Positions 1-64,000 of a DNA stretch of 64,000 nt are shown here, piece after piece; positions within the stretch are counted from its first letter, which is position 1, and every line of letters starts with the position of its first letter. Position numbers and translations under genes: made by a program. Source of the DNA: Leuctra nigra (lineage: Eukaryota; Arthropoda; Insecta; Plecoptera; Leuctridae); the NCBI GenBank assembly GCA_934045905.1, contig OW203762.1, positions 7,006,001 through 7,070,000 of the forward strand. The letters run 5' to 3'. The notes under the pieces are model-generated. The model did no database searches. It saw only the letters and a list, made by a program, of their open reading frames with translations, and was not told where the DNA came from.

Positions 1-694
1 TATCAAGTACGTCTGATGACTCAACTACCTCAATATCTTTAACATATATATGGTCAATGAGCGTTGCGGACTGACAAGTGGCATTATCTACAACCCTCGT
101 GGGTTTAGTGATTATTTGTTGCAGGTCATGCTTCCCCAAGAACTTCATTAGGAATTTTGAGTCGGATTTGCTGTCGTCAAGAGTGTTGATGTTAGTGTCA
201 CCCACAAAAATTATGTTATCAGCTGTGTCTTGTAAGGAACTGATTACGTCCCCAACCCCTTTTAATACACTATATTTTTGGTTGGGTGGCCTGTAACCTA
301 CTCCGATAGCGATCTTCTTCCGCTTAAGATGAAGTTCTAGCCAGATCTGTTCCATTGATTGTTCCGCAGGCAAGATTGGAATGAGTTTATGTCGAATGTT
401 CTCCTTGATGTAAAAGCATACCCCGCCGCCTCTCTTTGCGATCAGGCCTTCATTTTGCCGATCTAGCCGATGTAAAGTATATCCAGGGATGCAGATACCA
501 GTCGATGGCGTTTCCGGTGCAAGCCAGGTCTCAGTGACACCCACAACATCGAAATTATTATCAAGAATAATATCTTTGAATGCATCAAAGTCTTGGGAGA
601 GAGATCGCGCGTTGATGCCTGCAATGCTCACTGTCCTTCCCGCAGGACGATCAGGGCAGACAGTCGTGGTACTGCTCTGAGAGTCACCCGCCAT
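1..694 (-). CDS. Non-LTR retrotransposon ORF2, endonuclease domain (partial, runs off left edge)
   Basis: An uninterrupted minus-strand frame from an ATG at 694 leaves the window at base 2, about 231 codons. It reads as an exonuclease-endonuclease-phosphatase (APE-type) endonuclease: an N-terminal INARSL-like block, then VGVTETWL, then RGGGVCFYIKE, a GYRPP block, FVGDTNIN in place of the usual FxGDFN, and a C-terminal SATLIDHIYV segment with the conserved Asp-His. In this family the domain nicks target DNA for target-primed reverse transcription. It begins 16 bases after the stop of the upstream ORF1, as expected for CR1/Jockey-like elements. The RT domain, if present, lies outside the window. 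Whether the element is active cannot be judged because the adjacent ORF1 is broken. Confidence 0.82.
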   Translation of the reverse strand, partial: MAGDSQSSTTTVCPDRPAGRTVSIAGINARSLSQDFDAFKDIILDNNFDVVGVTETWLAPETPSTGICIPGYTLHRLDRQNEGLIAKRGGGVCFYIKENIRHKLIPILPAEQSMEQIWLELHLKRKKIAIGVGYRPPNQKYSVLKGVGDVISSLQDTADNIIFVGDTNINTLDDSKSDSKFLMKFLGKHDLQQIITKPTRVVDNATCQSATLIDHIYVKDIEVVESSDVLD

Positions 695-709
695 GTTGCA
701 GTCTTGGCG

Positions 710-2127
710 TCACAAGTTGAGTATTTGACCTGGCTTGGATGTCCTGGTAGACCTACGCAGAACTTTGGACGGGAGAGTCTGTACAGAAGCTGCGACATTA
801 TCCTCATATACAGCTGGCGCCGCGAGATGATCTTCTTCCACAGCTGGCGCAGCGAGATGATCTTCTTCCACAGCTGGCGCAGCGAGATGATCTTCTTCCA
901 CAGCTGGCGCAGCGAGATGATCTTCTTCCACAGCTGGTGCAGCGAGATGATCTTGTTCCACAGCTGGCGCAGCGAGATGATCTTGTTCCACAGCTGGTGC
1001 AGCGAGATGATCTTCTTCCACAGATGGCGCAGCGAGATGATCTTCTTCCACAGCTGGCGCAGCGAGATGATCTTCTTCCACAGCTGGTGCAGCGAGATGA
1101 TCTTCTTCCACAGCTGGCGCAGCGAGATGATCTTCTTCCACAGCTGGCGCAGCGAGATGATCTTGTTCCACAGCTGGCGCATCGAGATGGAACAGCGATG
1201 GAACAGCGTTATGGAACCTGTCTGTTTTCGCTGGTATTGTGACTGATGTTGTATCGCTGTGACGGGTGCTCGTAGCTCGCCGTCGTGTCCTTCTGCTCGA
1301 TGACAGTTGGCAAGCACGTGGCGGCCGCGTGGTAGCTGGACAGTCAGCTGCTCGGACCTCTGCAGGGCTGCTGGAGGCGTGGCGGGTGGGCTCGGCGGCG
1401 TCCTCGGCATGCCCGGCGGTCGGCCGGCGAGCTGGTGCTTGAGGGCGGGGTGGAGCGGGGGGAGAAGCAAGGGGCTCGATGATGCTGGCTATGGCGTTTA
1501 GGAGGGTGGCTCTTCCTTCACGGTTGAGGTGCAGTCCATAAGGGGTGAAATGACGTCTTTGAAAAACGGACATGTCGAGAATCGAAACATTGCCATAGAA
1601 TTCGGCGAGTTTTGCTAATTGATCATTTGTCGTCCTGATTAATTTATTAACTATTGAATGGTGTTTATTGAATCTAAGAGGTATTGTCGCTACTGTAATG
1701 TTAGTGTGAGGAAGTATAGATAGTATTGTTGCTACATGATGTACTATTGTTTTCGTTGTATTTATGTCTGACCCCTTGGTAATTGCATCGCTGCCTGCCA
1801 TTATGATGATATGATCTTGGTCTCCAAAGTCAGATGTCAGGGACGAAATGTCGGCGCACACTGTTGACACCTCAACGCCTGTTTTTACATACACATTGAC
1901 ATCTGTGCCTGACCGAGATGGTTGGTCAGAGCAGCTCCGAGTCCGCGGCCGTGGCTGCATGCAAACACGGACACTCGCTTCTTCTGTGCGAGAGAGCACT
2001 CAGGAGTAGATGATGGAATATTATAAAGTTGGAAGAGGTCGAGAGCTTGAACGGGACTGCGATTAAGGAGGTAGATATTGTCTAGAGTCAGTTGCGATAT
2101 GGTTTCTGTTTGCTGATGAATTATACG
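710..2127 (-). pseudogene. Non-LTR retrotransposon ORF1 with SGNH-hydrolase-like domain, frameshifted
   Basis: The downstream part is one frame (1999-710, 429 codons from its first ATG). It carries an SGNH/GDSL-esterase-like segment with IIIMAGSDAI where GTND-like block III is usual, TVATIPLRF and a C-terminal GLHLNREG block. A Pro/Ala-rich linker and a decapeptide array (AAPAVEEDHL) follow. The first block of the domain, FACSHGRGLG, lies upstream in a different frame at about 1963-1934, and that frame hits a stop near 1885. The domain is therefore split by a one-base frame change near 1905. The reading can be traced back to about 2127 before stops appear, so the 5' end is missing. Esterase-type ORF1 proteins occur in CR1-like elements; a chaperone or RNA-binding role is family knowledge. 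Confidence 0.72.
811..1200. repeat. 30-bp coding minisatellite inside retrotransposon ORF1
   Basis: About 13 head-to-tail 30-bp units run through this stretch. On the minus strand each encodes the decapeptide AAPAVEEDHL with few variants (Glu-Glu/Glu-Gln, Ala/Ser). Because 30 is a multiple of three, the repeat keeps the frame. Confidence 0.93.
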
Positions 2128-2129
2128 GT

Positions 2130-2200
2130 TTCAATTATACGGTGATCATAATCATTCATCCGTCGCCATTAGCCTCGCTGCAGAACAGTGCGACGTTAAG

Positions 2201-2232
<32 letters not shown>
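2130..2232 (-). repeat. Fragment of a dispersed SINE-like repeat ending in a C tract
   Basis: The segment resembles, in opposite orientation, the repeat at 14496-14740: it shares the stretch around AGCCTCGCTGCAGAAC and the CGTCGCCATT block. It ends in a 32-base run of C at 2201-2232. It appears to truncate the 5' side of the ORF1 remnant. Confidence 0.5.
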
Positions 2233-2234
<2 letters not shown>

Positions 2235-3167
2235 AGAAAATAATTAAACCATGATTGCTAAATTTTATATTGAAACTTCTTTTATTTGCTGAATTTCTTA
2301 ACTAGTTTTATTTTTGCGATTATAATCTATTATTAATTATACCGGGTGGCACAAAAGACATTCCCCTGTTTGAGGTCACTCCGACAGAACTATCAAAGAT
2401 GAAGTGCTGAAACTTACACACATTATAGAATAAGGGAAACAATGAAAAAAAATTGCTGCAGTTGGTTTTCCATTTTAATTCGATTGCCTCTGCATAAATA
2501 GACTACTGTCATTTTAACAAAGATAATTATTTCAAATTGGTATTTTACCAACTACAAGCTCATCGAAGCGTATTGAATAAGTTTAGTTTCAGCAGTTTGG
2601 AAAATGTTTACAGAACTTGAGCGTTCTCGAGCGTCGTAACGCTCTTGAGAAGAAAGTTGCAAATTTTGTCGTGTTCATTAATACAAATCCAAAACACCTA
2701 TAGCCTAAGCCCATAGCCTACGAACCATATAGCCAAAATTACACGTTTAGTGCAAGGCAAAATTTTCTGTCATATCATTTTGATTAAATCATTGCTTGAA
2801 AGAAATGTGTACATGAAAAAAACCCGAATATGATGAAAATATTATGGTCTGTCAAAGAATTTGATCACTTTTGTGTTAATGTTGTAAAGCATACGTTTTA
2901 AATGTAGGTACACTCGGCAAAACAAAAAAAGTTATCACATAACTTGATCCTTTGAAATAGGGTTGTCAAAACCGGTAAAATAATCGGTAAAATGTATGCA
3001 TTGTTTTCTTATTTCGTTAATATGAGGTCAAGCTCAACTAATATTCAATGCATTCTAAGTAGATTCTGAAAATCTTGGTGAAACCCAAAATTAAGTGCTG
3101 CAATTCTGATAGATCTTGACTTGACCTAAACTTTAATTTTCAAAAGAGAACCCACCCACATTTGCTG
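2233..3167. other. AT-rich stretch, nothing recognised
   Basis: No open frame with recognisable protein content and no clear repeat structure was seen on either strand, apart from a short element-end-like CCGGGTGGCAC near 2343. Confidence 0.5.
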
Positions 3168-3216
3168 TGTACCTATACTATACACTACACACTGTGTAGT
3201 GTATAGTATAGGTACA
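3168..3216. repeat. 49-bp near-perfect palindrome
   Basis: The sequence is its own reverse complement around a single centre base at 3192, with 24-base arms containing CTATACTATACACTACACA. A related inverted pair flanks the RT fragment immediately to the right (3218-3244 and 3536-3565). Confidence 0.85.
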
Positions 3217-3244
3217 TACTCTATAAATATACACTACACACTGT

Positions 3245-3542
3245 CTTCTTCTTCTTCTACCCGCAAAGATTGGGCTAAAAGTCCGTTCCGTCCTCAAGGT
3301 GCAGCCCATCTTTTCCTTGGCCGGCCAATGTCGCGCCTGCCCTTCGGATCATAGTGAAGGGCCCATTTGGGAATTCTCTTATTCGACATCCTTTCTACAT
3401 GGTCGGCCCATCTTCTCCTGTACTGTGATATATTCTTATTGATTTCCTTCATTCCCAATTCGGCCCTTATATCCTCATTCCTGATCTTATCTAACAAACA
3501 ACACCCTTTTACCGATCTCAAAAAGCGCATCTCAGAACACAC
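3245..3542 (-). pseudogene. RTE-type reverse transcriptase C-terminal fragment
   Basis: The minus-strand frame 3542-3294 (82 codons) carries the signature end of RTE-like endonuclease-reverse transcriptases: RWADHVERM, then KRIPKWALHYDPKGRR, then IGRPRKRW. Everything upstream of that tail is missing. The fragment sits between inverted copies of a ~25-bp sequence (CTCTATAAATATACACTACA type), as if it had been captured inside or framed by a small TIR element. Confidence 0.75.
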
Positions 3543-3565
3543 TGTGTAGTGTATATTTATAGAGT

Positions 3566-4706
3566 GTTTTCTTTGCTAATTTACAAAACGGGAAAAAAAC
3601 GCAAAACGGAAAAAATCCACATTTTTGTGGGTTGGTTCCTTTTCACTATTAAAATTTATACATTCACAACATTTTTTTTTTTATTTATTTATTTTATTTC
3701 ATAAGCCTTTTTTCCACGTTACAATAAAAATTATACAAAATTTACGAATGTATAAAAGTTGTCAAGTAAAGCATAAACATATAAGTCAGCTGAACGTAAC
3801 CAATTAAAAAGCGTACGTACTTACATATAATAAACAATAATTTCACATTGATCAAAAAGGAACCAAGCTACATTTAATAAATTTTTGAAGTAACCACAGT
3901 GTGATTTAATTATTAGTAATTACAAAAAATATATAAAAATTCTGCCGATCAAACAACAGAAAAATCACTGTAGTCCATACATTTTAAAAACTATTATGTA
4001 AAACGCGTTTTCCTTAATATCTCAGTTCATGATACCTGGGGTATGGTTCCTTCTAGTTCATTTTTGCATTTAATTTGTTTAAAATATGGTAAGAAGGAAC
4101 GTCACAAATTTAATATTTTACTTGATGAATACCAGAAAGTGAAAGTATCTACAGTCAGTTACTCAAAAAAGTATCTAGATAATGATTTGATAGAAAATTT
4201 TACTGTGTTTTACCGTGCATGTGCGTTAAATTGTAATTATTGAGTAAGTACACCCAACAAATCATAAAACGGTATTTGAAAGAAACGGATTCGCTGCTGA
4301 TCAGGTTCCTTGAAAATCAATCCTTGTTGTTATCAATGAAATCAGAGCATATTATCCACCTACTAGGTAGATGACGAGTTAGCAGAGACTTCAACATTGA
4401 TGCCATCACATTTTTATCAGCTAATCCATTTCTTTCAAATACCGTCTTATCATTTGCTGAGTGTACGGTAACTACACAAAATAGGAAATTTTATAAGTGT
4501 GAAAATGTGATCGCCTACATTCGTGAATTTCGATATTTAATCAAATTCAACGCGTATGAATAACAGAATATACAGTGTTGTGTTACGATGAAGAATGGAG
4601 GAACAGCAAAGAACAAACATCTCTGTCTTTGGAGGTAAGTGTACGACCTACAAGTGGGTAAATGTGTGAACCTGCCTTTTCTAAATATTTTTCAAATTTG
4701 TGTGAT
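3566..4706. other. AT-rich stretch without genes
   Basis: Short frames only, none with recognisable composition. The segment at 4258-4455 holds an imperfect inverted pair (ACGGTATTTGAAAG near 4270 and CTTTCAAATACCGT near 4433), which suggests a small foldback remnant. Confidence 0.4.
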
Positions 4707-5836
4707 TGAGCGAGCGAAGCGAGCGTCTCCTTTTGACTCTTTTGACACGGACCTCTGTTTTTTTATTTTTTTTTGTTTTTACTTTTATCTGTTAACTAGA
4801 GCAATAGAAGTCGCACCGTTTCACCGAGCGACCTGAAATTTTGCACACATGTAGAGACAACCTTCTCTGTTTGCAGACCCAATTTTTTTTTTGATATCCA
4901 TTCATTGGTCATTGGTAAAATAAATATCTCCTGATAGGTTGAAAAATGAAAATGGTCTTCGATAAATGTTATCAAACTCATATTTTGCATGGTCATTAAG
5001 ACCAACATTGTCTCTTATTTTACAAATTTTCATCCCAATCAGCTGAGAATGTACGAACTTACTTACATTTTAAATAGCTGTCAGAAATTAAGTATTGAAA
5101 ATTAATGTTTTTCCACTACAATTGAATCAGATTTGCTTTATGTACCAGTGTGTTTAGATGCTGTTTACAATTTTCAGTGAAAACCAGATACTTTTATGTT
5201 GATTGGGTGGATAATATTTTAATAATTCAATATAGAACGTATTTCCAAACAGATCATTTCAAGTTTTCGCAAAACTAAGGACCTTGATGAACTTTTGGCA
5301 ATTCGTAGTTCTGATGGCCGTGCTTCCTGTGTGTTTCATAGAGTGGCATTTGTTCTCTTCTTGTGATCATGTCATTTCAAATCTCTCCAGCATTTTGCTT
5401 ATTTTCGTTAAAAAGTTTGTGGTAAAGTTTCCCCGCTTTTATAGCAGGTGAACATTATTTATCGAGAGTTTTTGTCAGAACATTGATATTTCATTTCTTA
5501 ATAGTCTTCTTCTACCAATAGGTATACCTACTAGTGAAAACGTTGGATTCATTCCGTTTCTGAGCGTCTGTCTAGCCTGACATTTCCTTGAAGGATGCTA
5601 ATTTTTTTTAAAGGTTTGATTCATTCAGTTTAAAACACTACATTGTCTTATTGTAATTGTGGAACGTTGGATTCATTCCGTTTCTAAACTAGGTAGAACT
5701 GTTGAACGTTTAATCTATAGGTTTAATAACGTTAAAACGTGTATTAGTTTTCTATGTGTTAACGCATCTTCGGTTCTATGTTTGCGCACGTGTCCGGTGC
5801 TCGCTCATCAACGCGTTTCACGGAGCGTTTTCCTAG
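4707..5836 (+). mobile_element. Helentron-like non-autonomous element, copy 1
   Basis: The left end TGAGCGAGCGAAGCGAGCG and the right end, a CGCTC...ACGCGT...GAGCG hairpin followed by TTTTCCTAG, match three other copies in the window. The first ten bases are the reverse complement of CGCTCGCTCA, found just before the 3' hairpin in other copies, an asymmetric inverted repeat as in Helentron-type elements. The interior holds degenerate repeats around AAATTTTGCACACATGT and TTTTGCATGGTCATTA. No Rep/helicase coding was seen, so it would depend on another element. Confidence 0.6.
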
Positions 5837-6189
5837 TTTATCTTCTATAGTCGTAAAAAGACAAATGTAAATTTACGTACCTATCAAAAGTTCGTTCTAA
5901 TGTCATTGTGGTAAAAGCTTGGGTAAAAGAATATTTGCGAAATCTGAAAATCAAATTTGATGGCAGATCCCATTTTCTTTCACTCACATAAATATATTCT
6001 ATGAATAGAGTTATGTCAACAAATTCAAGAACTTGTGCTTGAATTTGTTCAACTAATATTCAATGCATTCTAAATAGATTCTGAAAGTCTAGGTGAAAGT
6101 TGAAACCCAAAATTAAGTGCTGCAATGCTGCAATTCTGATAGTATGTAGTAGTAGTAGTATGTATTATGTAGTGTATGTATGTACTATT

Positions 6190-7830
6190 ATTCCGTCATG
6201 AAACACTGTTTTGAATGGTAATTAAGGACACTTCTAAAACAGACACTGATGTAATATTCAGGCAATATCTGAGTATAATAATAATAATAATATCAAAACG
6301 ATTGATTTATTTCAGAAAAACTTGGGACATGGCATTACTACATTCACCACATGATGTGATAATACCCAAGAAGGGACTGCCCTGCTGAAACTCTTGCCAA
6401 GATCTCGCTTATCAACGCGTTACACCGAGCTATTTCCTAGTTTAGTAAGTTGAAGATATAACTGTGCTACGTAAAACATATGAGATAATATCCTCAGTTA
6501 TTACATACCTTTGACTGTTTTCAATTTGTATTTGTATATTATTTTGATTAATGTTGTACGGTGTCTATTTAAATAAGTAATTTCTGTTACAGAATTTTTC
6601 ATTGAACAATCCAAGTAACATGATCTAACAAAACAATGGCACCAAACCAATTCCGTCATGAATGTGCTGTTTAATGGTAATTAAGGACACTTCTAAATCA
6701 TATCACTGATGTTATATATTCAGGCAATATCTGAGTATAATAATAATAATAATAATATTAACATAACGATTGTTTTATTTCAGAAAAACTTGGGACATGG
6801 CATTACTACATTCACCACATGATGTGATAATACTCAAGAAGGGACTGCCCTGCTGAAACTCTTGCCAAGATCTCGCTTATCAACGCGTTACACCGAGCTA
6901 TTTCCTAGTTTAGTAAGTTAAAGATATAACCAATTACTTTAATAATGAAGGTAACTATTATTAATGTATTTGGTAAAACATATGAGATAATATCCTCAGT
7001 TATTACATACCTTCGACTGTTTTCAATTTGTATTTGCATATTATTTTGATTAATGTTGTACGGTGTCTATTTAAATAAGTAATTTCTGTTACAGAATTTT
7101 TCATTCAACAATCCAAGTAACATGATCCAACAAAACAATGGCACCAAACCAATTCCGTCAAGAATGCACTGTTTAATGGTAATTAAGGACACTTCTAAAT
7201 CAGATCACTGATGTTATATTATACTCAGGCAATATCTGAGTATAATAATAATAATAATATTAACATAGGTAACGATTGTTTTATTTCAGAAAAACTTGGG
7301 ACATGGCATTACTACATTCACCACATGATGTGATAATACCCAAGAAGGGACTGCCCTGCTGAAACTCTTGCCAAGATCTCGCTTATCAACGCGTTACACC
7401 GAGCTATTTCCTAGTTTAGTAAGTTGAAGATATAACTGTGCTACGTAAAACATATGAGATAATATCCTCAGTTATTACATACCTTTGACTGATTTCAATT
7501 TGTATTTGTATATTATTTTGATTTATGTTGTACGGTGTCTATTTAAATAAGTAATTTATGTTACAGAATTCTTCATTGAACAATCCAAGTAACATGATCC
7601 AACAAAACAATGGCACCAAACCAATTCCGTCATGAAACACTGTTTTGAATGGTAATTAAAGACGCTTATTGTACTAGTCTATCTAAAACAGATCACTGAT
7701 GTAATATTCAACGATTCTTTATTTCAGAAAAAAACTTGGGGCATGGCATTACTACATTTACCACATTCAATGATGATGTTTTAGTACCCAAGAAGGGACT
7801 TCCCTGCTGAAACTATTTCCAAGATCTTAA
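6190..7830 (+). repeat. Tandem array of ~0.5-kb units
   Basis: About 3.2 units start near 6193, 6653, 7152 and 7632. Each contains GGTAATTAAGGACACTTCT, a TAATAATAA run, ACTTGGGACATGGCATTAC and ATCAACGCGTTACACCGAGC. The last motif, followed by TATTTCCTAGT, is the 3' end of the Helentron-like family seen elsewhere in the window, so the amplified unit includes an element terminus. The fourth unit is partial and more diverged. Confidence 0.85.
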
Positions 7831-7869
7831 CAAGATTTTGTCAAATATTAACAATTTCATTGTCTGAAT

Positions 7870-8549
7870 CAGCGATTCTTAAATTATGGTCCGCGGAGGC
7901 CTCACAGGGGGTCCGCGAAGACTCAAGAAATAGCATTGAATATTTATATTGGGTTTAAATATAAAATTTAAAATACACTTAAACTCAATAAAAATATAGG
8001 GTAGGTATACATGTTTAAGTGTGTGCTTCTTCTCCCCTTCCTCCTATTGTGGAGTAATTCTTAACTCTACGTCACTAAAATTACATTAATTTTTTTTAAA
8101 CATGTTCTCATTATTGTGAAAAAATACTTTGTAAGCCAAAAATAAAAACGACAAAAATTATTGTCCAAATCGCATAGGTAAATATAGTCCAAATTCACTT
8201 TCGAATTTCAAAAATTTCCCGGTCTTTTCGGACCTATCCCTTGTCGCTAAGGGGCCCTCCCCACATTGTTTCGTGCGCAAAATGTTTCCCCGTAATTAGT
8301 CGTGCCGTACTAATATAGAATACAAATATTTAAATGAAAAATAATGCTACATTCCAATAATTTTTATTATTTCATATTATTATCAAAGTTAGACTATCTT
8401 TGGGAATAAAGAATAGAATTCTAATCTGATATGATGAATGGGGGAATATTCCAAAAATGTTACGGGTAAGTTTTGGGGGTCCGCGACAACAAACTAAACT
8501 ACCTATGTTTTAAGGGGGTCCGCGGGGTAGAAAAGTATAAGAAACGCTG
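7870..8549. mobile_element. hAT-like non-autonomous element (680 bp)
   Basis: The ends are CAGCGATTCTTA and the inverted TAAGAAACGCTG. Just inside both is a GGTCCGCGG block (with an extra copy near 8480). The element is flanked by an 8-bp direct repeat, gtctgaat (7862-7869) and gtctaaat (8550-8557), one mismatch. CAG/CTG ends plus 8-bp target duplication are diagnostic of hAT transposons. No transposase is encoded. Confidence 0.85.
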
Positions 8550-8885
8550 GTCTAAATCAAAAAAAAAAATCTAAACAAGAATACAAGATCTCGCCAAAAG
8601 AAGTAAAATATTATCATTTAAAAAAAAATTAGAGTCAAACTTTCTAGAAATACAATCAAGACAATATTACAATGATCTTGGCAAGACTTCTCAGCAGGTA
8701 GTGTGCAAAGGCATGCACACTACCTTCTTACTCGTCCCTCTATACCCAGTACCAAGATTTTTTATTGTGACGGTAATGAGATAAAATTATTTTTAATGTA
8801 TCTCGTGACTACTTTTCTCTTCATTTCATTTTACAGGACATATAGCCACAGCCTCTTTGAAAGCCGATGACAAAATTCCATTGTA

Positions 8886-9280
8886 TAGGCAGCGTGTTTA
8901 GACAACAGATGGCACTGCAAAAGTACAGACAGAGCCACCTAATCTGTGGGAAGGAAGCTTACCTTTTGGCAAGGCGTCCAAGTCGCTGCAGTTATATGTT
9001 ATGTTGCTGCACATATTACGCATTATCAATTCTTAAAATTTACACATGTTTATCTAATGTTTATTCGCCTACAAAATATTAACAACAAAGTGTTCACAAT
9101 TTCACTGAATCTGATCACAATATTAATTTGCGCGACTAAGTTCTGATTCCGAAATATTTTGAGTACATTTGTTGACATCTGATCGGTTGCTAGGTCACGG
9201 CCAATGAGAAATAAAACAGTTGACGATCTTCCCACAAATGTTGCTAATTTCTCTCACTCGTGGCGAACACTCGGTGCCTA
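8886..9280. mobile_element. 395-bp MITE with TAGGCA ends, copy 1
   Basis: A second copy of the same 395 bp length lies at 32017-32411. The ends are TAGGCAGCG and the inverted CGGTGCCTA. The flank is TA on both sides here, suggesting TA target-site duplication (Tc1/mariner-like). Coding potential is absent. Confidence 0.72.
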
Positions 9281-10655
9281 TAGAGGCGAAGAACTGCAAA
9301 CCAGGATCGGTAACCGCTCCATCCAATGCATTTTTATATTTTGTAATTATATTGTTTCCATTTGTCTATAGGTATTAAATTTTTTACAGGGCCAAATTTA
9401 GTTGTGAGTTAATTTTTAATAGTGTATTACAATTATTACATTATGATTAATAAAAACAGTTTCATATTTCAACACAAACATGAAATATTATTGCAACTGT
9501 TGAATGAACCATCGTTTCCATTTGTCCTTGATTTTTAGCGTTTTTATTAAAAGTTAGATGTTAAAACTTTGTAAAGAATGTTGAACCCATAAATTAATAA
9601 ATTCCCACATGTTGAATAGCTTGAATGCTGTCAAAATACTCTCCTGGTGCCATTCCCCTCCACCCCGACACAACGATTATTCACATAAAGACTTTCACCT
9701 TTATTAGATAGTAATTAAAACCAATAATTTCTTTAATGTTAAATTAATGGTTCAATACTTTCTTTTAAGCCAATTGTGTTCATTTCCGAACAAAGTTCCT
9801 TGATCTCATGCGCTTATAGAACAGGACCTAGTGAACCCTGCATGAGAATGCATACGGAAGATTGTTTTACTAAGATTGAAATAGGTGGTCAACGACTGGG
9901 TCTGATTCAAGGGGCCAATGGTACCAAATATTCTCCAATATTATGATATCATGCCATAAGTCAGAGCTCGGAGGTTATGACAGTGATTGGCATTGCACCT
10001 TACTGTGCACATGCTGTGCACACCACACATGCTCATGCTGTGCTGTCTTTTAACCAATATATTGTCTCCAATGTTGATGTAATGCATGTAATTAAGCAAA
10101 ATATTAAGCGTAAGTACATACAGTCTAGGAAAACGAGTTTCCATTATAATTTTTTTTAAAGATTTCATTGAGATTTTGTGTGGAAACTTATCCCTTGTGC
10201 AGATCTTGTATAATATGTATGGGCATATTTATAATCATTTTATATAAAAATATTTTGAAAATAGATTCAATTATATACAAAAATGATTTACATACCCATT
10301 GCATTTATATTATTGTGATATTGACATTCTACATGATAATTATATAATATGCAAGTAAGTAGGCACCTGTGCGAAATATCTAATGATAAAATAAATTTAC
10401 ACTAAAAGTGTGATATTAATTCTGGCCACACACATGCTCTTCTAAATTCTTGATGAATTCAAATCTATGGGCTGTTGAATGCATTACGAAATAACACCTA
10501 GAAATGCTTCGGAATTATGGAACTTTTAAGACCTTTTATTGTTCTGAATCTTTACATACTCGTATTTTGTTCGATACTGTTTTTCAACATTCATCAATCT
10601 TACATTTGTAATGGTATCATCCTAGTGGAACACATGGAGTTCCACACAGTGGAAC
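9281..10655. other. Non-coding stretch, nothing recognised
   Basis: AT-rich sequence with short random frames on both strands and no repeat structure that I could support. Confidence 0.45.
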
Positions 10656-10805
10656 ACACATCACAAACGATTCCAAAGATCGTTTTCATTTAATGCAGTG
10701 AAATATTATAATGAGATCCCAAACTCTATGCACAGCGTACAGCACAAGCTATTTAAACCACTTCTTAAAAAAATGTTCCTGGAGAGAAATAGAGCTTATA
10801 AATAA
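10656..10805 (+). pseudogene. Tail of a non-LTR reverse transcriptase ORF
   Basis: Frame 10656-10805 ends with a stop and encodes a fragment of the type RSFSFNAVKYYNEIP followed by FKPLLKKMFLERNRAY. This is the typical extreme C-terminus of CR1/Jockey-like ORF2 proteins. No in-frame extension upstream carries RT motifs, so it is a 5'-truncated 3' end on the plus strand. Confidence 0.5.
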
Positions 10806-11094
10806 TATATTGTAGATAAGTACCTAGCCAGATGTTACTGCAGATGCACATCACATTACATACATACCTTGTAATTTAACTAATCATGAAGTTTTCAGTT
10901 CCTTCAAGTATCTGTTACTATTGCCTTTGTTATTATTACTCTAATTATCCATATGTTTTTTGTTCCTTAATGTCAATCAATAACTTATCCATAGTCGAAT
11001 TATACATTGTAAAATTTTCCTTTTATTCACATATTTACTTGACACTGTACCACTTATGTTAACAAAAGAGTTAAGTGGAAGAGAAGCCACTGGC

Positions 11095-12660
11095 TTAACT
11101 TCGCTCTAAAAATAAAGATATTATCTGGATATCTGGTTTTAGGTATAATCGGTCTGGTAATGTCTGATAACTTCTGGAGCTTCTGGATATGTCTGGTATA
11201 CCAACTTCTATAGACACCTTGGTCTGGTATAGTCGGTCCAACTCCGGTAATGTCTGATTAGGTCTGGATATATCTGGCATAATCAGTCTGGTAATGTCTG
11301 ATAATTTCTGGATATGTCTGGTATAGTCGGTCTGGCAATTTCTGATTAGGTCTGTATATATCTGGCATAATCAGTCTGGTAATGTCTGATTACTTCTGGA
11401 TATTTCTGGTATAGTCTGATAACTTCTAAATATGGCTGGTATAGTCGGTCTGGTCATGTCAATAGGTCTGGATATTTCTGGTAGTCAGTCCGGTAATGTC
11501 TGTATACTTCTGGATATGTCTGATAACTTCTGGATATGTCTGGTATAGTCTGGTGATGTCTGATAACTTCTGGATGTGTCTGGTAATGTCTGATAACTTC
11601 TGGATGTGTCTGGTAATGTCTGATAACTTCTGGATATGTCTGGTATAGTCTGGTGATGTCTGATAACTTCTGGATATGTCTGGTATATCGGTCTGGTAAT
11701 GTCTGATAACTTCTGGATATGTCTGGTGTAGTCTGGAAATGTCTGATAACTTCTGGATATGTCTGGTATAGTCTGGTGATGTCTGATAACTTCTGGTATA
11801 GTCTGGTGATGTCTGATAACTTCTAGATATGTCTGGTATAGTCTGGTAATGTCCGATAACTTCTGGATATGTCTGGTATAGTCTGGTGATGTCTGATAAC
11901 TTCTGGATATGTCTGGTATATCGGTCTGGTAATGTCTGACAACTTCTGGATATGTCTGGTATAGTCTGGTGATATCTGATTACTTCTGGATATGTCTGGT
12001 GATGTCTGATAACTTCTGGATATGTCTGGTATAGTCCGGTAATGTCTGACTACTTCTGGATATGTCTGGTATAGTCTGGTAATGTCTGATAACTTCTGGA
12101 TATGTCTGGTATAGTCCGGTAAGGTCTGATTACTTCTGGATATGTCTGGTATATCGGTCTGGTAATGTCTGAATACTTCTGGATATGTCTGGTTTAGTCT
12201 GGTAAGGTCTGATTACTTCTGGATATGTCTGGTATATTCTGGGAATGTCTGAAAACTTCTGGATAGGTCTGGTATAGTCGGCCTGGTAATGTCTGATTAG
12301 GTCTGGATATTTCTGGTATAGTCAGTCAGGTAATGTCTGATAACTTCTGGATATGTCTGGTATAGTCTGGTAATGTCTGAGAACTTCTGGTTATGTCTGG
12401 TGTATTCGGTCTGGTAATGTCTGATTACTTCTGGTTATGGCTGGTATATTCACGGTCTGGTAATATCTTATTATTTCTGATAAATTCTTGTCAGTTCCAA
12501 GACATTTGTCTGGTAAAGTCTGATAGTTTCTTGTAAGTTCCAATTCACTTTCGTCTGGTTATGTCTGATATGTCTGGACAACTCTGATAAAAGAAAGTGA
12601 AATGTGTTCTGTAATTGTCTGGTATTGTCTGTTATTGTCTGATTCTGATTTTGTCTGTTC
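11095..12660. repeat. ~40-bp degenerate minisatellite array (~1.55 kb)
   Basis: The unit contains GTCTGATAACTTCTGGATAT followed by GTCTGGTATAGTCTGGTAA, repeated about 40 times. Copies are most regular in the middle and decay toward both edges. Its right edge runs into the end of the SGNH-like fragment. Confidence 0.9.
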
Positions 12661-12699
12661 CAATTTCTGGAGTATGTCTGGACACCATTTCTGGTCTTG

Positions 12700-13303
12700 T
12701 CTGACTAGTTCTGGTGTCTGGACTTACTCCAGAAACTAGTCGAGATTTTTCAAGCAGGGTGTTCATCAGCTGATCCGTGAGTTCTTTCACCCTAATGCCG
12801 AGAAACATCCTGACATCACATCCTTCGTCTTCACACCAGTCCTTAGCGCGTCTCAACATTGAATCCCCCATCACTAACACTTGTTTTTTTTCTTTTTTAT
12901 TTCGGACTATTTTCACTGCTTTAGAGTTCAAGCAGATTCTTCTGTACATTTCCTCGCGATTTTCTTTTGGGATAGATGTATCACTCTCGTTTATTGATGC
13001 CTCATTTTCTTCGTCTGATCGTCGCTTTTGCCCTGGCGAGTCGAATTGATGTACCAAATTTTTAACTGATTGGCGAGAAGGATCGACGTTTTTTACTTCC
13101 ACTGAAGGAGCGCGGTTTCTTCGCAACGTCTCGTGTAGGCTTTTCACTTTTTCTCGCAAGAGCACATTTAGTGCCGAAGCGTTCGCGCGCCGGCGAAACG
13201 CCGAGTAGTACTGAGTCTTATTTGGGAGCGAACACAAGGGACGCACAAAAGACGCGCGTGTAAAACTCCCCTGGGCGAAAAACATCGCGTCTGGGCTGGG
13301 CAT
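12700..13303 (-). pseudogene. Truncated ORF1-like fragment with SGNH block I
   Basis: The minus-strand frame 13303-12632 includes a low-complexity charged region and then KKQVLVMGDSMLRRAKDW, which matches the GDS(L) nucleophile block of SGNH-type retrotransposon ORF1 proteins. About 45 residues later the frame enters the 11.1-12.7 kb minisatellite and loses all similarity. The N-terminal part up to 13303 looks like flanking repeat rather than protein. Confidence 0.5.
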
Positions 13304-13626
13304 GAAAAAACAACGTCCCGTGTGTTTGCAGCCTTAGGGCGGGCGGGCAACCGTCGCCATTAGTCCAGTGAACTGGAGAATATAGAACTGTACAGATTAC
13401 AGAATTGTATATATTATAATTACAAATCTTGGACATATTGAGGATGTGACTGGGGATAAATTAATTAAAATTCTGGACAAAATACATTATTGTGGTTTTA
13501 ATAACAATAAACTCAACAGGACAGATTGAAGTAACAAAGTAATTGAATCTTGCTGTTTCTTTGATCGCGTCACAGGGACGAGATATTCACGATTTGCCTC
13601 TCGATTGCGAGAAACTAGTATATGTA

Positions 13627-13636
13627 TTTATTTATT
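13627..13636 (-). terminator. Candidate polyadenylation signals of the carboxypeptidase gene
   Basis: Two overlapping AATAAA hexamers on the minus strand, about 175 bases after the stop codon at 13809. This is the first clear signal downstream. Confidence 0.5.
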
Positions 13637-13808
13637 TCTAAATATTTTGGCTTTCTCAGGAGCAAAGAGTTACATTTCCTTTCTTCTCCTGAAGAAGCAC
13701 ACTGAATGTCCGAGGAAATATTGAGAAATAAATATCTAAATGAAGTGTGTGAAACGTTCATAGAAACAGTAACAATCCAAACTTCTAATCTGGAACTCAT
13801 GATCGTCG

Positions 13809-14360
13809 TCAAGGCATGTTGTTTGACGTGAACCTGGTGATGAGGTCCAACGCCCACGCCGGCTGGTCAGTCGGTACCATGTGCCCGGCATTCCTGACCA
13901 GCACCTCCGTGAAGTTCCCCGCCCCCCTCGTGTACCCCGCGATGTCCCCGCCGAACCTCCACACCTTCCTCTGCGCGCGGCGGTAATCGTCCACCCCGGC
14001 GAACTCCAGGTTCTCGTACATGTTCACGGACAGAGGGTAGGCGACGATCACGTCCATCTGTCCGTTGTAGTAGAGCACTCGGTAGTTGTCGATGAGAGTC
14101 TCCAGCCACGGCTTCACCGTCAGCATGAACTCCGGGATCATCTTGTTGTAGACGACGCCGCTGCCGTCGTCGTAGGTGACGTCGCCGACGTGGATGAGGC
14201 GTCGCACTTCCTCGCCCTGCACGAAGGAGGCGTAGTCGCCGCTGAAGGCCGGGAAGTCGACGTACAGGAAGTTGTAGTTGTTGCTGTAGTCGGAGTGAGT
14301 GTTCCACAGGTTCAGCACTTGGTTCCACAGCTGTAACACGGCAAGCGATTTGAGAGAGGT
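13809..14360 (-). CDS. Carboxypeptidase exon 7 (last)
   Basis: Acceptor CCGTGCAG, phase 0, 184 codons to TGA. It encodes the C-terminal third, including catalytic Asp398 (NGQMDVIV) and His455 (NAGHMVP). The frame ends in FTSNNMP. Confidence 0.92.
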   Translation of the reverse strand, partial: TSLKSLAVLQLWNQVLNLWNTHSDYSNNYNFLYVDFPAFSGDYASFVQGEEVRRLIHVGDVTYDDGSGVVYNKMIPEFMLTVKPWLETLIDNYRVLYYNGQMDVIVAYPLSVNMYENLEFAGVDDYRRAQRKVWRFGGDIAGYTRGAGNFTEVLVRNAGHMVPTDQPAWALDLITRFTSNNMP

Positions 14361-17300
14361 CTGCACGGAAAAAGGTTTGCTAATTTAACAACATGTGTTC
14401 TTGAATTCGTACCCCAGCAATGCGTTCTGTTTGGTCCAACGAAATATCAGTTGGAATTACCAGCATTAGTTAAATTGTTAGATTATAAACACTTTTTGTG
14501 GGGCTTTACGTCGCACAGTTCTGCAGCGAGGCTAATGGCGACGGATGAATGATTATGATGATTGGGAGATGATGGTGAATCAGGTAGGGATTGAAGGTGG
14601 GAAGGAGGCGGTCGTGGCCTATTAGTAGGGTACCTTCTCAGCATTTGCCTGTCGACTGGGGGAATACCCGGGCCCCCGGAATACAAATTCAGAGCGTTAC
14701 CACTGTGACTCAGCCATCTGCTCCAATTAACACTAAAATACTTTTTTCCGTGTGGGTAAATTCGACTTCAAGCTTATTGAATTAAATGACACACATTGGA
14801 ATACATTTACGACTTCTCGATGTCTCTGTACTGCAGTGTGACCAAATAAACTGCAGTCAATGTAGCCCGAGGGGAATTAAATTGCAGGATAGACATCAAA
14901 CAGAGTTTTCTGAAGTGGAGTAGCTAACTGTAGCTTTTAAGCTAATGGTAATACTGGCCCTTATAGATTTATTTACTAATTGTTGGATTCGCAGTAAGCT
15001 AATGCTGTGCGGTGAACGGTGAACGGTGTCTACGGTGAAGTACATACCGTCCACGCCAGGACGTACTGCTCGGCCGCGATGGCCTGTCTGGCGGACTGCT
15101 CGAAGCTCGCCATCCGATCACGAATGTTCACATCGACAAGGCCGAGCTGGAAGACGAAGGCGCTGTACTCGAAGATGGTCGGAGGATCCGTGAAGCCGTT
15201 GCCGACCACGATGCCTGGTGACAGATATCGTAACACTCAAGACAATACCAAGATAGAGGATCCAGTTCCCAAGATAAATAACAAGGTATGTACTGGCGTA
15301 GCTTCCCTTTAACTGTAGGCATATACAATGAAAAGGCAACTGCATCAATTTTCCTCCAAATGAATAACATTTAACACTTCCTATTAGTAAAAGCTGTCAA
15401 CGGAAAGATGGCTTTAGCTACGTGTAAATACTCTGGTAACGAGTGCATAATGGATACGGTTTTGAAACTAACTTTGTTATGAGTCCAGTTTTAAGAATGT
15501 TCGCATGCAATGTCTCCAATCAATAGATCCAGTTGTGGTGCTCCCATGTACATATTCTTATGAAATAGCACCGTGTGTTTTGATTTATTGAGCCACTGAA
15601 CTGTGAGCCACCTCGTCATATTCAGCGACAGGCTCCTACCTTGCAAGTTGATCTTGAGATCGGCCGTCGGATTCCGCGTGTGGATCGTGTATCCGAGAGC
15701 CGGAACGTACTTCCCTGGAACCGAACGACACAGGACCTTCATGAGGATAGTCAATGGCACGGGAAGAAGACTAGACAAGATCACGTGGGCCTGAATCACA
15801 GTTAAAACCATCGGGTATTGGCCACATTCAAACAACACAGTATCCGAGAGCCGGAACGTACTTCTCTGGAATCAAACGACACAGGAACTTCATATAGTCA
15901 TTGGCACGGGAAGAAGACGAGACAAGATCACGTGGGCCTGAATCACAGTTAAAACCATCGGGTATTGGCCACATCCAAACAACACAGTATCCGAGAGCCG
16001 GAACGTACTTCTCTGGAATCAAACGACACAGGACCTTCATGAGGATAGTCAATGGCACGGGAAGAAGACTAGACAAGATCACGTGGGCCTGAATCACAGT
16101 TAAAACCATCGGGTATTGGCCACATTCAAACAACACAGTATCCGAGAGCCGGAACGTACTTCTCTGGAATCAGGCGCGTAGGAAGGGGGGGGGGGGAGTG
16201 GGGGTCAATGACCCCCCCACTTTTCATCTTGACACCCCCAGATATAACCCCCAGATACACACAAATTTTGATAAAGAGATCCAAAAATGCACAAATTTGC
16301 TCCATTATGAGGTTGAATTCTCAAAATTTTCCCAAGTTTTGCAAAGCTAATTGAACAGAGGTATTATCCAATTAGACAATAACTCATTTGTCCAACATGA
16401 TCATCCTCATGAATACAATTTAATAATTACACGTTAAACTATGATACCGAATAAGCACCGTTTTCAAAGCAATTCCAAAATCTATTCTTAATCGATTATC
16501 TTTAGGGATTTTATCGAATAACAAAATTTACAGATTATAATGCATTTTGTCAAAGTTTCCCAAGAATATTGCATATCACAAATTTTAAATTTCTTTGAAA
16601 ACGATGCCAAAATAGCTTCAAATTCGATTCTTTTGCATCAAAAACTCAAAAAATTCCCTGCGGGGCCAATGGGGATTCTATAAAAACAAATAGTTACAGT
16701 TATATTACATTTGTATAAAGTTTCCACAGAATATTGCATTTCATACATTTTAAATTTCTTTGAAAAGTATGCTAAAATAGCTTTAAGCTCGATTATTTTG
16801 TATAAATAACCCAAAAAATTCCCTGCGGGGCCAATAATGGGTATTAAAAACAAATAGCTACAAATTATATTACATTTCTTAAAGTTTCCACAGAATATTG
16901 CATTTCACACATTGTAAATTTCTTTGAAAAATATACAAAAATAGCTTCAAATTCGATTCTTTTGTATCAAAAATTCAAAAAAGGCCCTGCGGGGCAATTT
17001 GGGTTGCGGGCTTCCCAGACCCCATTGTAACGACGACTACTTTTCCTCACATTCATTGATCCCCATAATTTTGACCCCCCCACTCAAAATGAAGTTCCTA
17101 CGCGCCTGTCTGGAATCAAACGACACAGGAACTTCATATAGTCATTGGCACGGGAAGAAGACGAGACAAGATCACGTGGGCCTGAATCACAGTTAAAACC
17201 ATCGGGTATTGGCCACATCCAAACAACACGAGTAATTATGATTACCCTGGCTAGTGGCTTAATACTGTTTCGTGTAGTAAACAAGGACTGAAGATCAATC

Positions 17301-20154
17301 AGTAGCAAGTAATGATATAGGAATATATCTAATGTGCATTATTATGCAACAAATTGTAATACATTAACTCATACTTGATCATATTAAACATATCTCTGAG
17401 CTATTATTCTCACGAATAAGAATCATGAATCATCACCTTCGTTATAGATATTTCATAGGCCGATCAAATAGACATTTTGTTTCCTGGACCATATGATGAG
17501 CAAACCATTTGGCATCTTACGAGATTCAAGGACACACACTATTTCTCACGCCTTACTTGCATCCAGTAAGACAAGACAAGGATGAATGTTACCTGCGAAC
17601 GACTCTCCAGTGATGAAGAACGCGTTGCTCTGGAGCTCGGGGAAGAGCGTGAAGAACTGCTGCATGGCCGAGTAGAGGTCGCTGCCGACTTGCGTCTGGT
17701 TGCTGGCGTAACCACGGTCATCGTCAGTGAAACTGAAGCCTGCAACAACATATTATCTTTTTTATACTTTAAACTGGAATAACAATACACCTCTCAGGAA
17801 CCACTCCAGAAGCGTTATTGGTAAACCATTGGACGAATAGATGGGTGCTCAAACACACTATACCTATCACATAATATCATTTTAATACACACTTCCTTGT
17901 TGGATGCAATTGCTATAATAATCAATGGATAATATCGTAGCGCCAAATAACGAATTATTCTTCAAGTGATCAGACCCTACAAAAACTGTAACCTTCGGAA
18001 ACTGTAACTCTAGAGATCTTAAACTTCAATAATCATAATTGGTATTATGAGTAGAGTTCATTTTAAAAGTTGTATCTCTGAAACAGCATTGACCACAATT
18101 TGCATTCAAAATAATACCAATCTTTTTCGAAGAACAAATAATTTGATTAGATAAGATTCAGGATCTGTGTCCATGTTCCTGTAGTGACGTCTTCAATCTA
18201 CACGTCTTCCAGTCACCTCCGGCTCTCCCGCCTGCCTCACCTGTGCCCACCGGATTGCCTATGAAGATGATGGAGTGGTTCTTGTGCCACGAGCCTCACC
18301 TGTGCCCACCGGATTGTCTATGAAGATGATGGATTGGTTCTTGTGCCACGAGCCTCACCTGTGCCCACCGGATTGTCTCTGAAGATGATGGAGTGGTTCT
18401 TGTGCCACGAGCCTCACCTGTGCCCACCGGATTGTCTATGAAGATGATGGAGTGGTTCTTGTGCCACGAGCCTCACCTGTGCCCACCGGATTGTCTATGA
18501 AGATGATGGAGTGGTTCTTGTGCCACGAGCCTCACCTGTGCCCACCGGATTGTCTATGAAGATGATGGAGTGGTTCTTGTGCCACGAGCCTCACCTGTGC
18601 CCACCGGATTGTCTATGAAGATGATGGAGTGGTTCTTGTGCCACGAGTACGGGTTCTCCACCAGAGTTACGTCATCGAAAGCGACTGAGAAAGGTCCGAG
18701 CTCGGTGAAGAGGGCGAAGAGTGACGAGGAGCCCGGGCCACCCTGCAGCCACAGCAGCACTGGCGCATTCTCGTAGTTGGTCTGCACAACACATATCACG
18801 TAATGAAACACAGTTACTTCGACATTGGACCATAATTTAATTTTAAGATCCAACCTAATTGACTGCAAAGTTCTGAGCCGCATCACGACTTTATAAGCAT
18901 CAATGAATATGTATGTGTTACAAACTTGAATCCTTGTAATATATAATTGGGACTTTCACTTCGATACTAACGTAACCCATTATTTTATCTTCGTAATTCC
19001 ACCTGATGATGATAATAATTGAACCATTTCCGCAGAAACGGTTTGCAACCAACATTTGGCAGACATCAAAGAGCAAGGAAACGACAACCTGTTTGTGGGA
19101 TCATCTATCTGTCGTGACGTACCTCCGCTGGGAAGAACCAGAAGAAGAGGTTGGAGTTGAACTCCTTGTTGACGGTGAAGAACCCCGAGTAGCTGGGGAT
19201 GTTGGACGGGAACGGACCGCCGCTGACAGCCGAGAGTGCGCGCGCCTCGGTGATGTTCCCAGCCTCGATGAGGTCGGTGAGCAGGAGGCGAGCGCCCACG
19301 TCACCCAACACGGGCTTCGGGTCCCAGAAGGGGTAGGCGTCCCTGTGACAATCAAGAGAGGCTATAGGTACAGGGATAGAGTAGCTACGTCGGATTGAAG
19401 TGCGTGCTCCCCAAGAGACATTGTTGTATTTACAACCATAAGCATAGTGTTGGTGACTGTATTGGTGCAAGTTTGCTTGTAAATATAAAATTACGTGTTA
19501 CGAGGAGATCCTGTTTTGTTTTTCGATTTTGAACAACACATGGCCAGTATGCGATTTGGCTACTCTACTGACTTATAAAATGGTTTTGCCTCACCGATGT
19601 ACTGTTACCTTGACGCAGTGGTGGGACTTCATGGGCCAACACACATTATGTGCTGGCTTAAACTAAGAGCAGAGCAGGGTTGACCTTTGGTTGACCTGGT
19701 CCCATGCCCTGCCCCAAACGAACCTTGCCTACCCTCCTCGGGCCGGCCTCCCCCTTGCGTTGGACATCCCCTAAATTCGGGTCCTACTGGACCGAACTCT
19801 CGGTGCCCACCAAGTCCATCCCCATTGTGGACTGACCTTCACGCTAAGACCAGACCCCCCGGGGCCGGTGCCTCCTAGGTTGACCCCTCCCCATGACCTC
19901 CCTTATATGAAACAATAGCATGTATCATAAAGTGCAGAATATGCCGTTTGGTATTCTGAGAAACCATACTTTGTGACTTGTGATTATATTGTGACATACA
20001 CGTGACTGTTGTGACTTGTGATTATATTGTGACATGGACGTGACTAGACGTGACTGTTGACTTACCTGAGGAACAAGTTCGGTCTTGCAAGAGCCTGCGC
20101 CTGCGCCGTGCACGCCGCCAGAAGGGCGAGGACACTCAGTGAAGCACGCATCAT
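13809..20154 (-). CDS. Serine carboxypeptidase (peptidase S10, CPVL/vitellogenic-like), complete gene
   Basis: Seven exons (20154-20066, 19342-19123, 18781-18595, 17739-17593, 15714-15640, 15214-15048, 14360-13809), all with GT-AG introns, give 1437 coding bases and a 478-residue protein, the usual size for this family. Residues 1 to about 20 form a signal peptide (hydrophobic SVLALLAACTAQAQA). Visible blocks are FWFFPA, PVLLWLQGGPGSSS (oxyanion region, residues 110-123), NPVGTGFSF, ITGESFAGKYVPAL with nucleophile Ser212, NGQMDVIV with Asp398 and NAGHMVPTDQP with His455. The triad is intact, so an active exopeptidase that removes C-terminal residues, secreted or lysosomal, is expected. N-glycosylation sequons include NIT, NHS, NQT and NFT. 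Two splice sites are embedded in tandem duplications (15690-17228, 18235-18647). A venom, digestive or vitellogenic role cannot be told from sequence. Confidence 0.93.
14496..14740 (+). repeat. Dispersed SINE-like repeat in carboxypeptidase intron 6
   Basis: The stretch from GTGGGGCTTTACGTCGCAC through TGCAGCGAGGCTAATGGCGA to GGGGGAATACCCGGG recurs in part at 2130-2205 (inverted), 21797-21835 and 33850-33960 (inverted parts). No polymerase III boxes were convincingly seen, so the class is uncertain. Confidence 0.6.
15048..15214 (-). CDS. Carboxypeptidase exon 6
   Basis: 167 bases between acceptor TCACCAG and donor GTATGT. Encodes GIVVGNGFTDPP, a block conserved in S10 enzymes, and the start of the cap region. 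Confidence 0.9.
15640..15714 (-). CDS. Carboxypeptidase exon 5
   Basis: 75 bases, acceptor GGTTCCAG, donor GTAGGA. Encodes the rest of the nucleophile block (GKYVPALGYTIH) and ends in KINLQ. Its acceptor and first ~25 bases are repeated three more times upstream in the intron. Confidence 0.9.
15690..17228 (-). repeat. ~150-bp x4 tandem repeat spanning the exon 5 splice acceptor
   Basis: Units are 15690-15840, 15841-15987, 15988-16138 and a fourth at 16139-17228 split by a transposon. Each holds the intron 3' end, the acceptor AG and the first ~25 bases of exon 5 (AAGTACGTTCCGGCTCTCGG). The three upstream copies read GAGAAG where the functional copy has GGGAAG after the splice point, and they lack the rest of the exon and its donor. 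Confidence 0.92.
16171..17108. mobile_element. hAT-like non-autonomous element (938 bp), CAGGCGCGTAGGAA family
   Basis: The terminal inverted repeats are CAGGCGCGTAGGAA and TTCCTACGCGCCTG. A perfect 8-bp target duplication, tctggaat, flanks it (16163-16170 and 17109-17116). It has G/C-rich runs near both ends and three internal ~170-bp repeats ending in CCCTGCGGGGCCAAT. No transposase. It interrupts the fourth unit of the splice-acceptor array, so it is younger than the array. Confidence 0.93.
17593..17739 (-). CDS. Carboxypeptidase exon 4
   Basis: 147 bases, acceptor TTGCAG, donor GTAACA. Encodes FSFTDDDRGYASNQTQ through FITGESFAG, carrying nucleophile Ser212. Confidence 0.92.
18235..18647 (-). 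repeat. 59-bp x7 tandem repeat spanning the exon 3 splice donor
   Basis: Seven units begin at 18235, 18294, 18353, 18412, 18471, 18530 and 18589. Each carries, on the minus strand, the last 52 bases of exon 3 followed by the donor GTGAGG. Units are nearly identical, so the expansion is recent. The unit length is not a multiple of three. Confidence 0.95.
18595..18781 (-). CDS. Carboxypeptidase exon 3
   Basis: 187 bases, acceptor TTGTGCAG, donor GTGAGG. Encodes the oxyanion block LQGGPGSSS and ends in IDNPVGTG. The 3' end of this exon with its donor is tandemly repeated seven times (59-bp unit); only use of the first donor keeps the frame into exon 4. Confidence 0.9.
19123..19342 (-). CDS. Carboxypeptidase exon 2
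   Basis: 220 bases, acceptor TGTCACAG, donor GTACGT. Encodes residues 30-103, including FTVNKEFNSNLFFWFFPA, the conserved start of the catalytic fold. Confidence 0.9.
19600..19900 (+). repeat. Dispersed repeat with GGTCCCA and CTCGGGCCGGCC blocks
   Basis: Similar to 55270-55430: both contain a CGCxGTGGTGG start, GACCTGGTCCCA and CTCCTCGGGCCGGCC. It lies in carboxypeptidase intron 1. Confidence 0.5.
20066..20154 (-). CDS. Carboxypeptidase exon 1 with signal peptide
   Basis: 89 bases from ATG at 20154 (a second ATG follows at once at 20151) to donor GTAAGT. Encodes a signal peptide followed by LARPNLFL. The first ATG was chosen because it is the most upstream in frame; either would serve. Confidence 0.87.
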
Positions 20155-20433
20155 GGTCACGTCTGTCACGCATCTCACGTCTCATCGCTTTATACGTCTT
20201 CTTATCACGCTCGTCTTACATCACGACACATGCAACAGGCGATATCTCCGACTTTTACACACCGCTCAATTGTTTCTTGACACTGATTGAGCGGGATTGC
20301 TCAAGAACAAGCCGCTAATCTCATTGATTCCACAGGATGCAGCTCTTCTAATAGGCGATATCAATATCATTGGCAATGAATTACCTAGAGTTAGATGTAG
20401 GATCCGGTGCCTTGTTCTGTTGGTTGCTTGTGT

Positions 20434-20456
20434 TGGCCCTGAAAAGGGCCATTGGC
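20434..20456 (-). other. Stem-loop GGCCCTTTTCAGGGCC (histone-3'-end-like)
   Basis: The minus strand reads CCAATGGCCCTTTTCAGGGC with a perfect six-base stem and TTTC loop, matching the metazoan histone mRNA 3' stem-loop. No histone coding sequence was recognised upstream on that strand, so this may be a captured fragment or chance. Confidence 0.35.
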
Positions 20457-20622
20457 AGCGCTGTTTTGAGGAACTTGCTGACCTCTTCCTCAGGCAGGCT
20501 GGGTTGGAATGGCTGGATGGGTAAAGCCGGTTCATTATCTGGCCTATACTGTCTCAAGTAGGCGAGCTTACTTCATTTACCTCTGGGGTACTCAACCTGC
20601 GGCCAACGGGACTAATTTGTGC

Positions 20623-20644
20623 CCCCCCCCCCCCCCCCCCCCCC
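20623..20644. repeat. Poly-C tract
   Basis: A run of about 22 C bases. Similar runs occur at 26523-26536, 29803-29817, 34733-34753, 62822-62837 (G) and 63302-63320. Confidence 0.9.
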
Positions 20645-20920
20645 TCCAGTTGATGTATTAAAAAGGTATTCACAGTGTGTGAATACTTATTCACAAAATG
20701 TGTCCACTGTGAAAATAATATTAAAAAATTATAATTTCTCGTTTCATTTGAGAGAAATTTTGAGTTTTGTCAGGTCAGTTAAATGTAACTTCATACCTCA
20801 ATGGTCTTGTTATGCAACGAAAATGATGCCATACCAATTCCGAAAATTGTAAAAGATTGTATTGTTTTGGAGTGAGGTACATTGTTCAATTCGTTTCCTA
20901 ATAAACAAAAAACAATGAAA

Positions 20921-21149
20921 GTAGGAGGGGGGGGGGGTTATCCCCCCCCACCCGAGCAGACTGACTCCCTATTCACCATACAAAACTAAGTTAAACATCC
21001 CAGAATCACTTTTAAATTGTTAAATTCTAAAAAACGATCTGCGGGGCTAATACTGAGGGGAATTCGCCGCCCCTAGGCCCCCCTTTCTGGGTGCCGCAAT
21101 ACCCCCCCCCCCCCAACCCCCAATGATAAAAGTAGTTCCTACGCGCCTG
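20921..21149. mobile_element. hAT-like element of the CAGGCGCGTAGGAA family, left end damaged
   Basis: The right end TTCCTACGCGCCTG is intact (to 21149). The left begins at GTAGGAGGGGG, missing the first seven bases of the terminal repeat. Flanks caatgaaa and gaatgaac agree at six of eight positions, compatible with an old 8-bp target duplication. Confidence 0.6.
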
Positions 21150-22500
21150 GAATGAACCTAAATGATCACGTAAGCATCATTGTACTTTTAAAAAAAAATG
21201 CGGTCCGCCAACAAAACTAAATTCGTATTTTGACTTTTTAAGTCAAACAGGTTGAGTACCGCTGCTCAACGCTTGGGCCCTCACACTTTCTGTTTAGGAC
21301 GTCAAGTTTTGAAACTTACGCCCTAGGACGCAAACGCTCTCGGACGTCAACAAGTCCCATTTACTCTAAAAATGATGACCTTGAAATAGATTGCTAGATA
21401 TAGCAATCTAATAAATTGTTTGCAATAGATTGCTGAATGCAAATCAAATAAGTGGCTTAAATTAATGTTTCAATGTCGATCATTCTTAGAGAAAATGGGA
21501 CTTGTTGACGTCCGAGAGCTTTTGCGTCCTGAAGGCGTAAGTTTCAAGACTTGGCCTCCAGCTCTTCACAGCTGCGTGCGGCAGCAATGATTGATTGTGA
21601 TGTTTATCTGTCAGACTTGAACGAATTCCAAAAAATGACAATCAGTTCCCTCAATTTCAAGTGGAATCTATTGATACAAAAAACTAACAGTGAATGTTCT
21701 CAATAATACACGATGACATTTTACATTTACCTCGTGAACCAACTCCATATATCAGAACCTTATTCTATAATTTAGTAAAGAGAAGATTTTTTGTCTGGGG
21801 CTTAAAGTCGCACTGTTCTGCAGCGAGGCAAATGGCTAAAGTTTGTACAATGAAAACACACATGGTTTTAAAACATGAAAACTCAAGAATTCAAATACCT
21901 TATACAAATATTTAAAAAGTTCTGTTCTGCGTGTGCTTTAAACTCATTGTATTGTTATTTGTCAATATGTATAGAGCTGTTAGATATTTGTATTTCAAAA
22001 ATATAATTTTACATGATTTTCTACGAGGCAAAATTGTGGGCACTAAAATTGTGGACTGGTGTTCGTTTATTTACAGCACTTTAATTGTCTTTGGGGCGCA
22101 GAGACTTTGCAGGGATTTTGAGACAGTTCATTCACGGCCCATTTATTATTGCTCTTTGACCGATATACCAATGAGAAGATATTTTATCATCACAACCACG
22201 GCGAAGAATGGAACTATGATACTTGGGATTGAAATAGGAACAGTCTGGAGGAAGTAGGATAGAAATAATGCCTTTGGTGAAATGATATTGTTTAATCATG
22301 AGACCTCTTGCCATGGCTGGCGCGTGGATGGATAACTTCATTGTGGACAACACCGTGTCAACACGATGCTTGGTCATCCAGACATTCCTTATTTCCTGAG
22401 AGAACCTCTCACTGGGATCACATCTGACAGAACAACCCCTCATCGTCATTTCACTATTATAATTATTGTAATCAGTCATTTTTAAATAATTATTATAATA
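21150..22500. other. Intergenic DNA without genes
   Basis: It holds an imperfect inverted pair around GGACGTCAAGTTTTGAAACT (near 21300) and its reverse near 21530, and a fragment of the SINE-like repeat at 21797-21835. No coding frame was recognised between the carboxypeptidase promoter side and the Gly-rich gene's 3' end. Confidence 0.45.
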
Positions 22501-22516
22501 TTAACATTGCCGGCAT

Positions 22517-23542
22517 TCACCGGCCGTAAGTTCCTCCACTGCCGCCATGGTGATGGCCTTGACCTTCCCCGTGATGATTCCCGTGACCTTCCCCGTGACC
22601 TCCTCCGTGACTTCCTCCGTGACTTCCTCCGTGACTTCCTCCGTGACTTCCTCCGTGACTTCCTCCGTGACTTCCTCCGTGACTTCCTCCGTGACTTCCT
22701 CCGTGACTTCCTCCGTGACCTCCACCGCTGCCTTCTTCGTAGTGTACACCGCCACCACCTCCGTGTTGTCCGCCACCATGCTGTCCGCCTCCAGGCTTAA
22801 CTCCACCCCCGTGCGATCCGCCGCCTCCTCCATGCTGTCCTCCACTTCCGCCTCCATATTGTCCTCCGCTTCCACCAGGCTTAATATGTCCACTTCCATG
22901 CTGGCCACCGCCACCGCCTCCGCCTGGTTTCGAGCCTCCATATTGACCTCCTCCTCCGTGCTGTCCGGTAACATCAGCCGGCTTTATTCCAATATGTTGT
23001 CCACCGCCTCCACCGGGCTTTGAGCCTCCGTACTGTCCCCCTCCACCTCCCCCATGTTGTCCACCGCCTCCACCGGGCTTTGAGCCTCCGTGCTGTCCCC
23101 CTCCGCCTCCCCCGTGTTGTCCTCCGCCTGGTTTCGAGCCCCCATGTTGTCCTCCGCCTCCGCCTCCGCCTCCACCAAATATATCTCCGAATCCACTTGG
23201 TTTCGAGCCCCCGTGTTGTCCTCCTCCGCCTCCGCCTCCCCCATGTTGCCCGCCTCCCCCATGCTGTCCTCCACCTGGCTTGGAGCCACCGTACTGTCCT
23301 CCGCCTCCGCCGGGCTTGGAGCCCCCGTGTTGTCCTCCTCCGCCTCCGCCTCCCCCGTGTTGCCCGCCTCCCCCATGCTGTCCTCCGCCACCGCCGGGCT
23401 TAGATCCTCCATATTGTCCGCCTCCGCCTCCGCCGGGCTTAGAACCTCCATATTGTCCTCGGTCTGGCTTCTCCTCGGCCTCGTAGTCGTCGCTCTCCGC
23501 CATGACGTAACTCACGCAGAGCAGCGCAGCGAGCGCCAAGGC
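22517..23542 (-). CDS. Gly/His-rich protein, large last exon
   Basis: 342 codons including TGA at 22519-22517, opening at acceptor CTTCCAG. Upstream in-frame sequence to 23650 is open by chance but reads as intron (polypyrimidine-rich). Low-complexity Gly/His/Lys/Pro repeats occupy residues ~35 to the end. Confidence 0.85.
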   Translation of the reverse strand, partial: ALALAALLCVSYVMAESDDYEAEEKPDRGQYGGSKPGGGGGGQYGGSKPGGGGGQHGGGGQHGGGGGGGGQHGGSKPGGGGGQYGGSKPGGGQHGGGGQHGGGGGGGGQHGGSKPSGFGDIFGGGGGGGGGQHGGSKPGGGQHGGGGGGQHGGSKPGGGGGQHGGGGGGQYGGSKPGGGGGQHIGIKPADVTGQHGGGGQYGGSKPGGGGGGGQHGSGHIKPGGSGGQYGGGSGGQHGGGGGSHGGGVKPGGGQHGGGQHGGGGGVHYEEGSGGGHGGSHGGSHGGSHGGSHGGSHGGSHGGSHGGSHGGSHGGGHGEGHGNHHGEGQGHHHGGSGGTYGR

Positions 23543-26500
23543 CTGGAAGATCACATCAAGAATAAACAAGAGAACATTTGAGAAGTCCAAAAGAAGAGAA
23601 GAAAGAATCGAAATTGAAATCGAAATTTTCGAATTGTATTTAATAATCAATGTTCATCCATGGTTCATCCAGGGGTTGATTTTAGGCCCATTGCTTTTTC
23701 TTCTATATATCTAAAAGACTGTATCTCCCAGCAGTTGACATTAATAATATTTTCGATTTCGAATGAAACTTTTGTTCAGGTGTAACACGAAGGAAAAATA
23801 GAATAGAATATAATAGAATAAAATAGGATAGATTAGAATTTTATTTTATTTCTATTGCAAGCTAAATCACCACCAATATAAAATATGATACGACGACTAG
23901 CTGTCAGGATTTCATCCTGGTTGACGTGAAAAACATTTTGAAAGTCAAGCCATGTGTTTTGTAATAATGCGATTGAAATTGATCAACGGCTCTGTAAAGT
24001 ATGATCACCAAGGTAAACATTTTCAACAAACGCAACCGATTTTAATATTAATTTATAACTTGACTGCTGATAGTTCTGTAAAACTTGAGATGGAAATGTT
24101 GTCTATCATACATCATGTAAGACAGGTACAATGGAATCGAAGAAGGTTGTTGCACTGCGGAAACCAGGCCAAGCAATCATGTCGAGTTACATAAAAATTC
24201 CGCCCATTGGCTTTCAATTGTTTAATATCGGCCTGAGGTGTGATTCACTCGATACTGGTTTCAATCTTTTATCAATCTACATAGGAGAGCTGCCAACCGC
24301 ACCGCTTCATCTGGAGAAACCATGAGTAATGACTCATAAGTAAGTAAGTCTTAATAAGTAAGTCTTTTTTTGTCAATTAAAGAAAATCACTACTGAAACA
24401 TTTAGGTCCTCTCCTCTTTAGTTGTACTTTAGTTAAAACGGTAATTGAAAAGATGTCATTGGTTGTTGACACGGAAATATATTCCTAATGAACTGTTACA
24501 AATTTAGTGCACAGTATTGAAAGTCTGGCCCTTAATTGTAAGTTTGAATTTTTCATGAATTCTGTGTTCAAAATGCCGTCGTGAATAGGTAATAATGGGT
24601 CCAATATCAGGATAAAGTTGTCAGTTTAGTGAAATCATAGATGTAAAATTATAATTCTAGAAAATAATAACAGTGTCATTTGGAATTAATTTCAGTCAGT
24701 GTTGATATCCGTACAGTCGAGAGAAGGGAAATAATCCGTAAAATGATTTTTGAGCGAGCGAAGCGAGCGTCTCCTTTTGGCTCTTTTGGCTCTTTTGGCA
24801 CGGACCTCTGTTTTTTGTTTGTCTGTCGTCTGCTCGTATACAGGTCACACCGTTTATTCGATCGAGCTGAAATTTTGCACACATGTCCAGACCAAATATG
24901 AGATTTGCAGACTCTAATTTTTTTGAAATCCCCTGATTGGTTCAAATTTTAAAAAATGTGTCTTTCGATTGGTTGGTCCAATCATTTTGAAATTTAGCAA
25001 AGTCATTGCTACCAACATTGTAACCAATCATAATAAATTTCAGACAAATTCTCCCATTGGTTCAAATTTGAAACCATTTTTCCGGTGATTTTTGTAATTT
25101 AAACTAGAACCGATTGACCGACCAACTTAAAATTTCGCATGGTCATTGGTGCCAACGTTTAAGGTATTTTTGCCAATTTTCAGTCTAATCTGTAGTTATT
25201 TTCAAAAGTTTTTGTCATTTTAGGGACATTTTATTCCATAATCTTGAAATATTTACTACATATTCATCCCCGCCTTCTTTAAGCTTTGCTCCAAGGCCTG
25301 TAGAGCAGCCAAGCGGTCCACAATTTAAAGTAAAACTAGTGCATATCAAATCGGATGCAGTACAAAGGCCAAATACTCCAATTGGTTTAAGTATAAATAA
25401 TATCTTCTGATTGGTCGACAATCAAAATATTCCGATTAATTCAAATTTTGCATGGTGATCAAGACTAACATTATTAATTGTCATTTTACGAGTCATTTTA
25501 TGGGACTGTTTGTCAAAAGCTGGAAAACGTATGTAGGAAAGTCACGACACAATGGATATGATATTCATCCAGAGTGAGAATGGAAATTTGAAGAGAAAAT
25601 CGTCTGGTGCCGTGTCGTTTATCGTGACAGGGGTTGTTGCATGTTCTGTGCTCGCTCATCAACGCGTTACACTGAGCGTTTTCCTAGTAACTTTATGCGG
25701 AAATTGCATTTTTAAGCAAGCGGAGCGAACAATGCACTTGAAACTTATGGCACAAATCTTTTTTTGTGTGTATCTGTATTTTTTGCATTAAATTTTAAAC
25801 GAAGTAACGGATCTGGCCAATTTTTTCACAAAAGTTTCATTAGTATTACCAAAGGTATTACCACAGACAAGGTATTACTATCCAATGCAGAAAGATGGTT
25901 TATGATTTCCAGCATAATCGGTCTACTAATTTCTTCGGAATCTTGATTTGAAGTTAGCACCACCGTTTGACCTATCATTATTAATTATTATTCTTCGATA
26001 ATTCTGATCAAACTCATATTTTGCATGGTGTTTACGACCAACATTGTCTCTTATTTTACAAATTTTCAGTCCAATCAGTCAAGAACATATGCACTTAGTG
26101 ACAGTTTTAATAACTGTCAGAAATGAAGTATCGAAATGAATGTTTTCACTGCAACTGGATCTGATTTGCTTTATGTACCAAAGTGTATAGATTGCTATTC
26201 TTAAGTTTCAATGAAAACATATACTTTTATATTGATTGAGTGGATCACATTTCAATTCAATGTATATGTTTCTGTGCGTTTGGTACGGAATTCCTGTTGG
26301 ACATATTTGACACACATATTAGATCGCATGCAGTACGAAGGCTCGCTTGTCAACGCGTTACCAACAGGTTACCTGACTTTTAAGATACTATAAAATTGCA
26401 TACAAATATCAATAAATGGAACCACTTTGTGTGGATTTTATTATTCTGCTTTCGTGATAATTTCAGTAACATTTGAGGTTTTCTTCAAGACCAAGAAATC

Positions 26501-29500
26501 TTTAATAATGTGTCCAATTAATCCCCCCCCCCCCCCTGCAGAGCATGTATAGGAAGGTTTTAGGTTGTGTTCCCCAACCAACTAACGTATCCCTGGATAC
26601 TATTTCAGTTTGATTCTATATTTGAGCATCCCCAAATAACTGTGAAATGAAAGATAATTCAACAGGTAGATACTTCCCAGCAAACACAAGAGTGCACGCC
26701 TTGTATCATTTTTGTACCTTCATGCGGTGTTGTATTTGTGTTGTACAGAAGTTACTGGGCCGGCAAAATCATGTCCCGAAAATATGCACATTTTCCATCA
26801 TGTACAGCGTGCACCAACCCAGTTGCGGACCAGCATCTTTCTTGCACAAAACCAACTGCCATGAAAAGATACCACGCCGTCAACTTACTTGCACTAATCT
26901 TGCAGCCATGAAATGTACACTCCCAACACCGGGCGTGCATCGTCCGTGCGGATTGCGTGCACAAAATTTGCGCCAACGAAACGGCATCTTTCTTGCACTT
27001 GCTCTTTCGCATGTAAAACGCTAGTTCCAAAATTAGCTACGGGGATCGCTACTAGTTCATGATGCCGTATTTAAAACAAATATTATAGTATTCAAAATCG
27101 AAAAAAATATCTTGTTTTATACAAGGAGGTAGTTTGTACTGTGTGATAGAAGACATTGCAATTAGTACATGAAAGACAATTTTATGAGACATACACTGGA
27201 TTCGAACTCCGGTCGTCGATTTGGCGCGCTTCCGATGTATCCACTCCTCCACGGTGACGATGGAGCTTCGAGGGTGAAATAAGACATTTGACCGGCGAGC
27301 GAGCGCGAGCGATCGTACGACACTATTCCGATACAAAACGGGTACCTACTGCTGGGGCACTCCAATACCGCGCAATTCAATTTCTTTAAAAGAATGCAGT
27401 AAATATCATAGTATTTTCAATTTCCTCATCAATTTTAACATCAAATAATTTTTTTATGTTATTAATTTGTACAGTGCAAAGAAATTAATATAATAAGCAT
27501 AACAAATAAAATGTGTTCATAATTAAAACATCCCGTTAAAATATTGATACATGAAATTATTATATACGTCATGAAAGTCCAATTCATACTAATATAATTA
27601 ATTTTATATTTAAGTAACATTGAAATACTTGATTTCTTGTGGATGACCGTATACAATATTTGTACCACGCCGGCACCATTGCGTGCACTTTTCGTGCACT
27701 TTATATTTAAAATGCTCATTTTGAAGACTTATTGCGAGTATTAACTGAAAAAAACACACGGACATGTATTGGGATGTGAAATAATACAACTGATATAGAT
27801 TAGAATTGATTTCGCATAGATATATTCATGTTTTCTTTATTTACATTTTCGCTTTAAATTATCTAAACACATCCATAGCGTGACTATACAGATTGGGTAG
27901 GCAAGAAAGTGGAACGTATAACAGCGTTGTACAACACTGGGCCAGCAATGGTTTTGCATGTTTCCGATAGAGTTGTTTCGCAACGCAAGAAACATGCACT
28001 CCTGTTGATACCAGCCCAGCATTGTTGAGTGCACTCCTTGTGTGTATACAATAAACATGCACGTCGGTCAACACCGGCCCGGTATTGTTGCGCTTGCAGT
28101 ATTTCTGTAGGACAAGAAACATACACGTCGGTCAACACTGGCCCGGCATTGTTGCGCGTGCAGCTTCTGGTATGCAAGAAACATACACGTCGGTCAACAC
28201 TGGCCCGGTATTGTTGCGCGTGCAGCTTCTGGTATGCAAGAAACATACACGTCGGTCAACACTGGCCCGGTGTCGTTGCGCGTGTAGTTTTTCGGTATAC
28301 AAGAAACATGCACGTCGGTCAACACTGGCCCGGTATTGTTGCGCTTGCAGTATTTCTGTATACAAGAAACATACACGTCGGTCAACACTGGCCCGGTGTC
28401 GTTGCGCGTGTAGTTTTTCGGTATACAAGAAACATGCACGTCGGTCAACACTGGCCCGGTATTGTTGCGCGTGCAGCTTCTGGTATGCAAGAAACATACA
28501 CGTCGGTAGACACTGGCCCGGTATTGTTGCGCGTGCAGCTTTTGGTATGCAAGAAACATACACGTCGGTAGACACTGGCCCGGTATTGTCGCGCGTGCAA
28601 ATAAATTGCAGTGTTGTACGCGGGTACAGGCCCAGCATACAAAAGGTACACTCTCTGAAGGTGCAATTTATGTGTGTAGACGAACAGATATCTTTCTTGT
28701 ATCAACCGTACAACGCCCAACACTTTCCTTGCACATGATGCGTCGGGAAGGCACAATTAATGTACAATGCGTGCAGTGCTGTGTTTGCTGGGTTGTCGTG
28801 AATTGTTGCTATATTTCCCACTCACAGGACAGGCTTGAGCCATGACAGGAGGGCTAACGCGTATACTACGGGTCTCGCGCAGGCCTGGAAATATTTCCCA
28901 CTCACAGGACAGGCTTGAGCCATGACAGGAGGGCTAACGCGTATACTACGGGTCTCGCGCAGGCCTGGAAATATTTCCCACTCACAGGACAGGCTTGAGC
29001 CATGACAGGAGGGCTAACGCGTATACTACGGGTCTCGCGCAGGCCTGGAAATATTTCCCACTCACAGGACAGGCTTGAGCCATGACAGGAGGGCTAACGC
29101 GTATACTACGGGTCTCGCGCAGGCCTGGAAATATTTCCCACTCACAGGACAGGCTTGAGCCATGACAGGAGGGCTAACACGTATACTACGGGTCTCGCGC
29201 AGGCCTGGAAATATTTCCCACTCACAGGACAGGCTTGAGCCATGACAGGAGGGCTAACGCGTATACTACGGGTCTCGCGCAGGCCTGGAAATATTTCCCA
29301 CTCACAGGACAGGCTTGAGCCATGACAGGAGGGCTAACGCGTATACTACGGGTCTCGCGCAGGCCTGGAAATATTTCCCACTCACAGGACAGGCTTGAGC
29401 CATGACAGGAGGGCTAACGCGTATACTACGGGTCTCGCGCAGGCCTGGAAATATTTTAGTGTCGCTATTTAATTTAGCGCTTTTCAACGCAATCTAAACA

Positions 29501-31133
29501 CAAATTGTGTTTGATTCTAACTTTCTTTAGGTTTGTGCGAAGTCGTCCCAGTGTCAAACTGGCTAAATTACAATGAAAAATAAGTGTAAAAATTTCATTG
29601 TAATGAAAATTACAATGAAAATTTACAATGAAAAAAAATTGTAATGTTTTATTCCACAGCCCAATCAGTACTAACCAGAATATAAAATAAAAAAATATAA
29701 TTTTCGTTACAAACCTATTATATCTTTAAATTATTTCCAGTTTCCACCTATATTTTTCTTTATGTATTAATTTTATATAAAGTTTCGAGCCCCCTGCTTC
29801 AGCCCCCCCCCCCCCCCAACCCCCGCACAGAGTGTGCTGCAACATCGAAATTACGCCAGTGATATTATCTCCGTTCGTAGTGCAATTGAGGCGTCAGTAA
29901 ACCATCAACTCACCGGTTTGGCTAACTGAGATACTTATTTGATGTTGATGTTATTTTGATTTTGATATTTGATGTTGTCAGTACTAGGAAAACGCTCTGT
30001 GAAACGCGTTGATGAGCGAGCACGGATACGCGCAACACCTCGAACCGAAATTCTGCGTCTATCAAAAATATCATTAAAAGCCAATTTCTTGAATTTTTCA
30101 CAGACTTGTTTAAAAATCTCCAAATATCACTCAAATATTAGTCCCAATAACCATGTAAAGTTTTAAGTTGATCTATTGAACCTTTATAATTGAACTACGT
30201 TCCCAGTAAATATTCAAAAATCACAGAATCTCTTTCAAAAAATATACCTGGCCCCAATCATACGATATTAGTGTGTGTACACAATATCAGATCGATCTGT
30301 TGAACGGTAATTATTAAGTTTCATATGCGTTTAAAAGTGTTTGCTCAACTACATTGGATTAGAACTGAAGAGTCAAAGTAGCCGTGATCAACATTTTCGA
30401 GAAATTTGACAGCCAACACGCAAAATGTCCGTAAAATGTCAATTACTTTTGGATTTAAACACAGAATAGTCTGAAAGTAGTCAAAAATACAGATTATGTT
30501 GGTCCCAATGACCATGCAACGTTTTAAGTTGATCGGTGATACGGTTCTAGTTTAAATTTCAAAAAACACATTAAATAATTTTTGTAATTTTAACCAATGG
30601 GGGGATTTGGATGAAATTTTGTTTGATTGGGCAAAATGTTAGTCGTAATGACTTATCAAAATTTCAAATTGAACGGGCCAACCAATCGAAAGATAATTTT
30701 TTTATATTTGAACCAATCACAGGATCCCTCTCAAAAACGTTCCCAGAGCCCGCATAGATCACGTTAGTACGTGTGCAAAATTTCAGATCGATTGGTTGTG
30801 CGGTTTGACCTCGGCAGTGCAGACAAAAAAAACACACAGAGAAAGTGCCATAAGAGTACCGTGGTGACGCTCGCTACGCTCGCTCAATTACAATGCAACC
30901 AAGTGGGACAACTAAAAAAATTGGGGTTATAATCATTTTGGAAGGAATAACACAGGCTTCAACTGTCAGGAGTTGAAGTAAATACACCACTAAAACATGG
31001 CTATAGCTTAACGCGCTTTAACCAGCTAACTGTGCTTCATCGAAGCGCCCCTCAATGCGCCCCTCATGCTGACTCTATGCTGGTTCTTGTAGTTACAATG
31101 AATCTGACTTACCCATCTGTAATGCGTCTGCAT
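22517..31133 (-). CDS. Secreted Gly/His-rich repeat protein (two-exon model)
   Basis: The main exon (23542-22517) begins after acceptor ATCTTCCAG and encodes ALALAALLCVSYVMA, which is hydrophobic but lacks a start. A 21-nt exon at 31133-31113 encodes MQTHYRW and ends in TGG|GTAAGT in phase 0, just as the acceptor requires. Joined, they give 348 residues with a signal peptide cleaved near VMA|ESDDYE. The mature protein has a short acidic start (ESDDYEAEEKPDRG), then GGxKPGGGGGQ(H/Y)GG repeats, then about ten GGSH units and a His-rich tail ending GGTYGR. This composition is seen in insect cuticular and other secreted glycine-rich proteins; no named family was recognised. The ~7.6-kb intron is packed with repeats. 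The last exon is strongly supported; the join is an inference. Confidence 0.6.
22588..22725 (-). repeat. 12-bp coding repeat (GGSH units)
   Basis: About eleven 12-bp units, GGAGGAAGTCAC on the minus strand, encode consecutive GGSH motifs. Confidence 0.9.
24751..25687 (+). mobile_element. Helentron-like element, copy 2
   Basis: 937 bp with left end TGAGCGAGCGAAGCGAGCG and right end CGCGTTACACTGAGCGTTTT then CCTAG followed by T. The interior shares AAATTTTGCACACATGT and ATTGGTTCAAATTT blocks with copies 1, 3 and 4. Confidence 0.65.
27188..27275 (-). mobile_element. tRNA-derived SINE head
   Basis: On the minus strand a polymerase III B box, GGAGTTCGAATCC (27210-27198), follows an A-box-like TGGAGGAGTGG (27251-27241) by about 30 bases, the spacing of a tRNA gene. 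The remaining sequence does not fold into a clean cloverleaf, so it is a tRNA-related repeat rather than a working tRNA gene. Confidence 0.5.
28020..28610. repeat. ~60-bp tandem array
   Basis: About nine units of 59-61 bp containing AAGAAACATACACGTCGGTC, ACTGGCCCGGTATTGTTGCG and CGTGCAG. Two unit subtypes alternate. Decayed versions of the unit extend on both sides, filling the 26676-28792 element. Confidence 0.9.
28811..29450. repeat. 80-bp x8 tandem array, nearly identical units
   Basis: Eight exact-period units start at 28811 and every 80 bases, containing ATATTTCCCACTCACAGGAC and GGGTCTCGCGCAGGCCTGG. Only one base difference was noticed (near 29179). It lies in the proposed intron of the Gly-rich gene. 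Confidence 0.97.
29984..30886 (-). mobile_element. Helentron-like element, copy 3 (inverted)
   Basis: On the minus strand it runs from TGAGCGAGCGTAGCGAGCG (30886) to the hairpin ACGCGTTTCACAGAGCG and TTTTCCTAG (29984). 903 bp. Confidence 0.65.
31113..31133 (-). CDS. Proposed first coding exon of the Gly/His-rich gene
   Basis: ATG at 31133 opens seven codons (MQTHYRW) to a strong donor GTAAGT at 31112. It lies 43 bases below a TATA box, and its phase 0 matches the orphan large exon at 23542. Very short first coding exons are common in insect cuticle genes. An unidentified gene starting here is the alternative. Confidence 0.5.
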
Positions 31134-31175
31134 GTCCGCTCTGGTGTGATATCAGCCTGCTATTGTGCCGGCCGA

Positions 31176-31183
31176 CTTATATA
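31176..31183 (-). promoter_or_regulatory. TATA box for the Gly-rich gene's proposed first exon
   Basis: TATATAAG on the minus strand, preceded by a GC-rich GGAGGAGGGCGAGG block. A start site about 30 bases downstream falls near 31152, close to ATCACACC, leaving a 5' leader of roughly 18 bases before the ATG at 31133. Confidence 0.6.
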
Positions 31184-31209
31184 CCTCGCCCTCCTCCCGG
31201 TCCAGTCAC

Positions 31210-32016
31210 GCGGAGAAATCTCGCCCAGCATCTTCGCAGATCGAACTGATGGCTCGGTTTATTGTTCAACTCCGCGGCAACTTTCTTCCTGGTCATGTGA
31301 CATGCAAATCACAAGCGGCGCCGCAATAATGTGGCGTGGCGAGAGTTCAGAGGGCGATTAGTTCGTTCAAGAATTATATTCATTGTTAAGATTTAGTCTT
31401 TACTGGAAAATAAAGTTAAGAATTTTCGTGTCATATTGCATCAAAAAGTTATAAACCAAACAAAACATCACAGCCGTCTGTACACTCGTCGTTCGTTCCT
31501 CCTCCTCCTGTGAGCTTTAAAGCAAACTATTACACAAATATGAAACCTTTGTGGTTGATGAATGATGATATTAAAGTATGTCTGCTATATTAAAATTGTT
31601 ATTATTATAATATTAATAATAATTATAATTATAATTTTAAACAATTTACCACTGTATTTTGGAAAAGGAAAATAAAGATTATTATTATTATACCTGTACA
31701 CATAATACCATACCTATGAATAAATATGTTTACGTGTTTTTCACCATTGCTTTGAGTAGTCGAAATTTCCGGACAATAGTGTTTTTTTCTCAATATGGAA
31801 ACTTTAAGTAACTTTTACTGACTTTTACCATCGCCTCCTCAAAGTTTCTATTATCACAGACAAGTTGATAGGTTAGTGGAACTGAGGGAGGATTAATAGT
31901 GCCCTAAAAATAATTTTATTTGAACTACTCTGCTCACAGACCCATGGGCCAGGGGTAGATAATAGGTACTTTCATACATAAAAAGCCTAAATGCCTAAAT
32001 AAATAATAACCCCTAA
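31210..32016. other. Upstream region of the Gly-rich gene; no genes seen
   Basis: GC-rich for the first ~150 bases, then AT-rich with ATT/TAA runs near 31600-31690. It may hold promoter elements; none was recognised. Confidence 0.4.
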
Positions 32017-32411
32017 TAGGCAGCGTGTTTAGACAACAGATGGCACTGCAAAAAGTACAGACAGAGCCACCTAATCTGTGGGAAGGAAGCTTACCTTTGG
32101 CAAGGCGCCCAAGTCGCTGCAGTTATATGTTATGTTGCTGCACATATTACGCATTATCACACCTTAAAATTAACACAAGTTTATCTAATGTTTATTCGCC
32201 TACAAAATATTAATAATAAAGTGTTCACAATTTCACTGAATCTGATCACAATATTAATTTGCGCGGCTTAGTTCTGATTTCGAAATATTTTGAGTACATT
32301 TGTTGACATCTGATCGGTTGCTAGGTCACGGCCAATGAGAAATAAAACAGTTGAAGATCTTCCCACAAATGTTGCTAATTTCTCTCACTCGTGGCGAACT
32401 CTCGGTGCCTA
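32017..32411. mobile_element. 395-bp MITE with TAGGCA ends, copy 2
   Basis: Same length and very similar sequence to 8886-9280, including CAGCGTGTTTAGACAACAGA near the left end and CTCTCGGTGCCTA at the right end, followed by TA. Confidence 0.72.
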
Positions 32412-33159
32412 TAATGGAAATAAATGGAAATAAAAAATAAAAGTAGATGTGGCAAAATATTAAATCGACAGAAATTAGTGTCCTAACCGAATTTACTCGT
32501 GCGACCCAAACTCGTATGTCTGTGGAGTTTTACCCTGACTCACTATATTACGTGTGCAAAAGTATAACCCTAAATTACCTTCCCGTAACATAGTAAAAAT
32601 ATGATTTTCGATATTTAATATTTTACACATTTTTATATGCATAGCTTTGTAATGGAAACCACGAGATATAACCACGAGAACCTTGAGTCAGAAGAGACCG
32701 CCGCTGTGATCGAACGCGGAACATCTGGTGTGTGTGTCCTGCCTGAGCCATCCTGCTCCGTTCCAAGTGAACACATTCATGCGACGTTATCGCCGCGCTC
32801 TTGCTCCACGAACCCGCGAATAAATCAGCTGTTAACTGGTTGATATAGTTTCCATGTTCTGGCAGGGAAAGACGAAACACTCCGAGATTTAGTACAACGA
32901 GTTGGTATTTGTCCGTCCGTCTCGGTCAATGTCACGCTGTTTGAGTTCACGACGCTTCATTGCGAGAGAAACTAGTTGATCAGGATCATGGAAACCCTCA
33001 ACACTGTCTTTATAGACCGAGTCGACTCCAGTTGTGTGGGTTGAGGAAACAAAACGATGCCAAATAGTTCACACTGAATATATCTTTTATATTTATGATA
33101 GTTATAAAGTTGCACTCTTCTATACCTATCTATAGTTTATATTGGTGAATATATAGGTA
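32412..33159. other. Unassigned stretch with a GC-richer core
   Basis: 32640-33000 is GC-richer than its surroundings but neither strand gives a recognisable protein. It could be a 5' leader or promoter of the downstream channel gene; nothing decides this. Confidence 0.35.
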
Positions 33160-33167
33160 AGGATGGA

Positions 33168-33849
33168 CAGGCGCTTAGGAATTTATTTGAGTGGGAGGGG
33201 GAGGGGGGGGGGGGGGTAAACTATCGGGGATCGAAGGATGTGAGAAAATGTTATTGGGCCGGTAAAAAGAGATCTGGGGGGTCAACCTCCCAGTGTTCCC
33301 TGCCTCTTTTGACATTTTGATTTAAAAAATCGAATTTGGAGCTATTTTTGCATTCTTTTCCAGAGGTTTAAAATGTATTCTTGTTGTAACTTTAGACAAA
33401 TGCAATATTATAAGCTAGGTACTTACTTAATTGGGTTTTGGCTTTGCTAGAATCACCATTTGCCACCTCATGCAATTTTTTGAATGTTTCGTGAGAATCG
33501 AATTTGAAGCGATTTTGGAACATTTTTCAAATAAATGAAACGTCGACGTGTGTGACGCAATATTCGTTCATGTGATTTTGGTATCAAATCGTTCAATGTG
33601 AGGATCAAGTTGGAAAAAGGAGTATTTATATAATATTCCTATTTTGTTCAATTAGTTTTATACATGTGAGAAAATTTTGAGAAATCAATGTAGTGCATTT
33701 GTGCACTAGTGTTTGTGCTTTTTGGCATCTTTTTTTTACCACATTTTTGTATATCATTCTGGGGACGTGTTTTGTGGGGGTGTCAAGATGAAAAGTCGAT
33801 GGTCATTTACCCCCCCCCCCCTTTCCCCCACCCCCTTCCTACGCGCCTG
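33168..33849. mobile_element. hAT-like non-autonomous element (682 bp), CAGGCGCGTAGGAA family
   Basis: The ends are CAGGCGCTTAGGAA and TTCCTACGCGCCTG, with flanking aggatgga (33160-33167) and aggatggg (33850-33857), 7 of 8 matching. G and C tracts lie just inside the ends as in the 16171 copy. It sits against a SINE-like fragment at 33850-33960. Confidence 0.9.
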
Positions 33850-33960
33850 AGGATGGGTGGAAGAAGGCAGTCGTGACCTATTAGCAGGAAACCTTCCCAT
33901 CATTTGCTCTCGACAGAGAAAATCATTCATCCAACGCCACATGCGCCGTTAATAACCACA
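33850..33960. repeat. SINE-like repeat fragment
   Basis: Shares GGAAGAAGGCAGTCGTGACC / CTATTAGCAGG...CTTC and the GTCGACAG-like block with 14590-14660, then runs in inverted order into a CATTCATCCAACGCCA block. Confidence 0.5.
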
Positions 33961-34200
33961 TACACAAAAGTGTTTTAAACATTCTCAATCAGCCAGCTAA
34001 GGCAATCGAACAACCATAAGACTTAGACTTCATTGCGACAATTGCATCTTGCAAGTGCGATATGATGACAAAGAGTTGATTAACGACTAATTAATGTCGA
34101 GCTCGGTTACTCCAGCCTGATCGATGCTATTACCTGCTATTACCTGCTGGTGTCATGCAGAGCAGAAGAAAGTAATCTATTAATTGTTATCGAGCGTCTA

Positions 34201-34290
34201 ATGGGCTCCCTGGAGACCGGCCCGCTGGCTCGGTGGCTCGGCAGTCGAGATCGAGCAGTGGATATGGACAAGCTCAGCCGCGCACGGAGG
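34201..34290 (+). CDS. Channel exon 1 (candidate start)
   Basis: A GC-rich open stretch with ATG at 34201 (another at 34264) ends CGGAGG|GTAAGA in phase 0, matching exon 2. Chosen by phase and composition only; the frame is also open upstream. Confidence 0.5.
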
Positions 34291-35239
34291 GTAAGATTCA
34301 TGACATTGTATAGGGAAGTCGCGTGAACATTGCATTTCAGAATAACAGTTGTTTTATGATAGTGGAGATGTGGCTGAACACAGATGTGCTATTATTTTTG
34401 TTGTGGGATGAATCGTTTGAAAAGTTTGATAGGTGATACGTTTAATATACGTGGAACAATCAAAATATTGGTGAAAGCCTTGCGCAGAATCGATCATTAC
34501 TCATTTAGTTATGAGGTAACAATCATAAATGTTGCGAAATATGAACTTAAATCAATTTGTCCCAAAATGCCCGTTTGTTTCCGGAATAAAAAGGAAAAAA
34601 GTTTTTTTCCTCAAAATTTTTCGGTTTGGAAATTTTGGAACTCACCTATAGGTTATTTTACGGACATTTTATGCATGAGAGATTGAGATTGACCTAGGAT
34701 TGATGGGCCCCTGGCAAAATATTTTTCTGGTGCCCCCCCCCCCCCCCCCCCCCACCACCCAATATATTTGAGTTATATTTGAGTAAGGGCCGGTATAACC
34801 AGAGTTAATCTGAGCCGGATTAACTAAATATTGGACTAAATTGGCGGCACAGCCAATCAGATACCTCAAAATTAGTGAAACAATTGAATTTAATCCAAAA
34901 GTTCCAAACACAATCCAGCACAATTTAACTTTGGTTATTCCGGGCCAAAGTGAATACTGTACAAAAACAATAATTGTAAAAAGACTGCCAAGCACCTTCT
35001 CACCTAAAAGTATTGAGATCGTAGGGTCTAGCAAAACGTTGTTTAAACATGTTTGCACCCAGATACTGCAACCAAGCACTACACTTGTGCCTGAATATAA
35101 CATAAAATAAGCCTCCAGATTTCAAACATAAGCCGCAATTGAATCAGAAAAGAATCAATCAGAATGTTCCTCACAACATACACATTATTGAGCGAGCGAA
35201 GCGAGCGTCTCCTTTTGACTCTTTTGACACGGACCTCTG

Positions 35240-35270
<31 letters not shown>

Positions 35271-38200
35271 GGCTGCTATCTGGAGCAATAGAAGTCGCAC
35301 CGTTTCACCTATCGATCTGAAATTTTGCACACATGTAGAGACAACCTTTTCTGTTTGCTGACCCAAATTTTTCACCATCACCTGATAAGCTGAAAAATAA
35401 AAATGGTCTTCGACAAATGTGATCAACCTTATATTTTGCATGGTCATTAAGACCGACATTGTCTCTTATTTTACAAATTTTCAGCCAAATCCTCCCATTG
35501 GTTAAAAATTAAAAAAATATTTCATGTGCTTTTTGAAATTTAAACCAGAACTGTATGACCGATCAACTTAAAAATTTGCATGGTCATTGGGTTCAACATT
35601 ATCAGTATTTTTGACAATTTTCAGACTAAACTGTGTTTAAATTCAAAAGTTATTGACAATTTACGGATATTTTGCGTGTTGGCTGTCATATTTCTCTAAT
35701 TTCACATTTCACGGCATCTTCGAATCTTCAGTTCAAGGTTGTTAGAGCAGAAACTTTCAAACGTATATGAAACTGATGACCGTTTAAAACGAGATCCTGT
35801 GATTTTTGAAAATTAACAAGGAATCGTTCAATCCCAAAGGTTTAATCGATCAACTTAAGTTAAAACATTGCGTGGTTATTGGGACCAATATTTTAGGAAT
35901 TGGGACATTTTCGATAAACAGAATTTCGGTTCGAGGTGTTGCGCGTATCCGTGCTCGCTCATCAACGCGTTACTCAGAGCGTTTTCCTAGTTACTAAATA
36001 TACCACGTTGAGTAAAAAAATATTCTGAAAAATTAATTTGGGAAAGTTCATAAAATTCTGCTTTACTTGAGAAGTGCCCGTGGTGCCCCCCTAGTGCCTG
36101 GGCCCCTAGCATTTTGCCGCCCCTAGCCACCCGGTATAGTTACGCCACTGTGTTAGATATAATGTTTCTAATGATGGTTTGAAGTTGCGCAGGGCATGGT
36201 GTCAAGTATTTCCCTGTGCGCAGGGGATGGTGTCAAGTTGTTCCCTGTGCGCAGGGCATGGTGTCAAGTTGTTCCCTGTGCGCAGGGGATGGTGTCAATT
36301 GTTCCCTGTGCGCATGGCATGGTGTCAAATTGTTCCCTGTGCGCAGGGCATGGTGTCAAGTTGTTCCCTGTGCGCAGGGGATGGTGTCAATTGTTCCCTG
36401 TGCGCAGGGCATGGTGTCAAGTAGTTCCCTGTGCGCAGGGCATGGTGTCAAGTTGTTCCCTGTGCGCAGGGCATGGTGTGAAGTAGTACCCTATGCGCAG
36501 GGCATGGTGTCAGGTTGTTCCCTGTGCGCAGGGCATGGTGTCAAGTTGTTCCCTGTGCGCAGGGCATGGTGTCAGGTTGTTCCCTGTGCGCAGGGCATGG
36601 TGTCAAGTTGTTCCCTGTGCGCAGGGCATGGTGTCAAGTTGTTCCCTGTGCGCAGGGCATGGTGTCAAGTGGTTCCCTGTGCGCAGGGCATGGTGTCAAG
36701 TTGTTCCCTGTGCGCAGGGCATGGTGTCAAGTTGTTCCCAGTGCGCAGGGCATGGTGTCAAGTTGTTTCTTGTGCGCAGGGCATGGTGTCAAGTTGTTCC
36801 CTGTGCGCAGGGCATGGTGTCAAGTTGTTTCCAGTGCGCAGGGCATGGTATCAGGTTGTTCCCTGTGCGCAGGGCATGGTGTCAAATTGTTCTCTGTGCG
36901 CAGGGCATGGGGTCAAGTTGTTTCCTGTGCGCAGGCCATGGTGTCAAGTAGTTCCCTGTGCGCAGGGCATGGTGTCAAGTAGTTCCCTGTGCGCAGGGCA
37001 TGGTGTCAAGTTGTTCCCTATGCGCAGGGCATGGTGTCAAGTTGTTCCCTGTGCGCAGGGGATGGTGTCAATTGTTCCCTGTGCGCAGGGCATGGTGTCA
37101 AGTTGTTCCCTGTGCGCAGGGCATGGTGTCAATTGTTCCCTGTGCGCAGGGCATGGTGTCAAGTTGTTCCCTGTGCGCCTGGCATGGTGTCAAGAAGTTC
37201 CCTGTGCGCAGGGGATGGTGTCAAGTTGTTCCCTGTGCGCAGGGCATGGTGTCAAGTTGTTCCCGGTGCGCAGGGCATGGTGTCAAGTTGTTCCCTGTGA
37301 GCAGGGCATGGTGTCAAGTGGTTCCCTGTGCGCAGGGCATGGTGTCAAGTTGTTCCCTGTGCGCAGGGCATGGTGTCAAGTTGTTCCCAGTGCGCAGGGC
37401 ATGGTGTCAAGTTGTTTCCTGTGCGCAGGGCATGGTGTCAAGTTGTTCCCTGTGCGCAGGGCATGGTGTCAAGTTGTTTCCAGTGCGCAGGGCATGGTAT
37501 CAGGTTGTTCCCTGTGCGCAGGGCATGGTGTCAAATTGTTCTCTGTGCGCAGGGCATGGGGTCAAGTTGTTTCCTGTGCGCAGGCCATGGTGTCAAGTAG
37601 TTCCCTGTGCGCAGGGCATGGTGTCAAGTAGTTCCCTGTGCGCAGGGCATGGTGTCAAGTTGTTCCCTGTGCGCAGGGCATGGTGTCAAGTTGTTCCCTG
37701 TGCGCAGGGGATGGTGTCAATTGTTCCCTGTGCGCAGGGCATGGTGTCAAGTTGTTCCCTGTGCGCAGGGGATGGTGTCAATTGTTCCCTGTGCGCAGGG
37801 CATGGTGTCAAGTTGTTCCCTGTGCGCAGGGCATGGTGTCAAGAAGTTCCCCCTGCGCAGGGGATGGTGTCAATTGTTCCCTGTGCGCAGGGCATGGTGT
37901 CAAGTAGTTCCCTGTGCGCAGGGCATGGTGTCAAGTTGTTCTCTGTGCGCAGGGCATGGTGTGAAGTTGTTCCCTGTGCGCAGGGCATGGTGTCAAGTTG
38001 TTCCCTGTGCGCAGGGGAATGGTGTCAATTGTTCCCTGTGCGCAGGGCATGGTGTCAAGTTGTTCCCTGTGCGCAGGGCATGGTGTCAAGTTGTTCCCTG
38101 TGCGCAGGGAATGGTGTCAAGTTGTTCCCAGTGCGCAGGGCATGGTGTCAAGTTGTTTCCTGTGCGCAGGGCATGGTGTCAAGTTGTTCCCTGTGCGCAG

Positions 38201-41200
38201 GGCATGGTGTCAAGTTGTTCCAGTGCGCAGGGCATGGTATCAGGTTGTTCCCTGTGCGCAGGGCATGGTGTCAAATTGTTCTCTGTGCGCAGGGCATGGG
38301 ATCAAGTTGTTTCCTGTGCGCAGGCCATGGTGTCAAGTAGTTCCCTGTGCGCAGGGCATGGTGTCAAGTAGTTCCCTGTGCGCAGGGCATGGTGTCAAGT
38401 TGTTCCCTGTGCGCAGGGCATGGTGTCAAGTTGTTCCCTGTGCGCAGGGGATGGTGTCAATTGTTCCCTGTGCGCAGGGCATGGTGTCAAGTTGTTCCCT
38501 GTGCGCAGGGCATGGTGTCAAGAAGTTCCCTGTGCGCAGGGGATGGTGTCAATTGTTCCCTGTGCGCAGGGCATGGTGTCAAGTAGTTCCCTGTGCGCAG
38601 GGCATGGTGTCAAGTTGTTCCCTGTGCGCAGGGCATGGTGTCAAGAAGTTCCCTGTGCGCAGGGGATGGTGTCAAGTTGTTCCCTGTGCGCAGGGCATGG
38701 TGTCAAGTTGTTCCCAGTGCGCAGGGCATGGTGTCAAGTTGTTCCCTGTGAGCAGGGCATGGTGTCAAGTGGTTCCCTGTGCGCAGGGCATGGTGTCAAG
38801 TTGTTCCCTGTGCGCAGGGCATGGTGTCAAGTTGTTCCCAGTGCGCAGGGCATGGTGTCAAGTTGTTTCCTGTGCGCAGGGCATGGTGTCAAGTTGTTCC
38901 CTGTGCGCAGGGCATGGTGTCAAGTTGTTTCCAGTGCGCAGGGCATGGTATCAGGTTGTTCCCTGTGCGCAGGGCATGGTGTCAAATTGTTCTCTGTGCG
39001 CAGGGCATGGGGTCAAGTTGTTTCCTGTGCGCAGGCCATGGTGTCAAGTAGTTCCCTGTGCGCAGGGCATGGTGTCAAGTAGTTCCCTGTGCGCAGGGCA
39101 TGGTGTCAAGTAGTTCCCTGTGCGCAGGGCATGGTGTCAAGTAGTTCCCTGTGCGCAGGGCATGGTGTCAAGTTGTTCCCTATGCGCAGGGCATGGTGTC
39201 AAGTTGTTCCCTGTGCGCAGGGGATGGTGTCAATTGTTCCCTGTGCGCAGGGCATGGTGTCAAGTTGTTCCCTGTGCGCAGGGCATGGTGTCAATTGTTC
39301 CCTGTGCGCAGGGCATGGTGTCAAGTTGTTCCCTGTGCGCAGGGCATGGTGTCAAGAAGTTCCCTGTGCGCAGGGGATGGTGTCAAGTTGTTCCCTGTGC
39401 GCAGGGCATGGTGTCAAGTTGTTCCCAGTGCGCAGGGCATGGTGTCAAGTTGTTCCCTGTGAGCAGGGCATGGTGTCAAGTGGTTCCCTGTGCGCAGGGC
39501 ATGGTGTCAAGTTGTTCCCTGTGCGCAGGGCATGGTGTCAAGTTGTTCCCAGTGCGCAGGGCATGGTGTCAAGTTGTTTCCTGTGCGCAGGGCATGGTGT
39601 CAAGTTGTTCCCTGTGCGCAGGGCATGGTGTCAAGTTGTTTCCAGTGCGCAGGGCATGGTATCAGGTTGTTCCCTGTGCGCAGGGCATGGTGTCAAATTG
39701 TTCTCTGTGCGCAGGGCATGGGGTCAAGTTGTTTCCTGTGCGCAGGCCATGGTGTCAAGTAGTTCCCTGTGCGCAGGGCATGGTGTCAAGTAGTTCCCTG
39801 TGCGCAGGGCATGGTGTCAAGTTGTTCCCTGTGCGCAGGGCATGGTGTCAAGTGTTTCCCTGTGCGCAGGGGATGGTGTCAATTGTTCCCTGTGCGCAGG
39901 GCATGGTGTCAAGTTGTTCCCTGTGCGCAGGGGATGGTGTCAATTGTTCCCTGTGCGCAGGGCATGGTGTCAAGTTGTTCCCTGTGCGCAGGGCATGGTG
40001 TCAAGAAGTTCCCTGTGCGCAGGGGATGGTGTCAATTGTTCCCTGTGCGCAGGGCATGGTGTCAAGTAGTTCCCTGTGCGCAGGGCATGGTGTCAAGTTG
40101 TTCTCTGTGCGCAGGGCATGGTGTGAAGTTGTTCCCTGTGCGCAGGGCATGGTGTCAAGTTGTTCCCTGTGCGCAGGGGAATGGTGTCAATTGTTCCCTG
40201 TGCGCAGGGCATGGTGTCAAGTTGTTCCCTGTGCGCAGGGCATGGTGTCAAGTTGTTCCCTGTGCGCAGGGCATGGTGTCAAGTTGTTCCCAGTGCGCAG
40301 GGCATGGTGTCAAGTTGTTTCCTGTGCGCAGGGCATGGTGTCAAGTTGTTCCCTGTGCGCAGGGCATGGTGTCAAGTTGTTTCCAGTGCGCAGGGCATGG
40401 TATCAGGTTGTTCCCTGTGCGCAGGGCATGGTGTTAAATTGTTCTCTGTGCGCAGGGCATGGGATCAAGTTGTTTCCTGTGCGCAGGCCATGGTGTCAAG
40501 TAGTTCCCTGTGCGCAGGGCATGGTGTCAAGTAGTTCCCTGTGCGCAGGGCATGGTGTCAAGTTGTTCCCTGTGCGCAGGGCATGGTGTCAAGTTGTTCC
40601 CTGTGCGCAGGGGATGGTGTCAATTGTTCCCTGTGCGCAGGGCATGATGTCAAGTTGTTCCCTGTGCGCAGGGCATGGTGTCAAGAAGTTCCCTGTGCGC
40701 AGGGGATGGTGTCAATTGTTCCCTGTGCGCAGGGCATGGTGTCAAGTAGTTCCCTGTGCGCAGGGCATGGTGTCAAGTTGTTCTCTGTGCGCAGGGCATG
40801 GTGTGAAGTTGTTCCCTGTGCGCAGGGCATGGTGTCAAGTTGTTCCCTGTGCGCAGGGGAATGGTGTCAATTGTTCCCTGTGCGCAGGGCATGGTGTCAA
40901 GTTGTTCCCTGTGCGCAGGGCATGGTGTCAAGTTGTTCCCTGTGCGCAGGGGATGGTGTCAATTGTTCCCTGTGCGCAGGGCATGGTGTCAAGTAGTTCC
41001 CTGTGCGCAGGGCATGGTGTCAAGTTGTTCCCTGTGCGCAGGGCATGGTGTGAAGTAGTACCCTGTGCGCAGGGCATGGTGTCAAGTTGTTCCCTGTGCG
41101 CAGGGCATGGTGTCAAGTTGTTCCCTGTGCGCAGGGCATGGTGTCAAGTTGTTCCCTGTGCGCAGGGCATGGTGTACCCCGAGAGAATCAACATGGACGC

Positions 41201-44200
41201 CGTGCTCAAGGAGTCTATGTCTCCCATTGGCTCGTGGTGCGAGGTGTCCTCGACGTCGGATGACGTCATATCCTTGTCGACGCCACATCCAGGAGCTGCA
41301 GGTGCGTCACTTCACCTCTAGCTTGGTCTGGAAAATCTGAAATTTAGCACACACTCTATAAATGTCATAGGAGCGGTCTTGAGTAAACAAGATTAAGAGG
41401 GCTTGGTAGTGAGCGTGGCCTTGACGAGTTTTTTAATCGTTTTTATCAATATTTTTTTCCAGTGTAATTGTTAACAAAATAGGGCTTTCGACGTGAATTC
41501 AGAACAGTTCAATGAAAATAATTTCATAGTTTGGAATAAGCTATTAGTTTTATTGTGTCCAACAGGTGTTTAGAACCCGAAAATTACTAAATTTTCGGGT
41601 TCTAAACACCTGTAGGACAAAGTAAATCAAATAAACCATTACAAGTTATGGAATTATTTTCATTGAACTGTTCTGAATTCACGTCCATAGCCCTATTTTG
41701 TTAACAATTACACTGGAAAAAGATATTGATACAAATCGATTAAAAAACTCTTCAAGGTCAAACTCACTACCCAGCCGTCTTAACATAATTAAACATAACG
41801 AAAAGAATATAATAATACCTTGCTAATATTCTGAAAGTTAAGTACAGAAACTTGTACCGGATTTCCTCATTCGAAATACCTATGCCAAGTGGAGATGGCT
41901 TAAATTAGGATCAGTTTTTCGATGCAATGCTACATTTTAAACAGTTAATTAGGACTAATGCCATGGCAACTTACAACGACATTCCTTGAATGACCGTTTA
42001 AACTTATCAAATTGATTTAGCAGAGTGTGGAAGACTGTGCCTTTTGGCATATGGCCCTTACTAGTTCACATAGCAATTTACACCATAAAAAATTGATTTT
42101 GAGTTGAAGCAATCAGCCATTTGTTGCACATCTGAAACACATAATTATGTAATGTGATAGCCTCACCATAAGTATTATTTACCTTTTTCCTTATCATAAC
42201 AATTCTTCAAGAAGGAATTAATCCTCCTGATGTTTGCTTTGTCAATGATAACGACGAGTGCAATGTTTTCACTCTGCAGTGCTGTCCTTGGAGTCCTTGA
42301 CAGGAGACGAACTGAACTTCAGCTGTTCAAGCCGCGGCCATGACAGTCCAGTCAGCACCATCTACCGGCCGACCAGCGCAAGTCGCAGCTCAAGGTCAGT
42401 CATCTCGCTAAAAAAAGATCAGCACTGCCCTCTGGTGGTAGAAATGTGTACTCGAGGAAGTGGGATCAGCATTCTATTCTCATAAGAAACGTGTAGAGTT
42501 TAGATACCTCCAAATCACACACTATTAAACATAGAACCCTAAAAATTTTAAGGAGTATAGAAAAGATTATGCTTTTTCGATCTGTCGCCTCACAATTTTA
42601 TTTATTGTATCTAAATGATTATTAAATAACTTTCTGTATGAAGTAAATACAGCTTCCTAGAGTCGCCTGATTGGTCCGTTGAACCATTTCCTGTCCTCCC
42701 ATTGGCTGAAGAATTTCATGTTTGCATGATTATGACGCTGCAATTTGAAATCGGAGATTAATTGTGAAGTGACAGATCGAAAAAACATAATCTTTTCTAT
42801 ACTCATGCTAGTTTTTAGGGTTCTATGTTTAATAGTGTATGATGTGGAGGCATCTAAACTCAACACGTTTCTTAAGGAGAATGAATGCTGATCCCACTTA
42901 CTCAAGTGCCACATTTCTACCACCAGAGGGCAGTGCTGATCTTTTTTTAGCGAGAGATCCGAAGATATTGATGAACCTAGATGAACGTTCCTATAGGTGA
43001 AGAAATTCAGATATTGCTACACTTTCACTTCGTCGATTTTTGTTTTATTTCAATTTTATTTTGCATAGATTATCAATATTAAAACCTAACAACACTAGCC
43101 GCCTGACCTAACCTGACACAATAAAGAATTTCATAAATAAAGAGGTAGAAAAAAGATCACAATTCTCCCGTGAAAACATTTCAAGTGATTCCATATTTGT
43201 GTTAATTTTTGTAGGGAGAGAGGATACGTTGTTATTAGAGTATAGGAATACTGAATGGGGCCATTGCATAAAGGACTTCACGCTAAAAATTGCTTGTTTT
43301 GACACCCTCCAACTCCCCCTCAGAAGCAAGACTCCTTTATACACAGCCATGCAGGAAAGATGTTGTATAGAATCTAATGTATCCTAATTCAAACCCATGA
43401 AACATTTCTTCTTCTCAGACTCGACGTCGGCGACAGCAACTCATTCATCCTGGCGCGCCTGCGCCGTCTGGTGCAGCTCTTTCAGGCTCGTGCGCACAAG
43501 TTCAAGCGGCGTCTGGAGCTGCCCCCCACTCCATCGACCACGCGCAGCGAGCGAGGCGCAGGACAACCCGCCCCGCCCCCGCCGCCCCCGCTCATGGTCA
43601 CCAGTTGGGAGTCCCCGGAGCAGGAGAAGGTACCGCGCATGCGCAAGCTGTGGACACGCATCAGGAAGTTGAAGTATCCGCGTTACGTCATTGACCCTGA
43701 GGGTGAGTGAAATGTATGCAGATTACAACCATCATTTGCATTCTAGGATAAGGAGGAGCTGAATGACTATGCCATACGGTAGCGGGGATAGCGGCGATCC
43801 TTGCATACACACCCGGCCATTGCCAATCGTCGCTGATTGTTAAGCAGATACTCATAGCTCTCTTAAACTTCTTTTGTACATATTAACAATGAAACCAAAT
43901 TGAATTTAACACGAAAGTGGTTATAAAACAGCCACATTAGACAGATCAGACTTGGCTTATAAATGGAAGTTGATCGTTGGATTTCTTGTCAAGTATACAA
44001 TTGCAGGTAACATATCATCAGCATAACCAAATATACATTTATGACAGCTATTCTGAATTGTGCCAACAAGACGGCGTCAAAATGTAAACTCCGAATATCT
44101 CAACTTATAGAAAATGCATACATTTGGCGGTTGAGGTGGTGTTGGAACGAGAGCCTGTGTGTAGGTTACGGCTACGCAACATGGCTGTGCTTGGTGACCC

Positions 44201-47200
44201 TCTGCTTCCTGTACAACGCCGTCGTCATCCCGATGCGCAGCTCGTTCCCGTACCAGACCGCCGACAACACGTTCCTCTGGTTCATCGTCGACTACATCTG
44301 CGACGCCGTCTACCTCGTCGACATCGTCTTCGTGAAGCCCAGACTCAAATTCCTGGACGAAGGCTTCTGGATCGACATCCCGGAGCTGACCCTGGAGAAC
44401 TACCAACACAAGCTGCAATTCAAGGTCAGCACATCTCATGAGTGACCTTAAGGGTATTGTAGTGATACCATGTGACAGGCATGATTCAGTGTCAGTGTTG
44501 CTTCTTCTGTTTTAGTTGGACATTCTCTCCCTGTTGCCTCTGGATCTCTTCTATCTTCTGGTCGGTACAAGTCACGTGGCACTTCGTCTGCCCAGGATAC
44601 TCAAGGTAGCTACTCATATTTACATTCATGTACCTATTTTAAAAACGACATAGTTCAAGAATAGTCGCGATTGCAGCCTTTGAGCTGAACCCCTATTTAG
44701 GAATGTGTTTGATATGCTTTGTGAGCATGCGCATAAGACACCAGTTCGAGCGTTCTTGGTAATGTATCTTGAAAAGTCCTTAGCACGTGAAGTGAAGTTG
44801 TCATCAGTCACATGCTCAAGTGTGCCTCGTGACGTAGTTTCAGACGTTCAACGACCTGTACGGCCGCCTGGACAGCCTCCTGCCGTCGCCCTACATCGTG
44901 CGCGTGGGTCGCACCATCCTCTACATGCTCTACATGATCCACTGCAACGCATGCGCCTTCTACGCGTTCTCGGCCTGGGAGGGGCTCGCCTCCAACGGCT
45001 GGGTCTTCAACGGCGTGGGAAACGCGTGAGTTCGTTCAGCAAACAAGGCATTGACTCTCTAAAACTTAAGACATTCCTGAGGGCCAGGATTCAAGAGACA
45101 TCAACAATCAATAATATCAAAACCTTGCACTTTGCATCATTATAAGCATTTCTTCTTCTTCTTCTTCTTCTTCTTCTTCTTCTTCTTCTTCTTCTTCTTC
45201 TTCTTCTTCTTCTTCTTCTTCTTCTTCTTCTTCTTCTTCTTCTTCTTCTTCTTCTTCTTCTTCTTCTTCTTCTTCTTCTTCTTCTTCTTCTTCTTCTTCT
45301 TCTTCTTCTTCTTCTTCTTCTTCTTCTTCTTCTTCTTCTTCTTCTTCTTCTTCTTCTTCTTCTTCTTCTTCTTCTTCTTCTTCTTCTTCTTCTTCTTCTT
45401 CTTCTTCTTCTTCTTCTTCTTCTTCTTCTTCTTCTTCTTCTTCTTCTTCTTCTTCTTCTTCTTCTTCTTCTTCTTCTTCTTCTTCTTCTTCTTCTTCTTC
45501 TTCTTCTTCTTCTTCTTCTTCTTCTTCTTCTTCTTCTTCTTCTTCTTCTTCTTCTCTTCTTCTTCTTCTTCTTCTTCTTCTTCTTCTTCTTCTTCTTCTT
45601 CTTCTTCTTCTTCTTCTTCTTCTTCTTCTTCTTCTTCTTCATTTGCCTTCTTCTAATGAAGGTTGGCGATCATCTTTTCTATTTCATCTTTGGATGCCGC
45701 AGCTCTGAACAAGGATCCTTTTGAAAAAGAACTAGTTCCAGTTCCAAGTTCCTCGCCGAAAAAAGGAACTAGTTCCAGTTCCAGTTCCTTCAAAAATGAA
45801 ATGAACTTTTCCGTTCCTAGTTCCTTTATCAAAGGAACTTAGTTCCTTTTAGTTCCTTTTTAAAGAAATGTGTAATTTTAATTGGAATCGGAATTTTTTA
45901 ATTGGAACACTCGGAACCCACATTATTTTCTCCCCAAAAGAAAAATTTTCTCCGATTTTTTAATGGGAACACATTTTTGTTTGCTCTTGCTGCCATATTT
46001 CAATCACTGAACCACAGCAGATTCGAAAAGATTATAAGAGAGATAAGAAGATTCGTAAAAACTAAAAATTCAGTGGCGATGTGATGTGTCCTTGATCGGA
46101 AAGGAAATTTGTGAGGAAGGAAACAAAGTAAAAGCTAAAAAGACGACGATCTGAAATCTGTGTGCCTACCCTGCGCACTGTACTTGCACACGAGTCATTA
46201 CTAGGAGTGGAGTTCTTTGGTCTGAAGGCTTGGCCACGCGACTACAGGTAGATAGAATATGTCCATTGTGTTAGGGTAGGTGACGACTGGTTTGAGTTAC
46301 TTTTGATGCCAAATAGCTAGGAGGACTTCTGACAGAATTAAAAAAATATGTGGCTTCTATGCAGTTTTTTGGAGTAAAAGTACAGTCAAATTTAAAAAAA
46401 GGAACTTAGCAAAAATCTTTACAGTTCCTCAAAAAAAGGAACTAAACCGTTCCATAGTTCCTCCCTAGAAAAAAGGAACTAAGACGTTCCATAGTTCCTA
46501 AGAAAAGGAACTAGTTCCTAGGAACGGAACTATTTCGTTCCGTTCCTACCCAACACTGCCCGTGCTCAGCCCGAACCGATCCCTGAGATTCTTGAGCCAT
46601 GAAGTCCTCCTCCTGCCAGGTCTACGCTGTCTCTCAATCTTCCCTTGTAAGACTAATCCCCATAAAAAAACACTCCGTGTAAAAATACCAGCCAAGTCTC
46701 TTCAACTTAAAAAAATAGAAGAAATCTAAAAATTCAGCACTGAAAAGTAGTGATATCAAAAAATTGGCCAAGTCAAAACTTTTCAAAAAATACTTGGCGC
46801 ATCGTGCATATAAATAGTAAAGAAGTAGGCCGGAAATCAAATATACTCATCTATACATAAAATATATCTATCCCTAGAAAAACGATGCGCCAAGTATTTT
46901 ATGAAAGACATGGCAGTGGTGACGGTTTGTTCCGTTGGAGGTGCTGGTGGCCCTGATAAGGGCCGTTCGCGACGTTTCGAAGGATGTACTTCCTTCATCT
47001 TCTGGCGGTTGACTGCGAAGATGTTGCTGGCAGCGCGGTCTCTTATTCCGGAACGAGCCTCGCGGGAAGGCTGAGGAACACCGAGCGGCCGCCGCGGGCA
47101 CCGACAGGAGCGCTCCAGCCGGCACGTCTGACCCGCAGTAGAGCGCGCGCCCAACTAAAGAAATGAAGGATGAAAACAGTCGCAAATTCCACCTCTGCGA

Positions 47201-50200
47201 TTAGTCGTCCACTCTCCACCAACGGGAAACCAGACCAACCCGAAAACGAATAAGAGACCGCGCTGCCAGCAACATCTTCGCAGTCAACCGCCAGAAGATG
47301 AAGGAAGTACATCCTTCGAAACGTCGCGAACGGCCCTTATCAGGGCCACCAGCACCTCCAACGAAACAAACCGTCACCACTGCCATGTCATTACAAGATG
47401 GTTCCGAAAACGTCCACGACATTATTTTATGAAAGTTTTGACTTGGCCAATTTTTTGATATCACTGTTTTTCAGTGCTGAATTTTTAGATTTCTTCTATT
47501 TTTTTTAAGTTGAAGAGACTTGGCTGGTATTTTTACACGGAGTGTTTTTTTTATGGGGATATCACTCCTTTTTTTAGTTTATTCTTACACTTGTGACATA
47601 TATTGTTGCACCAAAGACTATAATTCCTTTAAAAAATACGCCTTTGTGATTTGGTTGCTAAGAAAAGTTGTGCTAATTACTATGTATATGCTTTAAATAA
47701 TATGCTATGATATGAAGTATAGCGAAAGTTTTGTTCCAATCGGTCCAGCCGTTCTCGAGATATATGGCATCACTTCCGGTTTTCAAAATGGCGGCTGACT
47801 TCACTGCCACCTAAAATTTGTATCTATATATTTTATGCAACATAATAAGCCTTCTGAATATGTAGTTATTGTTATAAGAAATGATTTTAGTCAGATTTGG
47901 CATTTTTATGACGTCATTTCCGGTTTTGGTAATAGTACATTTCTATTTCGACTATTGATATTTCATAAAGAAGACCGTCCGAATCGTTTGGCGCTAGTTT
48001 CGTCCCGATAGGTCCATCCGTTTTTAAGATGTAACGTCACTTCCGGTTTCAAAATGGCGGCACAAAAAATTGTAAGGGCAAGGTATCATCAGCTGCCAAA
48101 AGTGCATATGCGGTAAAAATTTTAGATCGATTAGTTTAGCCGTTTAGGCGGTGACAGCGGTGTTTCCTGATATCTGAATTTGAATCTGAATCATCATTAT
48201 CAGATAGCTTTTAAAAGGGGTGTAATTTCACTGCTTTCACGGCCCTCTAGCTTGCAAATGGAATAACCTATTGTTCCCAAATTTGGTATATGTTGTCAGG
48301 TGGGCCATAACTCGAAATTAAGGTATTTCGCAACAATGTGAGATTTTTCCAATTTTCAGATCCAGTAGGCCGAAAATGCCATGTTGTTGCTTACAGTAAA
48401 AGTGGTTGGTCTGCTCCTCAGTTTCTTAGGCTTTTACGGTTTGTTGAGTGAGTGTGAGTGTACAGTACAACTTGGCTGGGTGGAGCGACCGCTCCACTAG
48501 ATTGCAAGAGCTTGTATTTATGGCCTCTCATGATGTGTCCAAAGTATTCTAGCTTTCGTCTTTTGATGGAAAATATCACCTCTAAGTTCTTATTCATTCG
48601 TTCCATCACTTCGACATTTCTAACCTTGTCCATCCATGAGATTCGGAGCATGCGACGATAAACCCACATCTCGAAAGCTTCCAGTCTCTTGCATAGCAAC
48701 TTGCTTAAGGTCCAACCTTCAAGTCCATACAACAATACGAGAAATATGTAGCACCTGACCATGCGCATCATCAGATCTAAGTTAAGATTGCGATTACACA
48801 GTAGTTGCCTCATATTAGTGAATGCCGAGCGTGCTTGTTCGATACGACTCTTGACCTCTTGAGTATATTCCCATTGATCGTTCACGCAACAACCAAGATA
48901 TCTGTAGTGATGTACGCGCTCGATAACAACGTTATCCAGCACTAACTGGGCATCAATGTTCCTTAGCTTTGAAACAACCATAAACTTCGTATTTTTCAAG
49001 TTCATGCTAAGACCGCTGTGGTTAGTTGTAACACTAACTTCCTCCAACAGCGACTGCAGATCTTCCTAGTTTGTCAGCCAGCAGGACTGTGTCGTCGGCG
49101 TATCTTATACTGTTCACCAGCTCCCCATTGATGACGATACCTTCTACTGCGCCATCCAAAGCTTCTGCCAGTATAGCTTCCGAGTAAATATTGAATAATA
49201 ACGGTGACAAAACACAACCCTGCCGAACACCACGCCGAATCAGGACTTCCTCGGAAAGGCTCTCTTCAACTTCTTTCAAGACTGCCTGCTGATTCCAATA
49301 CATATTTGCTATGATACGAATATCTCTTCTGTCCAGCCAATGTTATGCAATAGCTCCATTAATTTCCTGTGTTTGACCTTATCAAACGCTTTCTCATTAT
49401 CAATGAAACAAGCATAAACGTCCATATTCATATCTTGACAACGCTGCACTAATACTTGCATGCAGAACAAGGCATCCCTTGTACCAAGGCCATTCCTAAA
49501 TCCGAATTGAGATTATGTCATCATCAGATGTTATAAATTACTTCAATTATTAGTAAATCATATTCTCAACTCAACAGAGCCGAGGTTCCACTTTGAGGAT
49601 GCAATGCAATGTATAGTAAATGGCAGTGTTGGGGAAGTTCCTTTTTAAAACGATCTTTTTAAAAGTTCAGTTCACGTCCAAATATATGAACTTTTTAAAA
49701 GTTCAAGTTCTTTATTTTAAGCATGTGTAGTAAAAGTTCACGTTCCTTAAAAAAACAAATATAAGTTCTTTTAAAAGTTCTTTTGAAAAAAAATTAACTA
49801 TATCTAGTGGAGCGGTCGCTCCACCCAGCCAAGTCGTACTATACACTCACACTCACTCAACATACCGTAAATGCCTAATAAACTGAGGAGCAGACGAAAC
49901 ACTTTTACTGTAAGCAACAACATGGCATTTTCGGCCTACTGGATCTCAAAATTGGGAAATCTCACATTGTTGCGAAATAACTTAATTTCGAGCTATGGCC
50001 CACCTGACAACATATACCAAATTTGGGAAGAATACGTTATGCCGTTTGGGTGCTAGAGGGCCGTGAAAACAGTGAAATTACACCCCTTTTAAAAGCTATC
50101 TGATGATGATGATTCAGATATCAGGAAACGTTGCTATCACCGCCACAGCCTAAACGGCTGAACCGATCAAACTGAAATTTTTACCACATATGCACTTTTG

Positions 50201-53200
50201 GCGTCTGATGATACCTTGCCTCTTGTGATTTTTTGTGCCGCCATTTTTAAACCGGAAGTGACGTCATATCTCAAAAACGTCTGGACCGATTAGAACGAAA
50301 TTAGCGCCATTCGATTTAGACGGTCATCTATATGAAGTATCAATAAAAAAATTATTATTTTCTTATTTTCTGAACCGGAAGTGACGTCATAAATACGCAA
50401 TATTTAACTTATTTCAACAAATTATACTTAAAATACATACATAAGTAACTTACATTGTAACATAGACAATACAAATTATAAATTCAAGGAGGCAGTGTTC
50501 TCGGCCGCCATTCCTGAAACCGGAAGTGACGTAATATATCTAAAACGCCTGTACCGTTTGCAACTGAACTAGCTCCTGCGTATTCATTCTGCAACTTTTT
50601 TTGAAACTCAATTGTGAAAAATGAATAAACAAATTAACGGTACCGGAAATGGCGGCAGGAACCACTAAATGAAACCGGTAGTGACGTCATATATTACATA
50701 CGGCAAGACCGATTTTACGGAAATATAGGGATTATGAATTCAGATGGTCGTTCATAAAGTATCAACTAGATTGTTTTCCTATTACCTATACCGGAAATGA
50801 CGTCATAAATATGCTAAATGACGTCATAAATATGATAATTGACACAAAATTCACCACTTTATACTTTTAAATAGATATTTAGTAAACCTACTTTGTAAAT
50901 AATTATAAATTCAAGGTTGCAGTGTTCTCGGCCGCCATTTTTAAAACCGGAAGTGACGTCATATATTGAAAACAGCTGTACCGATTGCAACCAAATTTTG
51001 GAAATGTGAAGGACTAATAATTATGAATTGAAGACGACTTTATTTTCGGCCGCCATTGTTAAAACCGGAAGTGACGTCATATATCGAAAACGGCTGTACC
51101 GATTGCAACCAAATTTTAGAAATATGGAGGACTAATAATTATGAATGAAATACGACATTATTTTCGGCCGCCATTGTTAAAACCGGAAGTGACGTCATAT
51201 ATCGAAAACGGCTGTACCGATTGCAACCAAATTTTGGAAATATGTAGGAATTATAATTATGGATTAAAGGCGACATTATTTTTGGCCGCCATTGTTAAAA
51301 CCGGAAGTAACGTCATATATCAAAAACGGCTGTACCGATAGCAACCAAATTTTGGAAATGTGTAGGACTTATAATTATGAATTAAAGACGACATTATTTT
51401 CGGCCGCCATTGTTAAAACCGGAAGTGACGTCATATGTCGAAATCGTCTGTACCGATTGCAACCAAATTTTGGAAATATGGAGGACTAAAAATTATGAAT
51501 TAAAGACGACTTTATTTTCGGCCGTCATTGTTAAAACCGGAAGGGACGTCATATATCGAAAACGTCTGTACCGATTGCAACCAAATTTTGGAAATATGTA
51601 GGACTTATAATTATGGATAAAAAGACGACATTATTTTCGGCCGCCATTGGTTCAACCGGAAGTGACGTCATATATCGAAATCGTCTGTACCGATTGCAAC
51701 CAAATTGTGCAATTATGTAGGACTAAATGAATTCAAGACGACATTATTTTCGGCCGCTATTTCAAAACCGGAAGTGACGTCATATATCGAAAACGGCTGG
51801 ATCGATTATAACGAAACTTAAGCTATTCTTCTTGGATAATCATTTTCATCTTATACCAAACGCAACTTTTCTTAGTAAGCAAATCGGTTGAGGCGTATTT
51901 TTTTAAAGAAATTAGTCCCTGCTCGGACATGTGCTACAAGCTGTATGAATAAACTAACAAAAGAAGTGATATCCCAGAAAAAAACACTCCGTGTAAAAAA
52001 GGCAGCCAAGTCTCTTTACTTTAAAAAAATTCAACACCGAAAAGGAGTGATATCAAAAAAGGAGCCAAGTCAATGACATTTCCAAATATTTAATCGTATT
52101 TTTGAAATAAAAGAATAAACACCGAGAAATACTTTACAAAAGGACTTGGCGCATCGTTTTTTAAATTCATTTTTTGATTCATAAGCATATGCCATTGATA
52201 TACAACCGTAATTTAGAATTTTTAGAATAATAGGGAAACATCTTTCAATTACATATTATACATATACCTACTGTAAAATATTATCTATTAGAATATGTAC
52301 GTACGCGATAAAACTTGTTGCCTATGTTTTCTATAAATACACAATAGTTAGTTATCTTCGTAATATTGTTTCGTGGTCAACATAATTAAGTCTCATGCGT
52401 TAAACCTTCTCATCATGAAATACATTTCTATTAATCCACATTTTATAACAAAACATTTCACAAAGTACATAGTCACATTGAATTTCTATTAAAAATTTTA
52501 ACTTTATACACTTGACACTTCAAAAATATATAATAGTGTTCCAAAGACAGTTCGTAATTATTTGACAACGTTTCATGATTTCCTTCAGTCAAGATCAAAT
52601 TATGAAAAGATACCCTTCTAATATCACCATATTAACAGTGCTATAAGAATATGTATGAGCCCACTTCCAATTGTTATTTAATTCTTCCACCCTTATATTA
52701 CTTATCTATTACAGCATGAAATCTTTCTACTATCGCCATTGACAAAACTATAAAATAGCCATTACTAAAAGTAGCTTGATTCATAGTTTCTGGCTCTAAT
52801 AGAAAGAGGAAAATGTACCTACTTTAAATTTCTTTCCACTTTTAGTATTGAATGAGGTCTTTAAAAAAACGATGCGCCAAGTCCTTTTGTAAAGTATTTC
52901 TCGGTGTTTATTCTTTTATTTCAAAAATACGATTAAATATTTGGAAATGTCATTGACTTGGCTCCTTTTTTGATATCACTCCTTTTCGGTGTTGAATTTT
53001 TTTAAAGTAAAGAGACTTGGCTGCCTTTTTTACACGGAGTGTTTTTTTCTGGGATAATTAACTACGCGTGAAACTTTGGAACTGGGAAGAATCTAAGAGG
53101 GGCCCCTACTTCCCCTTCCACACCTGCCTCAAACTACCCTCGCCATAGTAACCAATCCACGCTCAGAGTTAAAGAAACTTGGGAAATCTTCGGATCGGCT

Positions 53201-56200
53201 CGGACTTTATTCCGATTCGACGGCTTAGTGCTCAGTAGGAAAGAGCGAAATTGATCGTAACGTTCGTGGTTAAAACGAACGTTTGACGTTAACGTTCTTT
53301 GTATACAAAAAAGAACGCATTCGCTCAAAAGTTCGCAAAAAAAGTAACGCGTTCCTAGGAACGCGTTCTTTTTAAAAGTTCCCTCCCCAATACTGGTAAA
53401 TGGATTGGAGGAAACCCGGTAACCGGCATGTAGCCTACTCCTGACGAAAGATACCAAGGGGGACAACGTCTTAACGTCCCATCCGAAGGACGGTGTAATA
53501 TTTTCAGCACAAGCCTCCACAACCCGCGTCGTCGAGAAACTGATAACAGGTGGAGGGAAGTCGCAACACCAACCCCCGAACACCCCAGTCTCTCTGGCCC
53601 AACGACCCCGTTCAATGTTGCTTAGATCTGTTGAGAACCGTGGTCTTATCCTATACATCCGTTATCAACTTTAGGAAGTCACTTCAAATGTACCTCAAAG
53701 ATAAGATATTTAAAATGGATTTCCGATGTCGTTGATTTTGATTTTGTCCATGATTTGCAGCTACATCCGCTGCTTCTTCTTCTCCACGAAGACGGCAACA
53801 TCTATCGGCAAGAACGCGAAGCCCGAGAACAACATCGAGCTTGTGTTCATGACGTGGAACTGGCTGCAGGGAGTGTTCGTGTTCGCGCTGCTCATCAGTC
53901 AAGTAGGTCTTGCAGTTGTCTGCGTCTCAGTGGCAGTGACTCTCCTGATCCATGTGTCTTGATTCTCTCCATCTTCACAGAGTCGCTCCTGATAAGTCCT
54001 TCAATAGTGAACCAGCGTAGAGATCGCGAGACATATTATGTCGATAGGACAACTATTCAATGGGATTAGCATTGACTCGACAATGACGTCGATCGTCTAC
54101 GTCGTGTCTAATTATGTTTTTCTCGTGAAGACTTATCGATCGACTGATGCCAAAATATCCACGGTCGTTGTACAGAACGACTACAAGAAGATGCCTGAGC
54201 TCTCTAGTGCGGATTACGCGCATGATATGACTGATGTTTGTGCGCAGATGCGGGACATAGTGGCGTCGGCTACCGGCGTGCAGAACGAGTACCGGCAGAT
54301 CGTGGACGGCACTCTGGAGTACATGCGTCGCCAGAACCTGCCACTGGAACTGCAGGAGCGCGTCAAGCGTTGGTTCACCTTCACGTGGACGCAGCAGCGC
54401 ACTCTAGGTGGGGTTCATTCCAACTTTCACACTCAAACTCTTACGATCGATAAAAAAAATTCGTTAACATCACTGAAAAATGTTCTCGATAAAGTATAAC
54501 CTTGGAACTGTGGACATTACAAGATCGTTCGAGTCGGTTTTCCATACGGAATCGAGAAGATGTGACGACAGCCCGTGTGAAAGAGCATGCGAGCTGTTAT
54601 AAAAGAATTCCCTTTCGCACGGTTTGTCGTCACATCTGCTCGAATCCGAATGAAAAAGGGAATTAACGATCTCAAAAATAGGTTACCTGTTCCATCGACT
54701 GACCGAGTTTCACTCCAAGAAATTAATCCCATCCCATCGCAACAATAATGGAAGAAACACAATTGTAAATGATCTGACACAATGCCAGACAACAGACGCC
54801 CGTATAATATTGACTGTATTCGCAGACGAGCGTCAAATCACCGGCAATCTTCCCAACAAACTGAAGATGGACGTGGCCTTGAACCTGCACATCCAGACAC
54901 TGAATAAGGTGCAGCTGTTCAAGGACTGCGACGAGGCGCTTCTGCGGGAGTTGGTGTTGAAACTCCGACCAGTCATCTTCCTGCCCATGGATCTGGTCAT
55001 TAGGAAGGTAGGGGGTTATCATAGGTACACGCTTGCGTACTCCAGACAAGTCGAAAAAACTGGTTCTCAGATTGGGTTGTGTGTATTTGTTGATGATACG
55101 TGATGTGTATATCTTTATAATTTGCGTATCTGCCCAGCAGTCAAACTATTATTTTGAATTTGTGGGGCTGTGTGTTTTTTTCAGTTGTATAATGTGTTGA
55201 ATGAAAACAAAAAAGATTGAGGACAAAGCTGTTCTTCTGTTTAAATCCCTTTTGCCGTTGAAAGCCTCACCAATAGAGTGCTAGCTTGCCGCGGTGGTGG
55301 AGCTTAAGGGACCAACTCACATTACCAGTTGGTCCCAACTAAATGCAGTTCAGTGTCGACCTGGTCCCACGCCCTTCCCAAATTCGCGGGCTCCTCGGGC
55401 CGGCCCACCCCCTCGAGATGGAGAAGTTGTGGTGTCTTCTCAACTGTTGACTTGGGACGTAGGGCGACGTTGGCAAGGAGATGTATATCGTGAAGACCGG
55501 CCAGGTGCAGGTGATGGGCGGCAACGAAGTGCTGGCAACACTGTCGGAGGGATCCGTGTTCGGCGAGATCGCGCTCCTGGGCGACCAGGGAGGCGGGAAC
55601 AGACGCACCGCCACTGTCAGGTACATCCCTTGTTCCATGGCAACAGACACACCGCCACTGTCAGGTACATCCCTTGTTCCCTTGAACTCCGTTATATATT
55701 ATTGTGCGAAGTTCTAGCAACTTGGCTAATTAACATTGTTAAGTCTGATTTGCATGTTAAACTTGTCAATGTGAAAGGATGTAACACTGTTAAATGATAC
55801 CAAAGTCCAGAACTCTGTTCAATCGCCTCCCCGCCAGCGATGCAACGTTGACCTCTGATTGGCCAACTTGTGTGTTGTCGAGCAGGTCACGAGGCTTCAG
55901 CAACATCTTCGTCTTGAACAAGGCTGACCTTGAGGAGGCGATCGAACATTACCCGGCTGCGCAGAAGATCCTGCATGAGAAAGCACAGTGAGTGTACATA
56001 ACCTCAAACCAGTCCTGCGAACATCGTAGTTCACATTTCACATGAGTCACAGGGACATAGCTACTTGGTAACATAGCTAATTCGATGAACTGCATAATTA
56101 CTTTTGAAAACATAAAGGACTTCTGATCACGAATAAGTTATTACGTCATTACTCCAAATTATGATATCATAATGAGGTTGGTTGGTTCTGTCTATCACCA

Positions 56201-58932
56201 TGTTGTTAATATAAGGGTTTAAATATTACGGTCCGTAGCTTATGGATGGCCACACGCTCCGTCTTGTCGTAAGCATTAGGTACGTATACGCAGTTCAAAA
56301 CTCCGCAATTGCGCGATCTGAACGCAGGAGTTGGAGAACTGAGCAATTAGCTCAAATTTTGTTCCGTTTTCCAATCTTTCTCTGGTTATCAGAGATTAGT
56401 TCTGCAGGAACTGAATGGGAAGACGGTGCTGGAAACTCATCTTGCAATGGACGCGTCAGACTCAGAACTGCAATGTTCCTACGTTTAACCTGCGCAGTCA
56501 AAACGCAACCCAACGGCTGGTGTATTGGATACCACGGTTATCGGCAGATCACCGAGGTTAAGCAACATTGAGCTGGTCAGTAGTTGGATGGGTGACCGTT
56601 CAACTCTGGCCTGTTACTTGCTGCCGTTGGGCCAGAGAGACTAGGTTGTTTAAGGTTAGTGTGACGACCTCATTCCACTTGTTATCAGTCCCTCGACGGC
56701 GCGGGTTGTAAAGGCCCGTGCTGTGAATGTCACACCGTCTTTCAGATGGTACGTTAGGTCGTCAATTGGTATCATTCGTCAGGAATAGAGCACATACGAG
56801 CAGTGCGTTTTGACTGCGCAGGTAACGTTACAGCTATGACGCGTCAACAGTACAGTTTCCAGCACCCTACTTGACAGTAGCTCTCTGACAAGGAGTGAAT
56901 GCAATGGTGTGACGTCACAGGGCTCTGACAAGGAGTGAATGCAATGGTGTGACGTCACAGGGCTCTGACGAGGAGTGAATGCAATGGTGTGACGTCACAG
57001 GGCTCTGACGAGGAGTGAATGCAATGGTGTGACGTCACAGGGCTCTGACAAGGAGTGAATGCAATGGTGTGACGTCACAGGGCTCTGACGAGGAGTGAAT
57101 GCAATGGTGTGACGTCACAGGGCTCTGACAAGGAGTGAATGCAATGGTGTGACGTCACAGGGCTCTGACGAGGAGTGAATGCAATGGTGTGACGTCACAG
57201 GGCTCTGACAAGGAGTGAATGCAATGGTGTGACGTCACAGGGCTCTGACAAGGAGTGAATGCAATGGTGTGACGTCACAGGGCTCTGGTGCGCGCCAACA
57301 CTGCGCGTGTGCAGGAGGTGGTGGAGACGGAGGACGAATACGACCGCTGGCTTGACGGCGGAGTGACGTCATCGCCACAGCAAACAACCCCCAAGCTGCT
57401 GCACACTGTCCTGCAGGTGAGCAACCTCAATCTATTTTCTGTAATATCGTATATCGTATAATTCGGGTATTTGGGTTTCCATTTGCTTTGGAACGTGCGT
57501 TGGAAGCATTTATAGTCGTATATTGGGATAGAACGGTGTTGTATAAAATGCAAGAGGCAAGCTCTAAAACTATATCCCAAATAATCCATGGAAACATTAT
57601 GTTTTACTCTCGAGTCCGACATTTTCCTTGATAACTCTGGCATTGAAATATCAACTAGCATTTAGTCTGTAAAAACAGAACGAGTTGTTTTAAACCTGAT
57701 GACGTATAGACAGCAATGTTATTTGCAACAAGCCATCAGATTTAAAATTGTGTTTTTGTGTTCATAACTGCCTCATGACGTCAGAGATCTATTGGCTCGA
57801 TTTCGAGCGTTCGAAAATTTGCTCGTTTTATTCAGACTTGGAATAAAGTTTCCTTGTCACAATTCATGGAAGATCAGGATGGGGCTCCTATAGAGTCGAA
57901 CACTGAATGCCGCCATTTTGTGTAACTATTATATACAAATAAAGAAACTGAAACTGAAAACTGAAACAGAATAATAAATTTTGGTTTGTCTACATCCATT
58001 TCAAGATTTCAAGTTTTTAAATTAATTCTACAACTAGAGAGATCCCTATTGTTCACCTGTATTCTCGTGGTGTCTTGATTCCCGTGGTGTCCGCCAGGTG
58101 GTGCCTGCTGACTCCGGCACGGCCCGGCTGCTGCGGCGTCCTGCACGACGTCACAGGGCGCCGCGACGCTCGTCTCAGCCGCGCAGGGTGAGTCGAGTCA
58201 CATGAGGTCGTAACTTGCAGACCTCACCCTAGAGTGGAGCGGCGATGAGGACTTAAGGTAACGGGACGCGTGGGTTCTTCAAAGTGTGTTCTTGAGTCTT
58301 CTACTCACAATAACAGAACACAATTGAAGAGCAGCACGCGCTCTCTCACCTTACCCAGACCTTCTTATAATCTGTTCATATACTGAGGAGTCAATCATGA
58401 TAGAAAATATGCGTGTACACAACTCAATTGAACAAGATCATATTCAAATATCTATCAAAAGAAAATAATAATAAGTAAATCACGCTTTATGTGAATGTAA
58501 CAGGCATTCAAAGGTTCGACCATAGAATTAGAAAGCCAGTAGTAATTGTCTTCGCTAGATAGAAGCTTAACCCAATAGGTCGTCTGTGTGAGCCATCGTC
58601 ACTCTCAAGACTAGTACCACAGGCTGTCACAGCGCCGCGTGTTGAGCTGCATGGATAGTCTGGTCTTTATTCTAGGAGATACCCTGCCGAGCGTCTATAC
58701 AGGTAGTGGCTGTAACAGAGGGGGTAAATCTGGAAATTCTTTTGAGCATGCGACTGTAAATGAACAATTGACGACCAGAAGTTAGTCTGGTCTAAAATTC
58801 ACCTTCCTTGAGTTAGTCTAACTGTACACCCTGGGACACATGTTACAGGTGGTCAGCAGTCCACAGATCCAGAGGTCAGATTCCAGCAGTGATCAGTTGC
58901 AATGCGAGGTCATAGTTCACCAGCCAGGTTAA
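34201..58932 (+). CDS. Cyclic nucleotide-gated channel subunit, CNGB/CNGL type, 15 exons
   Basis: Exons 34201-34290, 41166-41301, 42280-42394, 43419-43702, 44111-44424, 44516-44605, 44844-45025, 53761-53902, 54248-54407, 54826-55007, 55463-55620, 55886-55987, 57281-57416, 58098-58187 and 58849-58932 join in frame with GT-AG introns: 2265 bases, 754 residues. Residues ~1-208 are a cytoplasmic N-terminus with a poly-Pro stretch. S1-S4 are residues ~229-343 (S4 has [10 protein letters not shown]), S5 ~360-385, pore and S6 405-451, C-linker 452-555, and a cyclic-nucleotide-binding domain ~540-650 with FGEIALL and NRRTATV (Glu600, Arg613, Thr614). [14 protein letters not shown] and GGGNRRTA match the beta/CNGL branch. 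The product should be a cAMP/cGMP-gated plasma-membrane cation channel subunit of sensory cells. Exon 1 is the least certain part; further upstream exons are possible. Confidence 0.87.
34291..35188. other. Channel intron 1, proximal part
   Basis: AT-rich with a C run at 34733-34753 and GGGCCCCTGGCAAAATATTT, similar in type to the hAT-like end at 36095-36131. No gene seen. Confidence 0.45.
35189..35990 (+). mobile_element. Helentron-like element, copy 4
   Basis: 802 bp, TGAGCGAGCGAAGCGAGCG to CAACGCGTTACTCAGAGCG and TTTTCCTAG, then T. A T/A homopolymer of 24 bases sits near the left end. Confidence 0.65.
36095..36131. mobile_element. Solo hAT-like end
   Basis: ACCCGGTATAGTTACGCCAC then TG at 36131 is the inverted form of a CAGTGGCGTAACTATACCGG end, typical of animal hAT MITEs. 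A matching left end was not found. Confidence 0.4.
36186..41165 (+). repeat. 31-bp minisatellite (~160 units) built from the exon 2 splice acceptor
   Basis: The unit GGGCATGGTGTCAAGTTGTT + CCCTGTGCGCA is the reading of a pyrimidine tract, acceptor CAG and the first bases of channel exon 2. The last copy passes into GGCATGGTGTACCCC, the real exon. Higher-order structure is present: the GGCATGGTATCAGG variant and its neighbours recur near 36842, 37491, 38231, 38942, 39653 and 40394, a period of 650-740 bases. No stop codon occurs in the consensus in any plus frame. Confidence 0.96.
41166..41301 (+). CDS. Channel exon 2
   Basis: Starts right after the last TTCCCTGTGCGCAG of the 31-bp array (GGCATGGTGTACCCC) and ends GCTGCAG|GTGCGT. 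Encodes [17 protein letters not shown] and a Ser/Thr-rich tail. Confidence 0.75.
41395..41785. repeat. ~390-bp imperfect palindrome (foldback)
   Basis: Arms meet near 41590 at GAACCCGAAAATTACTAAATTT + TCGGGTTC; shared outer blocks are TGTAATTGTTAACAAAATAG (left) and its complement (right). In channel intron 2. Confidence 0.85.
42280..42394 (+). CDS. Channel exon 3
   Basis: Acceptor TTTCACTCTGCAG, donor GTCAGT; encodes [15 protein letters not shown] and a Ser-rich segment. A foldback element begins nine bases past the donor. Confidence 0.8.
42404..42955. mobile_element. 552-bp foldback MITE abutting the exon 3 donor
   Basis: Arms of about 190 bp begin CTCGCTAAAAAAAGATCAGC + ACTGCCCTCTGGTGG and are inverted at the right end. 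Nine bases separate it from the donor GT at 42395. No coding. Confidence 0.85.
43419..43702 (+). CDS. Channel exon 4
   Basis: Acceptor TTCTTCTTCTCAG, donor GTGAGT. Encodes [20 protein letters not shown], a Pro-rich linker and [13 protein letters not shown], the block just before S1. Confidence 0.88.
44111..44424 (+). CDS. Channel exon 5 (S1, S2, start of S3)
   Basis: Acceptor CAACTTATAG, donor GTCAGC. Encodes S1 ([20 protein letters not shown]), RSSFPYQT, S2 ([20 protein letters not shown]) and [10 protein letters not shown]. Confidence 0.92.
44516..44605 (+). CDS. Channel exon 6 (S3-S4)
   Basis: Thirty codons, acceptor CTTCTGTTTTAG, donor [21 protein letters not shown] and the S4 voltage-sensor remnant [10 protein letters not shown]. 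Confidence 0.92.
44844..45025 (+). CDS. Channel exon 7 (S5)
   Basis: Acceptor TAGTTTCAG, donor [20 protein letters not shown]5 ([20 protein letters not shown]) and the turret. The following intron is 8.7 kb. Confidence 0.92.
45149..45645 (+). repeat. TTC (GAA) microsatellite, ~165 triplets
   Basis: An almost pure CTT/TTC run with one interruption near 45553 that shifts register. It lies in channel intron 7, about 120 bases after the donor. Confidence 0.98.
45720..46558. mobile_element. hAT-like element remnant rich in GGAACTAGTTCC
   Basis: The right end CGTTCCTACCCAACACTG matches the CAGTGTTGGG-type ends of the 49624-53395 element. The body has many AGTTCC/GGAACT inverted motifs. The left end is not found and may have been lost beside the TTC microsatellite. 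Confidence 0.5.
46657..47559. mobile_element. TA-flanked element with long inverted repeats, copy 1
   Basis: ~140-bp inverted ends start TCCCCATAAAAAAACACTCC and share AGCCAAGTCTCTTCAACTT with 51972-53054. A second inverted pair inside (46890-47040 / 47240-47395) contains GGCCCTTATCAGGGCC. The right flank has TA. Confidence 0.68.
47570..48500 (-). repeat. Inverted relative of the 49803-51850 repeat family
   Basis: On the minus strand it reads from CTAGTGGAGCGGTCGCTCCA through CGTCAC-and-CCGGAAGTGA blocks (near 48050, 47930, 47775), matching the plus-strand copy beginning at 49805. Terminal GTGGAGCGGTCGCTCCAC is itself palindromic. Confidence 0.7.
48418..49510 (-). pseudogene. RTE-like reverse transcriptase, 5'-truncated and frameshifted
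   Basis: Three minus-strand frames together give an [17 protein letters not shown] and [20 protein letters not shown] (~49510-49350), then [18 protein letters not shown] and YADDTVLLA (49303-49070), then [28 protein letters not shown] and [13 protein letters not shown] (49047-48520). Frame changes fall near 49345 and 49065. The YADD catalytic motif is intact but the enzyme is dead. It lies antisense inside channel intron 7. Confidence 0.88.
50947..51830 (+). repeat. ~118-bp x8 array with GCCGCCATT, CCGGAAGTG and TGACGTCA
   Basis: Near-regular copies of ACCGGAAGTGACGTCATAT occur at about 50947, 51064, 51181, 51300, 51417, 51535, 51656 and 51772, each preceded by CGGCCGCCATT and followed by CTGTACCGATTGCAACCAAA. 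Diverged copies extend back to ~50220. Confidence 0.92.
51972..53054. mobile_element. TA-flanked element with ~200-bp inverted repeats, copy 2 (1083 bp)
   Basis: TCCCAGAAAAAAACACTCCG at the left end is inverted at the right end, with TA on both sides. Inverted similarity continues for ~200 bases through GAGTGATATCAAAAAAGGAG and GACTTGGCGCATCGTTTTT. Likely a Tc1/mariner-type non-autonomous element, nested in the hAT-like one. Confidence 0.78.
53404..53640 (-). mobile_element. 5S-rRNA-related SINE fragment
   Basis: The minus strand contains TAAGCAACATTGAACGGGG, GTTGGGCCAGAGAGACT, CTGTTATCAGT and CACCGTCCTTCGGATGGGACG, the same blocks as the better copy at 56500-56800. The 5S-like head is mostly missing. 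Confidence 0.65.
53761..53902 (+). CDS. Channel exon 8 (pore and S6)
   Basis: Acceptor GATTTGCAG, donor GTAGGT. Encodes [18 protein letters not shown] and S6 ([17 protein letters not shown]). A Lys follows the TSIG filter motif where CNGA channels have Glu and vertebrate CNGB1 has Gly. Confidence 0.93.
54248..54407 (+). CDS. Channel exon 9 (C-linker)
   Basis: Acceptor TTTGTGCGCAG, donor [23 protein letters not shown] through [17 protein letters not shown], the conserved C-linker of CNG channels. Confidence 0.93.
54826..55007 (+). CDS. Channel exon 10 (C-linker to binding domain)
   Basis: Acceptor TGTATTCGCAG, donor [43 protein letters not shown] and the first beta strands of the binding domain. 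Confidence 0.93.
55270..55430 (+). repeat. Dispersed repeat, second copy of the 19600-19900 family
   Basis: GCCGCGGTGGTGGAGCTTAA, GACCTGGTCCCACGCCCTTC and CTCCTCGGGCCGGCCCACCC. Ends about 30 bases before channel exon 11. Confidence 0.5.
55463..55620 (+). CDS. Channel exon 11 (phosphate-binding cassette)
   Basis: Acceptor GGGACGTAG, donor [33 protein letters not shown] and [10 protein letters not shown]. The exon end plus donor is duplicated 44 bases downstream. Confidence 0.93.
55598..55680 (+). repeat. 44-bp duplication spanning the exon 11 splice donor
   Basis: AACAGAC[G/A]CACCGCCACT + GTCAG|GTACATCCC + TTGTTCC occurs at 55598 and again at 55642. The second copy offers an alternative donor at 55665; using it would shift the frame by 44 bases. 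Confidence 0.9.
55886..55987 (+). CDS. Channel exon 12 (end of binding domain)
   Basis: Acceptor GTCGAGCAG, donor [26 protein letters not shown] and [10 protein letters not shown]. Confidence 0.92.
56500..56800 (+). mobile_element. 5S-rRNA-derived SINE (SINE3 type)
   Basis: The head reads ATACCACGGTTATCGGCAGA, TCACCGAGGTTAAGCAACAT, then GGTCAGTAGTTGGATGGGTG + ACCG, closely matching animal 5S rRNA including the internal polymerase III promoter. A body follows with GGGCCAGAGAGACTAGG and a TTTCAGATGGTACGTTAGG segment. It lies in channel intron 12. Confidence 0.82.
56881..57280 (+). repeat. 40-bp x10 tandem array carrying the exon 13 splice acceptor
   Basis: Ten exact 40-bp units contain GGCTCTGACAAGGAGTGAAT and GCAATGGTGTGACGTCACAG. 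The last GACGTCACAG is the acceptor of exon 13 (GGCTCTGGTGCGC), so every unit repeats an acceptor plus seven exon bases. An A/G variant distinguishes two unit subtypes. Confidence 0.95.
57281..57416 (+). CDS. Channel exon 13
   Basis: Starts after GACGTCACAG at the end of the 40-bp array and ends [32 protein letters not shown] and an acidic, then Thr/Pro-rich tail. Confidence 0.83.
58098..58187 (+). CDS. Channel exon 14
   Basis: Acceptor GTCCGCCAG, donor GTGAGT. An Arg-rich thirty-codon segment ([20 protein letters not shown]), open and in phase. Confidence 0.75.
58849..58932 (+). CDS. Channel exon 15 (candidate last exon)
   Basis: Acceptor ACATGTTACAG; 27 codons ([16 protein letters not shown] ... 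VIVHQPG) to TAA at 58930. The stop overlaps a donor-like GTTAAGT, so further exons cannot be fully excluded. Confidence 0.65.
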   Translation: MVSSPQIQRSDSSSDQLQCEVIVHQPG

Positions 58933-60505
58933 GTACACTCTCGGATACGTGAATTTCTTCGGATCTAATCAGATATACTTAACCATTAGTTTGAGATTCA
59001 GTTAGCGCCAGCTCCACTTGGGAAGTGTGGTGAGTTATAATTGTATACTGCAGCCAATGTAGCCTGAAGTTAGAGAGCTCTCTAGGCTCTATACCTGAGG
59101 TTAATTTAAACTGAGGAAATAAGCTCTAGAATTAAACTGCCGTATATAATGGACATACACCGAGTTTTCCAGCTAGGAGCTCACTTACTATAACTAACTG
59201 TGGCTCGGCCCTAAAAACTGAAACGCGAAATCGATTGGTATTTTGTAAAATGTAAGTTTTGGGCTACTGCGTTATTGTATTCTGATATTAATTTTGCCTC
59301 GATTTACTGTTTCTTGATTTTACTTCATAATTCATGGTAGTTTTCTTGTATCTGATAATAGATAACTGAAAGAATTGTGGTTGTGTGTACACTTTTGACC
59401 GGCAAATGGGAAGAATACTTGCATTGTGGGGCTAGCAAAATTGAAATATAAGTTTTGTATGATCTAATATCAAAATGCTATCAGTATTTTTGAGAACAAT
59501 TTACAAAATTAAGGAAGACACGTGCTCAGTATTCCAAATCAAGATTTATCTGCACATATTCAGACAACATATTTTTGTTTGCTCAATTTTACTCTTTTAC
59601 AATTTATTTCTCAACAAAGAGGAAGTCCGGACATGTGACATTTTTTCAGACTCCTCAAAGTCAAATGTGTCTATAGTGAGGGACGTAAGCACAAAAATTG
59701 TGCAAAATGTGATACAAATTTTTCCTTTAACAGTCTTATAGGAAATTTTCCGCTCTTTCATAATTTCGATATCCTCAAAAAATCGGGCGGCCATTTTGGG
59801 CCCCAGGGCTGTCCAAAGTGCCAAAAAGTGTGTATTTCAGTGAAATTATAAAACTTTTGTAAATTTATTGTTCTTGTATAATAAACGATGTGTCAGGAAC
59901 GTACGATAAAAAAAATAAAAATTCTAAGTATAACGAAAGTTGTATTTATTCAAGAAATTAAAGATGTCGGCGAGTAAGCTCTAAAATAGCCGCTATTTTG
60001 AGGGAATTCGTGTTTCAAGGTTGCAGTTGCTTATGTATGTTCATATTATGGACATTTAACTTAAAAATCGTTGGATCGCGAAATTAACCCTTTGGGGGGT
60101 GGGGGGTGGAGACCTAAAGGTTTCGATGTGTGTAAAATAATCCATAGTAGATAGAGACTAATAATTTCTTGCACACACTAATAAAACTGTGCTCTGTTCG
60201 AAAAAAATCACGAGATCCTAAAATTATGCCGCCATCTTGGATGAGACGCGTTTATGTTTCGTTATTTTGCGCACAGCAGTTGAAAAAATTGATGATAAAT
60301 TGGCTACTTTGCTCATCCCTTGTTCACTGCAAAGGTATTGAGTCACCGCCTCCTGAACTAAAATCCTTTTCTATAATACGCTTAAAAGAGAAGAACGTCG
60401 TCCCCGTAGCAACGTGGCTGAAAATTTGGTTCTTTATACAAATCTTGAATTTTCCACCGATCAAGTTGAAACTCTCCAGTAATGTACAAAATTACGTGAC
60501 TTGAT
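58933..60505. other. Channel 3' flank, non-coding
   Basis: Probable 3' UTR then intergenic DNA. AATAAA-type signals occur near 59878 and 59915. No coding frame recognised. Confidence 0.45.
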
Positions 60506-60506
60506 T

Positions 60507-60788
60507 TATAGTAACCACAGCCTTCTCGACAGTCACTTCGTTCTCTGGGTAGCTGCCTGCCGACCGCCGATGCAAACTATGACGTCATCGGGTTCTTGCA
60601 CGCTCGGGAGCGCTACTCCAGGCTGGGTGGCAATAAAATGAACTAACCAATAGTACATTTTATTGCCACCCCCGCCGGGAGTAGCGCTCCCGAGCGTGCA
60701 AGAACACGATGACGTCATAGTTTGCATCGGCGGTCGGCAGGCAGCTACCCAGAGAACGAAGTGACTGTCGAGAAGGCTGTGATAGTAA
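60507..60788. mobile_element. Foldback element with ~125-bp arms
   Basis: Arms CACAGCCTTCTCGACAGTCA ... (left) and ... TGACTGTCGAGAAGGCTGTG (right) pair almost throughout, with a short centre around AATGAACTAACCAATAGTAC. The flanks share ATAGTAAC. Both arms contain ATGACGTCAT. Confidence 0.9.
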
Positions 60789-61261
60789 CACTTTCGCGAC
60801 ATTCTGTTCAGTATTTACCGAGTAATTCGTGAAAAACATCGCCTTTTCTGATCTCTTAAGGCCACTCTACCCTACGTCATAGTTCACAATGCAATGGCAA
60901 TCACCAAAACCCAAGGAGAGCGCCATTTTGTTTTGAAGGGTCACTTTTCAATCGAATATCTTTCTCCAGTGTGACTAGATACAATAATGCGGGTTGAACT
61001 GAAGTGTTCATAAAAGATTGCTCCTCAATGTTTCATATGACACTTTGTAATGACTGTAATGAAAATGCTTCCCTGAACCCAAAAAGTGGGGGGCGAAATA
61101 CGGCAAAACATCGACCACATGGCGACTGTCAGACAACATTAAACTGGACAATACGAAATAAATAATCACATACCTGCAATTCTAGCTGACGAGTATTCCT
61201 TATTTTTACCACATTTCTTCCTAGTATCAATTACACATCACGAAACATTGCCTACTCGCCT

Positions 61262-61640
61262 GTGCCGTTACTCTATTTATTACGATTGAACACCATATTT
61301 AAATTTTGCTTCCACTAAAATGTTCACGATATCAATATTGTCTGCATGCGCAAGTAAAAAATAGATTTCAGGAAAAGCTACTCTTCTAATTGTAATATAG
61401 GTTGTGAAATACTATTATCAAATGTATATTATTCTTACTTGTACAGATATTATCTGAGTTGAAAAAAAAACAATTGATGAAGTCACGGCCACCTGTATAT
61501 TGAATTTATGCTTCTTCAAAATTTGAATAGTACCGCCAACATGACATAATGTATTCATACGCCATGACGTAAGGCTCATATCAAAATCATTCAGTGAAAT
61601 TTAAATATGGTGTTCAATCGTAATAAATAGAGTGACGGCA
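61262..61640. repeat. Inverted duplication of a 45-bp RT 3' end
   Basis: GTGCCGTTACTCTATTTATT at 61262-61306 is the reverse complement of 61596-61640, where it forms the end of the RT fragment. It frames a ~290-bp spacer. Confidence 0.8.
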
Positions 61641-62273
61641 CAGATCTGTGCCGATCTGTTATCTGTGCCACGAAGGTTTCTCATAGCAAAGTTTATGCAT
61701 TTTGTAGATTTAGTCACGACTCTTTCTACTTGCGGAGCCCAACTCATCTTATTGTTAAGGACTACTCCAAGATACTTGTACTCCTTTACCACCTCTAAGG
61801 GTTTCCCCCTGAGAAGAAGGTGTAGCTTTGTAGCATTGCGTTCGGTGGAAAAGCACATTGCCTGACACTTGCCTACATTAAGTCCCATTCGATTTTCTTT
61901 TACCCATTCTTCTACTTTCACAAGATCTGATTGAAGTTCCTCAATATCATCACTGCTTTGAACAGATCGCAGAATTACGCAGTCATCTGCAAAGAGTCTT
62001 GTGCGTGAAGTAAGTCCATTCTTAATATCATTTATGTAAATCAAAAAGAGAAGAGGTCCCAACACACTCCCCTGGGGAACACCTGATGTAACAGCTTGCT
62101 CTCTTGACTCTATCATTTCCTACTCTCACCTTCTGCACACGGCCGTCAAGAAAGTCGCCAACCCAGTTCATCACCCTTTTGTTGTTTATCACTGTCCCCA
62201 GTTTAGCCATTAGTAGTGAGTGAGGAACCTTGTTGAGATCGGAAGTTGCGTTACGATTCAAGTCTATAGGCAT
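61601..62273 (-). pseudogene. CR1/Jockey-like reverse transcriptase fragment, frameshifted
   Basis: Two minus-strand frames are joined near 62095: DLNKVPHSLLMAKL and WVGDFLDGRVQKVRVG (62273-62110), then VTSGVPQGSVLGPLLFLIYI, RLFADDCVI, GLNVGKCQAM and YKYLGVVLNNKMSW (62116-61601). The catalytic FADD is intact, but both termini are missing. Confidence 0.85.
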
Positions 62274-62280
62274 CCTGCGT

Positions 62281-63890
62281 GAGAAAGTGTTTACCTTGGT
62301 TGTTATGACAACATGATTTAATATGGCGGCTTCAGTGGTAGACGCTTTGAATCTGTGGACCTTGGTCAGTGACTAACTGACTGTCAAGAAGGCTCTGGAG
62401 CTGTTCTAATTTTCTTTCATTGGCCAGAAAAGATTGAGATATACCACGGCAGTGTTGTTACTTTTTAACGCTAGATGGCTCACTGCAACATTTCTAGAGA
62501 CCTTGGAGAGATGACGTCACGAGCAGGATTCCTATAGACATCGCGAATTTAGCACAATTTTCAACGAAAAATGACTTTTCCTGTACATAATTTCAAGCGA
62601 ACTGGCAAGCAAAAAGTTTCGTTTGAATCCGATAAGTATTTAGAGAGATACTAAATATAAACCAAATCGTCATTGAAAAAGTCACTTTTTTCGAAACTTT
62701 CCAAATGTAGGAGTGAATTTATTTGGCAGTGAAGAAAATATTGGAATTTCCACTGGAGACCTTGACTATAATCATGGCAAACCAACATTTCATAAATGCT
62801 GAAATTTTTGGAGTGGGTTATGGGGGGGGGGGGGGGGCGGCACAAGGGAACATTTCTGTCCAGAACGTATTTTATTGTTACCTTTTGATATTGGACCTAA
62901 TTTCCAATATTACGTCTCTCATTTGATATGACTATATAAACAAATATCAAGCAAGCAAGAACATATATTTTCTGCTTACTTCACAACTTAGCATTTTATC
63001 AAAAGATTTTAATTGGTACACCTACATACCTAATACTGAATCGTTCGTTGATGTTTTCATGTGTGCAGAGAATATGCGAACGATTAAATAATCATGATAA
63101 GTTAGAAAGTGGAAACATGCATAAAATTGTATATTGAAAATTTCCTAATTTTTTAAGTTATTACATAAAAAGTGACGAACTTCGATTAAATCTCGATACC
63201 ACTTTTCGTTCATCATAATTGCAAATCAAATCATATTCCATTTTAATATCAATCACGCCTATTTGTTTTAATTCAGTTTCAAATATTTATTCTTATTTTG
63301 ACCCCCCCCCCCCCCCCCCCCGTGATGGACTTGGCCAGTCGCGTTGATCGGTTGCGGAGAAGAATACCCTAGACTATGATGTACATCTCCTGACACAAAA
63401 ATTCAATTGTAAACGGATTCGATTAAATAAAATTTTGGAACCTGAATTCGATCATCACATAGATACATTTTATTCTGTTGTGTTTCAAATATTATAAAAT
63501 CATTTTAATTCTATATACCATATATCTATATCTACATGCAACTGAAGTTTTTGTTTTTATTTAACATTGAGTTGTACTGTTCATATTTTTATAATGCTTA
63601 AAATGCTTAAAATAATAATATTGAGTTATTCACGATATATTTAAATATTTTAAAAATAGTTACACATGGTTTCTTTTTTTCTAATTTACATTGTACACTA
63701 CAGGTGTGCATTGGGGTTAGTGTGGGGTTAGTATGCACCTTCCACAGATATAACTATAAAAAAGCCTTGATTTGCATTTATGTTCGGTCATTCCGTGAGT
63801 TGAAAAAAATTATCACGAGAGACAATTCTTTGCCAGCATATCAGAGTAGTTTTATTTTAATGGTGGTCCATCTTCAGCAGTGTTGAATCC
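62281..63890. other. Non-coding AT-rich DNA
   Basis: Contains a G tract at 62822-62837 and a C tract at 63302-63320; otherwise nothing recognised on either strand. Confidence 0.45.
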
Positions 63891-63892
63891 AG

Positions 63893-63952
63893 GCATACCT
63901 CGGGGGGGGGGGGGGGGGCAGTGCCCCCCCCCCCCCCCCCCCCGAGGTATGC
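63893..63952. repeat. 60-bp palindrome with G and C tracts
   Basis: GCATACCTC, a run of ~17 G, CAGTG, a run of ~22 C, GAGGTATGC. It can form a hairpin, or quadruplex/i-motif structures. Confidence 0.9.
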
Positions 63953-64000
63953 ATGTGCCCCCCCCGGCACAAATACCTATTCAAAATACCTTCAAAATAA

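Follow-up and report, generated by a model that had tools for sequence, protein, structure and literature searches.

Minisatellites spanning exon edges, of the kind called mirages, recur in the genome of the stonefly Leuctra nigra

The window analyzed here is a stretch of 64,000 nucleotides on chromosome 2 of the stonefly Leuctra nigra (G000:C2:7006001-7070000; assembly ipLeuNigr2.1, GCA_934045905.1; genome of 536,196,549 bp). It carries two genes with tandem arrays at their exon edges. The first of them, on the reverse strand (13809..20154), encodes a serine carboxypeptidase that we take to be CPVL-like. Its seven exons (20154-20066, 19342-19123, 18781-18595, 17739-17593, 15714-15640, 15214-15048, and 14330-13809), separated by six introns, were spliced into a single clean frame of 468 amino acids, and the protein matched human lysosomal protective protein and carboxypeptidase Y in PDB alignments. 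Two of the six introns carry arrays, as the earlier note had claimed, and both junctions were aligned to the human lysosomal protective protein (4mws). The donor of exon 3, which ends at 18595, is covered by 7.0 copies of a 59-bp unit (18234..18647, reverse strand, detected by Tandem Repeats Finder, TRF) composed of 52 bp of exon and 7 bp of intron. The GT is kept in all seven copies found, and homology to 4mws crosses the junction between NPVGTG and FSF. The acceptor of exon 5, which starts at 15714, lies in an array of 3.2 copies of a 151-bp unit (15689..16172, reverse strand, detected by TRF), the distal remainder of which was read by eye on the far side of a hAT-like insert (17109..17229). 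Here the AG is kept in 5/5 copies found over 15689-17229, and the homology to 4mws crosses the junction between FAG and KYVPAL.

The insert is an element of 938 bp (16171..17108) with perfect CAGGCGCGTAGGAA inverted ends and an 8-bp target duplication, TCTGGAAT; from its CAG ends together with the 8-bp duplication, it is presumably a hAT element. Because this element, with its target duplication, sits within the 151-bp array, the array is older than the insertion. A second copy of the family lies at 33168-33849, with ends AGGATGGA/AGGATGGG and one mismatch in one end, and positions 21136-21149 are also listed under the family with CAGGCGCGTAGGAA ends.

The second gene, on the forward strand (41166..58187), encodes a CNGB-like channel, for which the earlier note counted 14 introns; our model covers 13 exons, up to but excluding the last one. 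Exons 1 to 7 lie at 41166-41301, 42280-42394, 43419-43702, 44164-44424, 44516-44605, 44844-45025, and 53761-53902, and exons 8 to 13 at 54248-54407, 54826-55007, 55463-55620, 55886-55987, 57281-57416, and 58098-58187. The start of exon 4 (44164) was placed by eye, and the alignment of the protein with CNGB1 continues across it. The whole model matched CNGB1 (7rh9) with E=2e-138 over residues 86-614 of 679. The acceptor of exon 12, which starts at 57281, is covered by 10.1 copies of a 40-bp unit (56883..57287, forward strand, detected by TRF) with 7 exonic bp. The AG is kept in 10/10 copies found, and homology to CNGB1 (7rh9) crosses the junction between EKAQ and ALVRAN, close to the end of the alignment. 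The donor of exon 10, which ends at 55620, is spanned by about 1.8 copies of a 44-bp repeat (55603..55680, forward strand). This repeat was seen in the sequence and is outside the TRF list, which holds the other four of the five arrays (151, 59, 31, and 40 bp). Both of its copies keep the GT, and the homology to 7rh9 crosses the junction between TATVR and SRGF. The longest array, 161.5 copies of a 31-bp unit (36186..41175, forward strand, detected by TRF), reaches 10 bp into the putative exon that begins at 41166, and 160 of the 162 copies found keep the AG. This junction has no homology support (the alignment to 7rh9 starts at model residue 86). The end of the array is a plausible acceptor; alternatively, the GGCATGG found there may be the start codon. 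Selection on the decoy AG of this array was considered and dropped, many other columns being equally invariant. The earlier note had described five splice-site arrays, four of which (59, 151, 44, and 40 bp) were placed by homology, while the 31-bp one perhaps adjoins an ATG start. It had also described the units as unrelated, and no unit matched another. When the units were compared with the window and 297 kb of loci, the sole off-array matches were five of the 151-bp unit in L001, a locus of 4 kb that is the same stretch of the window. In the carboxypeptidase and channel models, every array sits at an intron edge and no new intron was seen.

The window contains several other repeats. Positions 14493-14704 belong to a dispersed repeat with at least 39 further matches among the best 40 of 1589 candidates, each ~180 bp long (89-93% identity) and together spread over 12 of the 13 large contigs; many of these matches are accompanied by a second piece of ~39 bp. 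A stop-to-stop frame of 378 amino acids at 22517-23653 consists of Gly/His-rich tandem repeats, with TRF periods of 12, 24, 36, 39, 60, and 84, every one a multiple of three. At 28811-29456 there are 8.1 copies of an 80-bp unit that contains the acceptor-like TTTCCCACTCACAG and has no known adjoining exon. The intron after channel exon 1 holds a long inverted repeat (41500-41770, by eye), and an almost pure TTC microsatellite of 164 units (45150-45640, TRF) lies between channel exons 6 and 7. Open frames resembling non-LTR reverse transcriptase were found by eye at 48418-49342 and 61601-62119.

Profile searches of the host genome gave, among the matches listed, at least 93 for the myosin head, at least 7 for class III ADH, and at least 95 for SLC6 (PF00209), and the loci that we examined total 297,463 bases, including the 4 kb that repeat the window. 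Seven more clear cases emerged from these loci, distributed over three genes for myosin and two for SLC6 and placed by profile matches or by eye. The myosin acceptors carry arrays with units of 73 bp (L010, detected by TRF on the reverse strand only), 134 bp (C2:19046836-19047251), 100 bp (9.7 copies, L049), and 150 bp (L057), and an SLC6 acceptor carries 14 copies of a 113-bp unit (L078). The two donors, both placed by eye from the reading frame, are those of a 131-bp array of 4.4 copies in myosin (L057) and of an 83-bp array in SLC6 (L075). Together with the window there are 12 cases, 8 at acceptors (counting the unconfirmed 31-bp one) and 4 at donors, and the genes affected are the carboxypeptidase, the channel, three myosins, and two SLC6. 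Mirages, as such structures have been called in amphioxus, thus recur in the genome of L. nigra. The Adh3 gene showed no strong array at its exons, its sole strong array being downstream of the stop. Arrays left out of the 12 were a 61-bp array (L048) that begins at the GT itself and contains no exon base, a 40-bp array (C7:31981902-31982105) that ends ~10 bp before its acceptor, and an array in L055 that, by reading, is well within the intron and away from the exon end. The unit length was divisible by three in none of the first ten cases and in 1 of 12 when the 150-bp case was added; avoidance of such lengths is not claimed (P=0.054, post hoc).

Some features of these gene families were noticed on the way. 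One myosin exon (profile 376-436) is present in seven tandem copies at G000:C1:19366964-19370357, perhaps as mutually exclusive exons. Myosin loci that share the same match score occur in pairs, at G000:C1:29082521/29119183 (~37 kb apart) and 12123130/12136058 (~13 kb apart), which are either recent duplications or retained haplotypes. Twelve SLC6-family genes (PF00209; L059-L070, on C11, C12, C6, and C2) have their domain in one intronless frame, beside intron-bearing relatives.

The overlap of arrays with exon edges was compared with chance in an unselected sample of 158,936 bases of gene regions, chosen without regard to repeats and containing 165 profile-match edges. These edges came from 84 matches (71 of the at least 93 for myosin, 6 of the at least 7 for class III ADH, and 7 of the at least 95 for SLC6). 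The myosin matches excluded were on near-identical duplicate stretches or their sequence was not taken, and 13 of 20 SLC6 loci, full-length or nearly so in one open frame, are outside the edge test. Arrays with a TRF score of at least 100 and a period of at least 25 were counted on both strands (20 arrays), and the null was the rate at which a random non-exon point falls, with the correct orientation, in an array's terminal unit. Four of the 165 edges lay in arrays against 1.59 expected (both strands, P=0.076). The corresponding rate, 2.4% (CI 0.7-6.1%), is a rough one, because some of the 165 edges are domain ends or ends of matches joined over an intron. With a slack of 15 bp there were 6/165 against 2.11 expected (P=0.020), and 2 of these 6 do not span the edge. 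On one strand only, the counts were 3/165 against 1.50 (P=0.19) and, with slack, 5 against 1.96 (P=0.048); one strand with 151 edges and no slack gave 2 against 1.40 (P=0.41). The 131-bp and 150-bp arrays of L057 and the 83-bp array of L075 sit at edges unlisted by the profile search and are therefore outside the 4/165. In the window, TRF arrays covered 4 of 38 modeled edges, where 0.88 would be expected (P=0.011 after overlapping rows were collapsed, P=0.046 before), a count that includes the unconfirmed 31-bp edge and comes from a window picked for the pattern. When arrays rather than edges were the starting point, the sampled gene regions contained 20 strong arrays, 7 of which spanned an exon edge, the edges being read. 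Arrays at exon edges are common, and their rate is not far from random seeding; a two- to three-fold bias toward edges may exist. An overlap above chance, which the earlier note had put forward for checking, was not significant at the edge itself in this gene sample; it reached P=0.020 with slack, when the two arrays that do not span the edge are counted too.

The Adh3 mirages of amphioxus were reportedly described by Canestro et al. in 2002. As cited in PMC3087553, boundary-spanning tandem repeats were named mirages in amphioxus Adh3, and that text also describes them in the amphioxus globins BflGb6 and BflGb9, with intron-gain proposals, and reports undisturbed regular splicing, length polymorphism, and somatic instability. 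The L. nigra arrays resemble them in their minisatellite-like units over the 5' or the 3' exon-intron boundary, in the many copies carrying AG or GT, and in unit lengths of tens to ~160 bp; donors and acceptors are both affected, at several unrelated loci in one genome. They differ in that the host is an insect and not a cephalochordate, and in that the stonefly Adh3 lacks a strong array at its exons; we take the term to name a structure, not a taxon. In human segmental-duplication genes, minisatellites at exon-intron boundaries that modify introns have been described in PMC2812944. Those repeats came to light in comparisons of recent paralogs and frequently go with alternative transcripts and novel introns; the stonefly arrays occur at the exon edges of genes whose protein families are widely conserved. 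The earlier note knew of no named system that does this, and the amphioxus mirages and the human boundary repeats now answer to that description. A duplication across an intron-exon boundary in a potato RdRp gene, according to PMC4974935, likewise supplied splice signals; there it made a new intron, whereas the stonefly arrays lengthen an existing one, with no new intron in the models. In the literature searched, judged from titles and the starts of abstracts, no insect or stonefly mirage was recognized, and to that extent the insect host is new. The word "minisatellite" is absent from the main text of PMC3902484, and the words "tandem," "repeat," and "intron" are absent from the main text of the genome paper of L. 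nigra (PMC10280035).

We consider it likely that the arrays are mirages, that is, minisatellites that arose by local tandem duplication spanning an exon edge and are tolerated with the exon-adjacent copy still in use. Each unit combines an exon edge with an intron edge. The conserved protein is matched only by the copy that continues into the remainder of the exon, and the other copies are on the intron side with GT or AG mostly intact; judging from the protein models, the functional copy would be the one joined to the exon. Seed duplications would arise by slippage or unequal exchange anywhere in a minisatellite-rich genome. Those entirely within an exon would mostly be purged, and those across an edge would be near-neutral. 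Exon definition pairs the far edge of an exon with the nearest splice site; edge-crossing seeds may be near-neutral because the exon-adjacent copy is picked in this way and the others are removed as intron. The array would then expand and drift as any minisatellite does, and the intron would lengthen. The cost to the gene of a duplication at an exon edge is probably small, since the exon-adjacent copy continues to function, in line with the suggestion of the earlier note that one intact junction remains beside the exon and the duplication escapes selection. Intron growth by local duplication, proposed in the same note, is supported, and the myosin and SLC6 cases bear out its view that duplication across junctions is recurrent.

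The earlier note had also proposed selection for splice-site redundancy, and the near-universal retention of GT or AG in the copies found would fit selection for redundant or regulatory splice sites. The use of a decoy would nevertheless produce a frame shift or a stop in 48 of the 48 decoys with at most 5 mismatches from the junction (11 cases, the 31-bp array aside), and therefore the decoys are not spare sites able to rescue the protein. In the unconfirmed 31-bp array, decoy use would break the frame in 136 of 160 copies, and its AG columns are no more conserved than many others. The decoy of the 150-bp array of L057 has a stop in the correct reading frame, and three decoys of the 131-bp array share the loss of one nucleotide that breaks their exon part; this loss and the broken frames indicate that the decoys are not kept for coding. 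Such selection is accordingly very improbable. The same copies bear on a different proposal, in which a functional copy under purifying selection would re-seed the array, so that arrays at edges stay recognizable for longer than intronic ones. In 6 of 7 arrays, the decoys differ less among themselves in their exon part than in their intron part. Their distance to the functional copy does not exceed their distance to one another in 5 of 7 arrays when exon parts are compared, and in 7 of 7 when intron parts are; for the exon part, the decoys of the remaining 2 of 7 are closer to each other than to the functional copy. The exon-part distances in those five arrays look as if the decoys drift from a constrained source, and these small numbers hint that the constrained functional copy seeds the array. 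Against this, the parts compared are few and short (in two arrays, the exon or the intron part is 7 bp long), simple repeats in the intron parts mutate faster, and the CPVL 59-bp, CPVL 151-bp, and L057 131-bp arrays each fail one of the comparisons. We regard re-seeding from the functional copy as doubtful.

Exon edges might instead start duplications more often than other sites, for example through R-loops, pausing, or AG/GT-rich microhomology. The excess at the window edges, the counts in the unselected sample with and without slack, and the 7 of 20 strong arrays that span an exon edge all point toward such a bias. The unselected sample is, however, nonsignificant at the edge itself, with 2 of the 6 slack matches off the edge, and the window was chosen for the pattern; moreover, 3 of the 7 spanning arrays are at unlisted edges, which leaves the array-first count without a defined total of edges for comparison. 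The edge rate of 4/165 against 1.59 is compatible with random seeding, and a splice-site bias seems rather unlikely to us. An artifact of assembly collapse or expansion, or of wrong exon edges, is harder still to credit. The 31-bp case can indeed be read as a start codon, but the assembly was built from HiFi reads with a QV of 57.2, according to PMC10280035, a transposon together with its target duplication lies within the 151-bp array, and four of the window junctions were placed by homology; we hold this explanation to be extremely unlikely.

The arrays at exon edges also carry a warning for gene prediction, since a gene of this kind can present as many as 13 convincing decoy splice sites among the backed cases, or as many as 160 with the 31-bp array included. 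With ~2% of the sampled edges affected (CI 0.7-6.1%), a chromosome-level assembly, and a second haplotype (the alternate haplotype is deposited as GCA_934046545.1, as given in PMC10280035), intron growth by boundary duplication would become countable and datable. A bolder and speculative reading, which we think improbable at present, is that thousands of minisatellites at exon edges drive intron growth in stoneflies, that splice sites are their preferred starting points, and that the constrained functional copy seeds them and so keeps them alive. If this reading were true, mirages would be a general and convergent route of intron growth in animals, and not an oddity of amphioxus.
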